From Rudaeicoccus suwonensis (lineage in GTDB: Bacteria; Actinomycetota; Actinomycetes; Actinomycetales; Dermatophilaceae), in contig NZ_VIVQ01000001.1 in the NCBI RefSeq assembly GCF_007829035.1, positions 2,170,001 to 2,234,000 of the forward strand: DNA of 64,000 bases, in the 5' to 3' direction. Below the pieces are notes generated by a model. It was not told where the DNA came from, did not search any database, and saw only the letters and a program-made list of their open reading frames with translations. Of this stretch, positions 1 through 64,000 are shown piece by piece. The position numbers and the translations under genes are program-made. Each line of letters opens with the position of its first letter. The first letter of the stretch is position 1.

Positions 1-31
1 TCTACTCTTTGATCCCGAAGATACTCCCTTT

Positions 32-66
32 CTTGGAATGTATCTATCAATCAGATACATTCCAAG
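32..66. promoter_or_regulatory. Probable autoregulatory operator of the AbiE pair
   Basis: A perfect inverted repeat with 14-bp arms (32-45 and 53-66, core TGGAATGTATCT / AGATACATTCCA) surrounds a 7-nt spacer and ends two bases before the ATG at 68. AbiEi antitoxins are known to repress their own operon by binding inverted repeats in the promoter, so I infer that this is that operator. An ATG at 38 lies inside the left arm, which argues against using it as the start. Confidence 0.65.
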
Positions 67-67
67 T

Positions 68-1144
68 ATGAAATCGAAAGATGCCCTCCGCGTGCTTGCT
101 GAGGTCACCGCTTACCAGTGGGGCATGGTAACCTCGGCTCAAGCTGGCATTCACGGCATCACACGCCTCGAGCTCTCACGACTCGCCGCCGACGGCCAGC
201 TGGAACGCCTCGCTCACGGGGTCTACAAGGACGCTGGCGTTCCCGCCGGCCAGCACGACGACCTGAAAGCAGCGTGGCTGAGCACCGATCCGAAGACGAT
301 GGGCGAGGCACGCATCAAGGACCTCGCCAACGGTGTCGTCGTGGCAGGAGAGTCTGCCGCCGGCCTGCACGGCATCGGTGACCTCCGCGCCCTGCGACAC
401 GAGTTCGTCTCCCCCGCGCGCCGGCAGAGTCAGCGCAGCGCCATCCGCTACCGCCAGCGCAAGCTTGCTTCCCGCGACGTCATGCTCGTCGATGGGCTGC
501 CGGTCATGATGATGGAGCGCACGATTGCCGATCTCGTCGAAGAGGTGGGCGACCTCAGCCTCATCGCCGACACACTCCGCGACGCCTCTCGCAAGCGGGA
601 CCTCGACCTCGCGCGGCTCCGGTCACTCCTTGCTCCCTTCGCCCAGCGCTACGGACTCAAGAAGGGCGATGGAGCCAGCCTGCTGGATCGGCTGATGGAG
701 ATCGCAGGCATCGACTCAAAGGCGGTCGCGCGTCGAGTCGCTGCAGACGCGTCGCTCGGCCCTCGTGTCACTGCGAGCTACTTCGATGGCCTCAGTCAGG
801 AGGACCTCGATCGGCTCTTCATGACTCCCGAGATGCAACAGACCATGCGCTCGATCCAGGAGTCGGTTGCCGCAACAATCCGAAGTTCCATGGAACCTTG
901 GCTCGCCGACATGAACTCAACTCTTGCCGACTTCAATGCAACCGTGGAGCGCGTCAACGCCGACCTGATGAAGAACGCGGGCGTCGACGAACTCGCGCGC
1001 CGAATCTCAGCGCAGCTCGTCAACAGCGACGTCATGGAGAAGATCAGCCGGGGATGGGCCAATGCCCTCAGCGACAGCATCGCGCTCAAGCCGGAGACGC
1101 TTGCCGCAATTCGTGAGGCCCAGAAGGCGGTCAGGCATGACTGA
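68..1144 (+). CDS. AbiEi-family type IV antitoxin / transcriptional repressor
   Basis: This 358-residue protein is the antitoxin half of an AbiE-type system. The N-terminal 60 residues look like the winged-helix AbiEi domain (start MKSKDALRVLAEVTAYQWGM, followed by a region matching 'LERLAHGVYKD'), and the middle resembles the AbiEi antitoxin body. Residues 240-358 form an additional amphipathic, helix-rich tail. Known: AbiEi represses the operon and neutralises AbiEii without stable binding. The stop codon overlaps the AbiEii start by 8 bases, so the two are co-translated. I chose ATG 68 because ATG 38 lies inside the perfect dyad upstream; no Shine-Dalgarno sequence is obvious, so the transcript may be leaderless. 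Confidence 0.85.
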   Translation: MKSKDALRVLAEVTAYQWGMVTSAQAGIHGITRLELSRLAADGQLERLAHGVYKDAGVPAGQHDDLKAAWLSTDPKTMGEARIKDLANGVVVAGESAAGLHGIGDLRALRHEFVSPARRQSQRSAIRYRQRKLASRDVMLVDGLPVMMMERTIADLVEEVGDLSLIADTLRDASRKRDLDLARLRSLLAPFAQRYGLKKGDGASLLDRLMEIAGIDSKAVARRVAADASLGPRVTASYFDGLSQEDLDRLFMTPEMQQTMRSIQESVAATIRSSMEPWLADMNSTLADFNATVERVNADLMKNAGVDELARRISAQLVNSDVMEKISRGWANALSDSIALKPETLAAIREAQKAVRHD

Positions 1145-2051
1145 GCCCGCGCCATACTCCACTCCGCGCGGAGTCGAAAACGCGATCAAGGACGCCGCGA
1201 GGAGGGCAGCTGCTGCGGCTGATCCGTCACTCGACATCACCAACCGGATGCAGTTGGAGTACTTCAACCGCTTCCTGAGCCGTGTGTTCTCCGAGGCCGA
1301 GGACTCCGAGTGGGTGCTGAAGGGCGGCACGGGCATGCTCGCCCGAGTGCCCTCGACCCGCGCCACCCGGGACATCGACCTGTACCGCCACGGCTTCACT
1401 CTCTCCCAAGCCCTCGACGACCTGATCCGGCTGGCAGAGATCGACCTTGGCGACCACTTCCGGTTCCAGTACGTCAGTCATACCCAGTCGATCGTTAACG
1501 AGACCCAGCCGTACACCGAGGGCTACGAGGTCAGGTTCGAGATTTTCATCGGGCTCAGCACCAGAGGCTCGCTGCGGGTGGACCTCGCAGTCGGCACCTG
1601 GGTCACCGGAGAGATCACCACGACCGACCCGGCGAACGCGCTGGAGCTGCCGCGCCTCGTCAGCTACCAGTACCGCCTGTACCCCGTCGTCGACCAGATC
1701 GCCGACAAGGTATGCGCGACCATGACCGAGTACAACGAACGCACGTCGAGCCGCGAGAAGGACCTCGTCGACCTTGTCGTGTTCGCGACCACGCAGGACA
1801 TCGACGGCACTGCACTGCGAGTCGCCACGGTCACTGAATCACGCCGCCGCCAGATGGAGCCGTTCGACAGCTTCGCGGTGCCCTCCGCGTGGGGAGCCGG
1901 CTACAAGACGCTGAGCAAGCCTGTCCCCTACTGCACCGATTACCGCACCGTGGGCCTCGCCGCCGAACTGGCGAAGCGCCTTATCGATCCGGCGCTCTCC
2001 GGCGAGGCTGACGGCAAGACGTGGTCGCACGAGACGCTGTCCTGGGCCTGA
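1137..2051 (+). CDS. AbiEii-family nucleotidyltransferase toxin
   Basis: The 304-residue protein belongs to the AbiEii/AbiGii toxin family, nucleotidyltransferases of the DNA polymerase beta fold. The motif KGGTGM at residues 62-67 followed by RDIDL (Asp79 and Asp81) is the family's GG...DxD nucleotide- and metal-binding signature. Related toxins modify tRNA 3' ends or bind GTP and cause reversible growth arrest, often in phage defence. The chosen ATG overlaps the end of the antitoxin gene; longer readings upstream run through the antitoxin in another frame and are not believable. The protein appears full length and intact. Confidence 0.88.
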   Translation: MTEPAPYSTPRGVENAIKDAARRAAAAADPSLDITNRMQLEYFNRFLSRVFSEAEDSEWVLKGGTGMLARVPSTRATRDIDLYRHGFTLSQALDDLIRLAEIDLGDHFRFQYVSHTQSIVNETQPYTEGYEVRFEIFIGLSTRGSLRVDLAVGTWVTGEITTTDPANALELPRLVSYQYRLYPVVDQIADKVCATMTEYNERTSSREKDLVDLVVFATTQDIDGTALRVATVTESRRRQMEPFDSFAVPSAWGAGYKTLSKPVPYCTDYRTVGLAAELAKRLIDPALSGEADGKTWSHETLSWA

Positions 2052-2221
2052 TGAGAACTGAACTGGCCGACATGGGATCGCGAGGCTTGGCCAGCCCGCG
2101 ACGTGCAACCGTCGACGTGATCAGGAACGCGACGTCATAGCGCGCGGATGTCCGGGCCTGGTTGCGCGGTGCGTGTCGGTCTATCCAGTTAGCGTGTGTC
2201 ACGAGCAAACGAGGAGCAGCA

Positions 2222-4013
2222 ATGGCGAAGTACTCGGTGACGCAGTCCGCTGTCACACAGTTATTGGCAGACGTGAAGAGCGACCGGATCGCGATCCCGG
2301 AGCTCCAGCGTCCTTTCGTGTGGGACAGCGTCAAGGTCCGCGACCTGATGGACTCGCTCTACAAGGGCTACCCGGTGGGCTACTTGATCACCTGGCAGTC
2401 GGTCGGCGCCAAGCTCAAGGGCGGCCAGGTCGCCGCTCATCAGCAGATCCTTATCGACGGCCAACAGCGCGTCACCGCGCTCCGGGCGGCGATCGCCGGG
2501 CTCAACGTGATCAATAAGCGGTACAAGTCCGTCCGGATCACGATCGCCTTCAACCCGATCACCGAGGAGTTCGCGACGCTGACCCCGGTGATCCGGAAGA
2601 ACCCACAGTGGATTGCCGACATCAGCGAGTACTTCAACTCCGAGTCGCCACTGTCCTTCGCGCGCGAGTACCTCGAACGTAACCCCGACGTCGACGCCAA
2701 AATCTTTGAGACCAACCTCGCACACCTGGGCCGGGTCCAGAACGCGCAGATCGGAATCATCGGCCTCGCCGACGACCTCGACGTCGAGATCGTCTCCGAG
2801 ATCTTCATCCGGATCAACTCAAAGGGCGTTTCCGCTGAGTAGTGCCGACTTCGCGATGAGCAAGATCGCGACGTACGGCGACCGCGGCCGCAACCTGCGC
2901 AAGCTCATCGACTACTTCTGCCACCTGGCCGTGGCCCCGCACGCGTACGCCACCATCCAGGAGAACGACCATGAGTTCGCCGAAACGCCGTACCTCAAGG
3001 CGATCCGGTGGCTCAAGGACGAGGCCGAGGATCTCTACGACCCGGAGTACAGCGACATCATCCGCGTCGCTGGCATCGTCGGATTCAGCCGCGGCAAGGC
3101 GTCCAGCATCGTCAGCGAGCTCTCAGGCCGCGACCCGGCGACGCGCAAGGTCAACGAGGAACGCATCCCCGTCGCCTACGACAAACTCGAGCGGGCGCTG
3201 CTCCAGATCGTCAGCAACTACCACTTCGACAACTTCCTCATGCTCATCAAGTCCGCCGGCTTCATCACCCCAGGCATGGTGAACTCGAAGAACGCACTGA
3301 ACTTCGCGTACGCCCTTTACCTTCGCCTCCGGGAGGACAAGGACATGGCCGAGGGCGAACGAAAGCGCATCGTGAAGCGCTGGTTCGTGATGTCGATGCT
3401 CACCAGCCGGCACTCCGGCAGCTTCGAGTCAACGTGGGAGCAGGACATCCGCCGGATCGACGAGCAGGGCGCGGCGAACTACCTTAAACAGATCGAGGAG
3501 TCCGAGCTCTCCGACGCCTTCTGGGCGGGCGTGCTCCCAGCCGCACTAGAGACGACCAGCACAGTAAGCCCGTTCTTCCAGACCTTCCTCGCCGCGCAGG
3601 TCACCACGAACGCGCGAGGCTTCCTGTCGAAGGGCATCACGGTCGCCGCCATGCTCCAGCAGTCCGGCGACATCCACCACATCGTGCCCAAGGACTACCT
3701 GCAGAAGAACGGCTATCCCGACCGAGGGGACTACAACCAGGTCGCGAACTTCGCGCTGACCGAGACATCGATCAACATCAGTATCAGCAACAAGCCCCCG
3801 ATGCAGTACATGGCCGACACGGCCTCACAGATCGAGTCGGGCGTCCTGACCCTGGGTGAGATCACCGACGCGACTGACCTGACCGACAACTTCGCGGAGA
3901 ACGCCGTCCCGGCGAACCTTGGCGAAGTGACGGCAGGGACCTACAAGGAGTTCCTTGTCCAGCGTCGAAAGCTCATGGCCACCACCATCCGCGACTATTA
4001 CCAGGCACTGTGA
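2222..4013 (+). pseudogene. Frameshifted DUF262/DUF1524 (GmrSD-like) protein
   Basis: The first part starts at ATG 2222 behind a GAGGAG ribosome site and carries the DUF262 ParB-like signatures IPELQRPFVWD (residues 25-35) and LIDGQQRVTAL (77-87). It stops at 2840-2842. The natural continuation (PLSSADFAMSKIA...) is in the next frame from about 2832 and runs to 4013, including a DUF1524 HNH-type motif, DIHHIVPKDYL. Removing one T from the TTT at 2829-2831 restores a single protein of about 596 residues, the usual size for the family. Known relatives (GmrSD, BrxU, SspE) restrict modified or phage DNA. It is either a real inactivating mutation, a phase-variable site or a sequencing error. Confidence 0.85.
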
Positions 4014-4111
4014 TCGAGAAACGCCCATGGCTCATCTTCCCGGCGGCAGAAAGTGAGGGATTGCCTTTCAGAAGTGCACGGACGCCGTTCAGGCTGAGCA
4101 TCCTTCATGGC

Positions 4112-4143
4112 TTGACCTTGACGCAGGGTCAGCCCTGCATGGT
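4112..4143 (+). promoter_or_regulatory. Candidate MerR-controlled promoter of the ABC exporter
   Basis: TTGACC (4112-4117) and CATGGT (4138-4143) are separated by about 20 bases, longer than the usual 17. The spacer holds the perfect dyad GCAGGG-TCAG-CCCTGC (4123-4138), overlapping TGAC...GTCA. Over-long spacers containing a dyad are the hallmark of promoters activated by MerR proteins through DNA distortion. A MerR gene closes the same operon (5701-6537). The start codon at 4150 implies a leaderless or very short leader. Confidence 0.55.
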
Positions 4144-4149
4144 CGTGCC

Positions 4150-4920
4150 ATGACCACACCAGCAGCGATCGAGATCCGTGGGCTGACCAAATCCTACGGA
4201 GACCAGCACGTCCTTGATAGCGTCGACCTCACTGTCCCGGCCGACACCATCTACGCCCTTCTCGGCTCCAACGGGGCTGGGAAGACAACAACCATCCGCA
4301 TCCTGGCCACCCTGCTTCAGGCCGACGGCGGCACGGCACGCGTCGCCGGCCACGACGTCAATGTCGAGCCCATGAGAGTACGCGAATCCATCAGTCTCAC
4401 AGGGCAATTCGCCGCCGTCGACGAGATCCTCACCGGCCGCGAAAACCTCATCCTCGTCGCAGACCTCCGGCACCTGCGCGACGCCGACGAACGTGCGCAG
4501 CAGATGCTGACGCGCTTCGAGCTGGTCGACGCCGGTGACAAGAGGGTCGCGACATACTCCGGGGGGATGAAGCGGCGCCTGGACATCGCAATGAGCCTCA
4601 TCGGTGACCCCGCCGTGCTGTTCCTCGACGAACCGACGACTGGTCTCGACCCGCAAGCGCGCAAGGAGGTCTGGCGTACGGTCAAACAACTCGCCGCACA
4701 GGGCACGACCGTTCTGCTCACGACGCAATACCTCGATGAGGCAGAGCAACTCGCCGATCGCATCGCCATACTGCACGGCGGTCGGATCATCGCCGACGAC
4801 ACCCTTGCCGGCCTCAAAACCGTCCTGCCACCGGCCAAGCTCGAGTATGTCGAGAAGCAGCCCTCGCTCGAAGACATCTTCCTGACTATCACCGCCATGT
4901 CGTCCACCCAGGAGGCTTAG
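4150..4920 (+). CDS. ABC exporter ATP-binding protein, DrrA-like
   Basis: This 256-residue ATPase resembles DrrA, the daunorubicin-resistance type that drives drug or lipid export with an ABC-2 permease. Visible motifs are Walker A GSNGAGKT (39-46), signature YSGGM (136-140), Walker B LFLDEP (157-162) and switch region TTQYLDEA, which has Gln in place of the usual His as in several actinobacterial DrrA proteins. The permease gene starts three bases after the stop, so the pair forms an operon. A decayed copy of the 3' part of a gene like this one lies at about 7599-7665. The substrate cannot be told from sequence. Confidence 0.92.
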   Translation: MTTPAAIEIRGLTKSYGDQHVLDSVDLTVPADTIYALLGSNGAGKTTTIRILATLLQADGGTARVAGHDVNVEPMRVRESISLTGQFAAVDEILTGRENLILVADLRHLRDADERAQQMLTRFELVDAGDKRVATYSGGMKRRLDIAMSLIGDPAVLFLDEPTTGLDPQARKEVWRTVKQLAAQGTTVLLTTQYLDEAEQLADRIAILHGGRIIADDTLAGLKTVLPPAKLEYVEKQPSLEDIFLTITAMSSTQEA

Positions 4921-4922
4921 CG

Positions 4923-5693
4923 ATGAGCACCGTGATCCACGACTCGGCCACGCTGACGAAGCGATCGCTGCGACACATCCGACGCAGCCCCGACACCATC
5001 GTCACCACGGCGATCACGCCCATCGCGATGATGCTGTTGTTCGTATACGTCCTCGGTGGCGCCATCCGCACCGGCGATCACAATGGGACCGGCGCGTATG
5101 CGACCTACGTGCTGCCGGGCATCCTGCTGATGACGATCGCCTCGGGCGTGGCCTACACGGCATACCGAATGTTCATGGACGTCTCCACCGGCATCATCGA
5201 ACGCTTTCAGTCGATGCCGATCGCACGATCGGCGTTCCTGTGGAGCCATGTCGTCACCTCCGTCGTGGCCAACGTCGTGTCGCTCGTGCTCGTTGTCTTG
5301 GTCGCGTTGGTGATAGGATTTCGTTCTGGCGCAGGGATTTTCGCATGGATCGGTGTCGCAGGCATTGTCCTGCTGTTCACTCTGAGTCTCACCTGGCTGG
5401 CTCTCGTCCCCGGCCTGACGGCGACGAGCGCCGACGGTGTGAGTGGGTTCTCCTATCCGCTGATCTTCCTGCCGTTCGTCTCGTCGGCGTTCGTGCCGAC
5501 AGCGACGATGCCCGGCCCGGTGCGCTGGTTCGCCGAACATCAGCCGGTGACGCCGGTGGTCAACACGATCCGCGGCCTGTGGGCACAGACGAGCGTCGGC
5601 AACGACTGGTGGATCGCCCTGCTGTGGTGCCTCGGTCTGCTCGTCGTCTCGTATGTCGCGGTCATGCGCGCCTATCGCCGTCGCGTGAGCTGA
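4923..5693 (+). CDS. ABC-2 type exporter permease, DrrB-like
   Basis: A 256-residue membrane protein with about six hydrophobic segments: one near residues 36-50, a pair around 57-105, and the rest spread to about 248. This is the layout of ABC-2 permeases of the DrrB/NodJ type. It begins two bases after the ATPase stop codon and ends seven bases before the MerR regulator, so the three genes form one transcription unit. It should form the membrane channel for the DrrA-like ATPase. Nothing appears truncated. Confidence 0.9.
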   Translation: MSTVIHDSATLTKRSLRHIRRSPDTIVTTAITPIAMMLLFVYVLGGAIRTGDHNGTGAYATYVLPGILLMTIASGVAYTAYRMFMDVSTGIIERFQSMPIARSAFLWSHVVTSVVANVVSLVLVVLVALVIGFRSGAGIFAWIGVAGIVLLFTLSLTWLALVPGLTATSADGVSGFSYPLIFLPFVSSAFVPTATMPGPVRWFAEHQPVTPVVNTIRGLWAQTSVGNDWWIALLWCLGLLVVSYVAVMRAYRRRVS

Positions 5694-5700
5694 GTCGCCG

Positions 5701-6537
5701 ATGAATGATGGAGGCATGCTCACGATCGGGCAGCTCGCGGCGTATGCCGGCGTCACGGTGCGCGCAGTGCGCCACTACCACGCCAAGGGCCTGCTGCCCG
5801 AGCCCGAACGAGACTCTTCGGGTTATCGCAGGTATGACGCTGCTGCCGCCGTCGCACTCATCAGGATTCGCACCCTGGCCGAGGCGGGAGTGCCGTTGTC
5901 GCGGGTGCGTGAGCTGTTGAATGCCGACGAGCACGACTTCAAGGTCGCCATCAATGCTGTCGACGCGCGACTACGGGCTGAGATCAGCGAACGCCAGATG
6001 CACCGCCGCCGGATCGCCGAACTGGCAGCCGGGGACAGCCTCGCGCTCCCACCGGAAGCCGTGAGCTATCTGTCGACGCTGCGTTCGATCGGGGTGCCGG
6101 AGTTGATGGTCGATGCCGAACGCGACGCGTGGATTCTTGTCGCCGCGCAGCTGCCCGATCACATGGCGTTCTACATGCAGATGAAGCAGCAACAGATCGG
6201 CGATCCGCACGTCCAACAGCTGTATCTGGATCTTGCGCAGATCATCGACTGGCCGGCGGACGACCCTGGTGTGTCCGCCCTGGTGGATCGACTCATCGCA
6301 GCGTTCGAAGCGTTCCCGGACCAGGATTGGGATGGCGACCCGATGCCGGACGATCTAGCCGCTCTGTTGGATGCGGTCTTCCTCGATTCGGTCCCCGTGG
6401 CCGCCCGGGTGCTGGCAATGCTCGAGCAGCGCGGCTGGACCGGGTGGACCAAGATCAAGCGGACGGGTCCGATGCGCGCCGCTTCCGTTGCGGACCACGA
6501 CCAACCGTCGATCTCCGCGCACCGCCGCCACACCTAA
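5701..6537 (+). CDS. MerR-family transcriptional regulator
   Basis: The N-terminal segment (MLTIGQLAAYAGVTVRAVRHYHAKGLL..., then SGYRRYD) is a typical MerR winged helix-turn-helix, followed by the dimerisation helix and an effector domain of about 170 residues that resembles TipAS/drug-sensing forms. The total length is 278 residues from ATG 5701; ATG 5716 is an alternative that fits the family's usual first residues, but its GGAGG lies only one base upstream. It is the last gene of the ABC exporter operon. MerR regulators in this position usually sense the exported compound and activate the operon's own promoter (see 4112-4143). Confidence 0.88.
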   Translation: MNDGGMLTIGQLAAYAGVTVRAVRHYHAKGLLPEPERDSSGYRRYDAAAAVALIRIRTLAEAGVPLSRVRELLNADEHDFKVAINAVDARLRAEISERQMHRRRIAELAAGDSLALPPEAVSYLSTLRSIGVPELMVDAERDAWILVAAQLPDHMAFYMQMKQQQIGDPHVQQLYLDLAQIIDWPADDPGVSALVDRLIAAFEAFPDQDWDGDPMPDDLAALLDAVFLDSVPVAARVLAMLEQRGWTGWTKIKRTGPMRAASVADHDQPSISAHRRHT

Positions 6538-6542
6538 GGCCG

Positions 6543-6562
6543 TGTACACTTAGAGCACTTAG
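6543..6562 (+). promoter_or_regulatory. Direct repeat in the HTH/PIN module promoter
   Basis: Two copies of CACTTAG (6547-6553 and 6556-6562) lie nine bases apart, 27 bases before the start of the antitoxin gene. The segment TACACT (6546-6551) could serve as a -10 box. Antitoxins of this kind commonly bind repeats in their own promoter, so autoregulation is a reasonable inference. Confidence 0.35.
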
Positions 6563-6588
6563 GAGTTTCGGAGCTGCCAGGAGACGAC

Positions 6589-6966
6589 ATGAGCACTGCA
6601 CTGACCGAGGACGTCCGGGTCCTGCGTTCGGGCCTGGCCAGTGACCAGTCCGAGATCGAGGTGACCCTGCGACTCCCCCGCGAGAGCGCCAAGAAGGTGC
6701 TGGCCCTGCTAGACGCCGAACAGACCACCGGCGCAGTCGTTGTCCCAGCCAAGCAGGAGTTCACCACCACCGAGACCGCAAAGATTCTCGGGATGTCTCG
6801 CCCGACGCTGATGCGGATGATCGAGCGTCGCGGCATCGAGTTCCGCATGGTTGGTAAGCATCACCGCATCCCGGCGACGTCGATCCAGAAGCTGCGCGAG
6901 TTCATCGACGAGGACCACATGGCCGTGGTCGCCGAGTTGGCGAACAAGTACGGGAATGTCGATTGA
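6589..6966 (+). CDS. Antitoxin with MerR/excisionase-type HTH (partner of PIN toxin)
   Basis: A 125-residue protein whose central part (TTTETAKILGMSRPTLMRMI ... HRIPATSIQKLREF) is an excisionase-like helix-turn-helix. The first 45 residues and the acidic C-terminal tail probably wrap the toxin. It has a good ribosome site (CCAGGAG, five bases before ATG 6589) and its stop overlaps the TTG start of the PIN-domain gene by four bases. This arrangement is the common HTH antitoxin / PIN_3 toxin pair of actinobacteria. Confidence 0.82.
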   Translation: MSTALTEDVRVLRSGLASDQSEIEVTLRLPRESAKKVLALLDAEQTTGAVVVPAKQEFTTTETAKILGMSRPTLMRMIERRGIEFRMVGKHHRIPATSIQKLREFIDEDHMAVVAELANKYGNVD

Positions 6967-7430
6967 CGATCTCGGTCACGCTCGCTGACGCGAACATCCT
7001 GATCTCTCGGACCCTCCGCGACTACTTCGTGTACGCCGCGAAGCTGGGCGCGCTCGAGATCCACTGGAGCGTCGCAATCCTCGATGAAACCACCCGCAAC
7101 CTCATCAAGCGCTTCGACTTCACCACCGAGGACGCCGAGATCTTGGTCGAGAGGCTGGAGGCCTTCCTTCCGTCAGCCTTAGTCGAAATCGAGAAACGTG
7201 ACTGGGCGCGGGTCGACAAGGTCGAGATGGACGACAAGGACCGTCACGTCCTCGCCGCCGCACTCTCCGCCAGCGCTGACCTGCTGCTGACGCAGAACGT
7301 CCGCCACTTCCCACGCGGTTGGATGGCAAAGCGCGGCATCGAGCTGATCGATGCGGGCACGCTCCTGACTCGCCTCGCAGCTGACTGTCCCGACATCCTT
7401 CGTGAGGCGCACCGGCTGGGCGTGAGTTGA
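6963..7430 (+). CDS. PIN-domain ribonuclease toxin (VapC-like)
   Basis: The 155-residue protein starts VTLADANILIS, with the first conserved acidic residue of the PIN domain (Asp9), and later has EMDDKDRHVLAAAL and LLLTQNVRHFP, which match the acidic clusters of PIN_3 toxins. Such toxins are metal-dependent RNases that cut tRNA, rRNA or mRNA. Translation should begin at TTG 6963, overlapping the antitoxin stop (TTGA), so it depends on translational coupling. It is complete. Confidence 0.82.
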   Translation: MTISVTLADANILISRTLRDYFVYAAKLGALEIHWSVAILDETTRNLIKRFDFTTEDAEILVERLEAFLPSALVEIEKRDWARVDKVEMDDKDRHVLAAALSASADLLLTQNVRHFPRGWMAKRGIELIDAGTLLTRLAADCPDILREAHRLGVS

Positions 7431-7906
7431 CGCCCGCAGACCTCCGAGCAGGTGTTGGCAATCGTGGAGCGCGACACCGGCAAGGACGCCGCGGCGGCGG
7501 TCCGAGCCGTTGTGGAGGCGGAGGATCAAAATGAGTCGGCTGACTGAATCGCTTCTTGCCCTCACCTGCATCACGGCATCGATGGCGGTGCGGACGGACA
7601 TCGCCATACAGCACGGTGAATGGCTCCTCGCCGACGACACCCTCGCTGGCCCCAAAGCCGTCCGGCCGTTCATCACGTCCGCAAACACGCTTCATCGTTG
7701 ACGGCAACTTTTGTTGCTTGAAACTGGCACAAACGTTGTCGCGACAGATCTGACGCTTCAATCGCGTGGCTTGATAGCCGAACAGCAGGGGGCGCGCTGT
7801 CCCTACTGCCCGAGGCGTCCGCTGCGAGTCTGTCGTGCCCAGGCACAGGGAGCGCGCCGCGGACGCGCAGACCAGCAGGCTCACTACGGATCGATACGCT
7901 GCAGCG
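7431..7906. other. Intergenic stretch with decayed gene fragments
   Basis: These 476 bases hold no intact gene that I can support. A short open stretch at 7437-7547 would read QTSEQVLAIVERDTGKDAAA... and ends in TGA; it looks like the tail of a lost gene. The segment at 7599-7665 is a relic of an ABC ATPase (separate entry). From 7680 to 7900 the DNA is less GC-rich than its surroundings and I recognise nothing in it. This is the profile of a degraded insertion or deletion site within the accessory region. Confidence 0.6.
7599..7665 (+). pseudogene. Relic of a DrrA-like ABC ATPase 3' segment
   Basis: Aligned base for base, this stretch matches 4761-4827 of the intact DrrA-like gene at about four positions in five. 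Translated, IAIQHGEWLLADDTLAGPKAV corresponds to IAILHGGRIIADDTLAGLKTV. No Walker motifs or other parts of the gene remain nearby. I infer that a second exporter of the same family once stood here, or that part of the operon was duplicated and then eroded. Confidence 0.7.
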
Positions 7907-8755
7907 GTGACCACTCCCCTGCGCCAGGCCATTGCGGCGCCGTGCTTCGACGCGACTGCGAGCGAACTCGTCGACCTGGCAGTGCAGGCCGAAAACCGAG
8001 GGTTCGACGGCTTTTTCATCTGGGACCACCTGCAGTTCTCCAACGACATCGACGGCCCGGCCGTGCACGACCCGTGGGCCTTGCTCGCCGTCATCGCCGA
8101 CCGCACCGAGCGCATCCGGATCGGCCCGATGGTCACCCCGGTCTCGCGCCGGCGACCGTGGGTGCTCGCGCGACAGAGCGTCACGATCGACCACCTCAGC
8201 AACGGACGCCTCACCCTCGGCGTCGGCCTCGGCTCACCCGCGCAAGGTGACTTCGCCCGCTTCGGCGACGCCGCCGACAACAAAGAGCGCGCAGCGCTGC
8301 TCGACGAAGGCCTCGCCGTCTGGGCGGGCCTGTGCAGCGGTGAGGAGTTCAGCTACACCGGCACGCACTACCGCATCAAGCCCACGCGGTTCAGCCCCCG
8401 CCCGATCCAGCCGCACATCCCCGTGTGGGTCGGCGGCGTCCTGCCCGCGCAGCGGCCACTGCGCCGCGCCGCCGCCTGGGACGGCGTCGTGCCGATCACC
8501 TACCGCGACGGCCGCCTCACCCGACCGACCGCGCCAGAGATGGCCGCCGCCCTTCACACCATCGAGAGTGCGCGCGACGACATGACCGGTTACGACAGCG
8601 TCGTCTGGTCACCGCTTCACGGGACCGAGCCACAGGACAGCGACATACTTGATGAGTATGTCGCAGCCGGTGTCACCTGGTGGATCGAAACCGCTGTGCC
8701 ACAACCGAATTGGCAGGCGGACCTGCGCACTCGCATCGCCAACGGCCCCGTCTGA
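7907..8755 (+). CDS. LLM-class flavin-dependent oxidoreductase
   Basis: A 282-residue luciferase-like monooxygenase-family protein (FMN- or F420-dependent TIM barrel). Typical features are the opening 'LRQAIAAPCFDATASELVDLA', GFDGFFIWDH, the run RIRIGPMVTPVSRRRPWVLAR, and LSNGRLTLGVGLG. I chose GTG 7907 because the family begins at about this point; upstream residues in the frame do not look like protein, and a -10-like GATACG lies close before it, so the mRNA may be leaderless. The substrate is unknown. It stands alone between relic DNA and a toxin-antitoxin pair. Confidence 0.85.
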   Translation: MTTPLRQAIAAPCFDATASELVDLAVQAENRGFDGFFIWDHLQFSNDIDGPAVHDPWALLAVIADRTERIRIGPMVTPVSRRRPWVLARQSVTIDHLSNGRLTLGVGLGSPAQGDFARFGDAADNKERAALLDEGLAVWAGLCSGEEFSYTGTHYRIKPTRFSPRPIQPHIPVWVGGVLPAQRPLRRAAAWDGVVPITYRDGRLTRPTAPEMAAALHTIESARDDMTGYDSVVWSPLHGTEPQDSDILDEYVAAGVTWWIETAVPQPNWQADLRTRIANGPV

Positions 8756-8822
8756 CGCAGCCGCAACAGAGCCGTCGCGCACCCTCGGCGGGGAAATGGG
8801 TGGCGCCTGCCCCAGCATCCCG

Positions 8823-8844
8823 GTACGCACAACAGGCGTACACT
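8823..8844 (+). promoter_or_regulatory. Dyad and -10 box upstream of the DUF1778/GNAT pair
   Basis: GTACGC (8823-8828) and GCGTAC (8836-8841) form a perfect 6-bp inverted repeat, overlapped by a TACACT -10 box (8839-8844) six bases before ATG 8850. A ribbon-helix-helix antitoxin/toxin complex would be expected to bind such a site and repress the operon; the position suggests a leaderless transcript. Confidence 0.4.
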
Positions 8845-8849
8845 TCACC

Positions 8850-9137
8850 ATGAGCGCGACACCCGATGCCGGCCGCAAGCATGCCCGCCTTGCGATGCGC
8901 CTTACGCCAGATCAAGACGCGCTGATCCGTGATGCCGCGGCCGCAACCGGCCAATCACTCACCGAGTTCGTCATGACCGCTGCGGTAGGCCGTGCGGAGG
9001 ACACATTGGCCGACCGGCGCGTGTTCCGACTGAGCGACGTCGCGTGGGCCGACTTCGCCACGATCCTTGATCGACCTGCCAAACCGATCCCCGAACTTGC
9101 CGCCCTATTGAGCGAATCCGCCTCCTGGGAAAAGTGA
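8850..9137 (+). CDS. DUF1778-family ribbon-helix-helix antitoxin (TacA-like)
   Basis: This 95-residue protein has the DUF1778 pattern ARLAMRLTPDQDALIRDAAAATGQSLTEFVMTAA, an N-terminal ribbon-helix-helix DNA-binding fold, then a C-terminal segment (RVFRLSDVAWADFATILDRPAKP) that in TacA blocks the acetyltransferase active site. The stop overlaps the GTG start of the GNAT toxin gene by four bases. The start at ATG 8850 fits family length; longer readings extend into non-coding-looking sequence. Known: TacA-TacT pairs control persistence by acetylating aminoacyl-tRNA. Confidence 0.88.
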   Translation: MSATPDAGRKHARLAMRLTPDQDALIRDAAAATGQSLTEFVMTAAVGRAEDTLADRRVFRLSDVAWADFATILDRPAKPIPELAALLSESASWEK

Positions 9138-9637
9138 AACCGCAACAGCCAAGGCCCATCGATGCAACAGACGCCCCGTCTGGCTTCGACTCTGGAGAAG
9201 AGTCGCTCGATCGCTACCTGGTCACCAGGGCACTGACCAACCATCTGGCAGACCTTGCACGCTGCTATGTCTGCATCGATGCAGACACCGACAAGATCAT
9301 CGGTTACTACACGTTGTCGGCCGTCGCCGTCGAACACGCACACCTGCCCGGCAGAGTTCGGCGAAACGCGCCGAACCCCGTCCCCGCAGTGCTGATGGGG
9401 CGGCTCGCGGTCGACACCGAAGCACAAGCATCTGGCCTCGGTCGGTCTCTCGTGCGGGACGCGATCCTGTCCACTCTTGCCGCAGCCGACCGTATCGGCG
9501 TGCGCATCCTGCTGGTCCATGCCCTGCCCCATCAGGCGGCGACCTTCTACGAGGCACTCGGGTTCAAGCAATCACCCACCGACCCGCTACACCTCTACCT
9601 GCTCCTGGCCGATGCGCGAAAGTCCCTCAGTGGCTGA
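9134..9637 (+). CDS. GNAT-family acetyltransferase toxin (TacT-like)
   Basis: A 167-residue GCN5-related N-acetyltransferase. The segment VPAVLMGRLAVDTEAQASGLGRSLVRDAI contains the acetyl-CoA pyrophosphate-binding loop (Q-x-x-GLG, with Ala-Ser in place of the usual Gly-x) and the strand preceding it; FYEALGFKQSP is the usual terminal motif. Toxins of this family acetylate the amino group of charged tRNAs and stop translation. It starts at GTG 9134 overlapping its antitoxin, so synthesis is coupled. It is intact. Confidence 0.87.
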   Translation: MKPQQPRPIDATDAPSGFDSGEESLDRYLVTRALTNHLADLARCYVCIDADTDKIIGYYTLSAVAVEHAHLPGRVRRNAPNPVPAVLMGRLAVDTEAQASGLGRSLVRDAILSTLAAADRIGVRILLVHALPHQAATFYEALGFKQSPTDPLHLYLLLADARKSLSG

Positions 9638-9736
9638 CCACGTCTGTGAACTGCGAGTTGCTCGAGTCGACGACACGGGCGGACATCGACACCGCGGCGC
9701 CTGACGGCGTCATACGTCTCGGTCGCCGGTGCCACG

Positions 9737-10213
9737 ATGGGTCACATGCCCGAGCTCCCCACGCTGCGACCCGTCCACCTGGCTCCGCTGATGACGATCT
9801 CCGCCGAGATCGGCGCCATGGTCGAGGTGTCCGGCACCCGCCGGTACATCCCGATCACCGGCGGCGCGTTCACCACCCGCGACGGGCTGCGCGGGGTGGT
9901 GCTGCCCGGTGGCGCGGACTGGCAGGTCGTGCGACCGGACGGCGCCCTGGAGATCGAAGCCCACTACGCGCTGCGCACCGACGCAGGTGACGGCATCGAG
10001 GTGCACTCCTCCGGCCTCCGCAACATCACGCCCGAACTCGCCGCACGCGTCGCGGTCGGCGACGACGTCGACCCGGGCCTGTACTACTTCCGCACCGCGA
10101 TACGTATGACGACCGCCGCCCCGGCGCTCGGCCACCTCGACAAGATGCTCGCGATCGCCACAGCCAGGCGCGACCGTTCGGCGGTCTTGCTCGACGTGCA
10201 CGAAGTGCTCTGA
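9737..10213 (+). CDS. DUF3237 (UPF0311) family protein
   Basis: A 158-residue soluble protein of the DUF3237 family: PVHLAPLMTISAEIG near the start, RRYIPITGGAF, then GALEIEAHYALRTDAGDGIEVHSSGLR, and a final stretch with YYFRTAIRMTTAAPALGHLDKMLAIATARR. The family has a beta-barrel fold and no assigned reaction. ATG 9746, nine bases further in, is an alternative start. It is a single gene followed by a repeat-rich intergenic region. Confidence 0.85.
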   Translation: MGHMPELPTLRPVHLAPLMTISAEIGAMVEVSGTRRYIPITGGAFTTRDGLRGVVLPGGADWQVVRPDGALEIEAHYALRTDAGDGIEVHSSGLRNITPELAARVAVGDDVDPGLYYFRTAIRMTTAAPALGHLDKMLAIATARRDRSAVLLDVHEVL

Positions 10214-10234
10214 GCCGGAGACCGGTTGCGACAT

Positions 10235-10462
10235 GGAGATCGCGCGGGTAGGTGGTCGGCGTGGCGACCGCGTGAAGCGGGCACCGCGAGGCGTGGCCGA
10301 GATGACGATTACTTCCCGGTATCGCCGCTGAGACCGGAAGTAATCGTCATACAAACCACCCCACCGTTCCTCACGTGACGCATGGGACGGGTGCGCCTCA
10401 CCACAGCACGCAGCGGTCCTCGCCAAGGCCACACACGTGGACGAAGTCGCCGCATCGGCGAC
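10235..10462. repeat. Dispersed intergenic repeat, copy A
   Basis: Three parts occur in the same order here and at 56172-56451: first GAGATCGCGCGGGTAGGTGG... (10236 on), then a hairpin with 15-bp arms (ATGACGATTACTTCC 10302-10316 and its complement 10336-10350), then a GC-rich tract ending in the near-palindrome GTCGCCGCATCGGCGAC (10446-10462). Parts are highly similar between the copies, though neither contains a gene. This looks like a REP/BIME- or MITE-like element; no transposase is nearby. Confidence 0.8.
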
Positions 10463-10508
10463 ATATGGACACGCCGGTGCTGCTGGCACAGGCGGGTCCG
10501 CCCATAGA

Positions 10509-10566
10509 TCACCGAATCCGAGGCTTAGAGATCGCGCGGGTAGGTGGTCGGCGTGGCGATCGCCTA
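10509..10566. repeat. Partial second copy of the dispersed repeat
   Basis: TCACCGAATCCGAGGCTTAG (10509-10528) followed by AGATCGCGCGGGTAGGTGG and TCGGCGTGGCGAT (to 10560) repeats the first module of copy A almost exactly and resembles the module at 56172-56222. The palindromic part is degenerate here. The hairpin module does not follow, so this is a fragment. Confidence 0.75.
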
Positions 10567-10675
10567 CCCGCGCGCGAAATTCGCGCAACATCTGCAGGGG
10601 ACGTCACCCTCCGATCTGGAACAGCAACTCGGTGTCGGTCCAGGCGATCTGCTGGAGCAGGCGCCGCGTATCTGA
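10553..10675 (+). pseudogene. Possible C-terminal gene fragment
   Basis: From GTG 10553 a 40-codon frame reads VAIAYPRAKFAQHLQGTSP then DLEQQLGVGPGDLLEQ and stops at 10673-10675. The amphipathic, Gln/Leu-rich composition looks more like protein than random sequence, but I recognise no family, and its start lies inside the repeat fragment. It may be the tail of a lost gene cut by the repeat, or chance. Between 10676 and 10745 I see nothing more than the region before the next start codon. Confidence 0.25.
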
Positions 10676-10745
10676 GGCTGCTGACAACGCAGGATCCGCA
10701 GCACATTACGGCCGTCCATGGCCGCGGCTCTGGCATGATCGACGC

Positions 10746-11654
10746 ATGCTGTCGGATGAGCAGGATGACGCGCTCCGGCAGGCTGCGATGGACTGGCTGC
10801 GAATTCGCACCAATGACGGGCTCGACGCTCTGACATCAGAGGAGATCCTCGAGTTCCAATTTCAGGGTGAGCCGCGTCGTCTCGCCGCAACGCAACAAGG
10901 CATCTGGAAACCGCACGACCTTCCGGCCGCACTTGCGATCCGCACCACGTATCGCGCCGAAGGACAAGAACGGCCGTATGACGACAACCTCGGAGTGGAC
11001 GGGCTCTTCCGTTACAAGTGGCGTGGTGACGATCCGCTGCATTCGGACAACCGAGCGCTGCGAGCGGCGAAAGACCTTGGGAAGCCGCTGATCTGGTGGT
11101 GGGGCGTCGGCAAGGCGGTCTACAAACCCATCTTCCCGATCTACCTGATTGATGAAGAGATCACGCAGCAACAATTCGTCGTCGCCACGGATGGCCTGCA
11201 AGAGTTGCCGGAAACCGGTTCCGCAGTCGAAGAAGTCCTCCGTCGCTACATCCAGCGAGAGACGCTGCAACGACTGCATCAACCGGTGTTCCGATCGATG
11301 GTGATGCGAGCGTACGGAACACGTTGCAGCGTCTGTGAACTCGGCCACTCCGTGCTCCTAGATGCAGCACATATCGTCGAAGACCGCCACGAGTTGGGAG
11401 TCGCCGCTATCCGAAACGGATTGGCGTTGTGCAAGATTCACCACAGTGCGTATGACGCGGGCATCCTCGGCGTGACGCCGGATCTGACGATCAAGATTCG
11501 CAGCGACATCTTGCAAGAGGTCGATGGGCCGTTGCTGGAACACGGCCTCAAGGCACTCAACAACACGCCTTTGCGTGTGGTTCCCAAGGTTCGTAAGGAA
11601 CGCCCTGACCCCGAACTTCTCGAAATCCACTACCAGAAATTCATCGCCAGCTGA
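10746..11654 (+). CDS. HNH endonuclease, McrA-like, with possible sulfur-binding domain
   Basis: A 302-residue nuclease. The C-terminal half has an HNH fold: CSVC (194-197), LDAAHIVED with His209, NGLALCKIHHSAYD with Asn224 and His232/233, an HNH_2-type arrangement. The first 140 residues (KPHDLPAALAIRT, YDDN, FRYKWRGDDP...NRALRAA, PLIWWWG) resemble the N-terminal domain of ScoMcrA/SprMcrA-type enzymes, which recognise phosphorothioate DNA; I hold that assignment loosely. Such enzymes restrict incoming modified DNA (type IV). It stands alone after the repeat region, consistent with a defence island. Confidence 0.8.
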   Translation: MLSDEQDDALRQAAMDWLRIRTNDGLDALTSEEILEFQFQGEPRRLAATQQGIWKPHDLPAALAIRTTYRAEGQERPYDDNLGVDGLFRYKWRGDDPLHSDNRALRAAKDLGKPLIWWWGVGKAVYKPIFPIYLIDEEITQQQFVVATDGLQELPETGSAVEEVLRRYIQRETLQRLHQPVFRSMVMRAYGTRCSVCELGHSVLLDAAHIVEDRHELGVAAIRNGLALCKIHHSAYDAGILGVTPDLTIKIRSDILQEVDGPLLEHGLKALNNTPLRVVPKVRKERPDPELLEIHYQKFIAS

Positions 11655-11712
11655 GCGGACCGGCACGTCATTCGGCCCACAGCCGCTCGTTGCCGATTTG
11701 TAGACTCCGCTG

Positions 11713-12492
11713 GTGAGCAGCTTCGAGACTGGCGTCGCGCACACGACCGACGGTGCCGAGATCTATTGGGAATCCCACGGATCCGGGCCGGTGCTGCTGC
11801 TGGTCGCGGGCCAAGCGTGCAGTGGCCGCTGCTGGGAGTCTTTGGTGCCCCAGTTGTCGGATCAGCACCGGGTGCTGTTGTTCGACCATCGCGGGGTCGG
11901 GCGCAGCACGTCCGGAGATCTCAGTGGGACGACGACCCGCTCGTTCGCAACTGACGTCGTCACGCTGCTGGATCACGTTGGTGCTCAGTCGGTTTCGGTC
12001 TTCGGGCACTCGATGGGTGGTCGCATCTCGCAGTGGCTGGCAGTCGACCATCCTGAACGAGTGGAACGCCTGGTGCTGGCCAGCACGACCGGCGGCGATC
12101 GTCGCGGGGTGCAGCGCGATCCGGCGATCAGTGCCCAGCTCGCGTACGGCGACATGGCGGCGATGGCGCGCCTCAGCTTGACCGACGCGTTCCGCGAACA
12201 GCACCCCGATGTCGTTGATGCCTTCGTCAACAACACCCTCACTCCTGCCGCCCGACGGGCGCACTTCGAAGCGAGCCGGGACCATGACGCATGGGACGCG
12301 GTCCACCGAATCACCGCGCCCACGCTCGTCATACACGGCCAGAATGATCAGCTGACGCCGCCTGGCAACGCACAGCTACTCGCCGAGCGCATCCCGCAGG
12401 TGAGCCTGATCATCGAGCCTGGGCAACGACACTGCGCGCACCTGGAGTCAGATCGTCTGCAACATGAGGTCATCGAATTCCTCAGTGTGTGA
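11713..12492 (+). CDS. Alpha/beta-fold hydrolase
   Basis: A 259-residue alpha/beta hydrolase with the oxyanion-region stretch LLVAGQACSGRCWE, the FDHRGVGRS turn, nucleophile elbow GHSMGG (Ser near residue 99) and the cap, then LVIHGQNDQLTPP, which contributes the acid, and a late His in RHCAHLE. Proteins of this kind include esterases, haloperoxidase-like enzymes and peptidases; substrate is unknown. It starts with GTG 11713, preceded by a TAGACT -10-like box with almost no leader. Confidence 0.85.
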   Translation: MSSFETGVAHTTDGAEIYWESHGSGPVLLLVAGQACSGRCWESLVPQLSDQHRVLLFDHRGVGRSTSGDLSGTTTRSFATDVVTLLDHVGAQSVSVFGHSMGGRISQWLAVDHPERVERLVLASTTGGDRRGVQRDPAISAQLAYGDMAAMARLSLTDAFREQHPDVVDAFVNNTLTPAARRAHFEASRDHDAWDAVHRITAPTLVIHGQNDQLTPPGNAQLLAERIPQVSLIIEPGQRHCAHLESDRLQHEVIEFLSV

Positions 12493-12568
12493 ACGACATT
12501 CGCTGTGCAGCCACGGAGACCATGACCGGGCTGTTGGCACAGTAGCGCAGTCCTCGCTGATAGAAGAG

Positions 12569-12802
12569 TCACCCGTTCTTAGACGCCAGGAAGTGGTCAA
12601 AGTCGAACGCTTCCAATGGACCCGACGCTTCGCCGGCGATGATCGCAGCGCGTAGCGACGCCATCTGCGTCTCTCGGTCCTGGAGCAGGCGCAAGCTGGC
12701 ACACACGACGTCGCTGGCCGAGCGGTAGCGCCCTGACTCAACCGCACGTGCCATGAAGTCAACGAGGTGATCATCCAGCCCGATGGATATGTTCTGATCC
12801 AT
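12569..12802 (-). CDS. ParD-family antitoxin, apparently without its toxin
   Basis: The 77-residue protein MDQNISIGLDDHLVDFMAR...GRYRSASDVVCASLRLLQDRE is a ParD1-type ribbon-helix-helix antitoxin with a C-terminal toxin-wrapping segment. I prefer the ATG at 12802 over the upstream one at 12838 because the family starts there. The usual ParE gene should overlap or follow its 3' end, at about 12490-12570, but no frame there reads like an intact ParE. The gene is thus an orphan or the surviving half of a decayed pair. Confidence 0.8.
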   Translation of the reverse strand: MDQNISIGLDDHLVDFMARAVESGRYRSASDVVCASLRLLQDRETQMASLRAAIIAGEASGPLEAFDFDHFLASKNG

Positions 12803-12961
12803 ACGCAGATGGTGCCAGCTGTTGGCGGGTGAGGCCATCCGAAACGACGGCTGCCAGTGGGTTGGGTCCCACTCGTCGCTGACCGCTCAGCTGCCGTTCC
12901 TGCCGAGCCGAGTCGAGTCGCCTCCTGAATAACGACAGTCAGCTGATGTCGCCTCCGCTGG

Positions 12962-14410
12962 CTAAAGATGCCAATCGATCTCCTGCAGCGCGTGCTCGAA
13001 TGCCCCGTTCGGTCTCGCCGACGGCAGCACCTTCAGGACATTGGCTCGAGCCGACTCCAGGTCGGCGCCGCGGAGCATCGCATACGCCATCGCCACCGTG
13101 GGCGTGCGTGACTCGGCGCGCACGCAGTGCAGGAAGACCGTCTTGCCCTCGTCCCGCAGCGCCGCAACCGTCCGCGCGGCATCCTCGATGACGAACGTGA
13201 GATTCGGATTCGCACCCGCCGTCGGGTCGTCGATCAGCCGAAAGACGAAGCTTTCCAACGCATTCGGCACTTGTGAGCGACCGACGAGGCACAGGCTGAC
13301 CACTGCATCAACGTCGGACGGCAGCGCCGCCAGCGCACCGACACCGCCGAGCCACAGGCCCGCGTCGGCCGGGTGCTGCACGAGCGTGCCAGCGCCCTCC
13401 CACGTCGAGTAGTCGAGCTGCTCGGCCATCGGCCAGCCCAGGTGGCCCGCGCGGCCTCCGTTCGACGCGAGATGCGCCAGTTCCACGAGCCGCTCGCCGC
13501 GAACCCCCGGATATCCGTGCAGGATTCGCCGGTATGCCGCAGGCACCGCGGACGCGCCCCACCGCGCGCCCAGCAGCCCTCCGGCAATGGCCGCGACGGT
13601 GTCGGTGTCGTGGCCGATCGCGATCGCCGTCGCAAGTGCATCGTTGAGGTGGGCGCACGCAGGTCCGTCCGACGGGATCGCTGTGTGCACAATCGCCGAC
13701 CACGCCGCCTGGAAGGCGCCCATCACGTGACCGTTCTGCACGAACGTCCCAGGCTCACACGCCTCGGCCTGCTCGATCAGGCCTGACCAGTAGGCCTGCG
13801 CGTCGTGGTCGAGCCACGGCAGACCGACACGTATGTCGAGTTCGGCGTGCACGATCGCGTGCCGAATCGCCATCGACCACAACACACATGCCTGCCCGGC
13901 CAGCGGGTCGTGATGGGTCAGCGAGCTGACCGCCATAGCCGCCTGCGCGAGCGCGTCGCGGTCATCGAGGTAGGCCAGGGCCACGGGTGCGGTGCGCATG
14001 AGCGAGCCATTGCCCGCGCTGCGCCCTGTCAACTCGTGCAGGCGTCGCGCCACCTCGGTCATGGATGCCGCCGTCGACCCGCTTGCCGCGAGCACCCGCG
14101 CCGTTTGCATGCCGATGTCCGGCGGACGGCTGTCCGACCACGCCTTGAAACCGGCAGCAACAAGGTCGAGACCCTCCCCGCCGCGCACATCGAGACCGTC
14201 GGCGAGAGGCGCGAGCACGGCATACGTCATGGACGTGTCGTCGGTCCACTCCCCCGGCGCGAATCCGCCGAGGCCGCCGCCGATCATCTGCGGACCGGCG
14301 GGGCCGAGGGTGGCCGAACCGAACTCATAGCCTGCGCCGAGGGCGTCGCCATTGGCTGCGCCAAGGATGGCGCCGCATGCCCGATCCTGCTGTGCCGCAG
14401 TCAGTTGCAT
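12962..14410 (-). CDS. ADP-ribosylglycohydrolase fused to a dual-specificity phosphatase-like domain
   Basis: A 482-residue, two-domain protein. Residues 5-330 are an ADP-ribosylglycohydrolase (DraG/ARH) with metal ligands in WTDDTS (55-60) and GHDTDT (266-271). Residues 340-482 contain the phosphatase signature HCVRAESR (CX5R, Cys429 and Arg435), with general-acid candidates upstream. ARH enzymes remove ADP-ribose from arginine; the second domain may dephosphorylate a product or a protein. It starts at ATG 14410, overlapping the stop of the upstream small gene (TGATG), so the pair is co-translated. The divergent NrtR-like gene suggests control by ADP-ribose or NAD. The real substrate is unknown. 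Confidence 0.85.
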   Translation of the reverse strand: MQLTAAQQDRACGAILGAANGDALGAGYEFGSATLGPAGPQMIGGGLGGFAPGEWTDDTSMTYAVLAPLADGLDVRGGEGLDLVAAGFKAWSDSRPPDIGMQTARVLAASGSTAASMTEVARRLHELTGRSAGNGSLMRTAPVALAYLDDRDALAQAAMAVSSLTHHDPLAGQACVLWSMAIRHAIVHAELDIRVGLPWLDHDAQAYWSGLIEQAEACEPGTFVQNGHVMGAFQAAWSAIVHTAIPSDGPACAHLNDALATAIAIGHDTDTVAAIAGGLLGARWGASAVPAAYRRILHGYPGVRGERLVELAHLASNGGRAGHLGWPMAEQLDYSTWEGAGTLVQHPADAGLWLGGVGALAALPSDVDAVVSLCLVGRSQVPNALESFVFRLIDDPTAGANPNLTFVIEDAARTVAALRDEGKTVFLHCVRAESRTPTVAMAYAMLRGADLESARANVLKVLPSARPNGAFEHALQEIDWHL

Positions 14411-14925
14411 CAGGTGAAAGCCTTTCCCATACCGCGCAGCACCAGATCGGCCTGCGCGACGTCGAAGTTCTTGAGATAGCTGTCGAAGAAGTCGTCGAAG
14501 ACAACCGCAGCGAAGATTCGAGCCGGCAAGATCGCGTACTGCCACACTCCCTCGGGACGCAACCCGAGCTGACAGTCGCCGTAGCGGGGACCGTCGATCG
14601 CGAGGTGGAGTCCGGCCGCCTGTGTGTCGGGCACCTGGGCCACGACTCGTGCCATCAGTCCGATGCGCAGCGGGTTCTCGAGCACGCGCACCCACAGCCC
14701 GTGGCCGCGGTGGTCGAGCTCGAAGTCACCGTCGTCGTCGATCTGCACCTCGTCGCAGTACCGCGCGTGAAGACAGTTGCTCACGATCTCGTAGAGCTCG
14801 TCGCGGTCACGCGGAGTCACCGCCACCAGTTCCGGCTCCTGCTCCACCATGTCGTCCTCCCGCGGTGCCTCGTGCGTGTCGGCCAACTCGGACGCCACGT
14901 CGTCCCAGTTGAGTTCGTCGGTCAT
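14410..14925 (-). CDS. Small acidic protein, possibly TY-Chap/YbjN-like
   Basis: A 171-residue acidic protein that I do not firmly recognise. Residues 50-150 (EIVSNCLHARYCDEVQIDDDGDFELDHRG..., LWVRVLENPLRIGLMARVVAQVP) resemble the T3SS-chaperone-like TY-Chap or YbjN fold. The preceding 45 residues look unstructured. The start at ATG 14925 is set by AGGAGG five bases upstream; longer readings are less likely. It overlaps the ADP-ribosylglycohydrolase gene by one base, so it may be a partner or adaptor of that enzyme. Confidence 0.6.
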   Translation of the reverse strand: MTDELNWDDVASELADTHEAPREDDMVEQEPELVAVTPRDRDELYEIVSNCLHARYCDEVQIDDDGDFELDHRGHGLWVRVLENPLRIGLMARVVAQVPDTQAAGLHLAIDGPRYGDCQLGLRPEGVWQYAILPARIFAAVVFDDFFDSYLKNFDVAQADLVLRGMGKAFT

Positions 14926-14960
14926 CGCCACCTCCTCTTTAGCATGCATCGTTCTCTTAT

Positions 14961-14994
14961 TTGTCATTTAACACGCTTCTTTCGCTATAGTCAA
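14961..14994. promoter_or_regulatory. Overlapping divergent promoters of the ADP-ribose gene group
   Basis: On the plus strand TTGTCA (14961-14966) and TATAGT (14986-14991) give a promoter whose start would fall at ATG 14998. On the minus strand TTGACT (14994-14989) and TTAAAT (14971-14966) are 17 bases apart and face the small-protein/glycohydrolase operon. The two promoters interlock, so one bound regulator could control both directions; the divergent NrtR-like protein is the obvious candidate. Confidence 0.5.
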
Positions 14995-14997
14995 CGG

Positions 14998-15672
14998 ATG
15001 CCGAAACTGGAGGCCTTTCCACGACCCGCCGTTGCTGTCGACCTCGCCCTGCTGACCGTCGACGACCCGGTGTCGACTCCGGCGCTGCGGGTGTTCATTC
15101 GTGATCTGAACGGCGAACATCATTTGTTACCAGGAGGTTTCATCCGCGAGCGCAGCACCATCGCGCAGACCGTGGACTGGATCTTGGAGCAGAAGGTCGG
15201 GCTGTCACTCCCCCGTGGTGTCACGCCCCGGCTGCTGCGGGTGTTCGACGCACCCGACCGCGACGACCGCACCTGGGCAATGTCGATCGCGCATTCGATC
15301 TGCCTGCCGACCGGTATGACGCAGCGCGTCGCCGGCGACTGGGTGGCTCCACAGGAGGTCGGCAAGCTCCGGTTCGACCACAACAACATCGTCGATGCAG
15401 CGGTCGCCGAGTTGCGCGAACGCTATGAGTTCAGAGGGCGTTCGGAGGATCTGATCAGCCCCGACCCGGACGGATTCTTCGGGTCGGAGGCGTTCACCCT
15501 GCACCAGTTGCGCAGGGTGCACGAGGCGGTCGTAGGGATGCCGATGCACAAGGACAACTTCGCCAAACGTATGACGCCGCTGCTGGATCCGGTGTTGCAC
15601 CGGGACGGCACGCCGGTGCTTGCTCAGAACCTGCGCGGCCGGCCGGCTGCGCTCTACCGTCGCCGCGCCTGA
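14998..15672 (+). CDS. NrtR-type Nudix-related transcriptional regulator
   Basis: The 224-residue protein has an N-terminal Nudix fold (residues 10-150) and a C-terminal winged helix (SEAFTLHQLRRVHEAVVGMPMHKDNFAKRM... GRPAALYR) as in NrtR. In the Nudix box region LPGGFIRERSTIAQTVDWIL, the catalytic RE and EE positions read WI and QK, so hydrolase activity is probably lost. In NrtR the domain acts as a sensor for ADP-ribose and controls NAD genes. Here it faces an ADP-ribosylglycohydrolase operon across 72 bases with interlocked promoters. It may be leaderless. Confidence 0.82.
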   Translation: MPKLEAFPRPAVAVDLALLTVDDPVSTPALRVFIRDLNGEHHLLPGGFIRERSTIAQTVDWILEQKVGLSLPRGVTPRLLRVFDAPDRDDRTWAMSIAHSICLPTGMTQRVAGDWVAPQEVGKLRFDHNNIVDAAVAELRERYEFRGRSEDLISPDPDGFFGSEAFTLHQLRRVHEAVVGMPMHKDNFAKRMTPLLDPVLHRDGTPVLAQNLRGRPAALYRRRA

Positions 15673-15775
15673 CTTGGTGGGCCGCGTGCGTGCGCCTCGT
15701 GGACGGAGCGCGGTGCGCCGGACGACGTCATACAGCTCGATCGTCGATGTCGTTCGTGACTGCTAGCTTCCGGCC

Positions 15776-16168
15776 ATGACAGATTCCTCGCCCTCCCACC
15801 CCGCGCCAGGGGTTATCGCCGACGCCAAGATCCGCTCGACCGGCGCGTGCATCCTGCTGATGATCGTGACGCTCGGGTTCTACAGCTGGTACTGGTGGTT
15901 CAAGGTGCACTCCGACCTGCAGCGCCAGCGCGACCGTGGGCTCGGCGGCGGAATCGCGCTCGTGCTGGCGATCTTCATCTCCATCGTCCTGGTTTTCCTC
16001 ACCCCGTCCGAAGTGGGCGACGCCTGCAAAGACCGCGGGATCCAACAGCGAGTCAGCGCGGTCACCGGCCTGTGGGTGCTGTTGCCGCTGGTCGGCATGA
16101 TCGTGTGGTTCGTGAAGGTGAACGGTGCTGTCAACCGCTACTGGGAATCGCTCGGCGTGCGCGCCTGA
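15776..16168 (+). CDS. DUF4234 family membrane protein
   Basis: A 130-residue protein with three hydrophobic segments (about residues 22-42, 58-78 and 97-115) and the DUF4234 features GFYSWYWWFKVHSDL and VNRYWESLG near the end. The function of the family is unknown. A CGTCATAC octamer lies in the upstream intergenic region (about 15726-15733). No operon partner is visible; 16169-16356 holds no gene. Confidence 0.78.
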   Translation: MTDSSPSHPAPGVIADAKIRSTGACILLMIVTLGFYSWYWWFKVHSDLQRQRDRGLGGGIALVLAIFISIVLVFLTPSEVGDACKDRGIQQRVSAVTGLWVLLPLVGMIVWFVKVNGAVNRYWESLGVRA

Positions 16169-16356
16169 CCAAAAGCACTGGACATGGCGGCCCTTGGACA
16201 GCCTCTTGTAGGTGCGTGGATGTCCGCGCTCTGTGGCGATTTGGGCGCAGAGCCGCGCTTCATGACGAACACGCCACGGCGCCGTACCGAAACTGTCCCT
16301 GCCCGTCGATAGAGTCCAACCTGTAATCGCGGCCCGACGGGCTTCCGCCGCAGGAC

Positions 16357-18279
16357 ATGCCCCCAATCCGCACGATCATTTCGTGCTGCCTGGGGACACC
16401 TGCCTTGACGCTATACCGCACTTCCGTTGATGGATTCTCTGCAATCGAGCACCGCTTCGTCGAGCTTCTTTCCGACAGCATGAGATCGGCTACGGGTCGG
16501 AGACCCAGCGCGTCCGAAGCACGCTCATGGGCCAACAGCATTCCCGCCCTTCGAGCCGACCTCATCTCAGCAGGCCTGGGCAGTGTGGAGATGCTGTTCG
16601 AGCACCAGCTGCCACTCACGAGCAAGCGTGCGGATGTCATCCTCGTGGGAGAAGATCCGCGCAGCGGCGATCCGTCATACGTGATCGTGGAACTGAAGCA
16701 GTGGAGCGAAGCGAGCGTCTTCGAGGACGACATCACTCTGGTCTCGGTTCCGGCGTACGGCAGGCCGGTCACGCATCCGGTGCTTCAGGTCCGTGATTAC
16801 TGCGACTACCTCGTTGACTTCACCACCGTGCTCGAAGATCGCGCCGACGCGGTTTCCGGAGCGGCCTATCTTCACAATGCCTCGGCAACCGGCGTGTCTC
16901 AACTGTTCGGCCTTCCTGGCGACCAGCGCGGTCGCCTTTTCACCGGCGACAGGAGAGGTGAATTCGTCGACTTTCTGCGGAGCCACTTGGCCGAGAACCG
17001 TTCAGGCGCTGGATATGCCGACGAGTTGCTCAGCAGCCGCATCGCGCCGTCCCGCCAACTGTTGTCGGTGGCCGCGGAGGAGGTGCAGCGGCGTGAGATG
17101 TTCGTGTTGTTGGACGAGCAGCGTGACGCCTACAACTATGTGCTCCACGAGGTCGATCGGGCCCGACGGGCCGATTCCAAGTCTGCGGTAATCATCACCG
17201 GTGGCCCGGGCACGGGCAAGAGCGTGATCGCGCTGTCGCTGCTGGGAGAACTGTCCCGCCAGGGACGAGCAGTGCTGCACGCCACAGGCTCGCGCTCGTT
17301 CACTGAGACACTGCGAAAGGTCGCGGGCAAGCGTTCAACGAAGGTCAAGGCGATGTTCAAGTATTTCAACTCGTTCATGGCCGCTGAAGCCAACGACCTC
17401 GACGTGCTGATCCTCGACGAGGCGCATCGCGTGCGCGAAACATCGGTGAACCGCTGGACTAAGACGGAACTGCGAACAAAGCGATCACAATTGGACGAAT
17501 TGTTCTCCGCCGCAAGGGTTCCCGTGTTTCTACTCGACGAGCACCAGGTTGTTCGTCCGGGCGAGCTGGGCACTGTGACAGACATCGAGTTGTATGCCGC
17601 TGAACACGAAATCCCGGTGACCAGAATCAGTCTTGATGATCAGTTCCGGTGCGGTGGTTCGGAGGCCTACGTCGACTGGGTACAGCGCCTCCTCGGACTA
17701 CGTCCGGGCGGCCCGGTTGCGTGGGAGGGCGATCCGAACTTCACAGTCGACGTCGTCGAGTCACCGTTCGACCTTGACGACGTCATGCGACGACAGAATG
17801 CAGAGGGGTACACGGCTCGAATCACCGCCGGCTACTGCTGGCCATGGAGTGACCCACGCAAGGACGGGACTCTGGTCAACGACGTGAGTATCGCGGATTG
17901 GTCGAAACCCTGGAATCTCAAAGGACCTAGAGCAGTCGGCGGTGCGCCGACCGCTCCGTTCTGGGCAAGCGATCCGGCTGGATTCGGTCAGGTCGGCTGC
18001 GTCTACACCGCGCAAGGATTTGAGTACGACTACGCCGGGGTGATCATCGGCCGCGATCTCGTCTGGCGCACCGATCGATGGATCGCGCAGCGGCTAGAGA
18101 ACCGTGATCCTGACTTTCGCAACCTGAAAACCGTCGCAAACGATCGCTTCGACCAACTAGTGCGTAACGTCTACAAAGTACTGCTCACCCGTGGAATGCA
18201 GGGCGTCACGATCTATTCCACTGACAGCGAAACCCGTCGCTTTCTCGACTCACTCATGCCCTCCCAACCCGGTCAGTGA
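16357..18279 (+). CDS. DUF2075 / Schlafen group 3-like helicase with N-terminal nuclease-like domain
   Basis: A 640-residue protein. Near the N-terminus the pattern FEHQLP, ADVILV (Asp93), VIVELKQW (Glu112, Lys114) matches a PD-(D/E)XK nuclease core. Residues 270-640 are a superfamily 1-like ATPase: Walker A GGPGTGKS (282-289), Walker B LILDEAHR (351-358), and LDDQFRCGGSEAYVDW and VYTAQGFEYDY later, all as in DUF2075. Related proteins are linked to defence against phage or foreign DNA. The start is uncertain: ATG 16357 gives the longest form, while TTG 16405 has a GGGGA site and begins MTLYRTS as relatives often do. It ends the accessory block. Confidence 0.78.
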   Translation: MPPIRTIISCCLGTPALTLYRTSVDGFSAIEHRFVELLSDSMRSATGRRPSASEARSWANSIPALRADLISAGLGSVEMLFEHQLPLTSKRADVILVGEDPRSGDPSYVIVELKQWSEASVFEDDITLVSVPAYGRPVTHPVLQVRDYCDYLVDFTTVLEDRADAVSGAAYLHNASATGVSQLFGLPGDQRGRLFTGDRRGEFVDFLRSHLAENRSGAGYADELLSSRIAPSRQLLSVAAEEVQRREMFVLLDEQRDAYNYVLHEVDRARRADSKSAVIITGGPGTGKSVIALSLLGELSRQGRAVLHATGSRSFTETLRKVAGKRSTKVKAMFKYFNSFMAAEANDLDVLILDEAHRVRETSVNRWTKTELRTKRSQLDELFSAARVPVFLLDEHQVVRPGELGTVTDIELYAAEHEIPVTRISLDDQFRCGGSEAYVDWVQRLLGLRPGGPVAWEGDPNFTVDVVESPFDLDDVMRRQNAEGYTARITAGYCWPWSDPRKDGTLVNDVSIADWSKPWNLKGPRAVGGAPTAPFWASDPAGFGQVGCVYTAQGFEYDYAGVIIGRDLVWRTDRWIAQRLENRDPDFRNLKTVANDRFDQLVRNVYKVLLTRGMQGVTIYSTDSETRRFLDSLMPSQPGQ

Positions 18280-18367
18280 GTTCGCCACGATGCAGTGACA
18301 CCGCATCCGGGCCGAATCGGCAGGTGACGTTCAGCCAGCTGCGGGGCGTCCGCGTGATAGTGGCTGT

Positions 18368-19738
18368 ATGACGATCACCCCTGGACACGGCGACGATCAA
18401 CTCCGCGACGAACTCGTGCAGGGCGGGTGGCGAGCCCTCCCCCGCGAGCGCATCGGCGACGAGCCGATGCCACCGACTGCGGCATACGAAGCGATCCGCG
18501 CCGACCTTGAGCTCGACGGCAGCGCCCGGCTCAACCTGGCGACCTTCGTGACGACCAGCATGGAGCCGCAGGCCAAGGCCCTGATGGCCGAGTGCATGGA
18601 CAAGAACATGATCGACAAGGACGAATACCCGCAGACCGCTGACATCGAGCAGCGCTGCGTCAACATCCTGGCCGACCTCTGGCATGCCGAAACCCCAGCA
18701 ACTCCAACGGGTTGCTCCACCGTCGGCTCCAGCGAAGCGTGCATGCTCGGCGGCCTGGCGCTCAAGCACCGGTGGCGTGCCCGCGTCGGTGACGACCTCA
18801 CCCGCCGCCCCAATCTGGTGCTCGGTGCGAACGCCCAGATCTGCTGGGACAAGTTCTGCCGCTACTTCGAGGTCGAGCCGCGCCTGGTGCCGCTCGAGGG
18901 CGACCGGCTGCACCTCGACGCCGACAGCGCCCTGAAGTATGTCGACGAGAACACCATCGGTGTCGTGGCGATCCTCGGCTCGACGATGGACGGCAGCTAC
19001 GAGCCGGTCGCCGAAATCGCTTCTGCCCTCGACAAACTCGCAGCGAACGGCGGCCCCGACATACCGATCCACGTCGATGCGGCATCCGGTGGATTCATCG
19101 CGCCCTTCATCGACCCTGGCCTGCAGTGGGACTTCCGCATCCCCCGCGTCGCGTCGATCAATGCCTCGGGCCACAAGTTCGGTCTGGTGTATCCCGGTGT
19201 CGGCTGGGCAATCTGGCGCAATCAGGACGCCCTGCCGCAGGACCTGGTCTTCAACGTCAACTACCTCGGCGGCAACATGCCGACCTTCGCGCTGAACTTC
19301 TCGCGCCCCGGGATGGAGGTCGTCGGTCAGTACTTCATGTTCACCCGGCTCGGCCGAGAAGGCTTCCGAGTCGTGCAACAGGCCGCGCGTGACGTCGCTG
19401 GCCTGATCGCCGAAAACATCGACCAGATGCCGCAATTCGAGTTGCTCAGCCGTGGAGACGAGACGCCGGTCGTCACCTTCACCACGACCGATGCCGCGCA
19501 GGGTTGGGATGTCTTTGCCGTCTCCCGCGGTCTGCGGGAACGCGGGTGGCAGGTGCCGGCCTACACGATGCCCAAGAACCGCGAGGATCTCGCCGTGCTC
19601 CGGATCGTATGCCGCAACGGCCTCACCTCCGACCTGGCCGACTGGCTGTTGCGCGATCTGCACGACACCGTCGCCACCCTCGCCAGGGAGGCGCACACCG
19701 ATCACGAACTCAGTGGTAAGGAGGCCTTTCACCACTGA
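18368..19738 (+). CDS. gadB: Glutamate decarboxylase
   Basis: The 456-residue PLP enzyme converts glutamate to GABA and CO2, consuming a proton. Features are HVDAASGG (Asp237 binding the pyridine nitrogen), the Schiff-base lysine in ASGHKFG (Lys270) and full family length. It ends in KEAFHH; in E. coli GadB a C-terminal histidine closes the active site at neutral pH, and the His pair could do the same. No glutamate/GABA antiporter gene is nearby, so a complete acid-resistance system is not shown. ATG 18368 lies within a GTATGACG octamer. It converges with the uronate dehydrogenase gene 24 bases away. Confidence 0.93.
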   Translation: MTITPGHGDDQLRDELVQGGWRALPRERIGDEPMPPTAAYEAIRADLELDGSARLNLATFVTTSMEPQAKALMAECMDKNMIDKDEYPQTADIEQRCVNILADLWHAETPATPTGCSTVGSSEACMLGGLALKHRWRARVGDDLTRRPNLVLGANAQICWDKFCRYFEVEPRLVPLEGDRLHLDADSALKYVDENTIGVVAILGSTMDGSYEPVAEIASALDKLAANGGPDIPIHVDAASGGFIAPFIDPGLQWDFRIPRVASINASGHKFGLVYPGVGWAIWRNQDALPQDLVFNVNYLGGNMPTFALNFSRPGMEVVGQYFMFTRLGREGFRVVQQAARDVAGLIAENIDQMPQFELLSRGDETPVVTFTTTDAAQGWDVFAVSRGLRERGWQVPAYTMPKNREDLAVLRIVCRNGLTSDLADWLLRDLHDTVATLAREAHTDHELSGKEAFHH

Positions 19739-19762
19739 GCGAGCCGTTGCGACGGGCAGGGT

Positions 19763-20590
19763 TCACAGCTGGTTGAACTCGCCCAGCGCTGCGGTGCAGA
19801 ACCCGCCACCGACATACGTCGCGGCCGGTCCGGACGCATCCGGCGCGTCGGCGAGCTGCCCGGCATACGTCTCGGCGTCGTCGTGCGAGACGTAGCCGAG
19901 CCGGCGCGCCTCGGCCAGTGAGTAGACACGGCGCGTGTTGTCCGAAACACCCCAGACCACACGGTAATCCGGCTCCTGCGTCGCGAGCGCCGACTCGAAC
20001 AGCCGAGCAGCGTCGTCCGGTGACAACCACGTCGCCAGGCCGCGTTTACCGATCGGCAACGGGTCCGGGAAGCACGAGCCGATCCGGATCACGGTGACGT
20101 CCATACCGAAACGGGAGTGGTACAGACTGCCGAGCGCCTCCATCGCCGCTTTGCTGACGCCGTAATAAGTGTCGGGACGCGCCGTCGAATCCGCGGGCAG
20201 CCCATCGGGCCCTTCCGCTGCTTCCGAGAGCCGGCGGAAGCCGACGGCATGATTCGACGACGCCAGGATCACCCGGCGGACTCCCGCCTGCCGAGCGGCA
20301 TCGAGCACGGTGTGGGTGCCGTCGATGTTGACCTGCAGGATGTTCGCCCAGGAGTTCTCTCGACTGATGCCACCGAGATGTATGACGCTGTCGATTCCCT
20401 CGCACGCCGTCGCCATGAGTGCGGCGTCGTTGACCGAGCCGGTCAGCACGTCTTCGTCTGGTCGGCCGTGATCACCCGGGTCGGCCACGTCGAGCAAACG
20501 CAGCAGCCGGCCCGGCCTGCGAAGCCGTTCGCGCATCATGGTGCCGACGATTCCGGCAGCTCCGGTGATGAGAATGCGTTCCTGCGGCAT
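19763..20590 (-). CDS. udh: NAD-dependent uronate dehydrogenase
   Basis: A 275-residue short-chain/extended SDR with the nucleotide-binding turn ITGAAGIVG (8-16), the catalytic pattern SSNHAVG with YYGVSKAAMEALG (Tyr and Lys), and IRIGSCFP, all typical of uronate dehydrogenases (glucuronate or galacturonate to the aldarolactone). I chose ATG 20590, preceded by GAGG at six bases; ATG 20623 overlaps the IclR stop codon and is possible. It lies in one operon with the IclR gene and opposite the aldarate genes, supplying the first step of the pathway. Confidence 0.82.
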   Translation of the reverse strand: MPQERILITGAAGIVGTMMRERLRRPGRLLRLLDVADPGDHGRPDEDVLTGSVNDAALMATACEGIDSVIHLGGISRENSWANILQVNIDGTHTVLDAARQAGVRRVILASSNHAVGFRRLSEAAEGPDGLPADSTARPDTYYGVSKAAMEALGSLYHSRFGMDVTVIRIGSCFPDPLPIGKRGLATWLSPDDAARLFESALATQEPDYRVVWGVSDNTRRVYSLAEARRLGYVSHDDAETYAGQLADAPDASGPAATYVGGGFCTAALGEFNQL

Positions 20591-20622
20591 ACCTGACCTC
20601 ACGTCTTCGTCCTGGGTGACCA

Positions 20623-21429
20623 TCAGCGAATCCCGTTGATCCGCAACGTCCTTCCGAGCTCCTCGGTGACACGCACCACCAGTTGTGCAACATCCTTGGC
20701 CTGGGCATCGGTCACGCGGTCGATCGGCATCGAGCAACTGATCGCATCCGACGCAGGGATGCGATACGGGATCACCGCCGCGACGCAGCGCACGCCGAGG
20801 GTGCCCTCCTGGTTCTCGCTGGCGTACCCCTGCCGGCGGATCACCGCACACGACTCGAGCAGCGTGGCGCGGTCGGACACCGTGAACTCGGTGAGCGATT
20901 GAAGCTGCTGCGGCAGCAACTGCTCGATCTCTTCATCGACCAGTTCGGCGAGCAACGCCTTCCCCAGGGCCGTCGCATAGACCGGCAGAGTGCGACCTAC
21001 TCGCGACACCAGCATCGTGGAGTTGCGCGACTCGCGCGTCTCGAGATAGACGACCTGGTCGCCGAACCGCCGCGCCAGATGCGCGGTGAAGCCGCATTCG
21101 GACCGGATCTGCTCCAGCGCCGCGGTTGCATACGGCACCGCCGGATCATGATCGAGGTAGGCCGTGCCACTGGTCAGAGCGTGCACCCCCAGCCGGAACC
21201 CGCGACCGCGCGCGTCCTCCTCCACCCAGCCGGCCTCCGCCAGCGTGCGCAACAGCCCGTGCAGGCTCGACCGCGGCACGCCCAACCGCGACTGCACCTG
21301 GCCCAACGTGAGCCAATCCCCATGCGCTGCAAGCAGTTCGATGACTTCGACAGCACGACGAGCGGATTTCACCCCGGACTCCTCGCCACGCGCGGTGGCC
21401 TTCTTGGGCACACGCTGTCCTTCAGCCAC
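20623..21429 (-). CDS. IclR-family transcriptional regulator of the uronate/aldarate genes
   Basis: The protein has a winged helix-turn-helix (VKSARRAVEVIELLA...LTLGQVQSRLGVPRSSLHGLLRTL) followed by the IclR effector domain (ALGKALLAEL, GYASENQEGTLGVRCVAAVI). From GTG 21429, behind a GAGGAG site, it has 268 residues, the usual family length; ATG 21504 and 21528 would add an N-terminal extension. It is upstream of uronate dehydrogenase and divergent from the dehydratase genes, so it probably represses both in the absence of a sugar acid. Confidence 0.85.
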   Translation of the reverse strand: MAEGQRVPKKATARGEESGVKSARRAVEVIELLAAHGDWLTLGQVQSRLGVPRSSLHGLLRTLAEAGWVEEDARGRGFRLGVHALTSGTAYLDHDPAVPYATAALEQIRSECGFTAHLARRFGDQVVYLETRESRNSTMLVSRVGRTLPVYATALGKALLAELVDEEIEQLLPQQLQSLTEFTVSDRATLLESCAVIRRQGYASENQEGTLGVRCVAAVIPYRIPASDAISCSMPIDRVTDAQAKDVAQLVVRVTEELGRTLRINGIR

Positions 21430-21504
21430 AGCACCGACTCCTCGCCTTTTGCGACGCTCGACCGTGACGGCATCCGCCGAAAAAGCCGGTCCAGCACCTT
21501 GCAT

Positions 21505-21552
21505 GTTCCTGAACTCGAAGTCTAACATCGACTAACGTTCACATACGTGAAC
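21505..21552. promoter_or_regulatory. Candidate IclR operators between the two halves of the aldarate locus
   Basis: Two dyads with the same half-site lie in the divergent promoter region: GTTC-CT-GAAC (21505-21514) and the perfect GTTCAC-ATAC-GTGAAC (21537-21552). Paired inverted repeats next to an IclR gene are typical operators for this family. Their spacing (centres about 35 bases apart) would let tetrameric IclR bind both. Confidence 0.65.
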
Positions 21553-21582
21553 CTGATTCAAAGATTGCCACTGGGAGACACC

Positions 21583-22545
21583 ATGAGCTTGCAGCCGCAG
21601 CACACGGCCTGCACCACGACCGATCCGACCCTCACCGGCCTGCTCGCCTTCCCGCTGACCGCTTTCGACTCCGCGCTCGAGCTCGATCTCGACGGGTGCG
21701 CCGACAACATCGACCGGCAGATCGCCGCAGGTGCCAGTGCCGTCTTCGTCGCCTGCGGCACCGGCGAGATGAGCTCGCTGTCCTCACACGAGCAACTCAG
21801 CATCTGGAAGATCGCCACGGAGGTCGCCAAGCACCGCGTGCCGGTGTGGGTGGGTGTCGGCGGCGGCGCCGCGACAGCGCGCGAGGGCATGGAAGCGGCC
21901 CATGCCGCAGGGGCCGACGGCGCCCTGCTGCTGCCGCCATACCTGGTGACCGGCCCGCAGACCGGGCTCATCGACTACGTGCGTTACGTGACCACCGGAT
22001 CAACCGTGCCGGTCGTCGTCTATCACCGGTCGACCGCCGTCTTCACGCCGCAAGGGGCCACCGCGCTGTTGGATCTGCCCGCGGTCATCGGGCTCAAGGA
22101 CGGTTACGGATCGATCGACCTCATGTCCCGCATCGTCACCGGGATTCGCACATCCGGTCATGAGCGCGCCGCGGACTTCCTGTTCTTCAACGGGCTCCCG
22201 ACCGCGGAGGTCTCGGCCGCGGCATACAGCGTGATCGACGTCGCGCGTTACTCCTCCGCAGTGCATTGTTTCGCACCCGAGATCGCGCACGCCTTCCACG
22301 ACGCGCTCGCCGACGGCGACACCGACACCACACGCAGCTTGTTGGCATCCTTCTATCTGCCGCTGGTCCAATTGCGAGATGAGTCAGCAGGATTCGCGGT
22401 CTCGCTGGTGAAGGCCGGTGCTGCCCTGCGTGGACACCGCGTCGGCAATGTGCGCCCGCCGCTGGTGATGCCGAACGCGGAGCAACTGCATCGGCTCGAA
22501 GCCATCCTCGACGCCGGCCTGACCGCCGTGGGCGCCACCCGATGA
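21583..22545 (+). CDS. kdgD: 5-dehydro-4-deoxyglucarate dehydratase
   Basis: A 320-residue member of the DapA/NAL aldolase superfamily. Schiff-base Lys172 in VIGLKDGYG and Tyr147 in VVVYHRS are the catalytic pair, and the sequence matches KdgD, which dehydrates and decarboxylates 5-keto-4-deoxyglucarate to 2-oxoglutarate semialdehyde. The start is ATG 21583 behind GGGAG; a GTG at 21547 lies inside the operator. It is the first gene of a four-gene coupled operon with glucarate dehydratase, the unknown protein and the aldehyde dehydrogenase. Confidence 0.9.
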   Translation: MSLQPQHTACTTTDPTLTGLLAFPLTAFDSALELDLDGCADNIDRQIAAGASAVFVACGTGEMSSLSSHEQLSIWKIATEVAKHRVPVWVGVGGGAATAREGMEAAHAAGADGALLLPPYLVTGPQTGLIDYVRYVTTGSTVPVVVYHRSTAVFTPQGATALLDLPAVIGLKDGYGSIDLMSRIVTGIRTSGHERAADFLFFNGLPTAEVSAAAYSVIDVARYSSAVHCFAPEIAHAFHDALADGDTDTTRSLLASFYLPLVQLRDESAGFAVSLVKAGAALRGHRVGNVRPPLVMPNAEQLHRLEAILDAGLTAVGATR

Positions 22546-23798
22546 AGATCCTCGGCAGCACGCTGACGCCGATCGCCTTCGCCGATCCGCCCCTGCTGAA
22601 CGTGATGGGCGTCCATGAGCCGTATGCGCTGCGCAGTGTGCTGCAGGTGCAGTGTGAGGACGGCATCGTCGGGCTCGGCGAGTCGTATGGCGATGCTCCC
22701 TTCCTTGAGCAGGTCGCACGCGCACTGCCCGCGCTCATCGGACTGGACGCCTTCGACCTGCCCGCCATCCGCGCCGCCGTGTCTCGTGCGCTCGGCCGTG
22801 CCGTGGTGACCGATGCCCATGGCCTCATCGGCGGATTTTCCGCGGACAAGACTCTCGCCAGTGTGTATTCGATGATCGAAGTCGCCGCCCTGGATGCTCA
22901 GGGCAAGGCGTTGCACACCCCGGTGGTCGAGCTGCTCGGCGGCAGGGCACGCGACCGCGTCGACTTCTCGGCCTACCTTTTCTACAAGTACGCCGCCCAC
23001 GCGGACGGTCGCACTGACCCGTGGGGCGCGGCGCTGGATGCCGACGGACTCGTCGAACAGGCGCGCCGGATGATCGACGTCTACGGTTTCGGATCCATCA
23101 AGGTCAAGGGGGGCGTCTTCGCACCCGAGGTCGAGTGCGAGGGCATCGAGGCACTCGCAGCGGCCTTCCCGGGAAGACCACTGCGGCTGGACCCGAACGC
23201 TGGTTGGACACCCGCTACGTCGATCAACGTGGCGAGCCGACTCGAGGGGGTCCTGGAATATCTCGAAGACCCTACCCCCGGCCAGGACGGTATGGCGCAG
23301 GTCGCGGCGCACGCCCCGATGCCGTTGGCGACGAACATGTGCGTCGTCAGCTTTGCCGACATCCCGCAAGCGGTGCGCCAGAACTCGGTGCAGGTGATCT
23401 TGTCCGACCATCACTTCTGGGGCGGACTGCGCGACACCCTGGCGCTCGGAACCCTCACCGAAACCTTCGGACTCGGCCTGTCGATGCACTCCAACAGCCA
23501 CCTGGGCATCAGCCTCGCCGCGATGGTGCACGTCGCCGCCGCGACCCGTCAGCTGACGTACGCCTGCGACACGCACTGGCCGTGGAAGGACACTGACATC
23601 GTCGAGCCCGGCGTGCTCGAGTTTCGTAACGGCTCCGTCGCCGTGCCGACCGCTCCGGGCCTCGGCGTGAGCTTGGATCTCGACGCGCTGGCACGCGCTC
23701 ATGAGACGTACCAAAGCTGCGGGCAGACCAGGCGTGACGACGTCACCTACATGCGGCGGTTCGTGCCCGATTTCACCCCGAACACCGCCCGGTGGTGA
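22542..23798 (+). CDS. gudD: Glucarate dehydratase
   Basis: A 418-residue enolase-superfamily enzyme. KVKGG (Lys187, Lys189), DPNAGW (metal ligand Asp217, Asn219), Asp289 in LSDHHFWGG and His316 in MHSNSHLG match the catalytic residues of glucarate dehydratases. The product is 5-keto-4-deoxyglucarate, used by the upstream KdgD. Overlap with kdgD is four bases (ATGA), and the next gene begins two bases after its stop codon. Confidence 0.9.
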   Translation: MKILGSTLTPIAFADPPLLNVMGVHEPYALRSVLQVQCEDGIVGLGESYGDAPFLEQVARALPALIGLDAFDLPAIRAAVSRALGRAVVTDAHGLIGGFSADKTLASVYSMIEVAALDAQGKALHTPVVELLGGRARDRVDFSAYLFYKYAAHADGRTDPWGAALDADGLVEQARRMIDVYGFGSIKVKGGVFAPEVECEGIEALAAAFPGRPLRLDPNAGWTPATSINVASRLEGVLEYLEDPTPGQDGMAQVAAHAPMPLATNMCVVSFADIPQAVRQNSVQVILSDHHFWGGLRDTLALGTLTETFGLGLSMHSNSHLGISLAAMVHVAAATRQLTYACDTHWPWKDTDIVEPGVLEFRNGSVAVPTAPGLGVSLDLDALARAHETYQSCGQTRRDDVTYMRRFVPDFTPNTARW

Positions 23799-23800
23799 TC

Positions 23801-25015
23801 ATGCGCACCATCGGCTATGCCTATCCGTGGGACGTCCTGACACCTGGATTTATCGAGCGCACAACGGATCTCGGCGTTGATTCCGTCGCTGTCGCACTGA
23901 ACTACCACAGCGCGCGGTGCGCGACGCCATGGTCCACGACGACATCTGCGATTCATGCGCGCACCTCCGCGCTCTACCGCAACGTGGGTGCACACCAGTG
24001 GTCTGATCTGCAACCGGGCGACGCATCGTGGATGCCTCAGGATGATCCCGGCGCTGCCGCGATCGCGGTGCTCGCCGCTGCGGGCGTCGACACCCTCGCC
24101 TGGATCGTGCTCAGCCACAATTCGCTGGTCGGAGAAGCCAATCCGGACATCGTCGTGCGCAACTGCTTTGGCGAAAGTTACCCGTGGGCGCTGTGCCCGA
24201 ACAACGGGCGCGTCCAGCAGTTCTGCGGCGAACTCACCGCCGCGTCGACCGCCGGGCTTCCCTTGGCCGGCGTCGTGCTCGAGTCATGGGGCCAGATGAG
24301 CGCAGTGCACCAATGCACGCACGAGAAGACCGACGGAGTCTGGTCACCCGAGGCAGTCCGGCTGTTGTCGGTCTGCTGCTGCGACGCCTGCGCACGCGGC
24401 TGGCAGGTGCCGGCCGATCACGTCCGGCTCACCCTGGCCGAGGCGGCGCGTGCAGCTATCGCCGGCGAGCCGCGCCCGCTTCCCCAGGATCTGGACGACC
24501 TGTTGCTGTCGACCCGTCACGCCGGCGCCGACCGGCTGCGCCGCACGGCAATCAACGCTCTACCGTCGAGCACGAGCGTCACGCTCCACGCCGGCGCTGA
24601 TCCCTGGGCGACGGGCGCTCTCTGCGGACTCACCGAAAGCGCAACGACTGACGCGGCCGCCCTCGTCCTGCCGTACTGGCAACCCAGTGAGGCGGCACTC
24701 TCCGCAATCGCCACCACCCGGCGACAGGTGCCGAGCACGGTTGCTGTCGGCGCCTACGTCACGCTCGCCGGCCCCATGGAACGGCCCGAAATCGCCTCGG
24801 ATGTCGATCAATTGGCCACTGCAGGAGTAGATGAGCTGCACCTGTACCACCTTGGGCTCGTGGGACCGGGCCGCTGGGACCAGATGCGCCTGGCGGTCGA
24901 TGCAGCAAGGGCGCCTCGCCACGACAGCCCCCACCCGCCGAGCGCACACGACAGCTCACCGGCCGATGCGATCGGCATACCGAACGACTCGACTCGATCG
25001 AAGGAGAACGCATGA
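23801..25015 (+). CDS. Unrecognised protein inside the aldarate operon
   Basis: I do not recognise this 404-residue protein. It looks like a soluble alpha/beta barrel: strands such as TIGYAYPWDV, TLAWIVLSHN and LAGVVLESWG alternate with helices. A distinctive centre has CTHEKTDGVW followed by SVCCCDACARGW, which could bind a metal, and an earlier SYPWALCPNN. The last 40 residues are low-complexity (Pro/Ser/His). It is wedged between gudD (two bases away) and the aldehyde dehydrogenase gene (four-base overlap), so it must be made with the pathway. ATG 23801 has a GGTGG site; GTG 23792 is an alternative. A hydrolase supplying or processing sugar acids is a guess only. Confidence 0.7.
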   Translation: MRTIGYAYPWDVLTPGFIERTTDLGVDSVAVALNYHSARCATPWSTTTSAIHARTSALYRNVGAHQWSDLQPGDASWMPQDDPGAAAIAVLAAAGVDTLAWIVLSHNSLVGEANPDIVVRNCFGESYPWALCPNNGRVQQFCGELTAASTAGLPLAGVVLESWGQMSAVHQCTHEKTDGVWSPEAVRLLSVCCCDACARGWQVPADHVRLTLAEAARAAIAGEPRPLPQDLDDLLLSTRHAGADRLRRTAINALPSSTSVTLHAGADPWATGALCGLTESATTDAAALVLPYWQPSEAALSAIATTRRQVPSTVAVGAYVTLAGPMERPEIASDVDQLATAGVDELHLYHLGLVGPGRWDQMRLAVDAARAPRHDSPHPPSAHDSSPADAIGIPNDSTRSKENA

Positions 25016-26478
25016 ATGCCGACGTCCCAGGACCGACCGACGACGCCACGGTCGACGACCTGATCGCGGCCGCCGCGGCGGCGTTCACCCGCACGGTGCA
25101 GAGCACCCCGGCGGAGCGCGGCGAGTGGTTGGCGGCCGCAGCGGATGCCCTTGACACGCACTCCGAAGAACTGGTTGCCATCGCGCATCGCGAGACGCAC
25201 CTGCCGGCAGCCACCCGGCTGACCGGAGAACTCGCGCGCACGAGCTTCCAGTTGCGGCTGTTCGGTCAGGTGCTGCGTGACGGTGCCTTCCTCGGCGCGA
25301 CGATTGACCACGCCGACCCGGAATGGCCGATGGGCGCCCGTCCCGACCTTCGTCGCATGCTGGTTCCCATCGGACCGGTGCTCGTCTTCGCGGCCAGCAA
25401 CTTCCCCTTCGCATTCAGTGTCGCCGGTGGTGACAGCGCGGCGGCCCTCGCGGCTGGTTGCCCGGTCGTGGTCAAGGCTCATCCGGGCCACCCCGAGCTG
25501 TCGGCCAGGGTGGGTCAGATCGTCAGCAGCGCACTCGTCGAATCCGGTGCACCCACAGGTATTTTCGCGGTCATCCACGGTCAGGATGCCGGCGTGCACG
25601 CACTGCGGCACCCGCAGATCCAGGCGGCCGCGTTCACCGGTTCGGTGGCCGGTGGCCGTGCGCTCTTCGACATCGCCGCGGCTCGACCGCGACCCATACC
25701 GTTCTACGGCGAACTCGGGAGCATCAACCCGGTCGTCGTGACGAGGGCCGCGCTGACCGAACGTGGTCAACAGATCATCGACGGGTTCGTCAGCTCGTTC
25801 ACCCTCGGATGCGGGCAGTTCTGCACCAAACCGGGTCTGGTGTTCGTGCCCGACGATGCCGACATCGATGCGGAGCTGGCCGCGGCCGTGGCCGCCACGG
25901 CGCCGGCCCCGATGCTCAATGAGTCGATTCATCAGGGCTTTTCGGCACGTATGGCGCAGCTGTCCGCCGGCGACGGTGTTCGAATCGCGCAGGCGCCTGG
26001 CGGCGGCCAGGACGCACCGGCGGCCAGTGTGTTCCGACTCACCGCACAGCAGTTCATCGACGAGCACGACAACTACGGCGCCGAGGCGTTCGGTCCCGCG
26101 TCGGTCGTGGTCGGCTACCGGGATGTCGATGAGCTGACCCGCATGCTCGACCTGGTCGAGCCCAGCCTCACCGCGAGCATCCAGGCGCAGGAGTCCGACG
26201 CAGCGGACCTGCGCCCGGTCATCGACCGGTTGGTGTCGCTGGCCGGGCGAGTGTTGTGGAACCAGTGGCCGACCGGCGTCACCGTCTCGTGGGCGCAGCA
26301 GCACGGCGGCAGTTACCCCGCGACCACGGCACCGACGACGACATCGGTCGGCACCGCAGCGATCGAGCGCTTCTTGCGCCCGGTCGCCTGGCAGGGCTTC
26401 CCCGACGCGCTGCTGCCTGCTGCTGTGCGGGAGTCGAACCCGTGGTCGCTGCCGCGACGCGTCGACGGACAGCGCTGA
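25012..26478 (+). CDS. 2-oxoglutarate semialdehyde dehydrogenase (NADP-type)
   Basis: A 488-residue aldehyde dehydrogenase of the KGSADH type that finishes aldarate breakdown by making 2-oxoglutarate. Active-site residues are visible: Asn130 in ASNFPFAF, Glu234 in YGELGSINP and Cys271 in GCGQFCTKPG. The substitution-rich N-terminus and the late 'WNQWPTGV' motif match the aldehyde dehydrogenase (NADP+) family used in oxidative uronate pathways. Start ATG 25012 overlaps the previous gene by four bases. The MFS transporter gene follows after 60 bases. Confidence 0.9.
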   Translation: MNADVPGPTDDATVDDLIAAAAAAFTRTVQSTPAERGEWLAAAADALDTHSEELVAIAHRETHLPAATRLTGELARTSFQLRLFGQVLRDGAFLGATIDHADPEWPMGARPDLRRMLVPIGPVLVFAASNFPFAFSVAGGDSAAALAAGCPVVVKAHPGHPELSARVGQIVSSALVESGAPTGIFAVIHGQDAGVHALRHPQIQAAAFTGSVAGGRALFDIAAARPRPIPFYGELGSINPVVVTRAALTERGQQIIDGFVSSFTLGCGQFCTKPGLVFVPDDADIDAELAAAVAATAPAPMLNESIHQGFSARMAQLSAGDGVRIAQAPGGGQDAPAASVFRLTAQQFIDEHDNYGAEAFGPASVVVGYRDVDELTRMLDLVEPSLTASIQAQESDAADLRPVIDRLVSLAGRVLWNQWPTGVTVSWAQQHGGSYPATTAPTTTSVGTAAIERFLRPVAWQGFPDALLPAAVRESNPWSLPRRVDGQR

Positions 26479-26538
26479 TCGATATACAGCACCACCCGCA
26501 CGACCCAGCATCCACACCATTCACAGAAGGCAAGGCAC

Positions 26539-27981
26539 ATGACTGCAACGACGCATCCAGCGCCAGCTCCCGCGGGCCGCCCGGTCAGCCGCACCACGCT
26601 GTACCTGTTCGGTGCACTCGGCGGGATCCTGTTCGGGTACGACCTCGGGATCATCTCCGGAGTGCTGCCGTTCATCGGCAAACAGTGGCACCTGGACAGC
26701 TGGGACAAGGGCGTGGTCACCGCCAGCGTCTCGGTGGGCGCCGTTGTGGGTGCGGCGATCTCGGCCAAGGTGAACCTCCGGTTCGGACGCCGGCACACCA
26801 TCCAGGCTGCAGCGCTGATCGTGCTGGTGATGACGATCTTCACCAGCACCGCGCCCAGCTTTCACGTGCTGACCCTGGCGCGCTTCGCCGTCGGCATCGG
26901 CATCGGTCTGTCGTCGTCGACGGTTCCGACCTACATGTCCGAACTCGCTCCCGCACGCTTGCGCGGCGGCCTGGGCGCGCTCAACCAGATCTTCATCGTG
27001 CTCGGCATCCTCATCGCCTTCATCACCAGCTACTGCCTGGGCGAGATCGGCGGCGACTACGGTCACTGGCGGTGGATGATGGCCGGCGCCGCGGTGCCGG
27101 CGCTCGTGTTGCTCATCGGCCTGCAGCGCCTACCCGAGACACCACGCTGGTTGCTGACCCGTGGGCGAGACGACGAGGCCGCAGCAGTTCTGTTGCAGGC
27201 GCACGGTTGTCAGGAATCAGCCGACGCCGAATTGGCAACACTACGAGCGGTGATCGCCGACACAGCCGCCACCACCCGCGGCCGACTGCGCGATCTGTGG
27301 CGTCCGATGGTGCGTCCGATGCTGATCGTGGCCATACTCCTCGCGGCCGGCCAGCAGTTGTCCGGTGTCAACGCGATCAACGCCTACTTCCCGACCATGC
27401 TCATCTCGCTGGGCTTCGCCACCCAGGCGGCCTTGCTGTCCGGTGTACTGCTGGGCCTGAGCAAGTTCATCTTCACGGCGTGGGTGGTCTTCGTCGTCGA
27501 CAAGTGGGGCCGCAAGCCGCTGCTGCTGATCGGCAGCATCCTGATGGCCGTCACGCTTGCCGGCGCGGGCTTCGTGTCGACCACGGTGCATGAGACCGAC
27601 GCTCGAGGTCTGCTGATGTTGGTGCTCATCATCATGTATCTCGTGGGCTACGAGCTCGGCTGGGGTGCGGTTGTCTGGGTCATGTGCTCGGAGGTCTTCC
27701 CCCTGCGCGACCGAGCATCGGGTATGGCGGTCGCCAGTGTCGTCCTGTGGTCGTTCACCGGGATCGTGACGGCGGTCTTCCCGCTGATCTCGGCAAAGAG
27801 CGGACTGGGACTGGGCGGTGCGATGTATCTGTTCGCCGGTGTCAACGTGGTGCTCTTCCTGTTGGTCCGGTGGCTGGTGCCGGAGACCAAGGGCCGCTCT
27901 CTGGAGGAGATCGAGATCGACCTGCGCCACGGCAAGGATGTCGTCACCGAACACGCCCAGCAGGTCACGCCTGCTGCCTGA
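26539..27981 (+). CDS. MFS sugar-porter family transporter
   Basis: A 480-residue protein with twelve predicted membrane segments and the marks of the sugar porter family: GYDLGIISG in helix 1, RFGRRHT loop, PETPRWL after helix 6, GQQLSGVNAINAYFP in helix 7, DKWGRKPLL and the closing PETKGRSLEEIE. It sits between the semialdehyde dehydrogenase and the second dehydratase, so its substrate is likely a uronate, aldarate or related sugar. Start ATG 26539 is preceded by GAAGGCAAGG. Confidence 0.88.
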   Translation: MTATTHPAPAPAGRPVSRTTLYLFGALGGILFGYDLGIISGVLPFIGKQWHLDSWDKGVVTASVSVGAVVGAAISAKVNLRFGRRHTIQAAALIVLVMTIFTSTAPSFHVLTLARFAVGIGIGLSSSTVPTYMSELAPARLRGGLGALNQIFIVLGILIAFITSYCLGEIGGDYGHWRWMMAGAAVPALVLLIGLQRLPETPRWLLTRGRDDEAAAVLLQAHGCQESADAELATLRAVIADTAATTRGRLRDLWRPMVRPMLIVAILLAAGQQLSGVNAINAYFPTMLISLGFATQAALLSGVLLGLSKFIFTAWVVFVVDKWGRKPLLLIGSILMAVTLAGAGFVSTTVHETDARGLLMLVLIIMYLVGYELGWGAVVWVMCSEVFPLRDRASGMAVASVVLWSFTGIVTAVFPLISAKSGLGLGGAMYLFAGVNVVLFLLVRWLVPETKGRSLEEIEIDLRHGKDVVTEHAQQVTPAA

Positions 27982-28027
27982 TTGCGCAGTGCCCACCTGA
28001 ATTCGTCTGGAAGAGAGAGCAATTCCC

Positions 28028-29146
28028 ATGTCCGACGCCATCGTCAAGGTCGACATCGCATCAGCACGACTGCCGCTGAAGGAGCCCATCAGCGACGCCA
28101 AGGTGCTCACCGGTCGGCAACGCCCGATGACCGAGGTCGCCTTCCTGTTCACGACCATCACCACACGGGACGGTCACGAAGGCCTGGGTATCAGCTACTC
28201 CAAACGAGCAGGTGGGCCTGCGCAGTTCGCGCATGCCGTCGAGGTCGCACCGCGGCTAATCGGTCAGGATCCGAGCGACATCGGCAAGATCTGGACGTCT
28301 CTGGTCTGGGCCGGGGCGTCGGTGGGCCGAAGTGGCGCCGCAACGCAGGCCATTGCCGCCTTCGACATCGCGCTGTGGGATCTGAAGGCTCGTCGCGCCG
28401 GACTGCCGCTGGCGAAGCTGATCGGCGCCGAGCGCGACGCGGTTGCGACATACAACACCTCCGGCGGCTTCTTGCACACGCCGATCGAGCAGATCCGAGA
28501 CAACGCCGACCGCTCCCTGGCCGCAGGTATAGGCGGGATCAAAATCAAAGTGGGACAACCGGATTGGCGCGAGGACCTGCGCCGCGTCGAGCTCATCCGC
28601 GAACACCTGGGTGACACACCGCTGATGGTCGACGCCAACCAGCAGTGGGACCGCGCCCAGGCGAACCGGATGTGCCGAGCGCTGGACGGCATGAACCTCG
28701 TCTGGATCGAGGAGCCACTCGACGCGTATGACGCTGTCGGCCACGCCGAGCTGGCGCAGCGCTTCGACACGCCCATCGCCAGCGGCGAGATGCTCGCCAG
28801 CATCGGCGAGCACCTGGCCCTCATCGAGCACCGGTCCGTGGACTTCATCCAGCCGGATGCACCCCGCGTCGGCGGTATCACGCAATTCCTGAAATTGCTC
28901 ACGATCGCCGAACAGCGCCATCTTTCGCTCGCCCCGCACTTCGCCATGGAGATCCACGTGCATCTGGCGGCGACCTATCCGCACACCACCTGGGTCGAGC
29001 ACTTCGACTGGCTCGAGCCGCTATTCAACGAACGCCTCGAGACACGCGACGGCTGCCTCGTCGTGCCGGATCGCCCTGGACTCGGTCTGAGCCTGAGTGA
29101 TCAGGCACGAGCCTGGACGGTGGCCACCACCACCGTCACCGGCTGA
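28028..29146 (+). CDS. Galactarate/L-talarate-type dehydratase
   Basis: A 372-residue enolase-superfamily (mandelate racemase subgroup) enzyme. KIKVG (Lys172, Lys174), VDANQQW (Asp202, Asn204), EEPLDAYD (Glu228), GEM (Glu254), QPDAPRVGGI (Asp277) and APHFAMEIH (His304) match L-talarate/galactarate dehydratases closely. It would feed galactarate into the same 5-keto-4-deoxyglucarate pool. It follows the transporter after 46 bases and has a GGAAGAGAG ribosome site. A short terminator-like hairpin lies after it. Confidence 0.85.
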   Translation: MSDAIVKVDIASARLPLKEPISDAKVLTGRQRPMTEVAFLFTTITTRDGHEGLGISYSKRAGGPAQFAHAVEVAPRLIGQDPSDIGKIWTSLVWAGASVGRSGAATQAIAAFDIALWDLKARRAGLPLAKLIGAERDAVATYNTSGGFLHTPIEQIRDNADRSLAAGIGGIKIKVGQPDWREDLRRVELIREHLGDTPLMVDANQQWDRAQANRMCRALDGMNLVWIEEPLDAYDAVGHAELAQRFDTPIASGEMLASIGEHLALIEHRSVDFIQPDAPRVGGITQFLKLLTIAEQRHLSLAPHFAMEIHVHLAATYPHTTWVEHFDWLEPLFNERLETRDGCLVVPDRPGLGLSLSDQARAWTVATTTVTG

Positions 29147-29163
29147 TCTCCGCGCCACCTGAT

Positions 29164-29185
29164 GCCGAGATTCAACCTCGGCTTT
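29164..29185 (+). terminator. Putative terminator after the aldarate operon
   Basis: GCCGAG (29164-29169) and CTCGGC (29177-29182) form a 6-bp stem around a 7-nt loop and are followed by TTT. The position, 18 bases after the last gene of the operon, fits a weak intrinsic terminator. Confidence 0.55.
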
Positions 29186-29397
29186 CATGGCGTTTCTATG
29201 GACATGCTGTGCGTGGGGGTGTTGCATGGAATGACATCACCCACAGCGACACTCGTTGCAGCCAGCCAATGACTGATGCGGGATGTCGACCCTCAACAAC
29301 CAAGCGCGAGTCTGCGACGGACGCCGAATTGTCATACGCCCGAACACCTTCGGCGGTCTGACCCGAACGGTCGACTCTGCCGTGGCTCACGCAGAAT

Positions 29398-31053
29398 GTG
29401 AGCAGCCCAATGACGAACAGACACATGCTGCGCCCCCTGACCGCTGCCGCCACGGCCGGCAGCCTCGCTGTCGCGTTGACCGTCGCAGGCAGCGCGTATG
29501 CCGCATCCGACCGCATTTCGGCACCACCCGCTTGCACACCTGGCACCACCGTCACCACCGGAAAAGGCGCCGTGTGCGGCCTGACGACCGACGGCGTGAC
29601 GACCTACGGCAGCGTGCCGTATGCCGCAGCACCCGTCGGCAAACTGCGGTGGCAGTCGCCCCAGCCTCACGCAGCCTGGAAGGGCGTGCTTCAAGCGACG
29701 ACACCCGCACCTGAGTGCAGCAATGCTTTCGCGCAGACCGGCACGAGCGAGAACTGCCTCAACCTCGAGATCGAGACTCCTGCCGGCACCCGCCCCGGAG
29801 AGAAACTGCCGGTGATGTTCGAGTTCCACGGCGGCGGGTTCCTGGGTGAAGCACGCACCGACGACGGCTCCAACCTGGTGCGCACCGGCAAGGTCGTCTA
29901 CGTCTACGTCAACTACCGGCTCGGCGTGCTCGGTTTCCTGGCCGACAAAGCGCTCGGCGCGCACTCGGGTGACTACGGCCTGCAGGACCAGCAGGCCGGC
30001 CTGCGCTGGGTGCAGCAGAACATCTCACGGTTCGGCGGAAACCCCTCCGATGTCACCGTTTTCGGCGAATCAGCCGGTGGCGCCAGCACCTGCGCCCAGG
30101 TCGCGTCCCCCACCGCGAAAGGGCTCTTCAAGAACGCCATCAGCATCAGCGGCTTCTACAACTACCAGAACAACATCGTGTGGTCGAAGGCCGACTGCAA
30201 GTCGTCGTACTTCACCGAAGCCCAGGCTCAGGCCGTCGGCGCGACGTTCGCCAAGAAGGTCGGCTGCGGCAAGGCGATCGACGTGCTCGCCTGCCTGCGC
30301 AAGATCCCCGCAGCGACCCTCATCAAGGAACAGGGCCAAGTCGGTGACCCCACCGGCGGCGGCACGATCGGCCCCATCATCAACGGCACGACGCTGACCA
30401 TGTCACCGGTCACCGCGCTGACGACCGGCCATGCCAATCACGTCACGCTCATCACCGACGTCGGTCGTGACGAATTCAACGGAGGCGTCTACAGCAACTC
30501 ACTCACCCCTGATGTCGTCGTCGCCGACAACACCACGCAGTTCTATCAACTCGTGAACGAGGAGTTCGGCAGACTGGCACCGACAGTCGAAAAACTCTAT
30601 CCGCTGTCGAGATTCGCATCACCGTTCACGGACTACCGCACGATCATGGCAGACTCCGCATCGGTCTGCCCGATGCTGCAGGTCGACGCGGCAGCCTCGC
30701 GGCACATGACGATCTATGCCGACATCGACGCCGACGCGGACAACCCCGCTGGCGAGAACCTCACCCTGCCGCTCGGAGCGCAGCACAGCGGCACCAACGG
30801 CCTGGTGCACTTCGACACCTCGAAGCTGGACGCGAATCAGGCGGCCCTGCAACTGCAACTGCTTTTGGAGTGGACACACTTCGCCGCCACAGGCAACCCA
30901 GTTGCCGCGAACACGCCGGCATGGCCGTCATATCTGCCAGGTCAGCAGCAGGTGATGATGCTGCAGCCGGCCGACACCAGCATGACCGAACCCGCGAGTT
31001 TTGTTGCCGCACAGCACAACTGCGGCTTCTGGGACACAGTGACGCACTACTGA
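29398..31053 (+). CDS. Secreted type B carboxylesterase
   Basis: A 551-residue esterase of the carboxylesterase B family. Residues 1-40 form a signal peptide (hydrophobic AATAGSLAVALTVAGSAYA, cleavage after AYA). The oxyanion segment EFHGGGF, the nucleophile elbow FGESAGG and Cys pairs (for example CACLRK region) are typical; NYRLGVLGFLA is conserved. The start is GTG 29398 or ATG 29410. It converges with the AddA-like gene 13 bases away. Its substrate is unknown, though a role in releasing acetylated or esterified plant sugars for the neighbouring operon is possible. Confidence 0.85.
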   Translation: MSSPMTNRHMLRPLTAAATAGSLAVALTVAGSAYAASDRISAPPACTPGTTVTTGKGAVCGLTTDGVTTYGSVPYAAAPVGKLRWQSPQPHAAWKGVLQATTPAPECSNAFAQTGTSENCLNLEIETPAGTRPGEKLPVMFEFHGGGFLGEARTDDGSNLVRTGKVVYVYVNYRLGVLGFLADKALGAHSGDYGLQDQQAGLRWVQQNISRFGGNPSDVTVFGESAGGASTCAQVASPTAKGLFKNAISISGFYNYQNNIVWSKADCKSSYFTEAQAQAVGATFAKKVGCGKAIDVLACLRKIPAATLIKEQGQVGDPTGGGTIGPIINGTTLTMSPVTALTTGHANHVTLITDVGRDEFNGGVYSNSLTPDVVVADNTTQFYQLVNEEFGRLAPTVEKLYPLSRFASPFTDYRTIMADSASVCPMLQVDAAASRHMTIYADIDADADNPAGENLTLPLGAQHSGTNGLVHFDTSKLDANQAALQLQLLLEWTHFAATGNPVAANTPAWPSYLPGQQQVMMLQPADTSMTEPASFVAAQHNCGFWDTVTHY

Positions 31054-31066
31054 GCGGGCCGGTCGA

Positions 31067-34000
31067 TCAGACGACCGCGCGCTGCCAGACGCCCTGCTCG
31101 TGCACGAACAGCAGGATGCACGCCGACACCGGCAACCCCGTTGCCGTCTGCACCATCTGTCGATACGCCAGCAGCTGTGGCCGGTAGTACGCAGTGCGAG
31201 TATCCAGTGCCGCCTCGGGGATCTGATCGGTCTTGTAGTCGACGATCACCAGGGAGCCGTCATCGTCCTGGTACAGCAGGTCGATGACGCCCTCCAGGAT
31301 CTGCCCGTCATCCGGTATGCCGACGAACATCTCGCGCCAGTGCCGACGGTCAGCGGCGCACTGAACCACGTTGTGTGACAGGGCGTTCCGGGCAAGGGTC
31401 GCCACCAGCTGCTCGTATGGCGTGACGCCCTCGGCGATGCACTGCGCCGCGACGACTGCAGGCAGGTCAGCACCGTCACCGCGCAGCTCGACCGCCTGCA
31501 ACGAGCCGTGCACGGCTCGACCGATGGCCGCACCGTCGCGGCCCTTGGCCCACGCAGGCGAGTCGAGTGCACGAGCACCCTTCGCCGCTCCGGGCGGTGA
31601 CACCTCCTCGGCGGCGCGTGCACCGGCAGCGTCAGAGCCGACCGCCGGCGCCTCGGCATCCGTGACCTCCGCATCATCGGACGTCTGAGGATCGGCGGCG
31701 ACTGCAGGTGCGCCGGCACCCAGCAGCGCCTGCGGGTCCGTGCCTTCGAGCCCGGACGCGCTGCGGGACCACGAGGTTCGCGTGCGGTCGGTCGCCTGCT
31801 GCCACTGGCGCTGCCAGTCGTCGAAGTCCGGTGGTGGCGTCACCGCCCGTTGCTGCGTCGAGGAGGCCCCGGCGTCGGTCGGCTCCGGGCTGAGCACGTC
31901 AGCGCCCGCACCGATCGCGCCGCTGGCAACCAGCAGGTCGGCATTGCTCCGAGCGTTTCTCGACGACCGGTGCAACGAGACAACGAGATGGTCACGCGCA
32001 CGGGTCGCGGCGACATACATCAATCGGGCACGCTCAAGGTCACCCATCTGCTCGTCGATCGGCGCGTAGTCGTCGAAATCTGCTGTAGCGAGGTCCTTTT
32101 GGACGCGCAGCTCATAGTCGTCGTGGCGCCAGAGCAACTGCACCCCGGTGCTGTTGCGCGGCTGGGACGACAAACCGGACAGGATCACCACCGGGAACTC
32201 CAGGCCCTTGGCGGCGTGCACCGTCATGATGCGGACGGCGTCGACGTCGAGCTCCGGCAACAAGGACTCCGACGCTTGGGCGGAACTTTTGGCCTGGCCG
32301 GCGGCCCAGGCGAGATACGCGCGTAGCCCGCCGTGTTCGACCTCCGCCCAGGCACGCGCCTGATCGATGACATACCGCAGCCGCCGCCACGTGTCGCGTG
32401 CCCGAGGGCCGTCTCCGGCGAGCTCCATGACTCGTCGATCGGTGACGATCGTGTCCAGCAGCTCGCTCGGAGCGAGCCACGGTGCCCGGAAATGCAGCCG
32501 CCGCAGGTAGTTCACGCTGCTGCCCACCGGATGATCGACCAGGTCGTCCGGCACCCGAGCGCGCAGGTTGAAGCTGCCGCCGTCACGCTTCCAGGTCCAC
32601 AGGTCGTCGTCACCGCACCCGAAAAGTGGCGACCGCAGGGCCGTCACCAGTGACAGTTCGTCCGACGGATCGGCAATGACACGCGCCGCAGCAAAAACAG
32701 CGCGCACCTCAGGCGCGGCATACACCAGCGAACTCGCATCGGACCGATAGTCGATGCCGGCGCGATCGAGTGCGGTCTCCAGAAAGGGCAACGACGTGCG
32801 CGCCGGAATCAGGATCGTGATGTCTCGCTTGCGCACCGGCCGCCATTCGCCACAGGTGCCCTGGGTGGTCCACCCGTCGCGCAGCGCCGTCTGAATGACT
32901 CCGGCGACCTCGTCGGCCTCGATCTGACGAACCTGGGCGATGCGCATGGGCTTGGAATCCTGCTCATGCGGATGCTCGCCGAGGATCCCCACCGATGGTC
33001 CTGCCGTGGCGGCAGACCGGACAGGATCAAGCGCCTCGTATGCCGGTTGCGCATCATGCTGCTGCTGGATGTGTTTGCCGAAGACCACGTTCACCCAATC
33101 GACGATCGGTGTGGTGGTGCGGAAATTCGTTGTGAGCGCGACGCTTTCGCCGATGACCTCACGCGCGCCGAGATAGGTGCGGATGTCGGCGCGGCGGAAC
33201 CGGTAGATCGACTGCTTCGGGTCACCGACGACGAACAGCGAGCCGGGTGGCACCTCGACCTGACGCCAGTCATCCTGAGTTGCCGTAGCCCCGCCTGCGA
33301 TGCGGGTCGCGATCTCGATCTGGATCGGGTCGGTGTCCTGGAACTCGTCGAGCAGCAGTCGCTGGTAGCGGTGCTGCAGGCTCGCCCGCACTTCGGCGTT
33401 GTCCCGCAACAGGTTGCGCGTCAACACCAGCAGGTCGTGAAACTCCAGGGTGCCATTGGCCCGCCGCTCCTCCGCAGCCGCCAGCACCTCCTGCGAAAAC
33501 CAGCGGGCCAGGGTCCGCAGCACAGCCGCCTTCAACGGGGCGAGTGCGTCTTGCGCTGCCGCGTGCAGCCCCGGGATGTCGACACGCAACGCCTTGAGGT
33601 CGCCGCTCTTCCAGTTCTCCTGGCGTCCGCTCTTGCCGACCTTGAGCGCGGGCACTGCGGACAACCACCGAATCTCGGTGATGAGATCCGCTGTGGTGGG
33701 ACGAGATTGCAGCCACTGCTCGATCTGCAGCATCGGCGCGAGCAGGGTGTCGTCGTCGGCGGTGCAGTGCCTGCGTTGGTCGAGCACGTCCTGCGCCGCG
33801 CGCCGGATCGCCGTGGAATCGGGCGTGCTCAGGCGAAGCGCAGGGTGGCTCAGCACGTGCGAGTCGATGAGATCCCAGTCGTTGCCGAGCTGGGTCGCCA
33901 GCTGCTGCAACTGGCTCTCGGTGACGCCGAGTTCGATTGCGGCCAGCAGGGTTTCGCCCATTGCATCGTCGTCGAGCAGGCGACGCCACATCGTGCGCCA

Positions 34001-34435
34001 GCGCGCCTCTGCAGCGACCGACGAGCCCACGGCGTCGCGCACCTCCAGCAGCGGCGGGATGCCGGCTTCGATCGAGTGCTGCACGAGGATTCGCTGGGCA
34101 AACGCGTGCAACGTGCCGATCGCGGCAAGATCGAGACCGTCGAGCGCTGCATCGACCAACTCGTGATCGTGGTCGGCACGCGCCTTCTCGAAGGACTCCC
34201 GGAGCCGCTCGCGCAACTCGGCTCCCGCGCGTTCGGTGAAGGTCACCGCCGCGATGTGCTGAATGTCGATGCCGTCTCGCAACACCAGGGTCCGAATGCG
34301 CCCCACCAGTGCAGAGGTCTTCCCCGAGCCGGCACCGGCATCGACGAACAAGGTCTCGTCGGTGCACTCACAAATCCGGCGGCGCGCGTCCGCATCGGTC
34401 AATTCATGGACTTCAGAGTCGAATTCGCCGCTCAC
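31067..34435 (-). CDS. AddA-like UvrD-family helicase-nuclease
   Basis: A 1122-residue superfamily 1 helicase with a C-terminal nuclease. Walker A VDAGAGSGKT (31-40), DEFQDTDP, VGDPKQSIYRFRRAD, TVHAAKGLEFPVV and MYVAATRARDHL are the helicase motifs; near the C-terminus EGVIDLLY...VIVDYKTD and QLLAYRQ are the PD-(D/E)XK nuclease residues. With the AddB-like partner it should form a heterodimer that resects double-strand breaks. It starts at GTG 34435, which overlaps the partner's stop codon by four bases. Between helicase and nuclease is a low-complexity Ala/Asp/Pro linker (31640-31870). Confidence 0.88.
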   Translation of the reverse strand: MSGEFDSEVHELTDADARRRICECTDETLFVDAGAGSGKTSALVGRIRTLVLRDGIDIQHIAAVTFTERAGAELRERLRESFEKARADHDHELVDAALDGLDLAAIGTLHAFAQRILVQHSIEAGIPPLLEVRDAVGSSVAAEARWRTMWRRLLDDDAMGETLLAAIELGVTESQLQQLATQLGNDWDLIDSHVLSHPALRLSTPDSTAIRRAAQDVLDQRRHCTADDDTLLAPMLQIEQWLQSRPTTADLITEIRWLSAVPALKVGKSGRQENWKSGDLKALRVDIPGLHAAAQDALAPLKAAVLRTLARWFSQEVLAAAEERRANGTLEFHDLLVLTRNLLRDNAEVRASLQHRYQRLLLDEFQDTDPIQIEIATRIAGGATATQDDWRQVEVPPGSLFVVGDPKQSIYRFRRADIRTYLGAREVIGESVALTTNFRTTTPIVDWVNVVFGKHIQQQHDAQPAYEALDPVRSAATAGPSVGILGEHPHEQDSKPMRIAQVRQIEADEVAGVIQTALRDGWTTQGTCGEWRPVRKRDITILIPARTSLPFLETALDRAGIDYRSDASSLVYAAPEVRAVFAAARVIADPSDELSLVTALRSPLFGCGDDDLWTWKRDGGSFNLRARVPDDLVDHPVGSSVNYLRRLHFRAPWLAPSELLDTIVTDRRVMELAGDGPRARDTWRRLRYVIDQARAWAEVEHGGLRAYLAWAAGQAKSSAQASESLLPELDVDAVRIMTVHAAKGLEFPVVILSGLSSQPRNSTGVQLLWRHDDYELRVQKDLATADFDDYAPIDEQMGDLERARLMYVAATRARDHLVVSLHRSSRNARSNADLLVASGAIGAGADVLSPEPTDAGASSTQQRAVTPPPDFDDWQRQWQQATDRTRTSWSRSASGLEGTDPQALLGAGAPAVAADPQTSDDAEVTDAEAPAVGSDAAGARAAEEVSPPGAAKGARALDSPAWAKGRDGAAIGRAVHGSLQAVELRGDGADLPAVVAAQCIAEGVTPYEQLVATLARNALSHNVVQCAADRRHWREMFVGIPDDGQILEGVIDLLYQDDDGSLVIVDYKTDQIPEAALDTRTAYYRPQLLAYRQMVQTATGLPVSACILLFVHEQGVWQRAVV

Positions 34436-37400
34436 TTCTCCTCCTCGGCCGGGTCGCCTGTCGTCGCAAGAGCATCGGGCTCGATCAGTGTCACGAGATC
34501 TCGCAACGGCCTGGTGCCGCGGAGCTGCTGCCACCGCGAGCGCGGCTCGGCATAACCGAGTCCGTCGGGATTGCAATAGGGACACTGGATCCAGGAAAAG
34601 TCGTCGGTGGCGGGTGGCCGCAACGGGAACACGCCGTCGCGGATCGACGACGACACGGTGCCCACAGCCTCGCGGAAGGTCGTGTCGACCTCGGCCGTCA
34701 ACTCAAGCGGCACCCGTCTCCTGCCGTCGCCATCACCAACGAACCAATACGCGGCCTCGACGGGGGTGTGTGCGTCGCCGTACAACGCGCGCACGGCATG
34801 GGCGTAGGCCGGCAGCTGCAGCTTCGTGCCACCGATGACCGGATCTTCGGGGCAGATCTGCATGAATCTGCCGGGTTTCCCGGTCTTGATGTCGGTGACG
34901 ACCAAGGTGCCGTCGGCCGCTCGGTCGACCTTGTCTGCGGCGCCGGTCAGCTGGACCGTGCCACCCGGCACGTCGAGCACGACATCGACCCCGCCGCGGC
35001 CGAAGCCGGCTTCACTGCTCACCACCGCCAGACCACGAGAGGCGCGGTCGCTGTCATCGACGTCGAGCATCGTCTGAAGGACACCCTTGATCTCGACCAA
35101 CGACTGCTCCCACAGCCGTGTGTGTCCGGCGCGACCCGTCGTGACGAACTCCGCCGCGAATTCGTCGGCGATCTGCAGCAGCCGCACGTGCGCCTGCTGA
35201 TCCCATGGCTCGCCGTATCCAGGCAACTGCCCGGACTGTTGGCGTTCGGTGATGAGAACGTCGAAACAGTGGTGCACGAAGGTGCCGATGTCGGCCTTGC
35301 TCACCTGCACGATGGACTCGGGATCCTCGATCGGCGACACCCGCAGCACGCGGTTGACCAGATGCTGGAAGGGACACGCGACATACTTCTCGAGCATCGT
35401 CGGCGAGGTGTATTCACCCTCCGACAACGGCGAGAGTCGTGCCGCGTCGACACCGATCATCCCGTCGAAGCGGCCACCCTCCCGGTCGCCGCGCCCGGCG
35501 TTCATCGCTCGTGCCGCCGTCAGCGCCTCGTCGGCGAACCGCCAGCCGACCAGGCCGGCCCGCAACCGCCATTCCTGCTCGGTCGCCAGGTGCGTCGCCG
35601 TCGACAGACCCGAGGTGTATGACGCAACCTCCGTCAACCCGCTCACATCCGCGAATCCCGTTGCGGTCAGCGTCATCTCGCCGGTCAGTGATCGTATCGA
35701 CGGCAGCAGCCATCGGCTCGGAATGCGCTGTGTCTGCTGTCGCAGATCTCCTCGTGCAAATGTCACCGCCACCTCACCAGCCAAGGCGAACGCCGCCAGC
35801 AGGCAGCGGTGCTTCTCGGCGATGCGCTCCCGCAGCGTCACCAGCGCCTCGCCAAAGGTCTCGCGCACTGCCTCCGCCAGCAGCGGGTCGTCGCTCAGCC
35901 GCCCGGGGTAGACGTCCTCCGAGAGGCCGCACACGACGACGACATCAAGATCGAGGCCGGCGCCGGACTCGACCGGACCGACGTAGACACCCTCACCGAA
36001 GCGGCCGACTCGCATCGTCGCCGACTCCAACTGTGCGATCAGCACCTCCTCGATGATGACGAGGCTGACGGGGATCGCCGACTCGTCGAGCACGGTGAGC
36101 CCCTCGATCGCGCCCAGCACACTGACCCGGGCGTACTGCTCCTCCGGTGGCAGTCGAGCAGCCTGCGTGTCCGGCAGCAGGTCCGACACCAGTGTCCGCA
36201 GGCTGTCGGCCGCCTCCTGCCACGTAGCGGATCCCCCGATCCCGGTGAGCCGGTCGCGGATCCACCAGACGGTGTCACGCATCGTGGTCGCCTCGGCGAT
36301 GCGGCGCGCCAGATAGCCGTGCGGATCCTCCCGCGCCGCGAGCGTCGCGATCGTGGCATCGACCCGGTCGCGCCAGTCGGCCCCGTCGACGATGCCGCAG
36401 TTGCGCGACAAGCGCTCCCACGACGCCGCGGGGATCGCCGAGCCGTCGACGGCTCTGGCGGGCACCTCCGACAGCGTTTGCAGCACATCGGCGCGCGGAT
36501 AGCCGCTGCGCTGAATCCGCAACAGTCCCAGCACAAAACGAGCGAAGGCGCGCTCGGTCACAGGTCGTGCTCCCGGGCCGTTGAAGGTGACGCCGGCCGC
36601 AGTCAACTGCTCCTGCACGATGCGCGCGTAGGGGCGACGGTTGCCGTAGAGCACCGCTACGCGATGCGCGGGATGCGTGCCCAGTGCCGCCACCACCTCA
36701 CGCACCACGGCGCGCACCTCATCGTCGGCGTCGCTGGCATGTATGACGCGGTCGGCCGTCGCCGGATCACTTTCGGCCGCAGGCACGGTCACCGACGCCT
36801 CACCGGAGCCGACCTCACCCGCAGCGCTGCCCGTCACGGCAGCAGCCACCCGCAACGGGCCGGCGTCCGCCCGCGCATCGCCCGTCACACCGCACACGAC
36901 ATGTATGTCGGATGCGGCCGCGAGCGCCGTCAGCACCTCGAGCTCGACCGGTCGCATCGCCACGGGCAGATACACGACCGTCGGTGACAGCCCGGCGGGC
37001 GTGCGGCACACCAGCGCTGCAGCCCGCAACAGGTCGGCCTCGTCATACCAGTGTTTCGACAGACGGACCCACACGTCGTCGTGGATCCGCAGCACCTCGC
37101 GCACAAGGGTGCCCGGCTCCGCCCGAAGGCTCGCGAGCGTCGCGTCGTCGACCAGGCGTAGCTCGCGCGACACGCGCTCCAGCGCGGCCGACGTGGCGGG
37201 ATGGTCTGCCACCACACCGAATTCACCAGGGTGCTCGCTGAGTGACTCCCGGATACAGGCGGCGACCAACGCTGCAGTCGCGGGCCGACGACTCTGCGCG
37301 GCGAAGACCGGCGCGGCGAATCGTTCGGCCAATCCGGCCAGGGTGAGGCAGTCGACGGCGGCGATGCCGGGCGAGCCGTCGGTCAGGCCGCGCGCGAGAG

Positions 37401-37551
37401 TTCGACGAACGGTCAGCCCGGTGAGGTGGTCCGGCACGATGACGGTGACCGGTGCCAGCGGATCACCGGCTTTGACCTCGCGGACGACATCTCGCAGGAC
37501 CGCGAGCGTCGCAGCGCCATACCTGGTGATGTGCAGTTGCGCCTGGCCCAT
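34432..37551 (-). CDS. AddB-like PD-(D/E)XK nuclease subunit
   Basis: A 1039-residue partner of the AddA-like protein. The N-terminal half is helicase-like but its first motif reads VIVPDHLTG, with no usable Walker A, so it is unlikely to hydrolyse ATP. The C-terminal nuclease has FVHHCFD, ADKVDR...VVTDIKTG and LQLPAYA. Cys in KYVACPF and the pair CPYC near the end resemble the AddB iron-sulfur site, but the usual fourth Cys is not seen (NPDGLGY follows). The gene is first in a two-gene operon and overlaps the next by four bases. Confidence 0.85.
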   Translation of the reverse strand: MGQAQLHITRYGAATLAVLRDVVREVKAGDPLAPVTVIVPDHLTGLTVRRTLARGLTDGSPGIAAVDCLTLAGLAERFAAPVFAAQSRRPATAALVAACIRESLSEHPGEFGVVADHPATSAALERVSRELRLVDDATLASLRAEPGTLVREVLRIHDDVWVRLSKHWYDEADLLRAAALVCRTPAGLSPTVVYLPVAMRPVELEVLTALAAASDIHVVCGVTGDARADAGPLRVAAAVTGSAAGEVGSGEASVTVPAAESDPATADRVIHASDADDEVRAVVREVVAALGTHPAHRVAVLYGNRRPYARIVQEQLTAAGVTFNGPGARPVTERAFARFVLGLLRIQRSGYPRADVLQTLSEVPARAVDGSAIPAASWERLSRNCGIVDGADWRDRVDATIATLAAREDPHGYLARRIAEATTMRDTVWWIRDRLTGIGGSATWQEAADSLRTLVSDLLPDTQAARLPPEEQYARVSVLGAIEGLTVLDESAIPVSLVIIEEVLIAQLESATMRVGRFGEGVYVGPVESGAGLDLDVVVVCGLSEDVYPGRLSDDPLLAEAVRETFGEALVTLRERIAEKHRCLLAAFALAGEVAVTFARGDLRQQTQRIPSRWLLPSIRSLTGEMTLTATGFADVSGLTEVASYTSGLSTATHLATEQEWRLRAGLVGWRFADEALTAARAMNAGRGDREGGRFDGMIGVDAARLSPLSEGEYTSPTMLEKYVACPFQHLVNRVLRVSPIEDPESIVQVSKADIGTFVHHCFDVLITERQQSGQLPGYGEPWDQQAHVRLLQIADEFAAEFVTTGRAGHTRLWEQSLVEIKGVLQTMLDVDDSDRASRGLAVVSSEAGFGRGGVDVVLDVPGGTVQLTGAADKVDRAADGTLVVTDIKTGKPGRFMQICPEDPVIGGTKLQLPAYAHAVRALYGDAHTPVEAAYWFVGDGDGRRRVPLELTAEVDTTFREAVGTVSSSIRDGVFPLRPPATDDFSWIQCPYCNPDGLGYAEPRSRWQQLRGTRPLRDLVTLIEPDALATTGDPAEEEK

Positions 37552-37627
37552 CGGACTCCCCCGTGATCGTCGTTGCGGGTGAGCCTAGACGGCAGCACCG
37601 ACACCGACGTGTCGCACGGCCCGACGC

Positions 37628-38434
37628 TCAGCCGTCGATCCAGGCGAGCACTTTCTGGGCTTGCGCCTGCGTCCATGCGCTCGGGTCCGGCGAGGTGAGG
37701 TTCTTGCGGCCGTCGGCATCCATGAAGTCGTACATCGCCTTGGGCACCTGACCCTTCGTGGCGTACGGCGTGCCCTCGAGCAGGAATCGCTCACGCTGCT
37801 GCGGGTCGATGAAGAAGACCTCGTCGGAATGCTGCACGTCATACGTCAGTGGCTGCCCGGTGCGCCAGTTGCGCGGTGGCGTGCCCGGGTCGTCGGCGAC
37901 CTTCTGGCGCCAGACGCCCAGGAAGTTCCAGATGGCGTTCACCGACGCCTGACTACCGGTCCACACCTGCCAGTTGGCCGGCGGCGGCGCGTACAGCGCG
38001 CGGTAGGCAGCGATCTGCGGCACTGTGTCGCGCACAGGGTCGACGGTGAGCGAGACGAAAACCTCATTCTTCGACCGGCCGGCGGCCACCTCGGCGCGGT
38101 CGGTGCTGACGAGGGTGGCCGTGTCGATCGGGCAGGTCTCCTGGCACAACGTCATGATGTCCTGCAGCACGACCGTCTTGCCCTTGAGCGCCGCCAGGCT
38201 GGTGTGCTGACCGGTCGAGGTCGTGAACTGCAGATCCAGGATGTTCGCCGGCATGGCCGAATCCATTGGGGTACCAACGCCTTGCAGGTCCTTGGGTGTC
38301 GCGATGGCCGACGGTGTCGAGAGCGACGCCGCCGACGTGCCGGACCCGCTGCCTGAGCCGCATCCCGCAAGGGCGGCCGACACGACGACCACCGACGACA
38401 GCACCCAACTACGCTTCAACCGACCACGATTCAC
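37628..38434 (-). CDS. SCO1/SenC-family lipoprotein
   Basis: A 268-residue thioredoxin-fold protein. The start has a basic stretch, a hydrophobic core and the lipobox LAGC, so it is a membrane-anchored lipoprotein. The copper/thiol motif is CQETC with a distal His in QHSDEVFFID, as in SCO proteins, which deliver copper to or reduce the CuA site of cytochrome oxidase. GTG 38434 is the likeliest start; TTG 38419 is possible. Spacing between CxxxC and the His region is longer than usual. It is a single gene. Confidence 0.85.
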   Translation of the reverse strand: MNRGRLKRSWVLSSVVVVSAALAGCGSGSGSGTSAASLSTPSAIATPKDLQGVGTPMDSAMPANILDLQFTTSTGQHTSLAALKGKTVVLQDIMTLCQETCPIDTATLVSTDRAEVAAGRSKNEVFVSLTVDPVRDTVPQIAAYRALYAPPPANWQVWTGSQASVNAIWNFLGVWRQKVADDPGTPPRNWRTGQPLTYDVQHSDEVFFIDPQQRERFLLEGTPYATKGQVPKAMYDFMDADGRKNLTSPDPSAWTQAQAQKVLAWIDG

Positions 38435-38513
38435 CAGATGACTGTGCCATTTAGATCTGGCCACAGTCTGAACGCCACCAGCCCGCCATCCGATCGACCG
38501 CGCAGGAGGTCCA

Positions 38514-38780
38514 GTGACCATCCTCATCGATCCGCCCTTCTGGCCCGCCCACGGCAGGATCTGGTCACACCTGGTCAGCGACGAGTCGTATGCCGAGTTG
38601 CACGCCTTTGCAGCGCGGGTCGCGTTGCCGGACCGCTTGTTCGACATCGATCACTACGACGTGCCGGACGACAGGTATGCCGCAGCCCTCGCCGCCGGAG
38701 CGACTCCCGTCGGCGGTGGCGAACTCATCCGACGCCTGATCGCCAGTGGGTTACGGGTGCCGGCCCGGGAACGCCACTGA
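38514..38780 (+). CDS. DUF4031 domain protein
   Basis: An 88-residue protein starting MTILIDPPFWPAHGRIWSHLVSD, the typical DUF4031 opening, with DRLFDIDHYDVPDDRY. It begins at GTG 38514 behind a strong AGGAGG ribosome site. Function of the family is not established. It lies upstream of, and in the same direction as, the three small genes that follow. Confidence 0.88.
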   Translation: MTILIDPPFWPAHGRIWSHLVSDESYAELHAFAARVALPDRLFDIDHYDVPDDRYAAALAAGATPVGGGELIRRLIASGLRVPARERH

Positions 38781-38879
38781 CCCACGCGGTCGGCGGCACC
38801 CGCGAGATGCATCGCCCCGACGCTACGCACCAGTAGGATCGGCCGAAAGCGCTGCCATCTCCTCGACAAGGACGCCGCC

Positions 38880-39338
38880 ATGCCCGCAGATCTCGAAGTC
38901 TCCATCGACATCAACGCCACCCCGGCGCAGGTCTGGGCCGTGGTCTCCGATCTGACCGCCATGCCGCGTTGGAGCCCGCAGACCAAGAAGGTCTTCCTGC
39001 GCGGCGGCCCACTGCGCGTCGGCAGCAAGATGCTCAACGTCAACAAGCTGGGCTGGCGCGTCTGGCCGACACAGAGCGTGGTGACCGCCTACGAGCCGGA
39101 TCACCTGGTGGCCTTCAAGGTCCTGGAGAACCATGCCGTGTGGAGCTTCGAGTTGACACCGCTGGATGACGGCGTGCGCACGAAGGTCACCCAACGACGC
39201 GACGTCTCGACCGGCACGACGGTCGTGTCCCGTCAGCTGATCGACAAGGCCATGGGCGGTGAGGAGCGTTTCGAGAAGGGCCTCACCACCGGAATGCGCC
39301 AGACGTTGCAGCGCATCCGCGACGAGGTCATGTCGTGA
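38880..39338 (+). CDS. SRPBCC-family (START-like) protein
   Basis: A 152-residue protein with the SRPBCC/polyketide cyclase pattern: EVSIDINATPAQVWAVVSDLTAMPRWSP near the start, and a lipid-binding-type helix near the end (TGMRQTLQRIRDEV). Such proteins bind hydrophobic ligands; no specific ligand can be assigned. It starts at ATG 38880; the HIT-family gene begins 19 bases after its end, so the two may be co-transcribed. Confidence 0.85.
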   Translation: MPADLEVSIDINATPAQVWAVVSDLTAMPRWSPQTKKVFLRGGPLRVGSKMLNVNKLGWRVWPTQSVVTAYEPDHLVAFKVLENHAVWSFELTPLDDGVRTKVTQRRDVSTGTTVVSRQLIDKAMGGEERFEKGLTTGMRQTLQRIRDEVMS

Positions 39339-39357
39339 CCGTCTGCACCCGACGACC

Positions 39358-39768
39358 ATGACCTCGTGCCTGTTCTGTGACATCGCCACCGGCGCACTGC
39401 CCGCCACGGTCGTCGCCGAAACCACCGCAACCGTGGCCTTTCTCGACACCCGACCGGTGTTCAAGGGACACGTGCTCGTGGTCCCCAGGCAGCACGTGGA
39501 GACCCTGCCCGACCTGCCCGTCGAGAGCCTTCAGCCGTTCTTCGCCGAGGTCCAACGGGTCGCCGCAACCCTGCCGGCGGCTCTCGGGTCACAAGGCACC
39601 TTCGTCGCCATGAACAACATCGTCTCCCAGAGCGTGGCCCACCTGCACTGCCACGTCGTGCCGCGCACCAAGGGCGACGGACTGCGCGGATTCTTCTGGC
39701 CGCGGGTGCGATACGCCGCGGGAGAGCAGGCCGAGATCGGCGCGCTGATCCACTCTGCCCTCGCCTGA
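39358..39768 (+). CDS. HIT-family nucleotide hydrolase
   Basis: A 136-residue histidine triad protein with CLFCDIATG near the start and the active-site HLHCHVVPR (HxHxHxx pattern). HIT proteins hydrolyse AMP-linked or ADP-linked compounds such as AMP-lysine or dinucleoside polyphosphates. Start ATG 39358 fits the family; longer in-frame readings lie over the upstream gene and are unlikely. It is full length. Confidence 0.88.
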   Translation: MTSCLFCDIATGALPATVVAETTATVAFLDTRPVFKGHVLVVPRQHVETLPDLPVESLQPFFAEVQRVAATLPAALGSQGTFVAMNNIVSQSVAHLHCHVVPRTKGDGLRGFFWPRVRYAAGEQAEIGALIHSALA

Positions 39769-39901
39769 TCGATCCTTCCTGTCTCCACAGTCGACGTTCA
39801 GAAAACTTCCAGTGGCCGTGCCTACGGTCGAACGTGGCGAGCATCTCCTCGCAACGGCGCCCACGAGCGAGCGCCGCTCGGTCGACCAAGGAAAGGTCAC
39901 C

Positions 39902-40768
39902 ATGGAAGGCATTCTGCGGCCCGGCAGTGTCGTTGTCGGCGTCGACACCTCATCAGCCGCGATGACCGCGCTGGACTGGGCGGCCCAGTACGCCCAAGCG
40001 GTGCGCGCACCGATCCACCTCGTGCACGGCTTCAGCCACGACCGCCCCGACCTCGGGTTCGGCATGGGCGCCGACGCCGAAGCCCTCCTCGCTGCCGGCG
40101 ATCGCGTGCTCGGCCGAGCAGTCAATCGAATTCAGCTGCGCGACAAGATGATTCAAGTCACGACCTCGCACTGTGACGGATATCCGTCGGCGGCTCTCGT
40201 GCGTGCCAGCGCCGACGCTCGTATCGTCGTCGTCGGTTCGCAGGGCGACAGCCTGCTGCATCTGTCCTCCCTCGGCGAGACCGCGCACCAGATCGCCATT
40301 CACTCGACGTCGCCGGTCGCCGTGATCCGCAAGGACTCCGGTCTGGAGTCAGCGTTCAACCGTGTGACGGTGGGCGTCGACCGTTCCGACGACTCACTGG
40401 CCGCGCTCGAATGGGCCTTCGACGAGGCCGAACGCACCGAGAGCGAGGTGCTGGCCGTGCACGGGTGGCAGCCGAACGACGCGAAGGACCCTTCGCTGGG
40501 TCACGCGGACTGGGCGTCATACACGGAGATGTGCCGCAACCACATCGAGAGCGCGATCGCGACGCAGCAGGCCCGCCACCCGGGGGTCAAGGTCATCACC
40601 GAGATCTTCCAGGGCAATCCGACGCGCGCCCTGCTGACCGAATCGCACTCCAGCGACACCGTCGTCGTCGGCGCCCGTGGCACCGGCGGGTTCCCCGGAC
40701 TGCACATGGGCCGTGTCGCAGGCGACGTCCTGCGACACGCTGCCTCACCGGTCGTCGTCGTCCGCTGA
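39902..40768 (+). CDS. Tandem universal stress protein
   Basis: A 288-residue protein made of two UspA domains. Each has a nucleotide-binding GxxGxxx pattern: VVVGSQGDSLLHLSSLGE (about 104-121) and VVVGARGTGGFPGLHMG (about 257-273). The first part starts VVVGVDTSSAAMTALDWA and the second VTVGVDRSDDSLAALEWA. The start ATG 39902 has GGAAAGG six bases upstream; an earlier in-frame ATG at 39812 lacks a ribosome site. Tandem Usp proteins bind ATP and are induced by hypoxia or starvation in actinobacteria. A long hairpin follows. Confidence 0.92.
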   Translation: MEGILRPGSVVVGVDTSSAAMTALDWAAQYAQAVRAPIHLVHGFSHDRPDLGFGMGADAEALLAAGDRVLGRAVNRIQLRDKMIQVTTSHCDGYPSAALVRASADARIVVVGSQGDSLLHLSSLGETAHQIAIHSTSPVAVIRKDSGLESAFNRVTVGVDRSDDSLAALEWAFDEAERTESEVLAVHGWQPNDAKDPSLGHADWASYTEMCRNHIESAIATQQARHPGVKVITEIFQGNPTRALLTESHSSDTVVVGARGTGGFPGLHMGRVAGDVLRHAASPVVVVR

Positions 40769-40796
40769 GACACGGAGTCCCTCCAAGGGCCAGGGG

Positions 40797-40850
40797 GACA
40801 ACAGAAGGAGCCGTTCCCGTCGCATGACGGGCACGGCTCCTTCTGTTGTC
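40797..40850. terminator. Bidirectional hairpin terminator
   Basis: GACAACAGAAGGAGCCGT (40797-40814) is perfectly complementary to 40833-40850 (18 of 18), and the loop itself folds (CCCGTC-GCAT-GACGGG, 40816-40831), giving a near-continuous stem of 24 pairs. It lies 28 bases after the universal stress gene and 26 before the end of the convergent oligopeptidase gene, so it can stop transcripts from both sides. No U-tract follows on either side. Confidence 0.75.
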
Positions 40851-40876
40851 GCCGACGGTATCTTTCGCGAATACGC

Positions 40877-43000
40877 TTATGCAACAGTGCCATTCAGTAG
40901 TTGTGTCGCGCCCAACTGGTCGAGCATGAAGGCGTACTCGAACGCGGTGTCATGCCAGGCGTCATACCGCCCGCTGCGGCCGCCGTGCCCGGCGACGATC
41001 TCGGTCTTCTGCAGAATCGGGCGATCCGAGTGGTCGCTGGTCACCGTTTCGCGCAGCCGCTGCACCCACTTGGTCGGCTCGACGAAGAAGACGCGGGTGT
41101 CGTTGACGCTGGTGGTGGCCAGGATCGCGGGATAGTCGACCGCCTGGATGTTCTCGTACGGTGTGTACGACTTCATGTAGTCGTACACCTCCCGGCTCTC
41201 GATCGGGTTGCCCCACTCCTCCCACTCCCCTGCGGTCAGCGGCAACGTGGGGTCCAGGATCGTGGTCAGTGCATCCACGAAGGGCACGCCCGCGTGCACC
41301 ACACGGAACAGCTCCGGCGCAAGGTTGACGACGGCGCCCATCAGCAGCCCCCCGGCCGAACGTCCTTCTGCCGCAAGGCGATCCGGTGCCACCCAACCGA
41401 GGTCGATCAGCGCGCGGGCGCAGTCGACGAAGTCGGTGAAGGTGTTGCGCTTGGCCAGCAACTTGCCCTCGTCGTACCACCCGCGGCCCAACTCGCCGCC
41501 ACCTCGGATGTGGGCGATCGCGAAGACCACGCCACGATCCAGCAACGACAACCGTGCCGCGCTGAAGCTGGCGTCGATCGGGATCTCGTACGAGCCGTAG
41601 CCGTAGAGGTACCCCGGGTTGGTGCCGTCAGGCTGTATGCCGCGCGCACGCACCATCGAGACCGGCACCGACCGGCCATCGGTTGCCGTGACCCACAGGC
41701 GCTCCTCGACATACTGCTGCGGGTCGAAACCGGGCACATGGCGGCGCTTTAGCAGGACCGCTCCGTCGGAGGCGACATCGAGGTCGTAGGTGTCGCCGGC
41801 GACCAGGAAGGACGTCACGAGCAACTGGAGGGTGCGACTGTCGTACATCGGTGTCGAGCCGACCCGCACCGCGCGCAGACCACCTTCGACCGGCACCGGT
41901 CGCGGCGAACCGTAACCGTCACCGTCCTTGGCGATGATCCGGACGGCGGGCAGACCGCCGCTGCGCATCGTGACAGCGAGGAAGCTCTCGAAGGCGTCGA
42001 CGCCGAGGATTCGCTCACCCTCACCGGCGGACATCAGCGGCTGCCAGTGCTCCTGCCGTGGCGTCGCCATCGGCGCCCACGAGATGTCGAAGTCGACGCG
42101 AGAAGCATTGTGCGTAATGAGGATTCGGTCACCGTCGACTTCGACGCTGTAATCGAGACCGGCCTGCCGCTGCTGCACCAGCACAGGGTCCCCGGTCGGT
42201 TGCTGCAGGTCCAACAGACGCACCTCGCCGGTCGTCGACGAACCGGCGTGCAGGATCAGCCACCGCTCGTCGCGCGAGACGTCGAACCCGAGGCCGAAGA
42301 CCTCGTCGTCCTCCTGCAGCACCAGCACGTCCTGGTCTGCCGAGGAGCCGACGTGGTGACGCCATACCTGAAACTGCCGCCAGGCGTCATCGACACGCGT
42401 GTAGAACACCCACTGCCCGTCGCATGACCAGGCAACGCCGTATCCCGCTCCACCGACGGCCTCGTCGAGCACGTCGCCGGTGGCCACATCGCGCACCTGC
42501 AGCGCGTAGCGCTCGTCACCGGCGAAGTCGACCAGCACCGCGATGCGCGCACCGGTCGGATCGACCTCCAGGGCGCCGAGTTCGAAGAACTCCTGGCCCT
42601 GGGCCTCACGGTTGCCGTCGATGAGCACCTGCTCCCCCACAAGCGGCGCTCCCGCGTCGATCTGCGGCGCGACTGCGCCTGCGTCATACGGAACGCGACA
42701 GTGCAGGGGGTACTGCGCGCCCTCCTGCGTGCGGGTGAAATACCACCAGTCGTGCAGTCGCACCGGCACCGAGACGTCGGTCTCCTGGGTGTGGGCCTTG
42801 ATCTCTGCGAACACCTGGTCCGCCAACGGCGACAGGTGTGAGGTGCGCGCCATCGTGTAGGCGTTCTCGGCCTCCAGATGCGCGACGACCTCGGGATTTT
42901 CCTTGTCCCTCAGCCATTCGTAGTCGTCGACGACCGTGTCGCCGTGGAAGGTGCGGCTGTGCTGGATTCGCTGGGCAACGGGCGGTTCGACATGGCTCAC
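40877..43000 (-). CDS. ptrB: Oligopeptidase B (prolyl oligopeptidase family, S9)
   Basis: A 707-residue serine peptidase with an N-terminal beta-propeller (residues about 70-410) and a catalytic domain. The nucleophile is in AEGRSAGGLLMG; AHIRGGGELGRGWYDEGK is typical of oligopeptidase B, and the late HGGRSGRYD provides the His. It cuts short peptides after Arg or Lys in the cytoplasm. The start ATG 43000 gives the usual family beginning (PVAQRIQHSRTFHGDTVVDDYEWLRD). It is separated from dnaE by 49 bases. Confidence 0.9.
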   Translation of the reverse strand: MSHVEPPVAQRIQHSRTFHGDTVVDDYEWLRDKENPEVVAHLEAENAYTMARTSHLSPLADQVFAEIKAHTQETDVSVPVRLHDWWYFTRTQEGAQYPLHCRVPYDAGAVAPQIDAGAPLVGEQVLIDGNREAQGQEFFELGALEVDPTGARIAVLVDFAGDERYALQVRDVATGDVLDEAVGGAGYGVAWSCDGQWVFYTRVDDAWRQFQVWRHHVGSSADQDVLVLQEDDEVFGLGFDVSRDERWLILHAGSSTTGEVRLLDLQQPTGDPVLVQQRQAGLDYSVEVDGDRILITHNASRVDFDISWAPMATPRQEHWQPLMSAGEGERILGVDAFESFLAVTMRSGGLPAVRIIAKDGDGYGSPRPVPVEGGLRAVRVGSTPMYDSRTLQLLVTSFLVAGDTYDLDVASDGAVLLKRRHVPGFDPQQYVEERLWVTATDGRSVPVSMVRARGIQPDGTNPGYLYGYGSYEIPIDASFSAARLSLLDRGVVFAIAHIRGGGELGRGWYDEGKLLAKRNTFTDFVDCARALIDLGWVAPDRLAAEGRSAGGLLMGAVVNLAPELFRVVHAGVPFVDALTTILDPTLPLTAGEWEEWGNPIESREVYDYMKSYTPYENIQAVDYPAILATTSVNDTRVFFVEPTKWVQRLRETVTSDHSDRPILQKTEIVAGHGGRSGRYDAWHDTAFEYAFMLDQLGATQLLNGTVA

Positions 43001-43049
43001 GATGCCAGCGTATGTCGCGTCGCCACACGCCCGGCCACCCGGCCCGCGG

Positions 43050-46000
43050 TCAGTTGCCGACCAGGCACGCCGGACCCAGCAGAGCCTTCAGATCACCGAA
43101 CAGCGCCGGCGATGCCGTCACGCGCAGGGCATCGTCGAGGCGGACGGTGACCGACCGGCCGGGTTGGGTGAGCTTCAGGTGCACCTCGGTGGCGCCAGGG
43201 TGCTCGCCCAACACGCTCTTGAGCTTCTGGGCCATCCCGTTGTTGGCACGCACCAAGGGCAGCGTCAACATCACCGGTCCGCGCACGTCGCCCTTCAACT
43301 CGGGGAGAGTGAGTTCGGAGGCGGACAACTGCTTTCCGTCGTCGCGGTCCATCACCCGGCCCTTGATCACACACACGACGTCAGGGTTGAGCATCGTCGA
43401 CACGGGCATGTAGGACTTCGCGAAGAACATCACGTCGACCGAACCCTCGAGATCCTCGACCGTGGCAATGGCCCACAGTTCACCGCGCTTGTTCCGCTTG
43501 ATCTGCACGCCGGTGATGAGGCCGGCGATGGTGACCATCGCGCCTTCCTCCGGGGCGTCGTCACTGTGCAGCTTGGCGATGGAGGTGTCGGCATACTGCG
43601 CCAGAAGGCGCTCGATGCCGAACAACGGGTGGTCGCTGACATAGAGGCCGAGCATGTCGCGCTCGAACGCCAGCTTGGTCTGCTTGTCCCACTCGATCTG
43701 CGGAATCGGCGGCAGGGCTGCGAGTTCGATCCCCGCGTCTCCCCCGAAGCCGGCGAACAGGCTCTCCTGGCCCTGCTCGCTCTTCTTGGCCTCGTCGGCG
43801 AGTGAGTCGACATACGTCTCGTGGACCGCAACCAAACCCTGCCGGGTGTGTTGCAGATCGTCGAATGCCCCTGCCTTGATGAGGGATTCGACGGTCCGCT
43901 TGTTGCAGACGCCGGACCCGCCCTTGCGCAGGAAGTCCTCGAAGGAGGCGAAGCCGCCCTTGTCCTCTCGGGCCCGCACGATCGCGTCGACGACGTTGGA
44001 ACCGACATTGCGCACCGCACCCAGACCGAACCGGATGTCCTCGCCGACGGCCGTGAAGTCGGCGACCGACTCGTTCACAGCCGGTGGCAGCACCCTGATG
44101 CCGAGCTTGCGGGTGTCGGCCAGATAGGTCGCCATCTTGGTCTTGTCGTCGCCGACCGAGGTGAGCAGCGCGGCGGCATACTCCGCCGGGTAGTTCGCCT
44201 TGAGGTAGGCGGTCCAGTAGCTGACCAGCCCGTATCCGGCGGTGTGCGACTTGTTGAATGCGTAACCGGAGAACGGCAGCATGACGTCCCACAGGGCTTG
44301 GGTCGCCTCGGCGGAGTAGCCGTTCTTGGTCATGCCCGCGGAGAAGTTGTCGAACTCCTTGGCCAGGATCTCGGGCTTCTTCTTGCCCATGGCGCGTCGC
44401 AGCAGGTCGGCGCCGCCCATGGTGTAGCCCGCGAGCTCACGGGCGATCGCCATGATCTGCTCCTGGTAGACCAGCAGGTGGTAGGTCGTACCCAGGATCG
44501 GCTCGAGAGCCTGCTCCAGCTCGGGGTGGATAGGGCTGATCGGCTGCCGGTTGTTCTTGCGCTCGGCGTAGTTGATGTGAGCGTTGGCTGCCATCGGGCC
44601 GGGCCGGTAGAGCGCCAGGACCGCGGCGATGTCCTCGAATCGGGTCGGTGCCATCAGCCGCAGCAGACCGCGCATGGCGTTGCCGTCGAGCTGGAAGACC
44701 CCGAGCGTGTCGCCGCGGGCCAGCAACTCGAAGGTCTTGACGTCGTCCAGCGGGATCGACTCGGTGGTGATCTGCTCCCCGCGGTTGGTGGCGACGTTCT
44801 TGACCGCCTGATCGATGATGCCCAGGTTCCGCAGACCCAGGAAGTCCATCTTGATCAGGCCCATCTCCTCGCAGTGCGGGTAGGAGAAGCCGGTGATGAT
44901 GGTGCCGTCCTTGTCCCGGCGGTGCATCGGGATGAGGTCCAGCAACGGCGCGGACGACAGGATCACGGCAGCCGCGTGCACGCCGGTGCCGCGGATCTTG
45001 CCCTCCAGACCCTTGGCGGTGTCCATGACCTTCTTGACCTCCGGCTGCGATTCATACATCGCGCGGATGTCGACGCCCTCGTTGTACCGAGCGTGTTCGG
45101 GGTTCCACAACTCGGCCAGCGGAACGCCCTTGCCCTGCACATCGGGCGGCATCGCCTTGGAGATCTGATCGCCGAGACTGAACGGGAAACCCAGGATCCG
45201 GTTGGCGTCCTTCACCGCCGCCTTGGCCTTGATGGTGCTGAAGGTGTTGACCTGAGCGGTGTATTCGGCGCCGTACTTCTCGGTGACGTAACGCACCATC
45301 TTGTCGCGCTGGCGGTCGTCGAAGTCGAGGTCGACATCCGGCGGGTTGATGCGCTCAGGGTTGAGGAAGCGCTCGAACAGCAGCTGGTGCTCCAGCGGGT
45401 CGAGCTCGGTGATGCGGGTCAGGTAGGCGACCATCGAGCCGGTCGCCGAGCCACGACCCGGCCCGACCGGGATCCCGTTGTCGCGGGCGTACTTGCAGAT
45501 GTCGGCGACGACCAGGAAGTAGGAGCTGAAGCCCATCGGCTCGATGACGGCCATCTCGGTCTCGATGCGCTCGAGCACCTCGGGAGCCGGGTCGTCGCCG
45601 TAGCGCTCCTGCAGGCCGACCTTGATCGCCTCGCGCAGGTATGACGCCTGGGTCTGCCCCTCGGGTACGTCCGGGAACTGCGGCATCCGGTCGACGTAGG
45701 TGAAGACCTCGTCGTAGTCGCCGATCATCTCGGCCACCTTGAGCGTGTTGTCGCACGCGTCGGGAAGCTCGCGGAACAGCTCGCGCATCTCGGCGGCGGA
45801 CTTCAGGTAGTAACCGGTGCCGTTGAACTTGAACCGGCCCGGGTCGTCCTTGTTCTTGCCCACGCCGATGCACAGCAGGTCGTCGTGGCTGTCGGCTTCG
45901 TCCTCGGTGATGTAGTGACTGTCGTTGGTCGCCAGCAACGGCAGGTTGAGCTTCTTCGCAATGTCGAGAAGGCCTGTGCGCACTGACCTTTCGATGTCGA

Positions 46001-46616
46001 GGCCGTGGTCCATCAGCTCAAGGAAGAAGTTCTCCTTGCCGAAGATGTCCTGGTACGCCGCTGCCGCTTCGATCGCCTCGTCGAACTGCCCGAGCCTCAG
46101 CCGGGTCTGCACCTCACCGGAGGGGCAGCCGGTGGTGGCGATGATGCCGGTGCCGTGCTGGGACAGCAGCTCGCGGTCCATCCGCGGCTTCATGTAGTAG
46201 CCCTCGAAGCTGGCCAGCGAGCTCAGCCGGAACAGGTTGCGCAGACCGTGCGCGTCCTTGGCCCACATCGTCATGTGGGTGTAGCGGCCACCGCCGGAGA
46301 CGTCCTTGCCGCCCTCACCGTCGACGTTCGCCTCGCGCTTGCCACCGGGAGCCCAGAACTCCTGCTGTCGCGAGTGACGGGTGCTGGGCGCGACATACGC
46401 CTCGATGCCGATGATCGGCTTGACCGGCGAGCCCTTGGACGCCATGTAGAAGTCGTAGGCGCCGAACATGTTGCCGTGGTCGCTCATCGCGATCGCCGGC
46501 ATCTCGAGCCGCTCGACCTCGGTGAACATGGGTTTGACCTTGGCCGCTCCGTCCAGCATGGAGTACTCGGTGTGCACGTGCAGGTGCACGAAACTGGAGG
46601 CTGGCTTGTCTGACAT
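43050..46616 (-). CDS. dnaE: DNA polymerase III alpha subunit
   Basis: A 1188-residue replicative polymerase. It begins with a PHP domain (FVHLHVHTEYSMLDGAAK, residues 9-26), followed by the palm (PDVDLDFDDRQRD with catalytic Asp residues, and GPGRGSATGS), fingers, a helix-hairpin-helix region and an OB fold near the C-terminus (GAMVTIAGLITGVQIKRNKRGELWA). Length and order match actinobacterial DnaE1. It is the last large gene of the minus-strand block, downstream of rluD and lspA. Confidence 0.95.
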   Translation of the reverse strand: MSDKPASSFVHLHVHTEYSMLDGAAKVKPMFTEVERLEMPAIAMSDHGNMFGAYDFYMASKGSPVKPIIGIEAYVAPSTRHSRQQEFWAPGGKREANVDGEGGKDVSGGGRYTHMTMWAKDAHGLRNLFRLSSLASFEGYYMKPRMDRELLSQHGTGIIATTGCPSGEVQTRLRLGQFDEAIEAAAAYQDIFGKENFFLELMDHGLDIERSVRTGLLDIAKKLNLPLLATNDSHYITEDEADSHDDLLCIGVGKNKDDPGRFKFNGTGYYLKSAAEMRELFRELPDACDNTLKVAEMIGDYDEVFTYVDRMPQFPDVPEGQTQASYLREAIKVGLQERYGDDPAPEVLERIETEMAVIEPMGFSSYFLVVADICKYARDNGIPVGPGRGSATGSMVAYLTRITELDPLEHQLLFERFLNPERINPPDVDLDFDDRQRDKMVRYVTEKYGAEYTAQVNTFSTIKAKAAVKDANRILGFPFSLGDQISKAMPPDVQGKGVPLAELWNPEHARYNEGVDIRAMYESQPEVKKVMDTAKGLEGKIRGTGVHAAAVILSSAPLLDLIPMHRRDKDGTIITGFSYPHCEEMGLIKMDFLGLRNLGIIDQAVKNVATNRGEQITTESIPLDDVKTFELLARGDTLGVFQLDGNAMRGLLRLMAPTRFEDIAAVLALYRPGPMAANAHINYAERKNNRQPISPIHPELEQALEPILGTTYHLLVYQEQIMAIARELAGYTMGGADLLRRAMGKKKPEILAKEFDNFSAGMTKNGYSAEATQALWDVMLPFSGYAFNKSHTAGYGLVSYWTAYLKANYPAEYAAALLTSVGDDKTKMATYLADTRKLGIRVLPPAVNESVADFTAVGEDIRFGLGAVRNVGSNVVDAIVRAREDKGGFASFEDFLRKGGSGVCNKRTVESLIKAGAFDDLQHTRQGLVAVHETYVDSLADEAKKSEQGQESLFAGFGGDAGIELAALPPIPQIEWDKQTKLAFERDMLGLYVSDHPLFGIERLLAQYADTSIAKLHSDDAPEEGAMVTIAGLITGVQIKRNKRGELWAIATVEDLEGSVDVMFFAKSYMPVSTMLNPDVVCVIKGRVMDRDDGKQLSASELTLPELKGDVRGPVMLTLPLVRANNGMAQKLKSVLGEHPGATEVHLKLTQPGRSVTVRLDDALRVTASPALFGDLKALLGPACLVGN

Positions 46617-46723
46617 CGCCGCTGAGTTTAGATCGCCGCACCGACAACGCGACGTGCCGCGCGCAGGTGTGACAGATGAGACGATGTGCTACAGACCGCC
46701 CGCATCATCGGTATGCCGCAGAC

Positions 46724-47653
46724 TCAGCTTCGGACGACGTCGAGCGCGTGCTGCAGGTCCACCGGATAGGGACTTTCGAAGGTCACCCAGTCGCCGGAGC
46801 CGGGGTGTTCGAAGCCGAGTTCGACCGCGTGCAACCACTGCCGCTGCAGGCCCAGGCGCCGCGCGATGGTGGGGTCTGCGCCATACAGCGGGTCGCCGAC
46901 ACAGGGGTGATGCAGCGCGGAAAAATGCACACGGATCTGGTGCGTGCGACCGGTCTCGAGATGAATCGTCAGCAGCGACATCGATCGGAACGCCTCAAGC
47001 AGTTCGTAGTGCGTCACGCTCGGTCGGCCGGACTGCATCACCGCGAACTTGTAGTCGTGCCCCGGATGCCGCCCGATCGGCGCGTCGATCGTGCCGACCA
47101 CCGGATCCGGAAGCCCTTGCACCAGTGCGTGATACGTCTTGTCGACGGTTCGGTCGCGGAACGCCTGTTTGAGCACGGTGTAGGCACGTTCGGACTTCGC
47201 CACCACCATCAGACCACTCGTGCCGACGTCGAGCCGTTGCACAATGCCCTGCCGCTCCGGAGCACCGGAGGTGGAGATACGAAAGCCTGCCGCCGCCAGA
47301 CCGCTGACGACGTCCGGGCCGTCCCAGCCGACGCTGGGATGAGCGGCAACGCCGGCGGGTTTGTCGACCACGACGATCTCGCTGTCGTCGTGCACGATCC
47401 GTAGCCCCTCGACGTGCTGCGGCCGCACCTCGGCGACGCGCGGGCCGACCCGCTCGGGCATCCGCACCTCGAGCCACTGCCCGGCCGACACGCGGTCGGA
47501 CTTGCCACTGGCCTGTCCGTCGATCGTCACCGCGCCATCGGCCGCGAGCTGCGCCGCCTGGGTGCGGGAGAAACCGAGCAGCCGGGCGAGTGCTGCATCG
47601 ACGCGCTCACCCTCAAGCCCGTCAGGTATGTCGAAACCGCGGGTGTCGGTCAC
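46724..47653 (-). CDS. rluD: RluA/RluD-family pseudouridine synthase
   Basis: A 309-residue enzyme with an S4 domain (residues 10-70: [21 protein letters not shown]) and the catalytic domain with [15 protein letters not shown]; the catalytic Asp is in RLD, though the usual His before Arg is Gln here. [11 protein letters not shown] is the second family motif. It modifies uridines in 23S rRNA, probably those in helix 69 in the RluD type. It overlaps lspA by four bases (ATGA), a very common actinobacterial pair. Confidence 0.9.
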
Positions 47654-48402
47654 GCCGGACCGTCCGCTGCGGTATGACGATCCGCTGCCGCGGCATTCGC
47701 CGCACCGCCGGCAGCATCCGTATCCGCTGCATCAGCAGCCTCGGCATCGAGGTGGGTGCCGTCGGAGTCGTGCGCGTCGACCTCGTGCGCGTCGATGTGG
47801 TGAGCGTCGCCATCCTCGTCGTCGACGACGTCGTGACTGCGGGTTCCGTCGACGCCGATGCCGAGCAGTGCGAGCAGTGCGATGAGGCAAGCGGCGGACG
47901 TGACGCAGATGTCGGCGACGTTGAAGATCGGCCAGTGCGGCAACTCCAGGAAGTCGACGACATGACCGCTACCGCCGCCTGGGGTGCGGAAGAAGCGATC
48001 CGTGAGATTGCCCAGCGCGCCACCGATGAGCAACCCCAGCGCGCAGGCCCACGGTTTGCTGCGCAGTCGCCTCGCGAAATAGACCGTCGCGCAGATGACC
48101 GCCACCGCGATCAACGACAGCAGCCAGGTGGCATTGGTCGCGATGGAGAAAGCCGCGCCCGGATTGCGGATCAACCGCAGTTGCAGCAGTGTCCCGACGA
48201 CCTCGCGAGGCTTGTCGGGCGTGAGCGTCGAGGATGCCCATGCCTTGGTCAGCTGGTCCGTCACATAGCCGACGGTCGCCACTCCGACGAGCAGGGCTAT
48301 CAGCTTCGGTGCCGGTCGGTGTGACTGAGGTGCCGTCGGCTCCTCGTGTTGGTCTGGTGTGGCGTTCAGCGGCGTTCCTGTCGTTGTTTGCAGTCCATGC
48401 AC
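47650..48402 (-). CDS. lspA: Lipoprotein signal peptidase with long acidic/His-rich tail
   Basis: A 250-residue aspartic membrane peptidase. Four membrane segments and the catalytic motifs [11 protein letters not shown] and FNVADICVT (one Asp each) define LspA; NPGAAFS is also typical. After residue about 185 there is a tail of some 65 residues rich in Asp, His and Ala (for example [20 protein letters not shown]) not needed for the enzyme. The start at 48402 overlaps the upstream DksA-like gene by 37 bases. The enzyme removes the signal peptide from prolipoproteins such as the SCO protein. Confidence 0.9.
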
Positions 48403-49577
48403 ATGGTCGCGCGCGGGAATGCCTGAAGGCGAAGCTTTCCGATCGCGTTGCCGCAGCTCTCACACACGCCATACGTGCCGTCGTCGATGCGCTGCAGCGC
48501 ATGCACCGACTGCTCGAGCAGATCGCGAGAGTTCTGTGCCAGGGAGTACTCGTGCTCGCGCTCAAAGGTCTTCGCTCCGGCGTCGGCCTGGTCGTCGCCG
48601 GCGCCGTCGCCGCTGTCCTTGATGAGCCCGGCGATGTCGTCCTCGAAACCGTGCAGCTCGGCACGCAGTCGAGCAATGTCACCATCGAGCTCGGCCCGCA
48701 CACCCTTCAACTCGGCTGCAGACCAGGGAGATTCGTCGTCGCGCACCTTGAGGGCGGGCGTCTTGCCCGGCTGCCGGGCAGCAGGCGCGGTCTTGGTCAC
48801 TGTGGTCGAACCCTTTCGGTTGGTCGTGGGGGCAGCAGTTGCGGCCGGGGCAGTCTTGACAGGTGCTGCCTTTTTCGCCGGTGCAGTCTTCTTGACCGCA
48901 GCCGTCTTCGCCCGTGCCGTTGGTGCAGCAGCGGTCTTCTGCGGCGAGGCAGTCGCGGGGGCAACGGCTTTCTTTGCCGAAGCCGCCTTGTGTGCGGGAG
49001 TCTTTTTCGCGGGAGTCTTTTTCGCAGAAGCCTTCTTCGCAGAAGCCTTCTTCGCAGGAGCCTTCTTCGCGGGCGCGGATGTCGCGGCCGCTGCCTTCGT
49101 GGCGGCGGTGGCCCTGGGCTCGACGATCGCCTTTGCCGCGGTCTTCTTTGCTGCGGTCTTCTTTGCTGCGGTCTTTTTGGCCGGAATGGCCTTCTGCGTG
49201 GCCTTCTTGACCGGTGCGGCTCTTTTCACCGTTGCAGTTGCAGGTGCTTTTTTGGTCGGCGATGTCGTCGCAGCCGTTTTCTTCGCCGCAGCCGATTTCT
49301 TTGTGGGCGTCGACTTCGTCGCTGCCGACTTCTTCGCTGCCGACTTCTTCGCTGCCGACTTCTTAGCAGCTGCCTTCGTCACCGCGGCCTTCTTCGCCGA
49401 CGCCGTGGTCGCAGTGGCGGGCTTGGTAACGGTCGCCCCCTTGACGACAGCCTTCACAGCGCTCCCAGGCGCAGTCGTGGCCTTGGACACTGCCCCCGTG
49501 GCTTTTCGAAGTGCAGACGTCACCCGAGACCGACGGCCGGAGTCGCCACCGGCGTCCGTCTGCTTGTTCACAGCCAT
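48366..49577 (-). CDS. TraR/DksA zinc-finger protein with histone H1-like N-terminal region
   Basis: A 403-residue protein. Residues about 20-270 are a low-complexity Lys/Ala/Pro/Thr region with many AAKKA, SAAKK and KKAPAK units, like bacterial H1/HU-tail sequences. The last 125 residues are a DksA/TraR domain: coiled-coil helices then CESCGNAIGKLR ... MCMDCKQRQ, a C4 zinc finger. Known DksA proteins bind RNA polymerase; the basic region should bind nucleic acid. It starts at ATG 49577 with GGAAGGGAA upstream, and lies between divIVA and lspA. Confidence 0.88.
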   Translation of the reverse strand: MAVNKQTDAGGDSGRRSRVTSALRKATGAVSKATTAPGSAVKAVVKGATVTKPATATTASAKKAAVTKAAAKKSAAKKSAAKKSAATKSTPTKKSAAAKKTAATTSPTKKAPATATVKRAAPVKKATQKAIPAKKTAAKKTAAKKTAAKAIVEPRATAATKAAAATSAPAKKAPAKKASAKKASAKKTPAKKTPAHKAASAKKAVAPATASPQKTAAAPTARAKTAAVKKTAPAKKAAPVKTAPAATAAPTTNRKGSTTVTKTAPAARQPGKTPALKVRDDESPWSAAELKGVRAELDGDIARLRAELHGFEDDIAGLIKDSGDGAGDDQADAGAKTFEREHEYSLAQNSRDLLEQSVHALQRIDDGTYGVCESCGNAIGKLRLQAFPRATMCMDCKQRQERR

Positions 49578-49719
49578 CGATTCCCTTCCGGTTCGGGCGT
49601 GCGAACGAGGTCACACATCCGAGAAGTTGGTTGCCCACCCGAGTCGACGGGCTGGCCGCAGAATAAGGGATTCTCGCGGCTGAGCGGGGCTAAACGAGCG
49701 AGGCAACCGGCCAAACGCC

Positions 49720-49757
49720 GCGTGCGGTGCCCACCATAACTGATGGGCACCGCACGC
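49720..49757 (-). terminator. Hairpin terminator after divIVA
   Basis: GCGTGCGGTGCCCA (49720-49733) is perfectly complementary to 49744-49757, a 14-bp stem with a 10-nt loop. It lies 17 bases downstream of the divIVA stop on the minus strand and upstream of the DksA-like gene, so it probably separates the two transcripts. There is no U-tract. Confidence 0.7.
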
Positions 49758-49774
49758 AGACCGGGGTACTGCGG

Positions 49775-50887
49775 TCAGTCCTTGTGCGAACCGCCGTCGA
49801 CGGCCGTGTGGTCCAGTTGGGTCAGGTGACCCTCGATGTAGCCACGCAGCTTCGTGCGGTAGTCGCCTTCGAACGCGCGCAGCTGGTCGATGTCCGAGGT
49901 GACGCGGTCGCGCTCAGAATTGAGCTCGGCAAGGATGGAGTTCTTGCGCTCCTCAGCCTCACGGACCATCTGCTGGGACCGTTCGGTGCCGGTGCGCACC
50001 AACTCCTCGTGCTTGTGCTCGCCTTCGGTGATGAGCTCGTCATGGCGCTGCTGAGCCGAAGACACCAGTTCGTCGCTCTTTGTCTGCGCCGAACGGATCA
50101 TCTCGTCGCGCTGCGAGTTGGTCTCACTGATGACGGTGTCGTGGTGCTGCTGTGCCTCGGTGATGAGGCGGTCACGCGTGGTCTCGCCCTCGCGGACGTG
50201 CTCGTCGTGCAGACGCTGCGCCAGCGCGATGACGCCCGCAGCGCTTTCCTGCGACGGAGCAGCACTCGCGACGGCCGCGGCCGGAGCAGCAGATGCCTGC
50301 TCGACGGGCGCGCTCGGCGCCGCCGCCTTGTCGGCGTTCTGACGCTGAGCCTCTGCCAGTTCTTCGCGGACTCGCTGGAGCTCCTGCTGGGCGTCGGCCA
50401 GCGCCTTCTGCGCCTTGTCCTGTTCGGCCTTGGCCGAAGCCAGCTCCTGTTTGGTCGTCGACAGCTCAGACTGAGCCGACTTCAACTCGGCCGTGGCGTC
50501 GGCCAGGCGGCGCTGGGATTCGGCGAGCTCGGCGCGGGCGGCCTCGACTGCCTTGGGGTTCGGCATGGCTGTGGTCTCGTCCGTGTCGGACGCACCCTTG
50601 CCGAGGCTGACGGGGGTCAGCGCCGGGACGCTTGAGGCGGATCCGGCGGCAGGAACGTTGGCTGCGGGGCTGGTCACATCGGCGTCGCCACGACCGGCGA
50701 CACCCTTGGAACGGCGGCAGTCATCGAGCTTACCGGTGAGATCTTCGTTCTCAGCGTTCAGCCGACGCAGCTCCACGACGATCTCGTCGAGGAAGTCGTC
50801 CACCTGGATTTCGTCGTAGCCACTACGACCGAAACCCTTGGGTTTGGTGAACTCCTTCTTGACTACGTCTTCAGGCGTCAACGCCAT
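49775..50887 (-). CDS. divIVA: DivIVA/Wag31-type polar growth protein
   Basis: A 370-residue protein with the conserved DivIVA N-terminus (ALTPEDVVKKEFTKPKGFGRSGYDEIQVDDFLDEIVVELRRL shortened here), then an Ala/Pro-rich linker (residues about 65-110) and a long coiled coil (about 110-340, with repeated heptads of Glu, Lys and Ala). In actinobacteria it marks cell poles and septa and organises peptidoglycan synthesis. The order sepF-yggT-divIVA is typical. It is somewhat longer than the mycobacterial Wag31. Confidence 0.93.
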   Translation of the reverse strand: MALTPEDVVKKEFTKPKGFGRSGYDEIQVDDFLDEIVVELRRLNAENEDLTGKLDDCRRSKGVAGRGDADVTSPAANVPAAGSASSVPALTPVSLGKGASDTDETTAMPNPKAVEAARAELAESQRRLADATAELKSAQSELSTTKQELASAKAEQDKAQKALADAQQELQRVREELAEAQRQNADKAAAPSAPVEQASAAPAAAVASAAPSQESAAGVIALAQRLHDEHVREGETTRDRLITEAQQHHDTVISETNSQRDEMIRSAQTKSDELVSSAQQRHDELITEGEHKHEELVRTGTERSQQMVREAEERKNSILAELNSERDRVTSDIDQLRAFEGDYRTKLRGYIEGHLTQLDHTAVDGGSHKD

Positions 50888-50974
50888 GTGTGCACCTCAA
50901 GTAGAGAGTAGGAGTAGCAGCGACCCCCGCAGCGGGGCGAGGCACACTGCCGACACTCGGATGAGTGCCGTGGT

Positions 50975-51253
50975 TCACCTTAGGATACCGAGCAACAAGA
51001 AGACACCCAGCATCAGCACCAGAAAGGCCAGGTCGATCTGCACCTGGCCCAGACGCAGCGGGGGCAGGATCCGGCGCAGTAGGCGAAGGGGTGGGTCAGT
51101 GATGGTGTAGGCGCCTTCGGCGACCACCAGCACCACACCGCGAGGGCGCCACTGGCGCGCGAAGACCTGCACCCAGTCGAACACGAGTCGCGCCAGCAGC
51201 GCGATCAGGAACAGGTAGAGAAGCAGCGCGACGACGCCGAGGACTACCGACAT
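50975..51253 (-). CDS. YggT-family membrane protein
   Basis: A 92-residue protein with two hydrophobic helices (residues 2-26 and 70-91) and the YggT pattern RLVFDWVQVFA, GAYTITDPPLRLLRRILPPLRLG. It has a fixed place between sepF and divIVA in actinobacteria and firmicutes, though its role is not settled; a link to the division or elongation machinery is inferred from position. It is complete. Confidence 0.88.
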   Translation of the reverse strand: MSVVLGVVALLLYLFLIALLARLVFDWVQVFARQWRPRGVVLVVAEGAYTITDPPLRLLRRILPPLRLGQVQIDLAFLVLMLGVFLLLGILR

Positions 51254-51314
51254 ACAGACCAGTCTGCGCTATCCGGATCGATGGACCGACCACCGCCCCG
51301 GGCGGCGACGCCGG

Positions 51315-51827
51315 TCAGCTCTGGTTGAACAGACCGCGGCCACCGCTGGTGCGGGCTGCATCGGGTCCGGTGGTGCTGACCTCCACACCGGAAGGCGACA
51401 GCAGGAAGACCTTGCTGGTCACCCGCTCGATCGTGCCGTGCAGGCCGAAGACCAGACCGGCAGCGAAGTCGACGAGACGCTTCGCGTCGTTGTCGTCCAT
51501 GTCGGTGAGGTTCATGATGACCGGGACACCGTCGCGGAAGCTCTCGCCGATGTCCTTGGCCTCGTTGTAGGTGCGCGGATGAATGGTGTTGATACGGCTC
51601 ATGGCCCCGGCCTCTTGGTCGAACGACACCTGCGAAGCAGGGGTCTTGTGGAGTTGGGTGACAGGCGCCGGCTCGCGGTGGTTGTCCTCGACCGGATAGC
51701 CGCTGTCAGTGGCAGTGTCGAAACGCTCGTCACCCCACTCGTCGGAGTATTCATCATCGCGGTAGTGCGAGTCGGCCTCGGCCAGTCCGAGGTATTCCAT
51801 TGTCGCGCGCAGCTTGCCACTAGCCAT
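51315..51827 (-). CDS. sepF: SepF, FtsZ-tethering division protein
   Basis: A 170-residue SepF. It begins with a membrane-binding amphipathic segment (MASGKLRATMEYLGLA), an acidic linker, then the SepF core: ARTYNEAKDIGESFRDGVPVIMNLTDMDDNDAKRLVDFAAGLVFGLHG and VTSKVFLLSPSGVEV. It anchors FtsZ rings to the membrane in actinobacteria, which lack FtsA. The FtsZ in this window ends in DLDVPDFLK, the kind of tail SepF binds. Confidence 0.93.
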   Translation of the reverse strand: MASGKLRATMEYLGLAEADSHYRDDEYSDEWGDERFDTATDSGYPVEDNHREPAPVTQLHKTPASQVSFDQEAGAMSRINTIHPRTYNEAKDIGESFRDGVPVIMNLTDMDDNDAKRLVDFAAGLVFGLHGTIERVTSKVFLLSPSGVEVSTTGPDAARTSGGRGLFNQS

Positions 51828-51895
51828 TGAACAAACTCCTAGATCGCGGCCCCCGAAGGGCCAGCACGGTGTGCGGTGGTCGGTCGCGAATGACG

Positions 51896-52615
51896 CTACC
51901 GGGCAGCAGGGCGAGAACCCAGGATTGCGCTACCGACACGCAGGTGTGTCGCACCGGCGTGAATCGCAGCCTCCAGATCGCCGCTCATTCCCGCCGAGAT
52001 CCACCCCGCTTCGGGGTGCTGCGCACGTATGTCGTGGGCCAGCGTGGCGAGGCGCTCGAAGTGCGCGGCCGGGTCCTCACCCAGGGGTGCAACGGCCATG
52101 ACACCGCGCAGTCTCAGGTGGGACAGCTCGGCGATGGCGTCGGCGAGTTGCGGGGCCGCATCGACGCTGACGCCGCCGCGGCCCTGCGCACCGGAAAGGT
52201 CGACCTGCATCAAGACCTCCAGCCGGCGGTCATGCTCGCCTGCGGCGCGGTCGAGTGCACCGGCAATCTTGCTGCGGTCGACCGACTGCACCACGTCGGC
52301 ATACGTCGGGACGTGGCGAGCCTTGTTGGACTGCAGTTGACCGATGAAATGCACGGTCAGGCGCCGGCGGACCTGCTCAGGCAGGTCGGCCATCTTGGCC
52401 GCGGCCTCCTGGTCGCGATTCTCGCCGATATCGGTCACCCCGAGATCGGCCAACCGGCATACGTCAGCTGCCGGGAAGTACTTGGTGACCACGATCAGGT
52501 GCACGCTGCTGCGGTCACGGCCCGCGTCACGACACGCGACGGCGATGCGCTCCTGCACCCGGGCAAGTGCAGAGCGGAGCGCCTCGACACGGGACGGGTC
52601 GGTCTCGTCGGTCAC
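51896..52615 (-). CDS. YggS-family PLP-binding protein
   Basis: A 239-residue PLP-homeostasis protein: LIVVTKYFPAADV holds the Schiff-base lysine, HFIGQLQSNKARH and SAGMSGDLEAAI are family motifs. The family buffers pyridoxal phosphate and has no certain catalytic reaction. It overlaps the pgeF-like gene by four bases upstream, and lies between ftsZ and sepF as in most actinobacteria. Confidence 0.92.
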   Translation of the reverse strand: MTDETDPSRVEALRSALARVQERIAVACRDAGRDRSSVHLIVVTKYFPAADVCRLADLGVTDIGENRDQEAAAKMADLPEQVRRRLTVHFIGQLQSNKARHVPTYADVVQSVDRSKIAGALDRAAGEHDRRLEVLMQVDLSGAQGRGGVSVDAAPQLADAIAELSHLRLRGVMAVAPLGEDPAAHFERLATLAHDIRAQHPEAGWISAGMSGDLEAAIHAGATHLRVGSAILGSRPAAR

Positions 52616-53349
52616 GGCGCGGCGCTCTCGATCAGCACGACCCCGGCGAACCGGCCGGTCGCATGGTCGTCGCGATAGGAGAACAGCCGCTCACTCTCGC
52701 GGGTGCAGCCCGGCACCCAGGTGACCGGCACGTCGCGAGCGGACAACTGCTGCACCACACCTGCAGCCACGTCGATCGCCGGTGTGCCCGTCCAGCTCAC
52801 CGTGCGGCTGGCGGGGCTGACCGATGCCGCGGCGTCCTGCATCTCCCGCGGCACCTCGTAGCAGCGACCGCACACCGAAGGGCCAACAACGGCAACGGGA
52901 CTCGCGGCGCCGAGAGCGCTCATCGCATCGAGAGCGTTGTCGACGATGCGCCCCGTCATACCCGGCCGGCCGGCGTGCACCGCCCCGATGACGCCGGCGT
53001 GCGGGTCGGCGAGCAGCACCGGGGTGCAATCCGCGACGAGCACACAGAGCGCCACGCCGGAGCGGTCGGTGACCATGCCGTCGGCGTCGGGCGAGCTCAG
53101 ATCGGCCGGAAGCACGGCGACTTCAGTGCTGTGGGTCTGGTGCATGAGCACGAATGACGCAGGGTCGACTCCGACAGCGCGGGCGACCCGGGAGCGGTTC
53201 TCGCGGACTCGCTCAGGGTCGTCGCCGACGTGACCGCCGAGGTTGAGGGAGGCCAACGGGCCCTGGCTCACTCCACCGGCGGAATCGGTGAAGCCGAAGG
53301 TGATCGCCGGCTTGCCGGCGACCTCGAGACGGTCCTGCCACCACCACAT
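52612..53349 (-). CDS. pgeF: Laccase-domain / peptidoglycan editing factor family protein
   Basis: A 245-residue protein of the YfiH family: QTHSTEVAVL with His, ADCTPVLLADP with Cys and Asp, and AVHAGRPGMTGRIV. In other bacteria PgeF removes wrong L-Ser-containing muropeptide precursors or acts on purines. It lies directly after ftsZ (41 bases), its usual place, and overlaps the next gene by four bases. Confidence 0.9.
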   Translation of the reverse strand: MWWWQDRLEVAGKPAITFGFTDSAGGVSQGPLASLNLGGHVGDDPERVRENRSRVARAVGVDPASFVLMHQTHSTEVAVLPADLSSPDADGMVTDRSGVALCVLVADCTPVLLADPHAGVIGAVHAGRPGMTGRIVDNALDAMSALGAASPVAVVGPSVCGRCYEVPREMQDAAASVSPASRTVSWTGTPAIDVAAGVVQQLSARDVPVTWVPGCTRESERLFSYRDDHATGRFAGVVLIESAAP

Positions 53350-53390
53350 CGCGGCTCAGCGGGTGGCGTCGGACAGCCGCAACGGCCTGC

Positions 53391-54620
53391 TCACTTCAGG
53401 AAGTCGGGGACGTCCAGGTCTTCGCTGTCGTCGAAGGTGACCTCGCGCGGCGGGCGGCTGCTCGGTGCCTGCTGCACCTGACCCGGTGCGGTGGCCGGAG
53501 CCGGAGCAGCCTCCGGCCGCTGCTGCGGTGCCTGCGCCTCGACCGCCGGTGCGCTCTGGACGGGGGCCTGAGCCTGCGGTGCGTCCTGACGTGGGGTTGC
53601 GGGCTGGGCGGCGGGAGCCTTCGGGCCACCCTGGATCTGCCCGAGCGCGCGGTCGTCGGTGCGCTTGGTGGGTGATCCTCCGTCGAAGCCGGCCGCGATG
53701 ACGGTGACGCGGACCTCGTCCCCGAGGGCGTCGTCGATGACGGCACCGAAGATGATGTTGGCCTCGGGGTGCGCTGCCTCCTGCACAAGACGGGCTGCCT
53801 CGTTGATCTCGAACAGACCCAGGTCGCTGCCACCCTGCACCGACAGCAGCACGCCCTGCGCACCGTCGATGCTGGCTTCCAGCAGCGGAGACGAGATCGC
53901 GAACTCGGCCGCCTGGACGGCGCGGTCCTCGCCACGGGCCGAACCGATGCCCATGAGCGCCGAGCCGGCACCCTGCATGACCGACTTCACGTCGGCGAAG
54001 TCGAGGTTGATCAGACCCGGCGTGGTGATCAGGTCGGTGATGCCCTGGACACCGGACAGCAGCACCTGGTCGGCACTGTGGAAGGCATCGAGCATCGAGA
54101 CGTTGCGGTCGCTGATCGACAGCAGCCGGTCGTTCGGAATGACGATGAGGGTGTCGACCTCGTCGCGCAGGGCGTTGATGCCCAGGTCGGCCTGGTTGGC
54201 GCGGCGGCGACCTTCGAAGGTGAACGGCCGGGTGACCACACCGATGGTCAGCGCGCCCAGGCTCTTGGCGATCTTGGCGACGACCGGAGCGCCACCGGTG
54301 CCGGTGCCGCCACCCTCGCCGGCGGTCACGAACACCATGTCGGCGCCCTTGAGGACCTCCTCGATGTCCTCGGCGTGGTCTTCGGCGGCCTTCTTGCCGA
54401 CCTCGGGGTCGGCGCCTGCGCCGAGGCCACGGGTCAGCTCGCGTCCGACCTCAAGCTTCACGTCAGCGTCACACATCAACAGCGCCTGCGCGTCGGTGTT
54501 GATGGCGATGAACTCCACGCCCTTGAGGCCGACCTCGATCATCCGGTTGATGGCGTTGACGCCACCGCCGCCGATGCCGACGACCTTGATGACAGCGAGG
54601 TAATTCTGCGGAGTTGCCAC
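53391..54620 (-). CDS. ftsZ: Cell division protein FtsZ
   Basis: A 409-residue tubulin-like GTPase. The GTP-binding signature GGGTGTG is at 103-109, with [16 protein letters not shown] at the start and [11 protein letters not shown] for the T7 loop. After residue 320 there is a Pro/Ala/Gln-rich linker, and the conserved C-terminal peptide DLDVPDFLK binds SepF. It starts at GTG 54620. It forms the division ring. Upstream there is no ftsQ; the next upstream coding gene (MauE-like) is on the other strand. Confidence 0.95.
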
Positions 54621-55030
54621 GAGGTTGGAGCCTTTCCGGGGCTAGACGAAGCGTGTCATGACGACGCGGGCCGGACTTGGAGTCGTGGTGCCCATTGCGC
54701 CATCACGTCGATGATCGTTGCTCACCGGCAGTTGCCCTAACCGACACACCGTGCCGACCGACGCTATCCACCCGAGAGCGTTATCCACGGCATCCTACGG
54801 TGGTCGAGGCACTCCTAGCGACTATCAACGTCTCATTGAAGGTGAACCCGTTGACGGGTGTGGCGACAGCCGTTTTCGACGACGGGTGCTCCTGCACCGG
54901 ACGGCCGCAGTCGGTAGCTGCCCGACATACGGCTCGGATACGTAGACTCGACGGCATCCTTGGCACGGCGGCTGGCACGACCCGTGTGAGCCACGGGTGA
55001 GATGACACGTCGGAGCGGAGACGGATAAGC
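54621..55030. other. Divergent intergenic region between ftsZ and the MauE-like gene
   Basis: These 410 bases hold no gene that I can support, although the region is where ftsQ lies in many relatives. It must contain the promoters of ftsZ (minus strand) and of the MauE-like gene (plus strand). I see the dyad ACCCGTG-TGAGC-CACGGGT at 54980-54998, which may be an operator or RNA hairpin, and a GGATACGTAGAC segment before it that could be a -10 region. Nothing else stands out. Confidence 0.6.
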
Positions 55031-56152
55031 GTGCAGTGGTTCGCAGCAGCGTGCACCTGGCTGGTCGGCACCGTGCTCATCGCGAGCGGCACTCTGAAGA
55101 TCGGGACAGCCACGGCCTTCCGGATGTCGCTCACGCGGTTCGGGCTGCCGCAGTTCATCCACCGTGACGAACGCTTCGCGCGGGCCTTCCCTTTTGTCGA
55201 GATCGGGCTCGGACTCGGGACCGTGCTGGTGCCCGCGCCGTGGCACCAGATCTTCACCGTCGCCTCGCTTGCGCTGTATGTCGGGTTCCTGGTCCTGGTC
55301 GTCCGCGTGGTGCGACGCAAGCAGGCCGTCTCGTGCAACTGCTTCGGCGGCATCGGCGACGACTCGGTCGATCGGCGGACGATCGCGCGGAACAGTGCGC
55401 TGGTGCTGCTCGCGGTGATCGCGGTCGTGTTGCACGACTCCCCCGCCAGCGTGCTCGGCGACCGCTCTGCCTGGCTGTATGCCGTTCCGGCCGTCGTCTC
55501 ATGTGCCCTCGCCGTCGGCCTCGTGATCTACCGGGGATTGCGCGACCGCCGACGCAAGGCACGACAAGTGAGGTCGCTGACGGTGACCGATGCCGATGGT
55601 TCGCCGATGCTGATCAGCGAGTTCCAGGATCCGCCGACATATCTGGTGTTCTTCTCCGCCTTCTGCGGATCGTGCTCGGCGTTGGTAGAGGAGTTTCGTT
55701 GGTGGCCGCACGTGACCAACGGCGGTTTCGACGTGCAGCCGGTGTTCATGGGGCCACCGACCGACTACCTCGAGCACCCGGCGTTCGCCGAGGTTGCGCC
55801 ATACGCGTGGTTCGACGTCGACAGGTCCGTCTCGCTAGCGATGGCTGTCTCGGCCACACCGGGCGCGGTGCTGGTGGATGCGGAGCACCCGCTGGGGAAG
55901 AAGATGAGCCTTGGTGCGTACCAGGTGCGTGAACTGGTCGTGGACCAGACCAAGGTCGATGTCGCAGTCGCGGAAAGCGGCAGTGACGCGCTCACGACAG
56001 ACGCGGCCGGGGCCGACGCACGTGCGAGTGACGCTCGCGACGGTGATGTGACCGACGGGGATGCGACCGACAAGGATGCACAGGGCACCGCGTCTGCGAT
56101 GGCTGCGACTGACGATGCCTCGCCGGAGCAGGTCGTTCGAAGCACCACCTGA
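55031..56152 (+). CDS. MauE-like membrane domain plus thioredoxin-like domain protein
   Basis: A 373-residue protein. Residues 1-170 have about five hydrophobic segments with the MauE/DoxX-like beginning (SGTLKIG, RFAFPFVEIGLG type) and the motif SCNCFGG (Cys102, Cys104). Residues 175-300 are a thioredoxin-like fold with FFSAFCGSCSALVEEF (Cys212, Cys215). A low-complexity tail from about 320 is rich in Asp, Ala and Thr. It probably moves electrons or makes disulfides in the envelope. It reads against its dcw neighbours and lies where ftsQ usually lies. The start is GTG 55031. Confidence 0.75.
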   Translation: MQWFAAACTWLVGTVLIASGTLKIGTATAFRMSLTRFGLPQFIHRDERFARAFPFVEIGLGLGTVLVPAPWHQIFTVASLALYVGFLVLVVRVVRRKQAVSCNCFGGIGDDSVDRRTIARNSALVLLAVIAVVLHDSPASVLGDRSAWLYAVPAVVSCALAVGLVIYRGLRDRRRKARQVRSLTVTDADGSPMLISEFQDPPTYLVFFSAFCGSCSALVEEFRWWPHVTNGGFDVQPVFMGPPTDYLEHPAFAEVAPYAWFDVDRSVSLAMAVSATPGAVLVDAEHPLGKKMSLGAYQVRELVVDQTKVDVAVAESGSDALTTDAAGADARASDARDGDVTDGDATDKDAQGTASAMAATDDASPEQVVRSTT

Positions 56153-56171
56153 TGCACCAGCCTTGATGCAC

Positions 56172-56451
56172 ATCGCCGAATCGGCGACTTAGAGATTGCG
56201 CGGGTAGGTGCTCGGTGTGGCGCCCACCGTATCCGCCATCGCCCTCCGTCAGTCGCCGAATCGGCGACGTACGGGTGCCCGGGCTGCCCCGGCACAGCGA
56301 GTGCATGGTCGAGATGACGATTACTTCCCAGTATCGCGACCGCGACCGGAAGTAATCGTCTTTCTAACCACGCCAGCGTTGCTAGCGTGTCGTATGTGGC
56401 GGGTGGCAGTCACCGCACCACGCGAGGGTCCTCATCGCCGCCGAATCGGCG
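56172..56451. repeat. Dispersed intergenic repeat, copy B
   Basis: The same modules as at 10235-10462 recur in the same order: CGCCGAATCGGCG (56174-56186) then CTTAGAGATTGCGCGGGTAG, a second near-palindrome GTCGCCGAATCGGCGAC (56252-56268), the hairpin with 13-bp arms (GACGATTACTTCC 56316-56328 and its complement 56348-56360), and a GAGGGTCCTC tract ending in CGCCGAATCGGCG (56439-56451). It fills almost the whole gap between the convergent MauE-like gene and murC. The hairpin is followed by TTTCT, so it may also act as terminator. Confidence 0.8.
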
Positions 56452-56461
56452 AGTTATCGAG

Positions 56462-57922
56462 TTATCGAAGGTCGGGCCGCGTCGCCAGCGCATCCAGAAT
56501 CTGCGGGCCGAGCGTCGTCACGTCGCCGGCGCCCACCGTCAGGACGAGGTCACCGGGTCGCACCCGTTCGGCGACCGCCCGGAGGGCATCGGCGTGGGTC
56601 GGCGCGTAGACAGCTTCGGCGCCGTCGATCCGATCGGTCACGAGTTCGCCGGTGACACCTGCGACCGGCGCTTCGCGCGCGGCGTAGACATCGAGCACGA
56701 TCGCTACATCAGCAAGGGACAGCGCTTCGGCCAGTCCGGCAGCGGCGTGCTGGGTGCGCGAGTACAGGTGCGGCTGGAAGACGACGATGAGGCGACCACC
56801 GTCACGCAAGGCGAGACCGGTGCGCACCACCGCTTCGACCTTGCCGGGGTTGTGCGCGTAATCGTCGACCACGCGAACTCCGGCCGCGGACCCGCAAGGT
56901 TCGAATCGCCTTGCTGTTCCTTGGAATTCGGCAAGTCCGCCCACGACCGATGCCGGGTCGACCCCGAGGCCGGCACTGAGCGCAAGCACCACCCCCGCGG
57001 CATTGAGCAGGTTGTGCGAGCCCGGCACGCGCAGGCGCAGGGCAAGCCGTTGCCCCTGGTACAGCAGAGTGCCGTGCCAGTCGAAGGCACCACCGCCGTC
57101 GTCGACCAGACGCAGGTCGGCGTCGACGCTCCGCCCGTAGGTCAGCACCCGCGTGCCCGCAGCTCGCATCCGCTCGCCGAGCCCCGCCGAGCCGTCATCG
57201 TCGGCGCAGACGACCAGCAGGCCACCGGGGCGGACGGTGGCGGCAAAATCGGCATACGCCTCGTGCAGCCTCTCGGAACTGCCGTAGAAGTCGAGATGGT
57301 CGTCTCGCACATTGGTCACGATCGCGACGTGCGGGTGGTAGACCAAAAACGAACCGTCGCTCTCATCAGCCTCGACGACGAACGAATCCCCTTCACCGAC
57401 ACCGGCATTCGCCCCAAGGCCGACGATCGGTGCTCCGATCGCGTATGACGGGTCCGCCCCGGCCGCGCGCAAGGCGACCGTCGCCATGGCGCTGGTCGTC
57501 GTCTTGCCGTTGGCACCGGCGACCGCCAGCGCACCACGACCGGCCATCAGCATCCCAAGAGCCTGCGCCCGGTGCAGCACCGGCAACCCGCGCTCCTGCA
57601 GGCGCAGCAATTCCGGATTGTCGGGCGCGATGGCCGAGGAGATGACCACCCAGGCGTCCGCCGGGACCAGGTCCGCTGTAGCGGCGCTCTGACCGATCGT
57701 GACGGTCGCGCCGGCGGCACGAAGGTCGTCCAGCGTTGCGCTGTCGGCGCGGTCGGAGCCGGACACCTCGATGCCGCGCGCCAGCAGCAGCCGGGCGACA
57801 CCGGACATGCCGGAGCCGCCGATGGCGATCAGGTGCGCCCGGCGGACATCGGTGAGAGGCGGCAGTTCCGCGGTGAAATCGAAGCGGGGATTCACCCCGT
57901 CAGGGCAGCTCGCGTCGGTCAC
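56462..57922 (-). CDS. murC: UDP-N-acetylmuramate--L-alanine ligase
   Basis: A 486-residue Mur ligase: IGGSGMSGVARLL (nucleotide-binding region), AVAGANGKTTTSAM (P-loop), EADESDGSFL and DDYAHNPGKVEAV are MurC motifs. It adds L-alanine to UDP-MurNAc in the cytoplasm. It starts at GTG 57922, overlapping murG by four bases, and is the last gene of the left-reading murF-murC run. Its end abuts the repeat. The usual downstream neighbour ftsQ is not present. Confidence 0.95.
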   Translation of the reverse strand: MTDASCPDGVNPRFDFTAELPPLTDVRRAHLIAIGGSGMSGVARLLLARGIEVSGSDRADSATLDDLRAAGATVTIGQSAATADLVPADAWVVISSAIAPDNPELLRLQERGLPVLHRAQALGMLMAGRGALAVAGANGKTTTSAMATVALRAAGADPSYAIGAPIVGLGANAGVGEGDSFVVEADESDGSFLVYHPHVAIVTNVRDDHLDFYGSSERLHEAYADFAATVRPGGLLVVCADDDGSAGLGERMRAAGTRVLTYGRSVDADLRLVDDGGGAFDWHGTLLYQGQRLALRLRVPGSHNLLNAAGVVLALSAGLGVDPASVVGGLAEFQGTARRFEPCGSAAGVRVVDDYAHNPGKVEAVVRTGLALRDGGRLIVVFQPHLYSRTQHAAAGLAEALSLADVAIVLDVYAAREAPVAGVTGELVTDRIDGAEAVYAPTHADALRAVAERVRPGDLVLTVGAGDVTTLGPQILDALATRPDLR

Positions 57923-59127
57923 GATCGCGCCGCCGCCGACACGGCCTCGTGGATCATCGCGACGAGCTTCTCGTCCGCTTCGCCATGACCTTGCGCTCGT
58001 GCAGCCGCACCCATGAGTGCCAGGCGATCGGCGTTCTTGGCCAGTGGAATCACTTGCTGCACAACGTAATCGGCGGTGAAATCGGCATTGTCGACGACGA
58101 TCGCGCCACCTGCATCGACAACGTCGGCACAGTTGAGTCGTTGTTCGCCGTTGCCGATCGGCAGCGGCACGAAGACAGCGGGCAGTCCGATGGAGGCCGT
58201 CTCGCAGACCATGTTCGCGCCGGCGCGCGTGACCACGAGATCGGCTGCGGCGTAACACAATTCCATCCGGTCGGCATACGGCAACACGACGTATGCCGCA
58301 TCTCCCCCGTCAGGCTTCGCGGCCGTCGCACCGGCGTCCGGATCGAACTCCTTGCCGCGACCGGTCACGTGCAGCACCTGCACACCGGCGCTGCGCAACG
58401 CCGCGACCGCGCCGGCGAAGGCCTCGTTGATGCGCGCGGCGCCCAGCGAACCGCCGGTCACGAGAATCGTCGGCATCGCGTCGGTCAGACCGAACTCGCG
58501 CAAGGCCTCCGGACGCAATGCCGCGCGGTCGAGACCGGTGATCTCGTGGCGCAGCGGCATACCGAGCAGACGGGCGCCGGGCAGCTTCGTCGCAGAGAAC
58601 GTCGTGGCGATGAAGGATGTGAAACGTGCGCCCAGGCGCGTCGCGAGACCGGGACGGGCGTTGCCCTCGTGCACCACGATCGGCACGCCCGCACGACGGG
58701 CCGCCAGGAACGCCGGCGGGCAGACATAGCCGCCGAACCCGACCACGACATCGGCTTCCGCGTTGCGCACCACGTCGGTGGCCTGCCGCACCGCGCGACG
58801 AAAGGTCAGAGGGAAGCGCAGCGCCGCGAGGTCGGGGCGACGCGGAAAGGCTGCCTTCGGGATGACCTTGAGGTCGTACCCGCGTTCGGGGACGATCGTC
58901 TCCTCAAGGCCGCCAACCGACCCGACCACGGTGATGCGGACGTCGGGATTTTCGCGGCGCAAGGCATCGGCGGTGGCCAGCAGAGGTGAGATGTGGCCGG
59001 CCGTTCCACCACCGGCGAGGACGACCGAGGTCAGGGCCGCGGCATCCGATGATCGCGCAGGAACGACACCGTCGCCGGATCGAGCACTGCTGTCGGTCCC
59101 ACCGTGCTCAGCTGCGGTGTCGCTCAC
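57919..59127 (-). CDS. murG: Lipid II synthase (UDP-GlcNAc transferase)
   Basis: A 402-residue glycosyltransferase family 28 enzyme with the two glycine-rich loops GGGTAGHISP near the start and VTGGSLGAARINE in the middle, and the C-terminal donor-site stretch RAGANMVCETASIGLPAVFVPLPIG. It adds GlcNAc to lipid I at the membrane. The likely start is GTG 59127 (overlapping ftsW by four bases); the first 35 residues before the first loop are acidic and Ser-rich, longer than in many MurG proteins. A much longer upstream frame runs through ftsW and murD and is not coding. Confidence 0.93.
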   Translation of the reverse strand: MSDTAAEHGGTDSSARSGDGVVPARSSDAAALTSVVLAGGGTAGHISPLLATADALRRENPDVRITVVGSVGGLEETIVPERGYDLKVIPKAAFPRRPDLAALRFPLTFRRAVRQATDVVRNAEADVVVGFGGYVCPPAFLAARRAGVPIVVHEGNARPGLATRLGARFTSFIATTFSATKLPGARLLGMPLRHEITGLDRAALRPEALREFGLTDAMPTILVTGGSLGAARINEAFAGAVAALRSAGVQVLHVTGRGKEFDPDAGATAAKPDGGDAAYVVLPYADRMELCYAAADLVVTRAGANMVCETASIGLPAVFVPLPIGNGEQRLNCADVVDAGGAIVVDNADFTADYVVQQVIPLAKNADRLALMGAAARAQGHGEADEKLVAMIHEAVSAAARS

Positions 59128-60422
59128 CGACGCCCCACCGGCAGGACGGCCAGTGTCCGCTTGACCGCGTTCGGCCGGGCTGCAAGAGCTTCCTTGCACG
59201 CCGGCTCGTTGCGGGCGAACGAGATCAGGATGCCGAGGCCGAGAAGTGAGGTCACCAGCGCCGATCCGCCGGAGGACACCAGCGGCAGCGGAACGCCGAT
59301 GATCGGCAAGAGGCCGGTCACCGAACCGATGTTGATGATGGCCTGAGCGAGGATCCAGGTGATGATGCCGGCGGTCGCGATGCGCACGAAGAAGTCTTTG
59401 CTCGTCACGATCAACCGGTAGCCCGCATAGCCGAGAGCGACATACAGCGCGACGACGGTCAGGGTGCCCGGTAGACCGAGTTCCTCGCCGATGATGGCGA
59501 AGATGAAGTCGTTGTGTGCCTCGGGCAGCCAGGACCACTTCTCGCGACTGGCCCCCAATCCGACGCCCCACCAACCACCGTCCGCCATGGCGTAGAGACC
59601 GTGGACCTTCTGCCAGCAACCCGTCGACTGTGCGTTGGAGCAGGTGCCGAGCCAGGACGACAGTCGCCCGGACCGGTTGGAGTTTGTCGCGACGAAGGCG
59701 GCCGCACCGGCAGCAGCCAGCGCGGCGAAGCCTGCGAAGACGCGCATGCGCACACCGGCCACGAACAAGATGGCGCCCAGGATCGCGGCCAAGACCATCG
59801 TCGTGCCCAGGTCGTGCCCGGCGAGCACCAGGCCGAGCAGGACGATCGCCACGGGAAAGATCAGCGGGATGATCACGTGCCGGGATCGGCCGATGAGCTT
59901 GCGTTTGCGGGTCAGGATGAGCGCTCCGATCAGCACGAGCGCGACTTTGCCGGCCTCGGACGGCTGCATGGTGAACGAGCCGAAACCGATCCAGTTGCGG
60001 TTGCCCTGCACCGTGCGACCGAGCGGGGAGAAGACCAGCATCTCCAGCAGGACGGCACCGATGAACGCCGGCAACGCCAGGACCTTCCAGACACGCACCG
60101 GCATCCGGCTGGCGCACGCGGCGACGATGACGCCGAGCACCGCGAAGATCGCCTGGTTGTTGAACACCGTGTATGGCGATCCGCTGGCTTGGTACGACGT
60201 CACACTCGAGGCGGACAGCACCATGACCAGCCCGAAGGCCACCAGTAGCGAGGTGGCGCCCAGCAGCAGGTAATACGGAGCGACGGGCGACTCGAGTCGT
60301 TCGAGCAGGATGCGCGGTGACAACGGATTGCCGGCCGACTCCTGCATCGAGGCATCTGTGACACGCGGACTCCGCGGTGCTCCGGCAGCGCCGGAGGTCG
60401 CGCGGGTGGTGGTTGCGCTCAC
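59124..60422 (-). CDS. ftsW: Peptidoglycan polymerase FtsW (SEDS family)
   Basis: A 432-residue membrane protein with about ten hydrophobic helices and SEDS motifs: GSPYTVFNNQAIFAV, NRNWIGFGSFTMQPSEAGKVALV, GHDLGTTMV and the late LPIIGVPLPLVSSGGSALV. It polymerises lipid II at the septum with a class B PBP. A 45-residue cytoplasmic N-terminal extension precedes the first helix. It starts at GTG 60422, overlapping murD by four bases. Confidence 0.94.
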   Translation of the reverse strand: MSATTTRATSGAAGAPRSPRVTDASMQESAGNPLSPRILLERLESPVAPYYLLLGATSLLVAFGLVMVLSASSVTSYQASGSPYTVFNNQAIFAVLGVIVAACASRMPVRVWKVLALPAFIGAVLLEMLVFSPLGRTVQGNRNWIGFGSFTMQPSEAGKVALVLIGALILTRKRKLIGRSRHVIIPLIFPVAIVLLGLVLAGHDLGTTMVLAAILGAILFVAGVRMRVFAGFAALAAAGAAAFVATNSNRSGRLSSWLGTCSNAQSTGCWQKVHGLYAMADGGWWGVGLGASREKWSWLPEAHNDFIFAIIGEELGLPGTLTVVALYVALGYAGYRLIVTSKDFFVRIATAGIITWILAQAIINIGSVTGLLPIIGVPLPLVSSGGSALVTSLLGLGILISFARNEPACKEALAARPNAVKRTLAVLPVGRR

Positions 60423-61960
60423 TGCGCGCCGCCGGCCAAGTCGCGCACCGCCGCGGCGAAGGCGTCACCGCGTGCTCCGTAGTTGTCGAACATGTCCATC
60501 GATGCGGCCGCCGGTGCCAGCAGCACCACATCACCTGCTCGTGCGTGCTCGCTCGCTGCGCGGACTGCCTGGGCCATGGCCCCAGTTTCGGTGCTCGAGA
60601 TGTCCACGACCGGGACATCGGGCGCGTGTCGCTGCAACGCCTCGCGCAAAAGGCCACGATCACGGCCGATGAGCACGACCGCGCGCAACCGGGATGCCGC
60701 ATCTCGCACCAGGTCGTCGACGTCGGCGCCCTTGAGCAGGCCTCCGGCGATCCACACCACCGAGTCGAGCCCGGCGATCGACGCCGCAGCCGCACCGGTG
60801 TTGGTGGCCTTGGAGTCGTCGACGTAGCGCACGCCGTCGATGGTGGCGACGGTCGAAACGCGGTGCGGCTGCGGTTGGTAGTCGCGCAGGCCGTCACGCA
60901 CGGCGACCGGACCCACGCCATACGCACGTGACAGCGCACCCGCGGCCAGGGCGTTCGCCACATAGTGCGGAGCCGGCGGGGTGCCGTCCGGGCCGACGAG
61001 GTCGCTGAGGTTGGCGAGTTCGGCGGCATTGCGCTGCCTGTCCGGCACGAACGCGCGGTCGGCCAGGACGTCCTCGACCAGGCCCACCATCGAGGGAGCG
61101 GGGGTCAGCATGGTGAAGCCGACCGCCCGACATCCGTCGACGACTTCGGCGTCCTCGAGCAGGTGTTCGGTCGTGTGGTCCTGGACGTTGTAGATCGCCG
61201 CCACCTGCGTGCGGTCGAAGATGCGACCCTTGACGCGGCGGTACTCCTCGAAGGACCCGTGCCAGTCGAGGTGGTCCGGCGCGACGTTGAGCAGGCACGA
61301 GGCGTATGGCGAGATGCTGCGTGACCAGTGCAATTGGAAGGTCGACAGCTCGACCGCGAGAACGTCATACGGCTCGGGGTGCAGCACGGCCTCAAGGATC
61401 GGCAGCCCGACGTTTCCGGCGGCAGTGGCGCGCAGGCCGGCCGCGCGCAGGATCGACTCCAGCATGGTGACAACGGTCGTCTTGCCGTTGGTGCCGGTCA
61501 CGGTCAGCCAGGGCGCAGCGCCCTCCTTGGCGCGCATCCGCCACGCGAGTTCGACCTCGCCCCAGACCGGGATCTGCGCCGCAGCCGCTGCCTGTAGGAA
61601 GGGGTTGACCGGCGGCACACCCGGCGAAGTGACCACCAGATGGGTGCCCGGCGGCGGGGCGTCCGGCACGTCGTCCCCGAAGATCACTGTTGCGTCGAGC
61701 ACCTGCAGGATCTGCGCACGCTCGAGCATGAGGGGGGTGCTGTCACGGCTGACCACCGTCACGGCCGCGCCGCGTTCGAGCAGCGCGTCGGCCGCCGCGA
61801 AACCGCTGAGACCCAGACCGACGACGACGACCTGCAGACCGGACCAGTCGGCGTCACGGTGCGTCAGCCGGCGCAACCCGCCCTGCGGCTCGTATGCCGG
61901 ATCGACCGGCCACAACTCCCCGTCGGCGGACGGCTGACCCTGCGAGGGGTCGGTCGTCAT
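60419..61960 (-). CDS. murD: UDP-N-acetylmuramoylalanine--D-glutamate ligase
   Basis: A 513-residue Mur ligase: VVVGLGLSGFAAADALLERGA near the start, TVTGTNGKTTVVTM (P-loop), NVAPDHLDWHGSFEEYR and VDDSKATNTGAAAASIAG are MurD motifs. It adds D-glutamate to UDP-MurNAc-L-Ala. An N-terminal extension of about 40 residues precedes the first motif. The start ATG 61960 overlaps mraY by four bases. Confidence 0.95.
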   Translation of the reverse strand: MTTDPSQGQPSADGELWPVDPAYEPQGGLRRLTHRDADWSGLQVVVVGLGLSGFAAADALLERGAAVTVVSRDSTPLMLERAQILQVLDATVIFGDDVPDAPPPGTHLVVTSPGVPPVNPFLQAAAAAQIPVWGEVELAWRMRAKEGAAPWLTVTGTNGKTTVVTMLESILRAAGLRATAAGNVGLPILEAVLHPEPYDVLAVELSTFQLHWSRSISPYASCLLNVAPDHLDWHGSFEEYRRVKGRIFDRTQVAAIYNVQDHTTEHLLEDAEVVDGCRAVGFTMLTPAPSMVGLVEDVLADRAFVPDRQRNAAELANLSDLVGPDGTPPAPHYVANALAAGALSRAYGVGPVAVRDGLRDYQPQPHRVSTVATIDGVRYVDDSKATNTGAAAASIAGLDSVVWIAGGLLKGADVDDLVRDAASRLRAVVLIGRDRGLLREALQRHAPDVPVVDISSTETGAMAQAVRAASEHARAGDVVLLAPAAASMDMFDNYGARGDAFAAAVRDLAGGAQ

Positions 61961-63054
61961 ACGCCGACCACCCACTCCGCGTAGAAGAGGCCGAGTCCGA
62001 GCGCGACGCACAGTCCGGCGATGATCCAGAACCGGATGGTGACGGTGATCTGCTCCCACCCGAGCATCTCGAAGTGGTGGTGGATCGGGGTAATGCGGAA
62101 CAGCCGCTTGCCGACGCCACCGTTGCTGCGTTTGGTGGCCTTGAAATAACTGACCTGCAGGATCACCGAGACGGTTTCCATCACGAACAGGCCGCCGAGG
62201 ATCACCACGAGCAACTCGGTGCGGGTCATGATCGCCAAACCGGCGAGCGCACCACCAAGGCCCAGGGAGCCGGTGTCGCCCATGAAGATCTTGGCCGGAG
62301 AGGCGTTCCACCACAGGAACCCGAAGCAGGACCCCATCACGCACGCCGCGACGAGCGCCAGATCGAGCGGGTCGCGCACGTTGTAACACTTGCTGGAGAA
62401 GTTGAACTGGCAGTTCTGATTGAACTGCCACACGCTGATCAGGACGTAGGCACCGAAGACCATCACCGAGGCGCCGGCCGCCAGGCCGTCGAGGCCGTCG
62501 GTGAGGTTCACACCGTTGCTGGTGCCGGCGATCATCAGGTTGGCCCAGACCACGAACAGGATGAGTCCGATGACGGTGCCGTGGAATGCGAGGTTCATCC
62601 AGGTGTCACGCACGAACGAGATGCGATAGCTGGCCGGAGTGATCCCGCCACGGGAGAACTTCGTGGCCAGAACCGCGAAGATCACCGCCACCAGCGTCTG
62701 CCCCGCCAACTTCTGCCAGGAATTCAGGCCGAGCGAGCGCTCGTGCGAGATCTTCGTCCAGTCGTCGAGAAATCCGACGAACCCGATCCCGACCATCAGG
62801 AAGAGAACGAGCACCCCCGAAACCGTAGGGGCGTCCCAGGTGAACAGGTGCGCCAGCGCGTAGCCCAGCACGGTGCCCGAAATGATGACGATGCCGCCCA
62901 TCTGGGGCGTGCCGCGCTTGGTGTGGTGGGTGGTCGGGCCGTCGTCGCGGACGAACTGGCCCCAGCCCTTGCGCTTGGCCAGCGTGATGAAGGAACGGGT
63001 GCCGAGAAGCCCGATGATGAGCGCGATCGTCGACCCGATCAGGACTGCCCTCAC
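61957..63054 (-). CDS. mraY: Phospho-MurNAc-pentapeptide transferase
   Basis: A 365-residue membrane enzyme that makes lipid I. About ten hydrophobic helices carry the family motifs GTPQMGGIVII, FLDDWTKI (DD motif), TDGLDGLAAG, AKIFMGDTGSLGLGG and ITPIHHHFEMLGW. A stretch of residues about 230-260 (FNQNCQFNFSSKCYNVRDPLD) is a Cys-containing loop typical of actinobacterial MraY. It starts at GTG 63054, overlapping murF by four bases. Confidence 0.95.
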   Translation of the reverse strand: MRAVLIGSTIALIIGLLGTRSFITLAKRKGWGQFVRDDGPTTHHTKRGTPQMGGIVIISGTVLGYALAHLFTWDAPTVSGVLVLFLMVGIGFVGFLDDWTKISHERSLGLNSWQKLAGQTLVAVIFAVLATKFSRGGITPASYRISFVRDTWMNLAFHGTVIGLILFVVWANLMIAGTSNGVNLTDGLDGLAAGASVMVFGAYVLISVWQFNQNCQFNFSSKCYNVRDPLDLALVAACVMGSCFGFLWWNASPAKIFMGDTGSLGLGGALAGLAIMTRTELLVVILGGLFVMETVSVILQVSYFKATKRSNGGVGKRLFRITPIHHHFEMLGWEQITVTIRFWIIAGLCVALGLGLFYAEWVVGV

Positions 63055-64000
63055 TGGGTGATCTCCCCACCTTGCTCGACTGTGATCCGGTCGCCAAGGT
63101 AACGCAATCCCGAGTCTCGGCTCGACTTCAGCAGCACCACGTCCCCGGACACCAGCAGGTCGGAGAGGAGGTTGTGCGCCTGCTCGACGTCGGCGACCTG
63201 GTGCACGCGCACTCCGCCCAGCGCCGCCGCAGCGGCGATCGGAGCCGCGCCCGTGCCAACGGCAACCACGTCGGTGACGCCAAGGGACGCCGCAGTCTCG
63301 CCGACGCCACGGTGCGCGGCCTCGGACTCGTCGCCGAGTTCCAGCATCTCCCCCAGCACCGCGACGGTGCGGCGCTCGCCGGCCATCTGGGCCAGTGCAT
63401 GCAGCGCTGCCTTCATCGAGTCCGGATTCGCGTTGTAGGCGTCGTTGACCAGCGTGACACCGGTCGGCAACTGGTGGACTTCCATCCGCCACCGGCTGAC
63501 CGGTCTGGCGGACTCCAGCGCACGCGCGATGGCGGCTCCGCCGAGGCCGAGTTCATGTGCAGCCACCGCGACGGCCAGCGCGTTGCCGACCTGGTGAGCG
63601 CCATACAGCTGAAGGCTGACCGGCAACGGCCCCTCGTCGGCGAGACCGACGATGGTGAACCGTGCCCGGCCGGAGTCGTCGAGCACGACGTCGTCGCACC
63701 GCACGTCGGCGTCCGGAGCCTGACCGACACGTATGACGCGTGCGGTCGTCTGCCGTGCCATCGCCGACACGCGCGCGTCGTCCGCGTTGAGGATGGCCAG
63801 ACCGCTCTCGGGCAACGCTTGCACGAGTTCGGATTTGGTGCGTGCGATCGCCTCGACCGAACCGAACTCGCCCAGGTGCGCGCTGCCGACATTGAGCACG
63901 ATGCCGATCGTCGGCGGGGCGATGCGGGTGAGATAGGCGATGTGGCCGACACCCGATGCGCCCATCTCGGCGACCAGGAAGTCGGTACTCGGTGTCACCC
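63051..64000 (-). CDS. murF: UDP-MurNAc-tripeptide D-Ala-D-Ala ligase, 5' end beyond the window
   Basis: Only the C-terminal part is present (316 codons); the gene runs off the right edge of the window. Visible are EMGASGVGHIAYLTRIAPPTIGIVLNVGSAHLG, the ligand-binding LVNDAYNANPDSMKAAL and LGEMLELG, which are MurF motifs. The P-loop should lie outside. It adds D-Ala-D-Ala to the UDP-MurNAc tripeptide. It overlaps mraY by four bases, so murF to murC form one tightly coupled operon. Confidence 0.93.
   Translation of the reverse strand, partial: VTPSTDFLVAEMGASGVGHIAYLTRIAPPTIGIVLNVGSAHLGEFGSVEAIARTKSELVQALPESGLAILNADDARVSAMARQTTARVIRVGQAPDADVRCDDVVLDDSGRARFTIVGLADEGPLPVSLQLYGAHQVGNALAVAVAAHELGLGGAAIARALESARPVSRWRMEVHQLPTGVTLVNDAYNANPDSMKAALHALAQMAGERRTVAVLGEMLELGDESEAAHRGVGETAASLGVTDVVAVGTGAAPIAAAAALGGVRVHQVADVEQAHNLLSDLLVSGDVVLLKSSRDSGLRYLGDRITVEQGGEITQ

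Follow-up and report, generated by a model that had tools for sequence, protein, structure and literature searches.

The window analyzed here is a 64-kb stretch of DNA from an actinobacterial genome that belongs to Dermatophilaceae (GTDB) and is close to Flexivirga and Metallococcus. An array of the asymmetric octamer GTATGNCG runs through all of it (1..64000). Every copy was located, and there are 99 in total, 47 on the plus strand and 52 on the minus strand, at a mean distance of about 0.6 kb. In 100 dinucleotide shuffles of the window, 4.7 copies are expected, and the largest number is 11. The free position N is occupied by C in 30 copies, A in 28, T in 23, and G in 18. Copies at 43589, 43808, 44174, 45639, and 46391 lie in dnaE (43050..46616, minus strand). 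An AddA/RecB-like gene (31067–34585) and an AddB-like gene (34432–37551), both on the minus strand, constitute a helicase-nuclease pair, and this region (31067..37551) carries 11 copies (1.7/kb). Close divergent pairs are few: one is CGACATAC ... GTATGTCG at 8641..8663, with starts 15 bp apart, and a second lies at 58272..58298 in the cell-division/MurG region, with starts 19 bp apart.

The original prediction, made from the window, claimed about 100 copies where fewer than about ten were predicted. This observation is confirmed, and it is stronger than first stated. The pentamer GTATG occurs 116 times in the window, 103 times as GTATGNC and 99 times as the full GTATGNCG. GTATGNC was said to belong nearly always to the longer form, which is true of 99 of the 103 copies; the pentamers outside this form, given as about a dozen, number 17. 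Among the ten positions given as examples, six match a copy exactly, and the other four miss it by one base (the correct positions are 5742, 11450, 29496, and 36741).

The whole genome (3.83 Mb) contains 6,035 copies, 3,053 forward and 2,982 reverse. In a 464-kb sample, 761 copies are found against 37 and 48 expected under Markov models of order 1 and 2, an enrichment of 16–20 fold. The expectations of order 3 and 4 (114 and 191) are inflated because the motif itself makes its own sub-words frequent. The refuting tests proposed with the prediction do not refute it. The 21 one-mismatch words are not enriched, with 1,136 observed in the same sample when pooled and about 1,260 expected; the enrichment is all-or-none. 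A sequence logo of the copies shows no strong extension into the flanks, which are nearly featureless.

The motif is seen in all six coding frames (20–220 copies each) as well as outside genes, and its density is equal in coding frames and intergenic DNA (1.59 vs 1.57 per kb). Roughly 600 coding copies are present, whereas synonymous-codon shuffles, when pooled, give a total of 64. As first claimed, the copies occupy all frames, both orientations, and both coding and intergenic DNA, and codon use alone is insufficient to explain them. A codon, codon-pair, or compositional artefact is scarcely credible: the commonest frame does encode Tyr-(Ala/Asp/Gly/Val) using TAT, but this explanation is refuted by the synonymous shuffling, by the enrichment in six frames and intergenic DNA, and by a codon-aware null, under which GTATGNCG is still the top word of the genome.

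The orientations are also equal with respect to replication. No replichore or leading-strand bias is seen (385/376 relative to the sign of GC skew), and the total over the motif-rich family genomes tabulated is 64,059/64,199. KOPS/SRS, the polar sequences of FtsK/SpoIIIE, resemble the motif as genome-wide asymmetric octamers, but KOPS point to the terminus; a KOPS-like polarity is rejected by the lack of replichore bias. At the 2.5-kb scale, coverage is even (variance/mean 0.60, p=2e-5). An IS-bearing island holds 7 copies where 34.7 are expected, and a low-GC accessory region and an rRNA operon have none.

Neighbors in the same orientation are depleted at distances of less than about 0.8 kb, whereas neighbors in opposite orientation are not. 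Summed over bins, same-orientation pairs within 400 bp reach 0.65 of random in this genome (183/282) and 0.64 in a largely independent contig set (156/245). Opposite-orientation pairs within the same distance are at 1.04 of random in both data sets. Consecutive sites share orientation in 342 of 854 cases (p=7e-9) and 296 of 720 cases (p=2e-6) in two data sets from this genome, and in 58 of 168 cases in Metallococcus (p=7e-5), while the control value across 18 control words is 51.7%. Avoidance restricted to the same orientation implies that the reader senses direction or strand, and it suggests indirectly that the reading of GTATGNCG depends on orientation. Close divergent pairs like those noted in the window are not over-represented, by which an inverted repeat of the terminator type is rejected.

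The family comparison covers 24 Dermatophilaceae genera, 15 motif-bearing and 9 without the motif. The motif is patchy across genera, and one-base dialects are found between them: GTATGNCG, GTATGCCG, GTACGNCG, GAATGCCG, and possibly others. The site-by-site comparison used a syntenic block anchored on dnaE, whose copies are intact, switched to GTACGNCG, or lost among relatives. The comparison of relatives, proposed at the outset, reveals the same word or a one-base dialect at the same places. In G022, a genus with GTACGNCG, none of 66 aligned sites keeps GTATGNCG, and 17 carry GTACGNCG. In Allobranchiibius, another GTACGNCG genus, none of 19 sites is kept and 10 are switched. For reference, the general T-to-C rate is 13%, and permuted control words are kept at 22–26%. 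In the motif-free genus G009, 0 of 67 sites are kept against 21% for control words. Such complete loss is faster than simple decay after loss of competence and counts against an uptake reading, although the aligned sites may instead be gains postdating the split.

It can be imagined that the motif is a functionless mutational product, in which C-to-T change (deamination of methyl-C) or T-to-C change (Vsr-like) interconverts GTACGNCG and GTATGNCG. The in-place C/T difference is consistent with this, as is the scarcity of GTACGNCG in Metallococcus (G003, 266) and G010 (346); however, GTACGNCG is not depleted in the present genome. Besides, each dialect attains about 1.5 copies per kb in its bearers, well above the background in G009 (0.46/kb for GTACGNCG and 0.05/kb for GTATGNCG), indicating that new sites are made. 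Many sites of this genome derive from words differing at two or more bases (for example, 57443, 52954, and 63731), and mutation alone cannot yield orientation-specific spacing. The creation of new sites rules out deamination as the sole cause, and the mutational origin as a whole is very improbable.

An epigenetic role has somewhat more in its favor, while still being unlikely. An orphan methyltransferase or a DNA-binding protein could depend on regularly spaced copies of the asymmetric word along each of the two strands, for chromosome organization or for strand marking in mismatch repair. The exact, enzyme-like recognition, the independent spacing of the two strands, and the CpG position of the C/T dialect base would all fit. 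There is a precedent in HIP1 (GCGATCGC) of cyanobacteria, a comparably dense and exact word of unsettled function that is linked to orphan methyltransferases (PMC4390886). HIP1 is, however, a palindrome tied to GATC/CGATCG methylation, whereas GTATGNCG lacks such symmetry and comes in dialects. A chromosome-organizing site would be less expected to be depleted in acquired DNA and to have dialects throughout a family.

The most serious alternative is a polar, Chi-like recombination signal, which is possible though we consider it doubtful. Here a helicase-nuclease, most plausibly AdnAB, would read GTATGNCG in one orientation; unwinding from a double-strand end, the enzyme would switch from degradation to recombination at the word. 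Whether it acts on two-ended breaks or on linear DNA entering the cell, such an enzyme would require the two orientations in equal measure and at even intervals, and this predicts the orientation-specific spacing described above. Chi motifs are likewise short, asymmetric octamers, over-represented genome-wide and read in one orientation; one-base variants exist across Proteobacteria, and Chi is typically polar relative to replication (PMC8022716), whereas the present motif is balanced. The original prediction considered the AddAB-like enzyme at 31–37 kb as the reader of a Chi-like signal. As a common explanation, this is contradicted: among the 24 family genera the pair is present in this genome only, while the motif occurs in many, so it cannot be the common reader. 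A search of solved structures with the AddB-like protein gave no match. RecC is absent from this genome and present in 3 of 15 motif-bearing genera, by which a RecBCD-Chi system is rejected. RecBCD leans toward motif-free genera (5/9 vs 3/15, p=0.10), as if another enzyme did the reading in the motif-bearing ones. AdnAB turned up in a motif-bearing genus (G006); if universal, it would fail to explain the motif-free genera. A Chi-like role may still fall to another enzyme such as AdnAB.

Taken together, the same-place dialects and the spacing within each orientation mark GTATGNCG as probably a self-DNA signal for DNA uptake or recombination. The reading we favor, with slightly less than even confidence, is a genome-wide self-DNA signal that most likely marks DNA for uptake in transformation through Tad/Flp and ComEA/ComEC. 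In another actinobacterium, Micrococcus luteus, transformation is known to depend on the Flp pilus and to involve ComEA/ComEC (PMC4322843). A sequence-specific, direction-sensing reader would recognize GTATGNCG, and selection or biased recombination would keep each orientation at a density of about one copy per 1.2 kb. Free DNA with the word would be captured by the Tad/Flp pilus with ComEA/ComEC, imported single-stranded, and then recombined. Word-bearing fragments would therefore spread in the population, and the genome would fill with the word. A one-base shift in the specificity of the reader might cause the word to be rewritten in place genome-wide (GTATGNCG, GTACGNCG, GTATGCCG), and with loss of competence the word would disappear.

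The search for competence genes, suggested along with the motif, found ComEC, DprA, and Tad genes. ComEC and DprA are encoded in all 24 family genomes; being universal, they are rejected as discriminating genes. The TadB/TadC pair is present in 15 of 15 motif-bearing genera and 6 of 9 without the motif (p=0.04). Since Tad, ComEC, and DprA also occur in several motif-free genera, none tracks the motif exactly. The type IVa pilus protein PilM was found in no strongly motif-bearing genome, by which a T4a pilus is rejected and a ComP-type system is unlikely. Tad minor pilins are present, without an obvious charge difference associated with the motif, and the charge of TadE follows no pattern. The extra genes beside the tad cluster are housekeeping genes such as prfB, ftsE/X, and smpB and were set aside as discriminators.

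The resemblance to uptake sequences noted in the original prediction stands for density, orientation balance, frames, dialects, island depletion, and Tad/ComEC/DprA genes, and stops short of proof. These features, with the exactness of the word, its in-place switching, and its orientation-specific spacing, are observed directly; from them we infer that DNA uptake is the process and that the reader would be a protein of that machinery. The genes compared yielded no reader gene. In known uptake sequences, one-mismatch forms are enriched and orientation has no effect on uptake (PMC1939737). The lack of enriched one-mismatch forms here counts against the uptake reading. So does the orientation-specific spacing, which is not predicted from a double-strand receptor that is blind to orientation.

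The DUS of Neisseriaceae also shows patchy genera with dialects (PMC3630211). The likeness extends to thousands of short, non-palindromic copies in equal orientations, in coding and non-coding DNA, with genus dialects of one or a few bases. The present host is, however, an actinobacterium without the type IVa PilM, its 8-bp word has one free position, inverted-repeat pairs and one-mismatch forms are not in excess, same-orientation copies repel each other, and the uptake role and the receptor are putative. The USS of Pasteurellaceae is similar in its spacing near 1 kb, its lack of strand bias, and its presence in coding DNA. The USS has AT-rich flanking segments and enriched one-mismatch forms, unlike the nearly featureless flanks and unenriched forms here.

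Literature searches yielded no description of such a signal in Actinomycetota, no report of GTATGCCG, GTATGNCG, CGGCATAC, or CGNCATAC as such a motif, no sequence preference in Flp-pilus transformation of Actinobacteria, and no paper tying Flexivirga to natural transformation. A bolder and rather doubtful proposal is that the motif represents a new class of self-signal in Actinomycetota, which is distinct both from uptake sequences read by a pilin and from a Chi that is polar relative to replication. The reader would recognize the asymmetric word on one strand and in one direction with the exactness of an enzyme, the orientations would be spaced independently, and thousands of sites would be rewritten in place upon a one-base change of the reader.

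The spacing within each orientation is simple to measure and can be used in any genome to tell candidate mechanisms apart, and the in-place switching at many sites offers a natural experiment on how motifs change specificity. In these genomes, the motif is an immediate marker for recently acquired DNA. Documented uptake sequences come from two families of Proteobacteria. With its four or more dialects within a single actinobacterial family, the dense motif described here would either bring such sequences to another phylum and another type of pilus or uncover a Chi-like signal in that phylum.

The asymmetric octamer GTATGNCG, with one free position N, is present in 99 copies on the two strands of the window, against 4.7 expected, and 99 of the 116 GTATG pentamers there are part of it. 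This agrees with the original prediction of about 100 copies, far above chance, and of a longer form shared by nearly all such pentamers. The host genome, G000 (3.83 Mb, 7 contigs), contains 6,035 copies (3,053 forward, 2,982 reverse). A chromosome-wide sample of 464 kb contains 761, while 37 and 48 are expected from first-order and second-order Markov models, respectively. Any single-base substitution brings the count in this sample to background; summed over all 21 words with one mismatch, there is no enrichment (1,136 observed, about 1,260 expected). N is unconstrained (A 26%, C 37%, G 21%, T 16%), and the flanks show hardly any signal except a three-base codon rhythm. GTATGNCG is real and exact, occurs genome-wide, and is strongly maintained.

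Codon use is rejected as the cause, since six frames and intergenic DNA are occupied, as predicted, and pooled synonymous shuffling gives only 64 copies in total; bias in one frame does not explain the word. By our own simple gene calls, sense-frame copies number 20, 93, and 220 in the three frames, and antisense-frame copies 21, 137, and 101. Genes hold 1.59 copies per kb and the DNA between them 1.57, and GTATGNCG ranks strongest among the words of G000 under a codon-aware null.

De novo word counts reveal dialects in relatives. GTATGNCG is used by G000, G003 (Metallococcus), G010, and Flexivirga; GTATGCCG by G006, G014, G016, G017, G020, and G021; GTACGNCG by G022 (6,107 copies), G023 (3,371), Allobranchiibius, and Luteipulveratus; and GAATGCCG by G011. 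Every GTATGNCG copy in G006 (46/46) and G016 (31/31) has C at N. Weaker, tentative candidates are GGATGCCG, from G015, and a GTATGCGG form, from G019; the call for G004 is also tentative. In a 20 kb sample of G022 (L128/L226), GTCGAACTG/CCGTCGAAC, probably from a tandem-repeat gene, is highly repeated and hides the motif in de novo counts. At sampled loci of G018, where GTATGNCG is not in excess, palindromic GCGTACGC is seen 12 times against 0.8 expected; it could represent either an unrelated dialect or a word of the HIP kind.

The dialects are rewritten in place. Of the G000 sites compared along the syntenic dnaE-comEC block, 22 of 58 are intact in G003 (control words, 24%). G022 keeps 0 of 66, and GTACGNCG stands at 17 of them; Allobranchiibius keeps 0 of 19, and 10 read GTACGNCG. 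Motif-free G009 keeps 0 of 67. Because the general T-to-C change is only 13%, the one-sided switch to GTACGNCG is not drift. New sites are also created, since many G000 sites face very different words in relatives. The GTATGCCG user G017 has 3 of 43 sites in common with G000, below control words, and so its sites are mostly of separate origin.

By DnaE comparison, G000 is close to Flexivirga and Metallococcus, classified as Dermacoccaceae by NCBI. The genome set assigns the window to a single family alongside about 50 genera; from its known members, we take this family to be GTDB Dermatophilaceae. The proposed check on relatives finds the word or a dialect in several genera and near absence from others: among 24 genera, some contain thousands of copies and others almost none. 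Across 160 genomes, density is broadly uniform within genera, with sharp exceptions, such as 0.69–0.83 per kb in four species of genus g49 versus 0.02 in one. G139 (g49) and G083 (genus g39) are lone species nearly without GTATGNCG, with congeners at 0.3–0.8 copies per kb; either recent dialect change or recent complete loss has occurred. In the ComEC tree, where many deep forks are weak, motif-free genera are interspersed among bearers. For G012, G002, and G007, which are represented by little sequence, "no motif" indicates only the lack of a GTATGNCG/GTACGNCG excess, and a dialect is possible.

Replichore bias is absent (385 versus 376 by GC-skew sign), and hairpin-like pairs are not in excess. 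Coverage is even: counts in 2.5 kb bins along 390 kb of contig 2 have a variance/mean of 0.60 (p = 2e-5). The first sample has its two largest gaps at an rRNA operon and at a low-GC accessory region that includes an immunity-type gene. On contig 2, a stretch of about 19 kb with two transposase genes contains 7 copies against 34.7 expected. An intein-split gene for the replicative helicase DnaB, with LAGLIDADG endonuclease domains (locus L289, 6983–10945, minus strand), adjoins this motif-poor, transposase-bearing island.

Neighbouring copies share orientation in only 342 of 854 cases in the first G000 set (p = 7e-9) and in 296 of 720 across 420 kb of contig 2 (p = 2e-6; 20 kb in common with the first set). 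The figures are 58 of 168 for Metallococcus (p = 7e-5) and 37 of 113 for three Flexivirga species with some sites in common; 18 control words give 51.7%. Smaller samples of other dialects show the same direction below significance (e.g., G022, 79/184, p = 0.065). Such neighbours are few because only same-orientation pairs are depleted at short range, up to about 0.6–0.8 kb; opposite-orientation pairs are not. Each orientation behaves as a separate spaced series of about 1.2 kb, and therefore whatever maintains the word is blind to the opposite orientation.

We infer that GTATGNCG is a self-DNA signal. DNA uptake, as originally suggested, is the favoured reading because the word's balanced orientations, dialects, patchy loss, and scarcity in acquired DNA are all hallmarks reported for the uptake sequences DUS and USS (PMC3630211, PMC1939737), and because the required genes are present. 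The proposed search for competence genes finds ComEC and DprA in every family genome examined. There is also a tad cluster (TadA, TadB, TadC, Flp, and TadE-like genes). Ignoring shared ancestry, its TadB/TadC pair is found in 15/15 bearers and 6/9 non-bearers. T4a PilM is not found in G000 or strong bearers, with a weak match in G019 only. Micrococcus luteus requires Flp pili and ComEA/ComEC for transformation, and the report mentions no sequence preference (PMC4322843). Uptake in Haemophilus is unaffected by orientation (PMC1939737), so the orientation-specific spacing counts against uptake here. The lack of one-mismatch enrichment does so as well. In Haemophilus influenzae, USS of each orientation are reportedly evenly spaced; if so, the spacing objection would be weaker.

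A Chi-like signal would account for the spacing, but it would leave the absence of replication polarity unexplained (PMC8022716), and so far no enzyme common to bearers has emerged. Chi for the AddAB-like enzyme of the original prediction is contradicted as a shared explanation: this AddB-like and AddA/RecB-like helicase-nuclease pair (window 31067–37551, minus strand) has no match of useful similarity in any of the 23 further family genera compared. Its best matches, at 32–33% identity, are in two other families, and the operon, with 11 motif copies at normal density, was apparently acquired, replacing or adding to the usual double-strand-break enzymes. RecC is not found in G000 and is seen in 3/15 bearers versus 5/9 non-bearers, again ignoring shared ancestry; G006 has an AdnAB-type tandem UvrD/PD-(D/E)XK pair.

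Elsewhere in the window, a 640-aa Schlafen group 3 (SLFN-g3) DNA/RNA helicase-domain protein (16357–18279, plus strand) is a possible defence gene. A 1,036-aa open frame (57919–61029, minus strand), with about 660 residues ahead of a MurG-like glycosyltransferase at C-terminal residues 669–1018, may represent a fusion of FtsW and MurG, or else an over-long frame.

The orientation-specific spacing of GTATGNCG is a new feature, and it points to a reader, a putative protein recognising the word, that moves in one direction or reads a single strand.

Follow-up and report, generated by a model that had tools for sequence, protein, structure and literature searches.

Three adjoining genes in the window analysed here, a 64-kb stretch from a 7-contig genome of 3.83 Mb, encode an ADP-ribosylglycohydrolase (ARG) fused to a phosphatase, a TY-Chap1 domain protein and an NrtR-like regulator. 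All three open reading frames lie where a sequence-only reading of this DNA had placed them (Table 1). The stop codon of the TY-Chap1 gene overlaps the start codon of the fusion gene in the sequence TGATG, so translational coupling is likely, in keeping with the co-translation proposed earlier, and the regulator gene diverges from this operon with the two start codons 72 bp apart (14926-14997). Our overall explanation, to which we assign a probability of roughly 60%, is an ARG-centred operon under a dead-Nudix repressor, which an inducer would release to permit de-ADP-ribosylation.

Table 1 Features of the locus, in window coordinates.
Feature	Position	Strand	Remarks
TacA-type antitoxin gene, then overlapping GNAT acetyltransferase gene	8649-9637	+	PF08681; likely TacA/TacT-type toxin-antitoxin pair
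HNH_2 endonuclease-like protein gene	10437-11654	+	homologues near ARG loci L138 (53%) and L086 (40%)
ParD-family antitoxin gene	12569-12838	-	PF03693, E 6e-26; no recognisable ParE toxin gene beside it
ADP-ribosylglycohydrolase-phosphatase fusion gene (P0001, 482 aa)	12962-14410	-	ARH/DraG fold at residues 13-291 and C-terminal Cys-dependent phosphatase
TY-Chap1 domain protein gene (P0002, 171 aa)	14410-14925	-	PF22551; T3SS/YbjN-type predicted peptide-binding chaperone
Putative operator site 2	14938-14960	-	ATAAGA-GAACGATGCAT-GCTAAA, left half degenerate
Putative operator site 1	14967-14989	-	TATAGC-GAAAGAAGCGT-GTTAAA, inverted repeat, 11-bp spacer
NrtR-like regulator gene (P0003, 224 aa)	14998-15672	+	PF21906; Nudix sensor domain and winged helix
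Schlafen-group-3 helicase gene, possible accessory gene	16357-18279	+	PF09848, E 5.5e-86; PADLOC PDC-S41, E 6e-18

The fusion protein is the only ADP-ribosylglycohydrolase that Pfam recognised in the genome, with ADP_ribosyl_GH (PF03747) covering residues 13-291 at an E value of 4e-46. Both of the motifs noticed previously, WTDDTS and GHDTDT, are present, and the metal-binding residues D57, D58, D268 and D270 are invariant among 20 homologues from the class (43-62% identity). The HCX5R loop reported in the same chain is likewise intact (HCVRAESR, HCX5R at residues 428-435), and H428, C429 and R435 are invariant across the same homologues together with D394, the candidate general acid of a dual-specificity/rhodanese-type region at about residues 343-477. 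DSPc (PF00782) matched residues 406-477 at an E value of 1.2e-5, under the Pfam family cut-off, and the C-terminal part matched PDB entry 2hcm by sequence (E 3.6e-5); though the Pfam score is sub-threshold, the invariant residues and the predicted fold support the phosphatase assignment. A Foldseek search with an AlphaFold model built from the 20-homologue alignment (pLDDT 91.8, pTM 0.92) gave DraG, the T. thermophilus ARH, the Tri1 immunity protein and ARH3 as the best PDB folds. At least ten Streptomyces griseus phages encode a glycohydrolase that stands alone, devoid of the phosphatase domain, and shares 39-43% identity with residues 1-313 of the fusion protein (for example, MH229864.1, 51758-52708).

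The 171-residue partner, previously described as unknown, belongs to a named family: Pfam TY-Chap1 (PF22551) matched it at an E value of 1.9e-8 and 34.4 bits against a cut-off of 27, and an AlphaFold model from 12 relatives (pLDDT 86.9) had as its best Foldseek matches in the PDB the type III secretion chaperones ExsC (TMt 0.76), SchA and VecA, as well as YbjN. A peptide-binding role would be plausible.

The regulator matched NrtR_WHD (PF21906) over the cut-off with an E value of 1.2e-9, and its nearest PDB relatives are AraR, NrtR and NadQ (matches include 5bs6 and 3gz5). As the sequence-only reading had claimed, its Nudix catalytic residues are lost: the box GX5EX7REUXEEXGU is not intact, all catalytic residues being gone through E53S, R61W, E62I, E65Q and E66K. 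Across 57 distinct fusion-linked regulators, Glu62 and Glu66 are both missing without exception, and because these catalytic glutamates are lost the proteins are probably sensors only. The full catalytic set is kept in 10 of 14 other regulators, mostly from Streptomyces, which are unlinked in the sense of not accompanying a fusion of this type, some of the Streptomyces ones adjoining a different, co-oriented ARG. Streptomyces-type NrtR-like regulators with an intact box occur at loci L023, L025, L026, L028 and L030 of the class sample, and several regulators of this type adjoin the different ARG gene in the same orientation, which amounts to a second way of combining regulator and ARG. By analogy with distant NrtR relatives, the ligand of the regulator studied here may be ADP-ribose. 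The genome encodes one other NrtR winged-helix protein, which adjoins nadA, an identity that Pfam confirmed, as well as a short reading frame with an FAD domain taken for nadB; since this separate paralogue sits beside nadA, our regulator is probably not the NAD regulator of the genome and probably acts locally, which agrees with the earlier view that the regulated operon seems to act on ADP-ribosylated molecules and not on NAD synthesis.

A scan of genome contigs yielded 80 actinobacterial loci, the relatives among them not all being independent, and a homologous regulator lies upstream of and divergent from the fusion gene in 40 of the 80 (within 2.1 kb in 38). Two more loci (L083 and L138) have a regulator-like match downstream, and half of the 80 have no recognisable regulator of this type. 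TY-Chap1 was found in 11 of the 80, lying 12-18 bp upstream of the glycohydrolase gene in L062, L063, L065, L066, L067, L069 and L134, whereas in L068 and L089 it closely follows that gene on the downstream side. Nocardioides, Janibacter and Gordonia have TY-Chap1 in the same slot as the window, and other loci fill this slot with ARPP-1, a VWA protein or a protein with an HD domain. The genes downstream differ among loci as well, encoding a GmrSD nuclease or RNase H-like proteins with or without a helicase. The same association of regulator and fusion recurred in a sample of 297 genomes drawn evenly from the class, and the three-gene group is therefore real. The grouping proposed from this one genome thus has counterparts elsewhere, its genes being neighbours across actinobacterial genera, so that the refuting case named with it, a trio that adjoins in no relative, does not hold; a search for relatives within the same genus returned the window's own genome alone.

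The region 14926-14997 had been proposed as the target of the regulator, and the putative operator indeed falls inside it. In close relatives, the DNA separating the divergent genes contains the inverted repeats TTAGC-N11-GCTAA and TTTAGC/A-N11-GCTAAA, of which the latter extends as far as the ribosome-binding site. This 11-bp-spacer pattern is common to the clade relatives L062, L066, L067, L068, L069 and L085 and is fitted exactly by site 1 of the window, while site 2 is in register with the second repeat of the relatives and stops just before the ribosome-binding site of the operon, GAGGAGG. As a general form, the strict 11-bp pattern read from close relatives fails in other clades, most loci of which carry one or two copies of the palindrome TTAGCGCA-N4-TGCGCTAA, with a 10-bp spacer. 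The spacer thus measures 11 bp in the window's TY-Chap1 clade (L062-L069, L085) versus 10 bp in the other regulator clades. The 10-bp operator is the ancestral form and that of the window's clade is 1 bp longer; the difference suggests that operator and regulator changed together.

With both spacings counted, at least 12 of the 16 consensus positions are matched in 37 of 41 intergenic regions, and elsewhere in the same loci 33 positions reach this score, out of some 860,000 per spacing. Since the consensus derives from the very intergenic regions scored, we used Mycobacterium and Microbacteriaceae sites alone to train a matrix and ran it on 18 loci from other groups, where the top site (within up to 20 kb) was intergenic in 16 of 18 and the top two in 15 of 18. 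A consensus-free dyad test was weaker, though suggestive, with 18 of 40 regions having at least 7 of 8 pairs where 3.6 were expected. Site 1 of the window scores 11 of 16 on the general consensus; with 0-1 mismatch allowed, it is the sole match to the clade pattern in the 3.83-Mb genome (reversed control, 12 matches), and the general 10-bp-spacer consensus with three mismatches occurs at only two poor places elsewhere. The interlocked promoters of the sequence-only reading were not confirmed: a consensus scan found no sigma-70 promoter in 14860-15060, and the conserved feature of the 72-bp intergenic region is the putative palindromic operator. If the two divergent transcripts have separate promoters, both must lie within these 72 bp. 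A promoter picked by eye, TTGTCA-N18-TATAGT, was discarded with 0 matches, the actual spacing being 19.

The surroundings fit a defence-rich region, with toxin-antitoxin, HNH and Schlafen-type helicase genes that are candidate members of the group at most. The N-terminal stretch of the helicase resembles a restriction-type nuclease (ELK motif, by eye), and a 56% identical homologue lies near a TY-Chap1/ARG/GmrSD cluster (L134); because this link occurs in 1 of 80 loci only, we leave the helicase as a possible member. The annotated neighbours from 8649 to 19738 include no ADP-ribosyltransferase family, the genome has no DarT, and the three proteins of the group matched no PADLOC model.

The trio best fits, as an actinobacterial example, the ARG-centred systems that Iyer, Burroughs, Anantharaman and Aravind predicted computationally in 2022 (PMC9503650, section 3.8), naming TY-Chap1. 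These authors proposed that such systems reverse phage-imposed ADP-ribosylation and that phage-directed ADP-ribosylation releases an inducer which lifts repression. They reported a phosphatase in the same chain or an adjacent gene in about 55% of the systems, along with a Nudix or WYL one-component regulator and a predicted chaperone (TY-Chap1-3, SseB or VWA), and suggested that the Nudix domain of the regulator may help to process ADP-ribose. Their main text contains no operator or palindrome, and what we add to the published prediction is the likely operator DNA of the regulator, conserved in about forty related genomes. Our search of the open-access literature, with subscription journals mostly outside its scope, found no experimental tests of ARG-centred systems.

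From the domains, catalytic residues, coupling, gene order, Nudix loss and conserved operator, all read from sequence, we infer how the operon may be repressed, its ligand and substrates, the part of the chaperone and its biological role. At rest, the dead-Nudix/winged-helix regulator would occupy the tandem palindromes within the 72 bp between the divergent genes and so occlude the region where the TY-Chap1/glycohydrolase-phosphatase operon begins, and probably the start of its own gene too. An outside transferase, from a phage or as a competitor's toxin, would modify molecules of the cell, ADP-ribose or a derivative would rise and bind the Nudix pocket, and the repressor would let go. The glycohydrolase could then strip ADP-ribose from the modified target, the phosphatase could take phosphate off the (phospho-)ADP-ribose product or the target, and the TY-Chap1 protein may present modified or misfolded protein to the enzyme. 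That this is a local, ligand-controlled de-ADP-ribosylation operon we consider probable. Phage transferases as its main trigger are a more tentative proposal, to which we give slightly less than even odds, and an anti-phage function would be tentative as well.

Toxins of competing bacteria are the strongest rival trigger, phage transferases being slightly favoured. The operon might serve as orphan immunity against ADP-ribosylating toxins of competitors, as Tri1 does, and not against phages: among the PDB matches of the fusion protein are Tri1 itself (6dre/6drh) and an ART-ARH pair of effector and immunity protein from Listeria (8za7), the NCBIfam Tri1 model is its second match, albeit a sub-threshold one, and the group encodes no transferase and has toxin-antitoxin genes nearby. 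Tri1-type immunity, however, is normally found beside its toxin, neither a phosphatase fusion nor a regulator that has an operator to itself belongs to the Tri1 arrangement, and the Tri1 score is far under the cut-off (68 versus 490 bits), so that we regard this explanation as rather unlikely. Less probable still is an endogenous role of the DraT/DraG kind, in which ADP-ribosylation of one protein, nucleic acid or metabolite of the cell itself is reversible; the closest curated model to the ARG domain is that of DraG (TIGR02662, E 2.6e-24, below cut-off) and the fusion lies on the chromosome and occurs widely across the class, but the group comes without a transferase partner, and its patchy distribution, plasmid copies and variable accessory genes (GmrSD, RNase H-like/helicase, ARPP-1, VWA, HD) resemble a conflict system. 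An ordinary NrtR controlling NAD salvage, with enzymes recycling free ADP-ribose, would account for the NrtR-type winged-helix and Nudix domains, but is very improbable given the paralogue beside nadA, an operator at this locus only and a gene group that contains no NAD biosynthesis gene.

Within the preferred reading, a repressed operon that de-ADP-ribosylates molecules modified from outside, a bolder version is conceivable. The fused phosphatase may point to substrates of a class apart, such as ADP-ribose phosphorylated at the 2' or 1'' position or nucleic acid carrying ADP-ribose, with the dead-Nudix repressor reading the product. The group would then be a self-contained circuit for repair or defence that senses its own product and whose tandem operator coevolves; we rate this as a speculative proposal that is improbable as a whole. 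The operator itself offers a DNA probe for binding, a basis for reporters that respond to the inducing ligand, and a signature by which further members can be recognised.

Comparison with known proteins places each component in a familiar family and in an unfamiliar setting. NrtR, AraR and NadQ share with the regulator a Nudix-fold sensor, a C-terminal NrtR winged helix and a palindromic operator located where the controlled genes begin; they differ in that our regulator belongs to another operon without a link to NAD genes, a place held by the nadA-adjoining paralogue, and its operator pattern occurs at this locus only and not at NAD biosynthesis or salvage genes. DraG and the Tri1-type ADP-ribosylarginine hydrolases have the ARH fold and the conserved metal-binding aspartates in common with the fusion protein, which has in addition a C-terminal phosphatase domain and a chaperone-domain partner, and lacks a transferase partner. 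The TY-Chap1 protein has the same predicted fold and Pfam family as the T3SS/YbjN chaperone superfamily (ExsC, SchA, CesT and YbjN), but whereas T3SS chaperones accompany a secretion system, its gene belongs to an ADP-ribose operon, and the bacterium is Gram-positive. The closest likeness is to the ARG-centred systems (PMC9503650): the window's trio combines a DraG/ARH-type glycohydrolase without an adjacent transferase, fused to a rhodanese/DSP-type phosphatase, with a one-component Nudix-winged-helix regulator and a predicted TY-Chap1 chaperone, and it shares their variable nuclease and helicase neighbours and actinobacterial distribution, although the GmrSD, ARPP-1, HD and VWA genes of relatives are absent beside it. 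In contrast to the published suggestion, the Nudix domain of the regulator has no catalytic glutamates in the clade examined, which argues against an ADP-ribose-processing role for the regulator, at least here.
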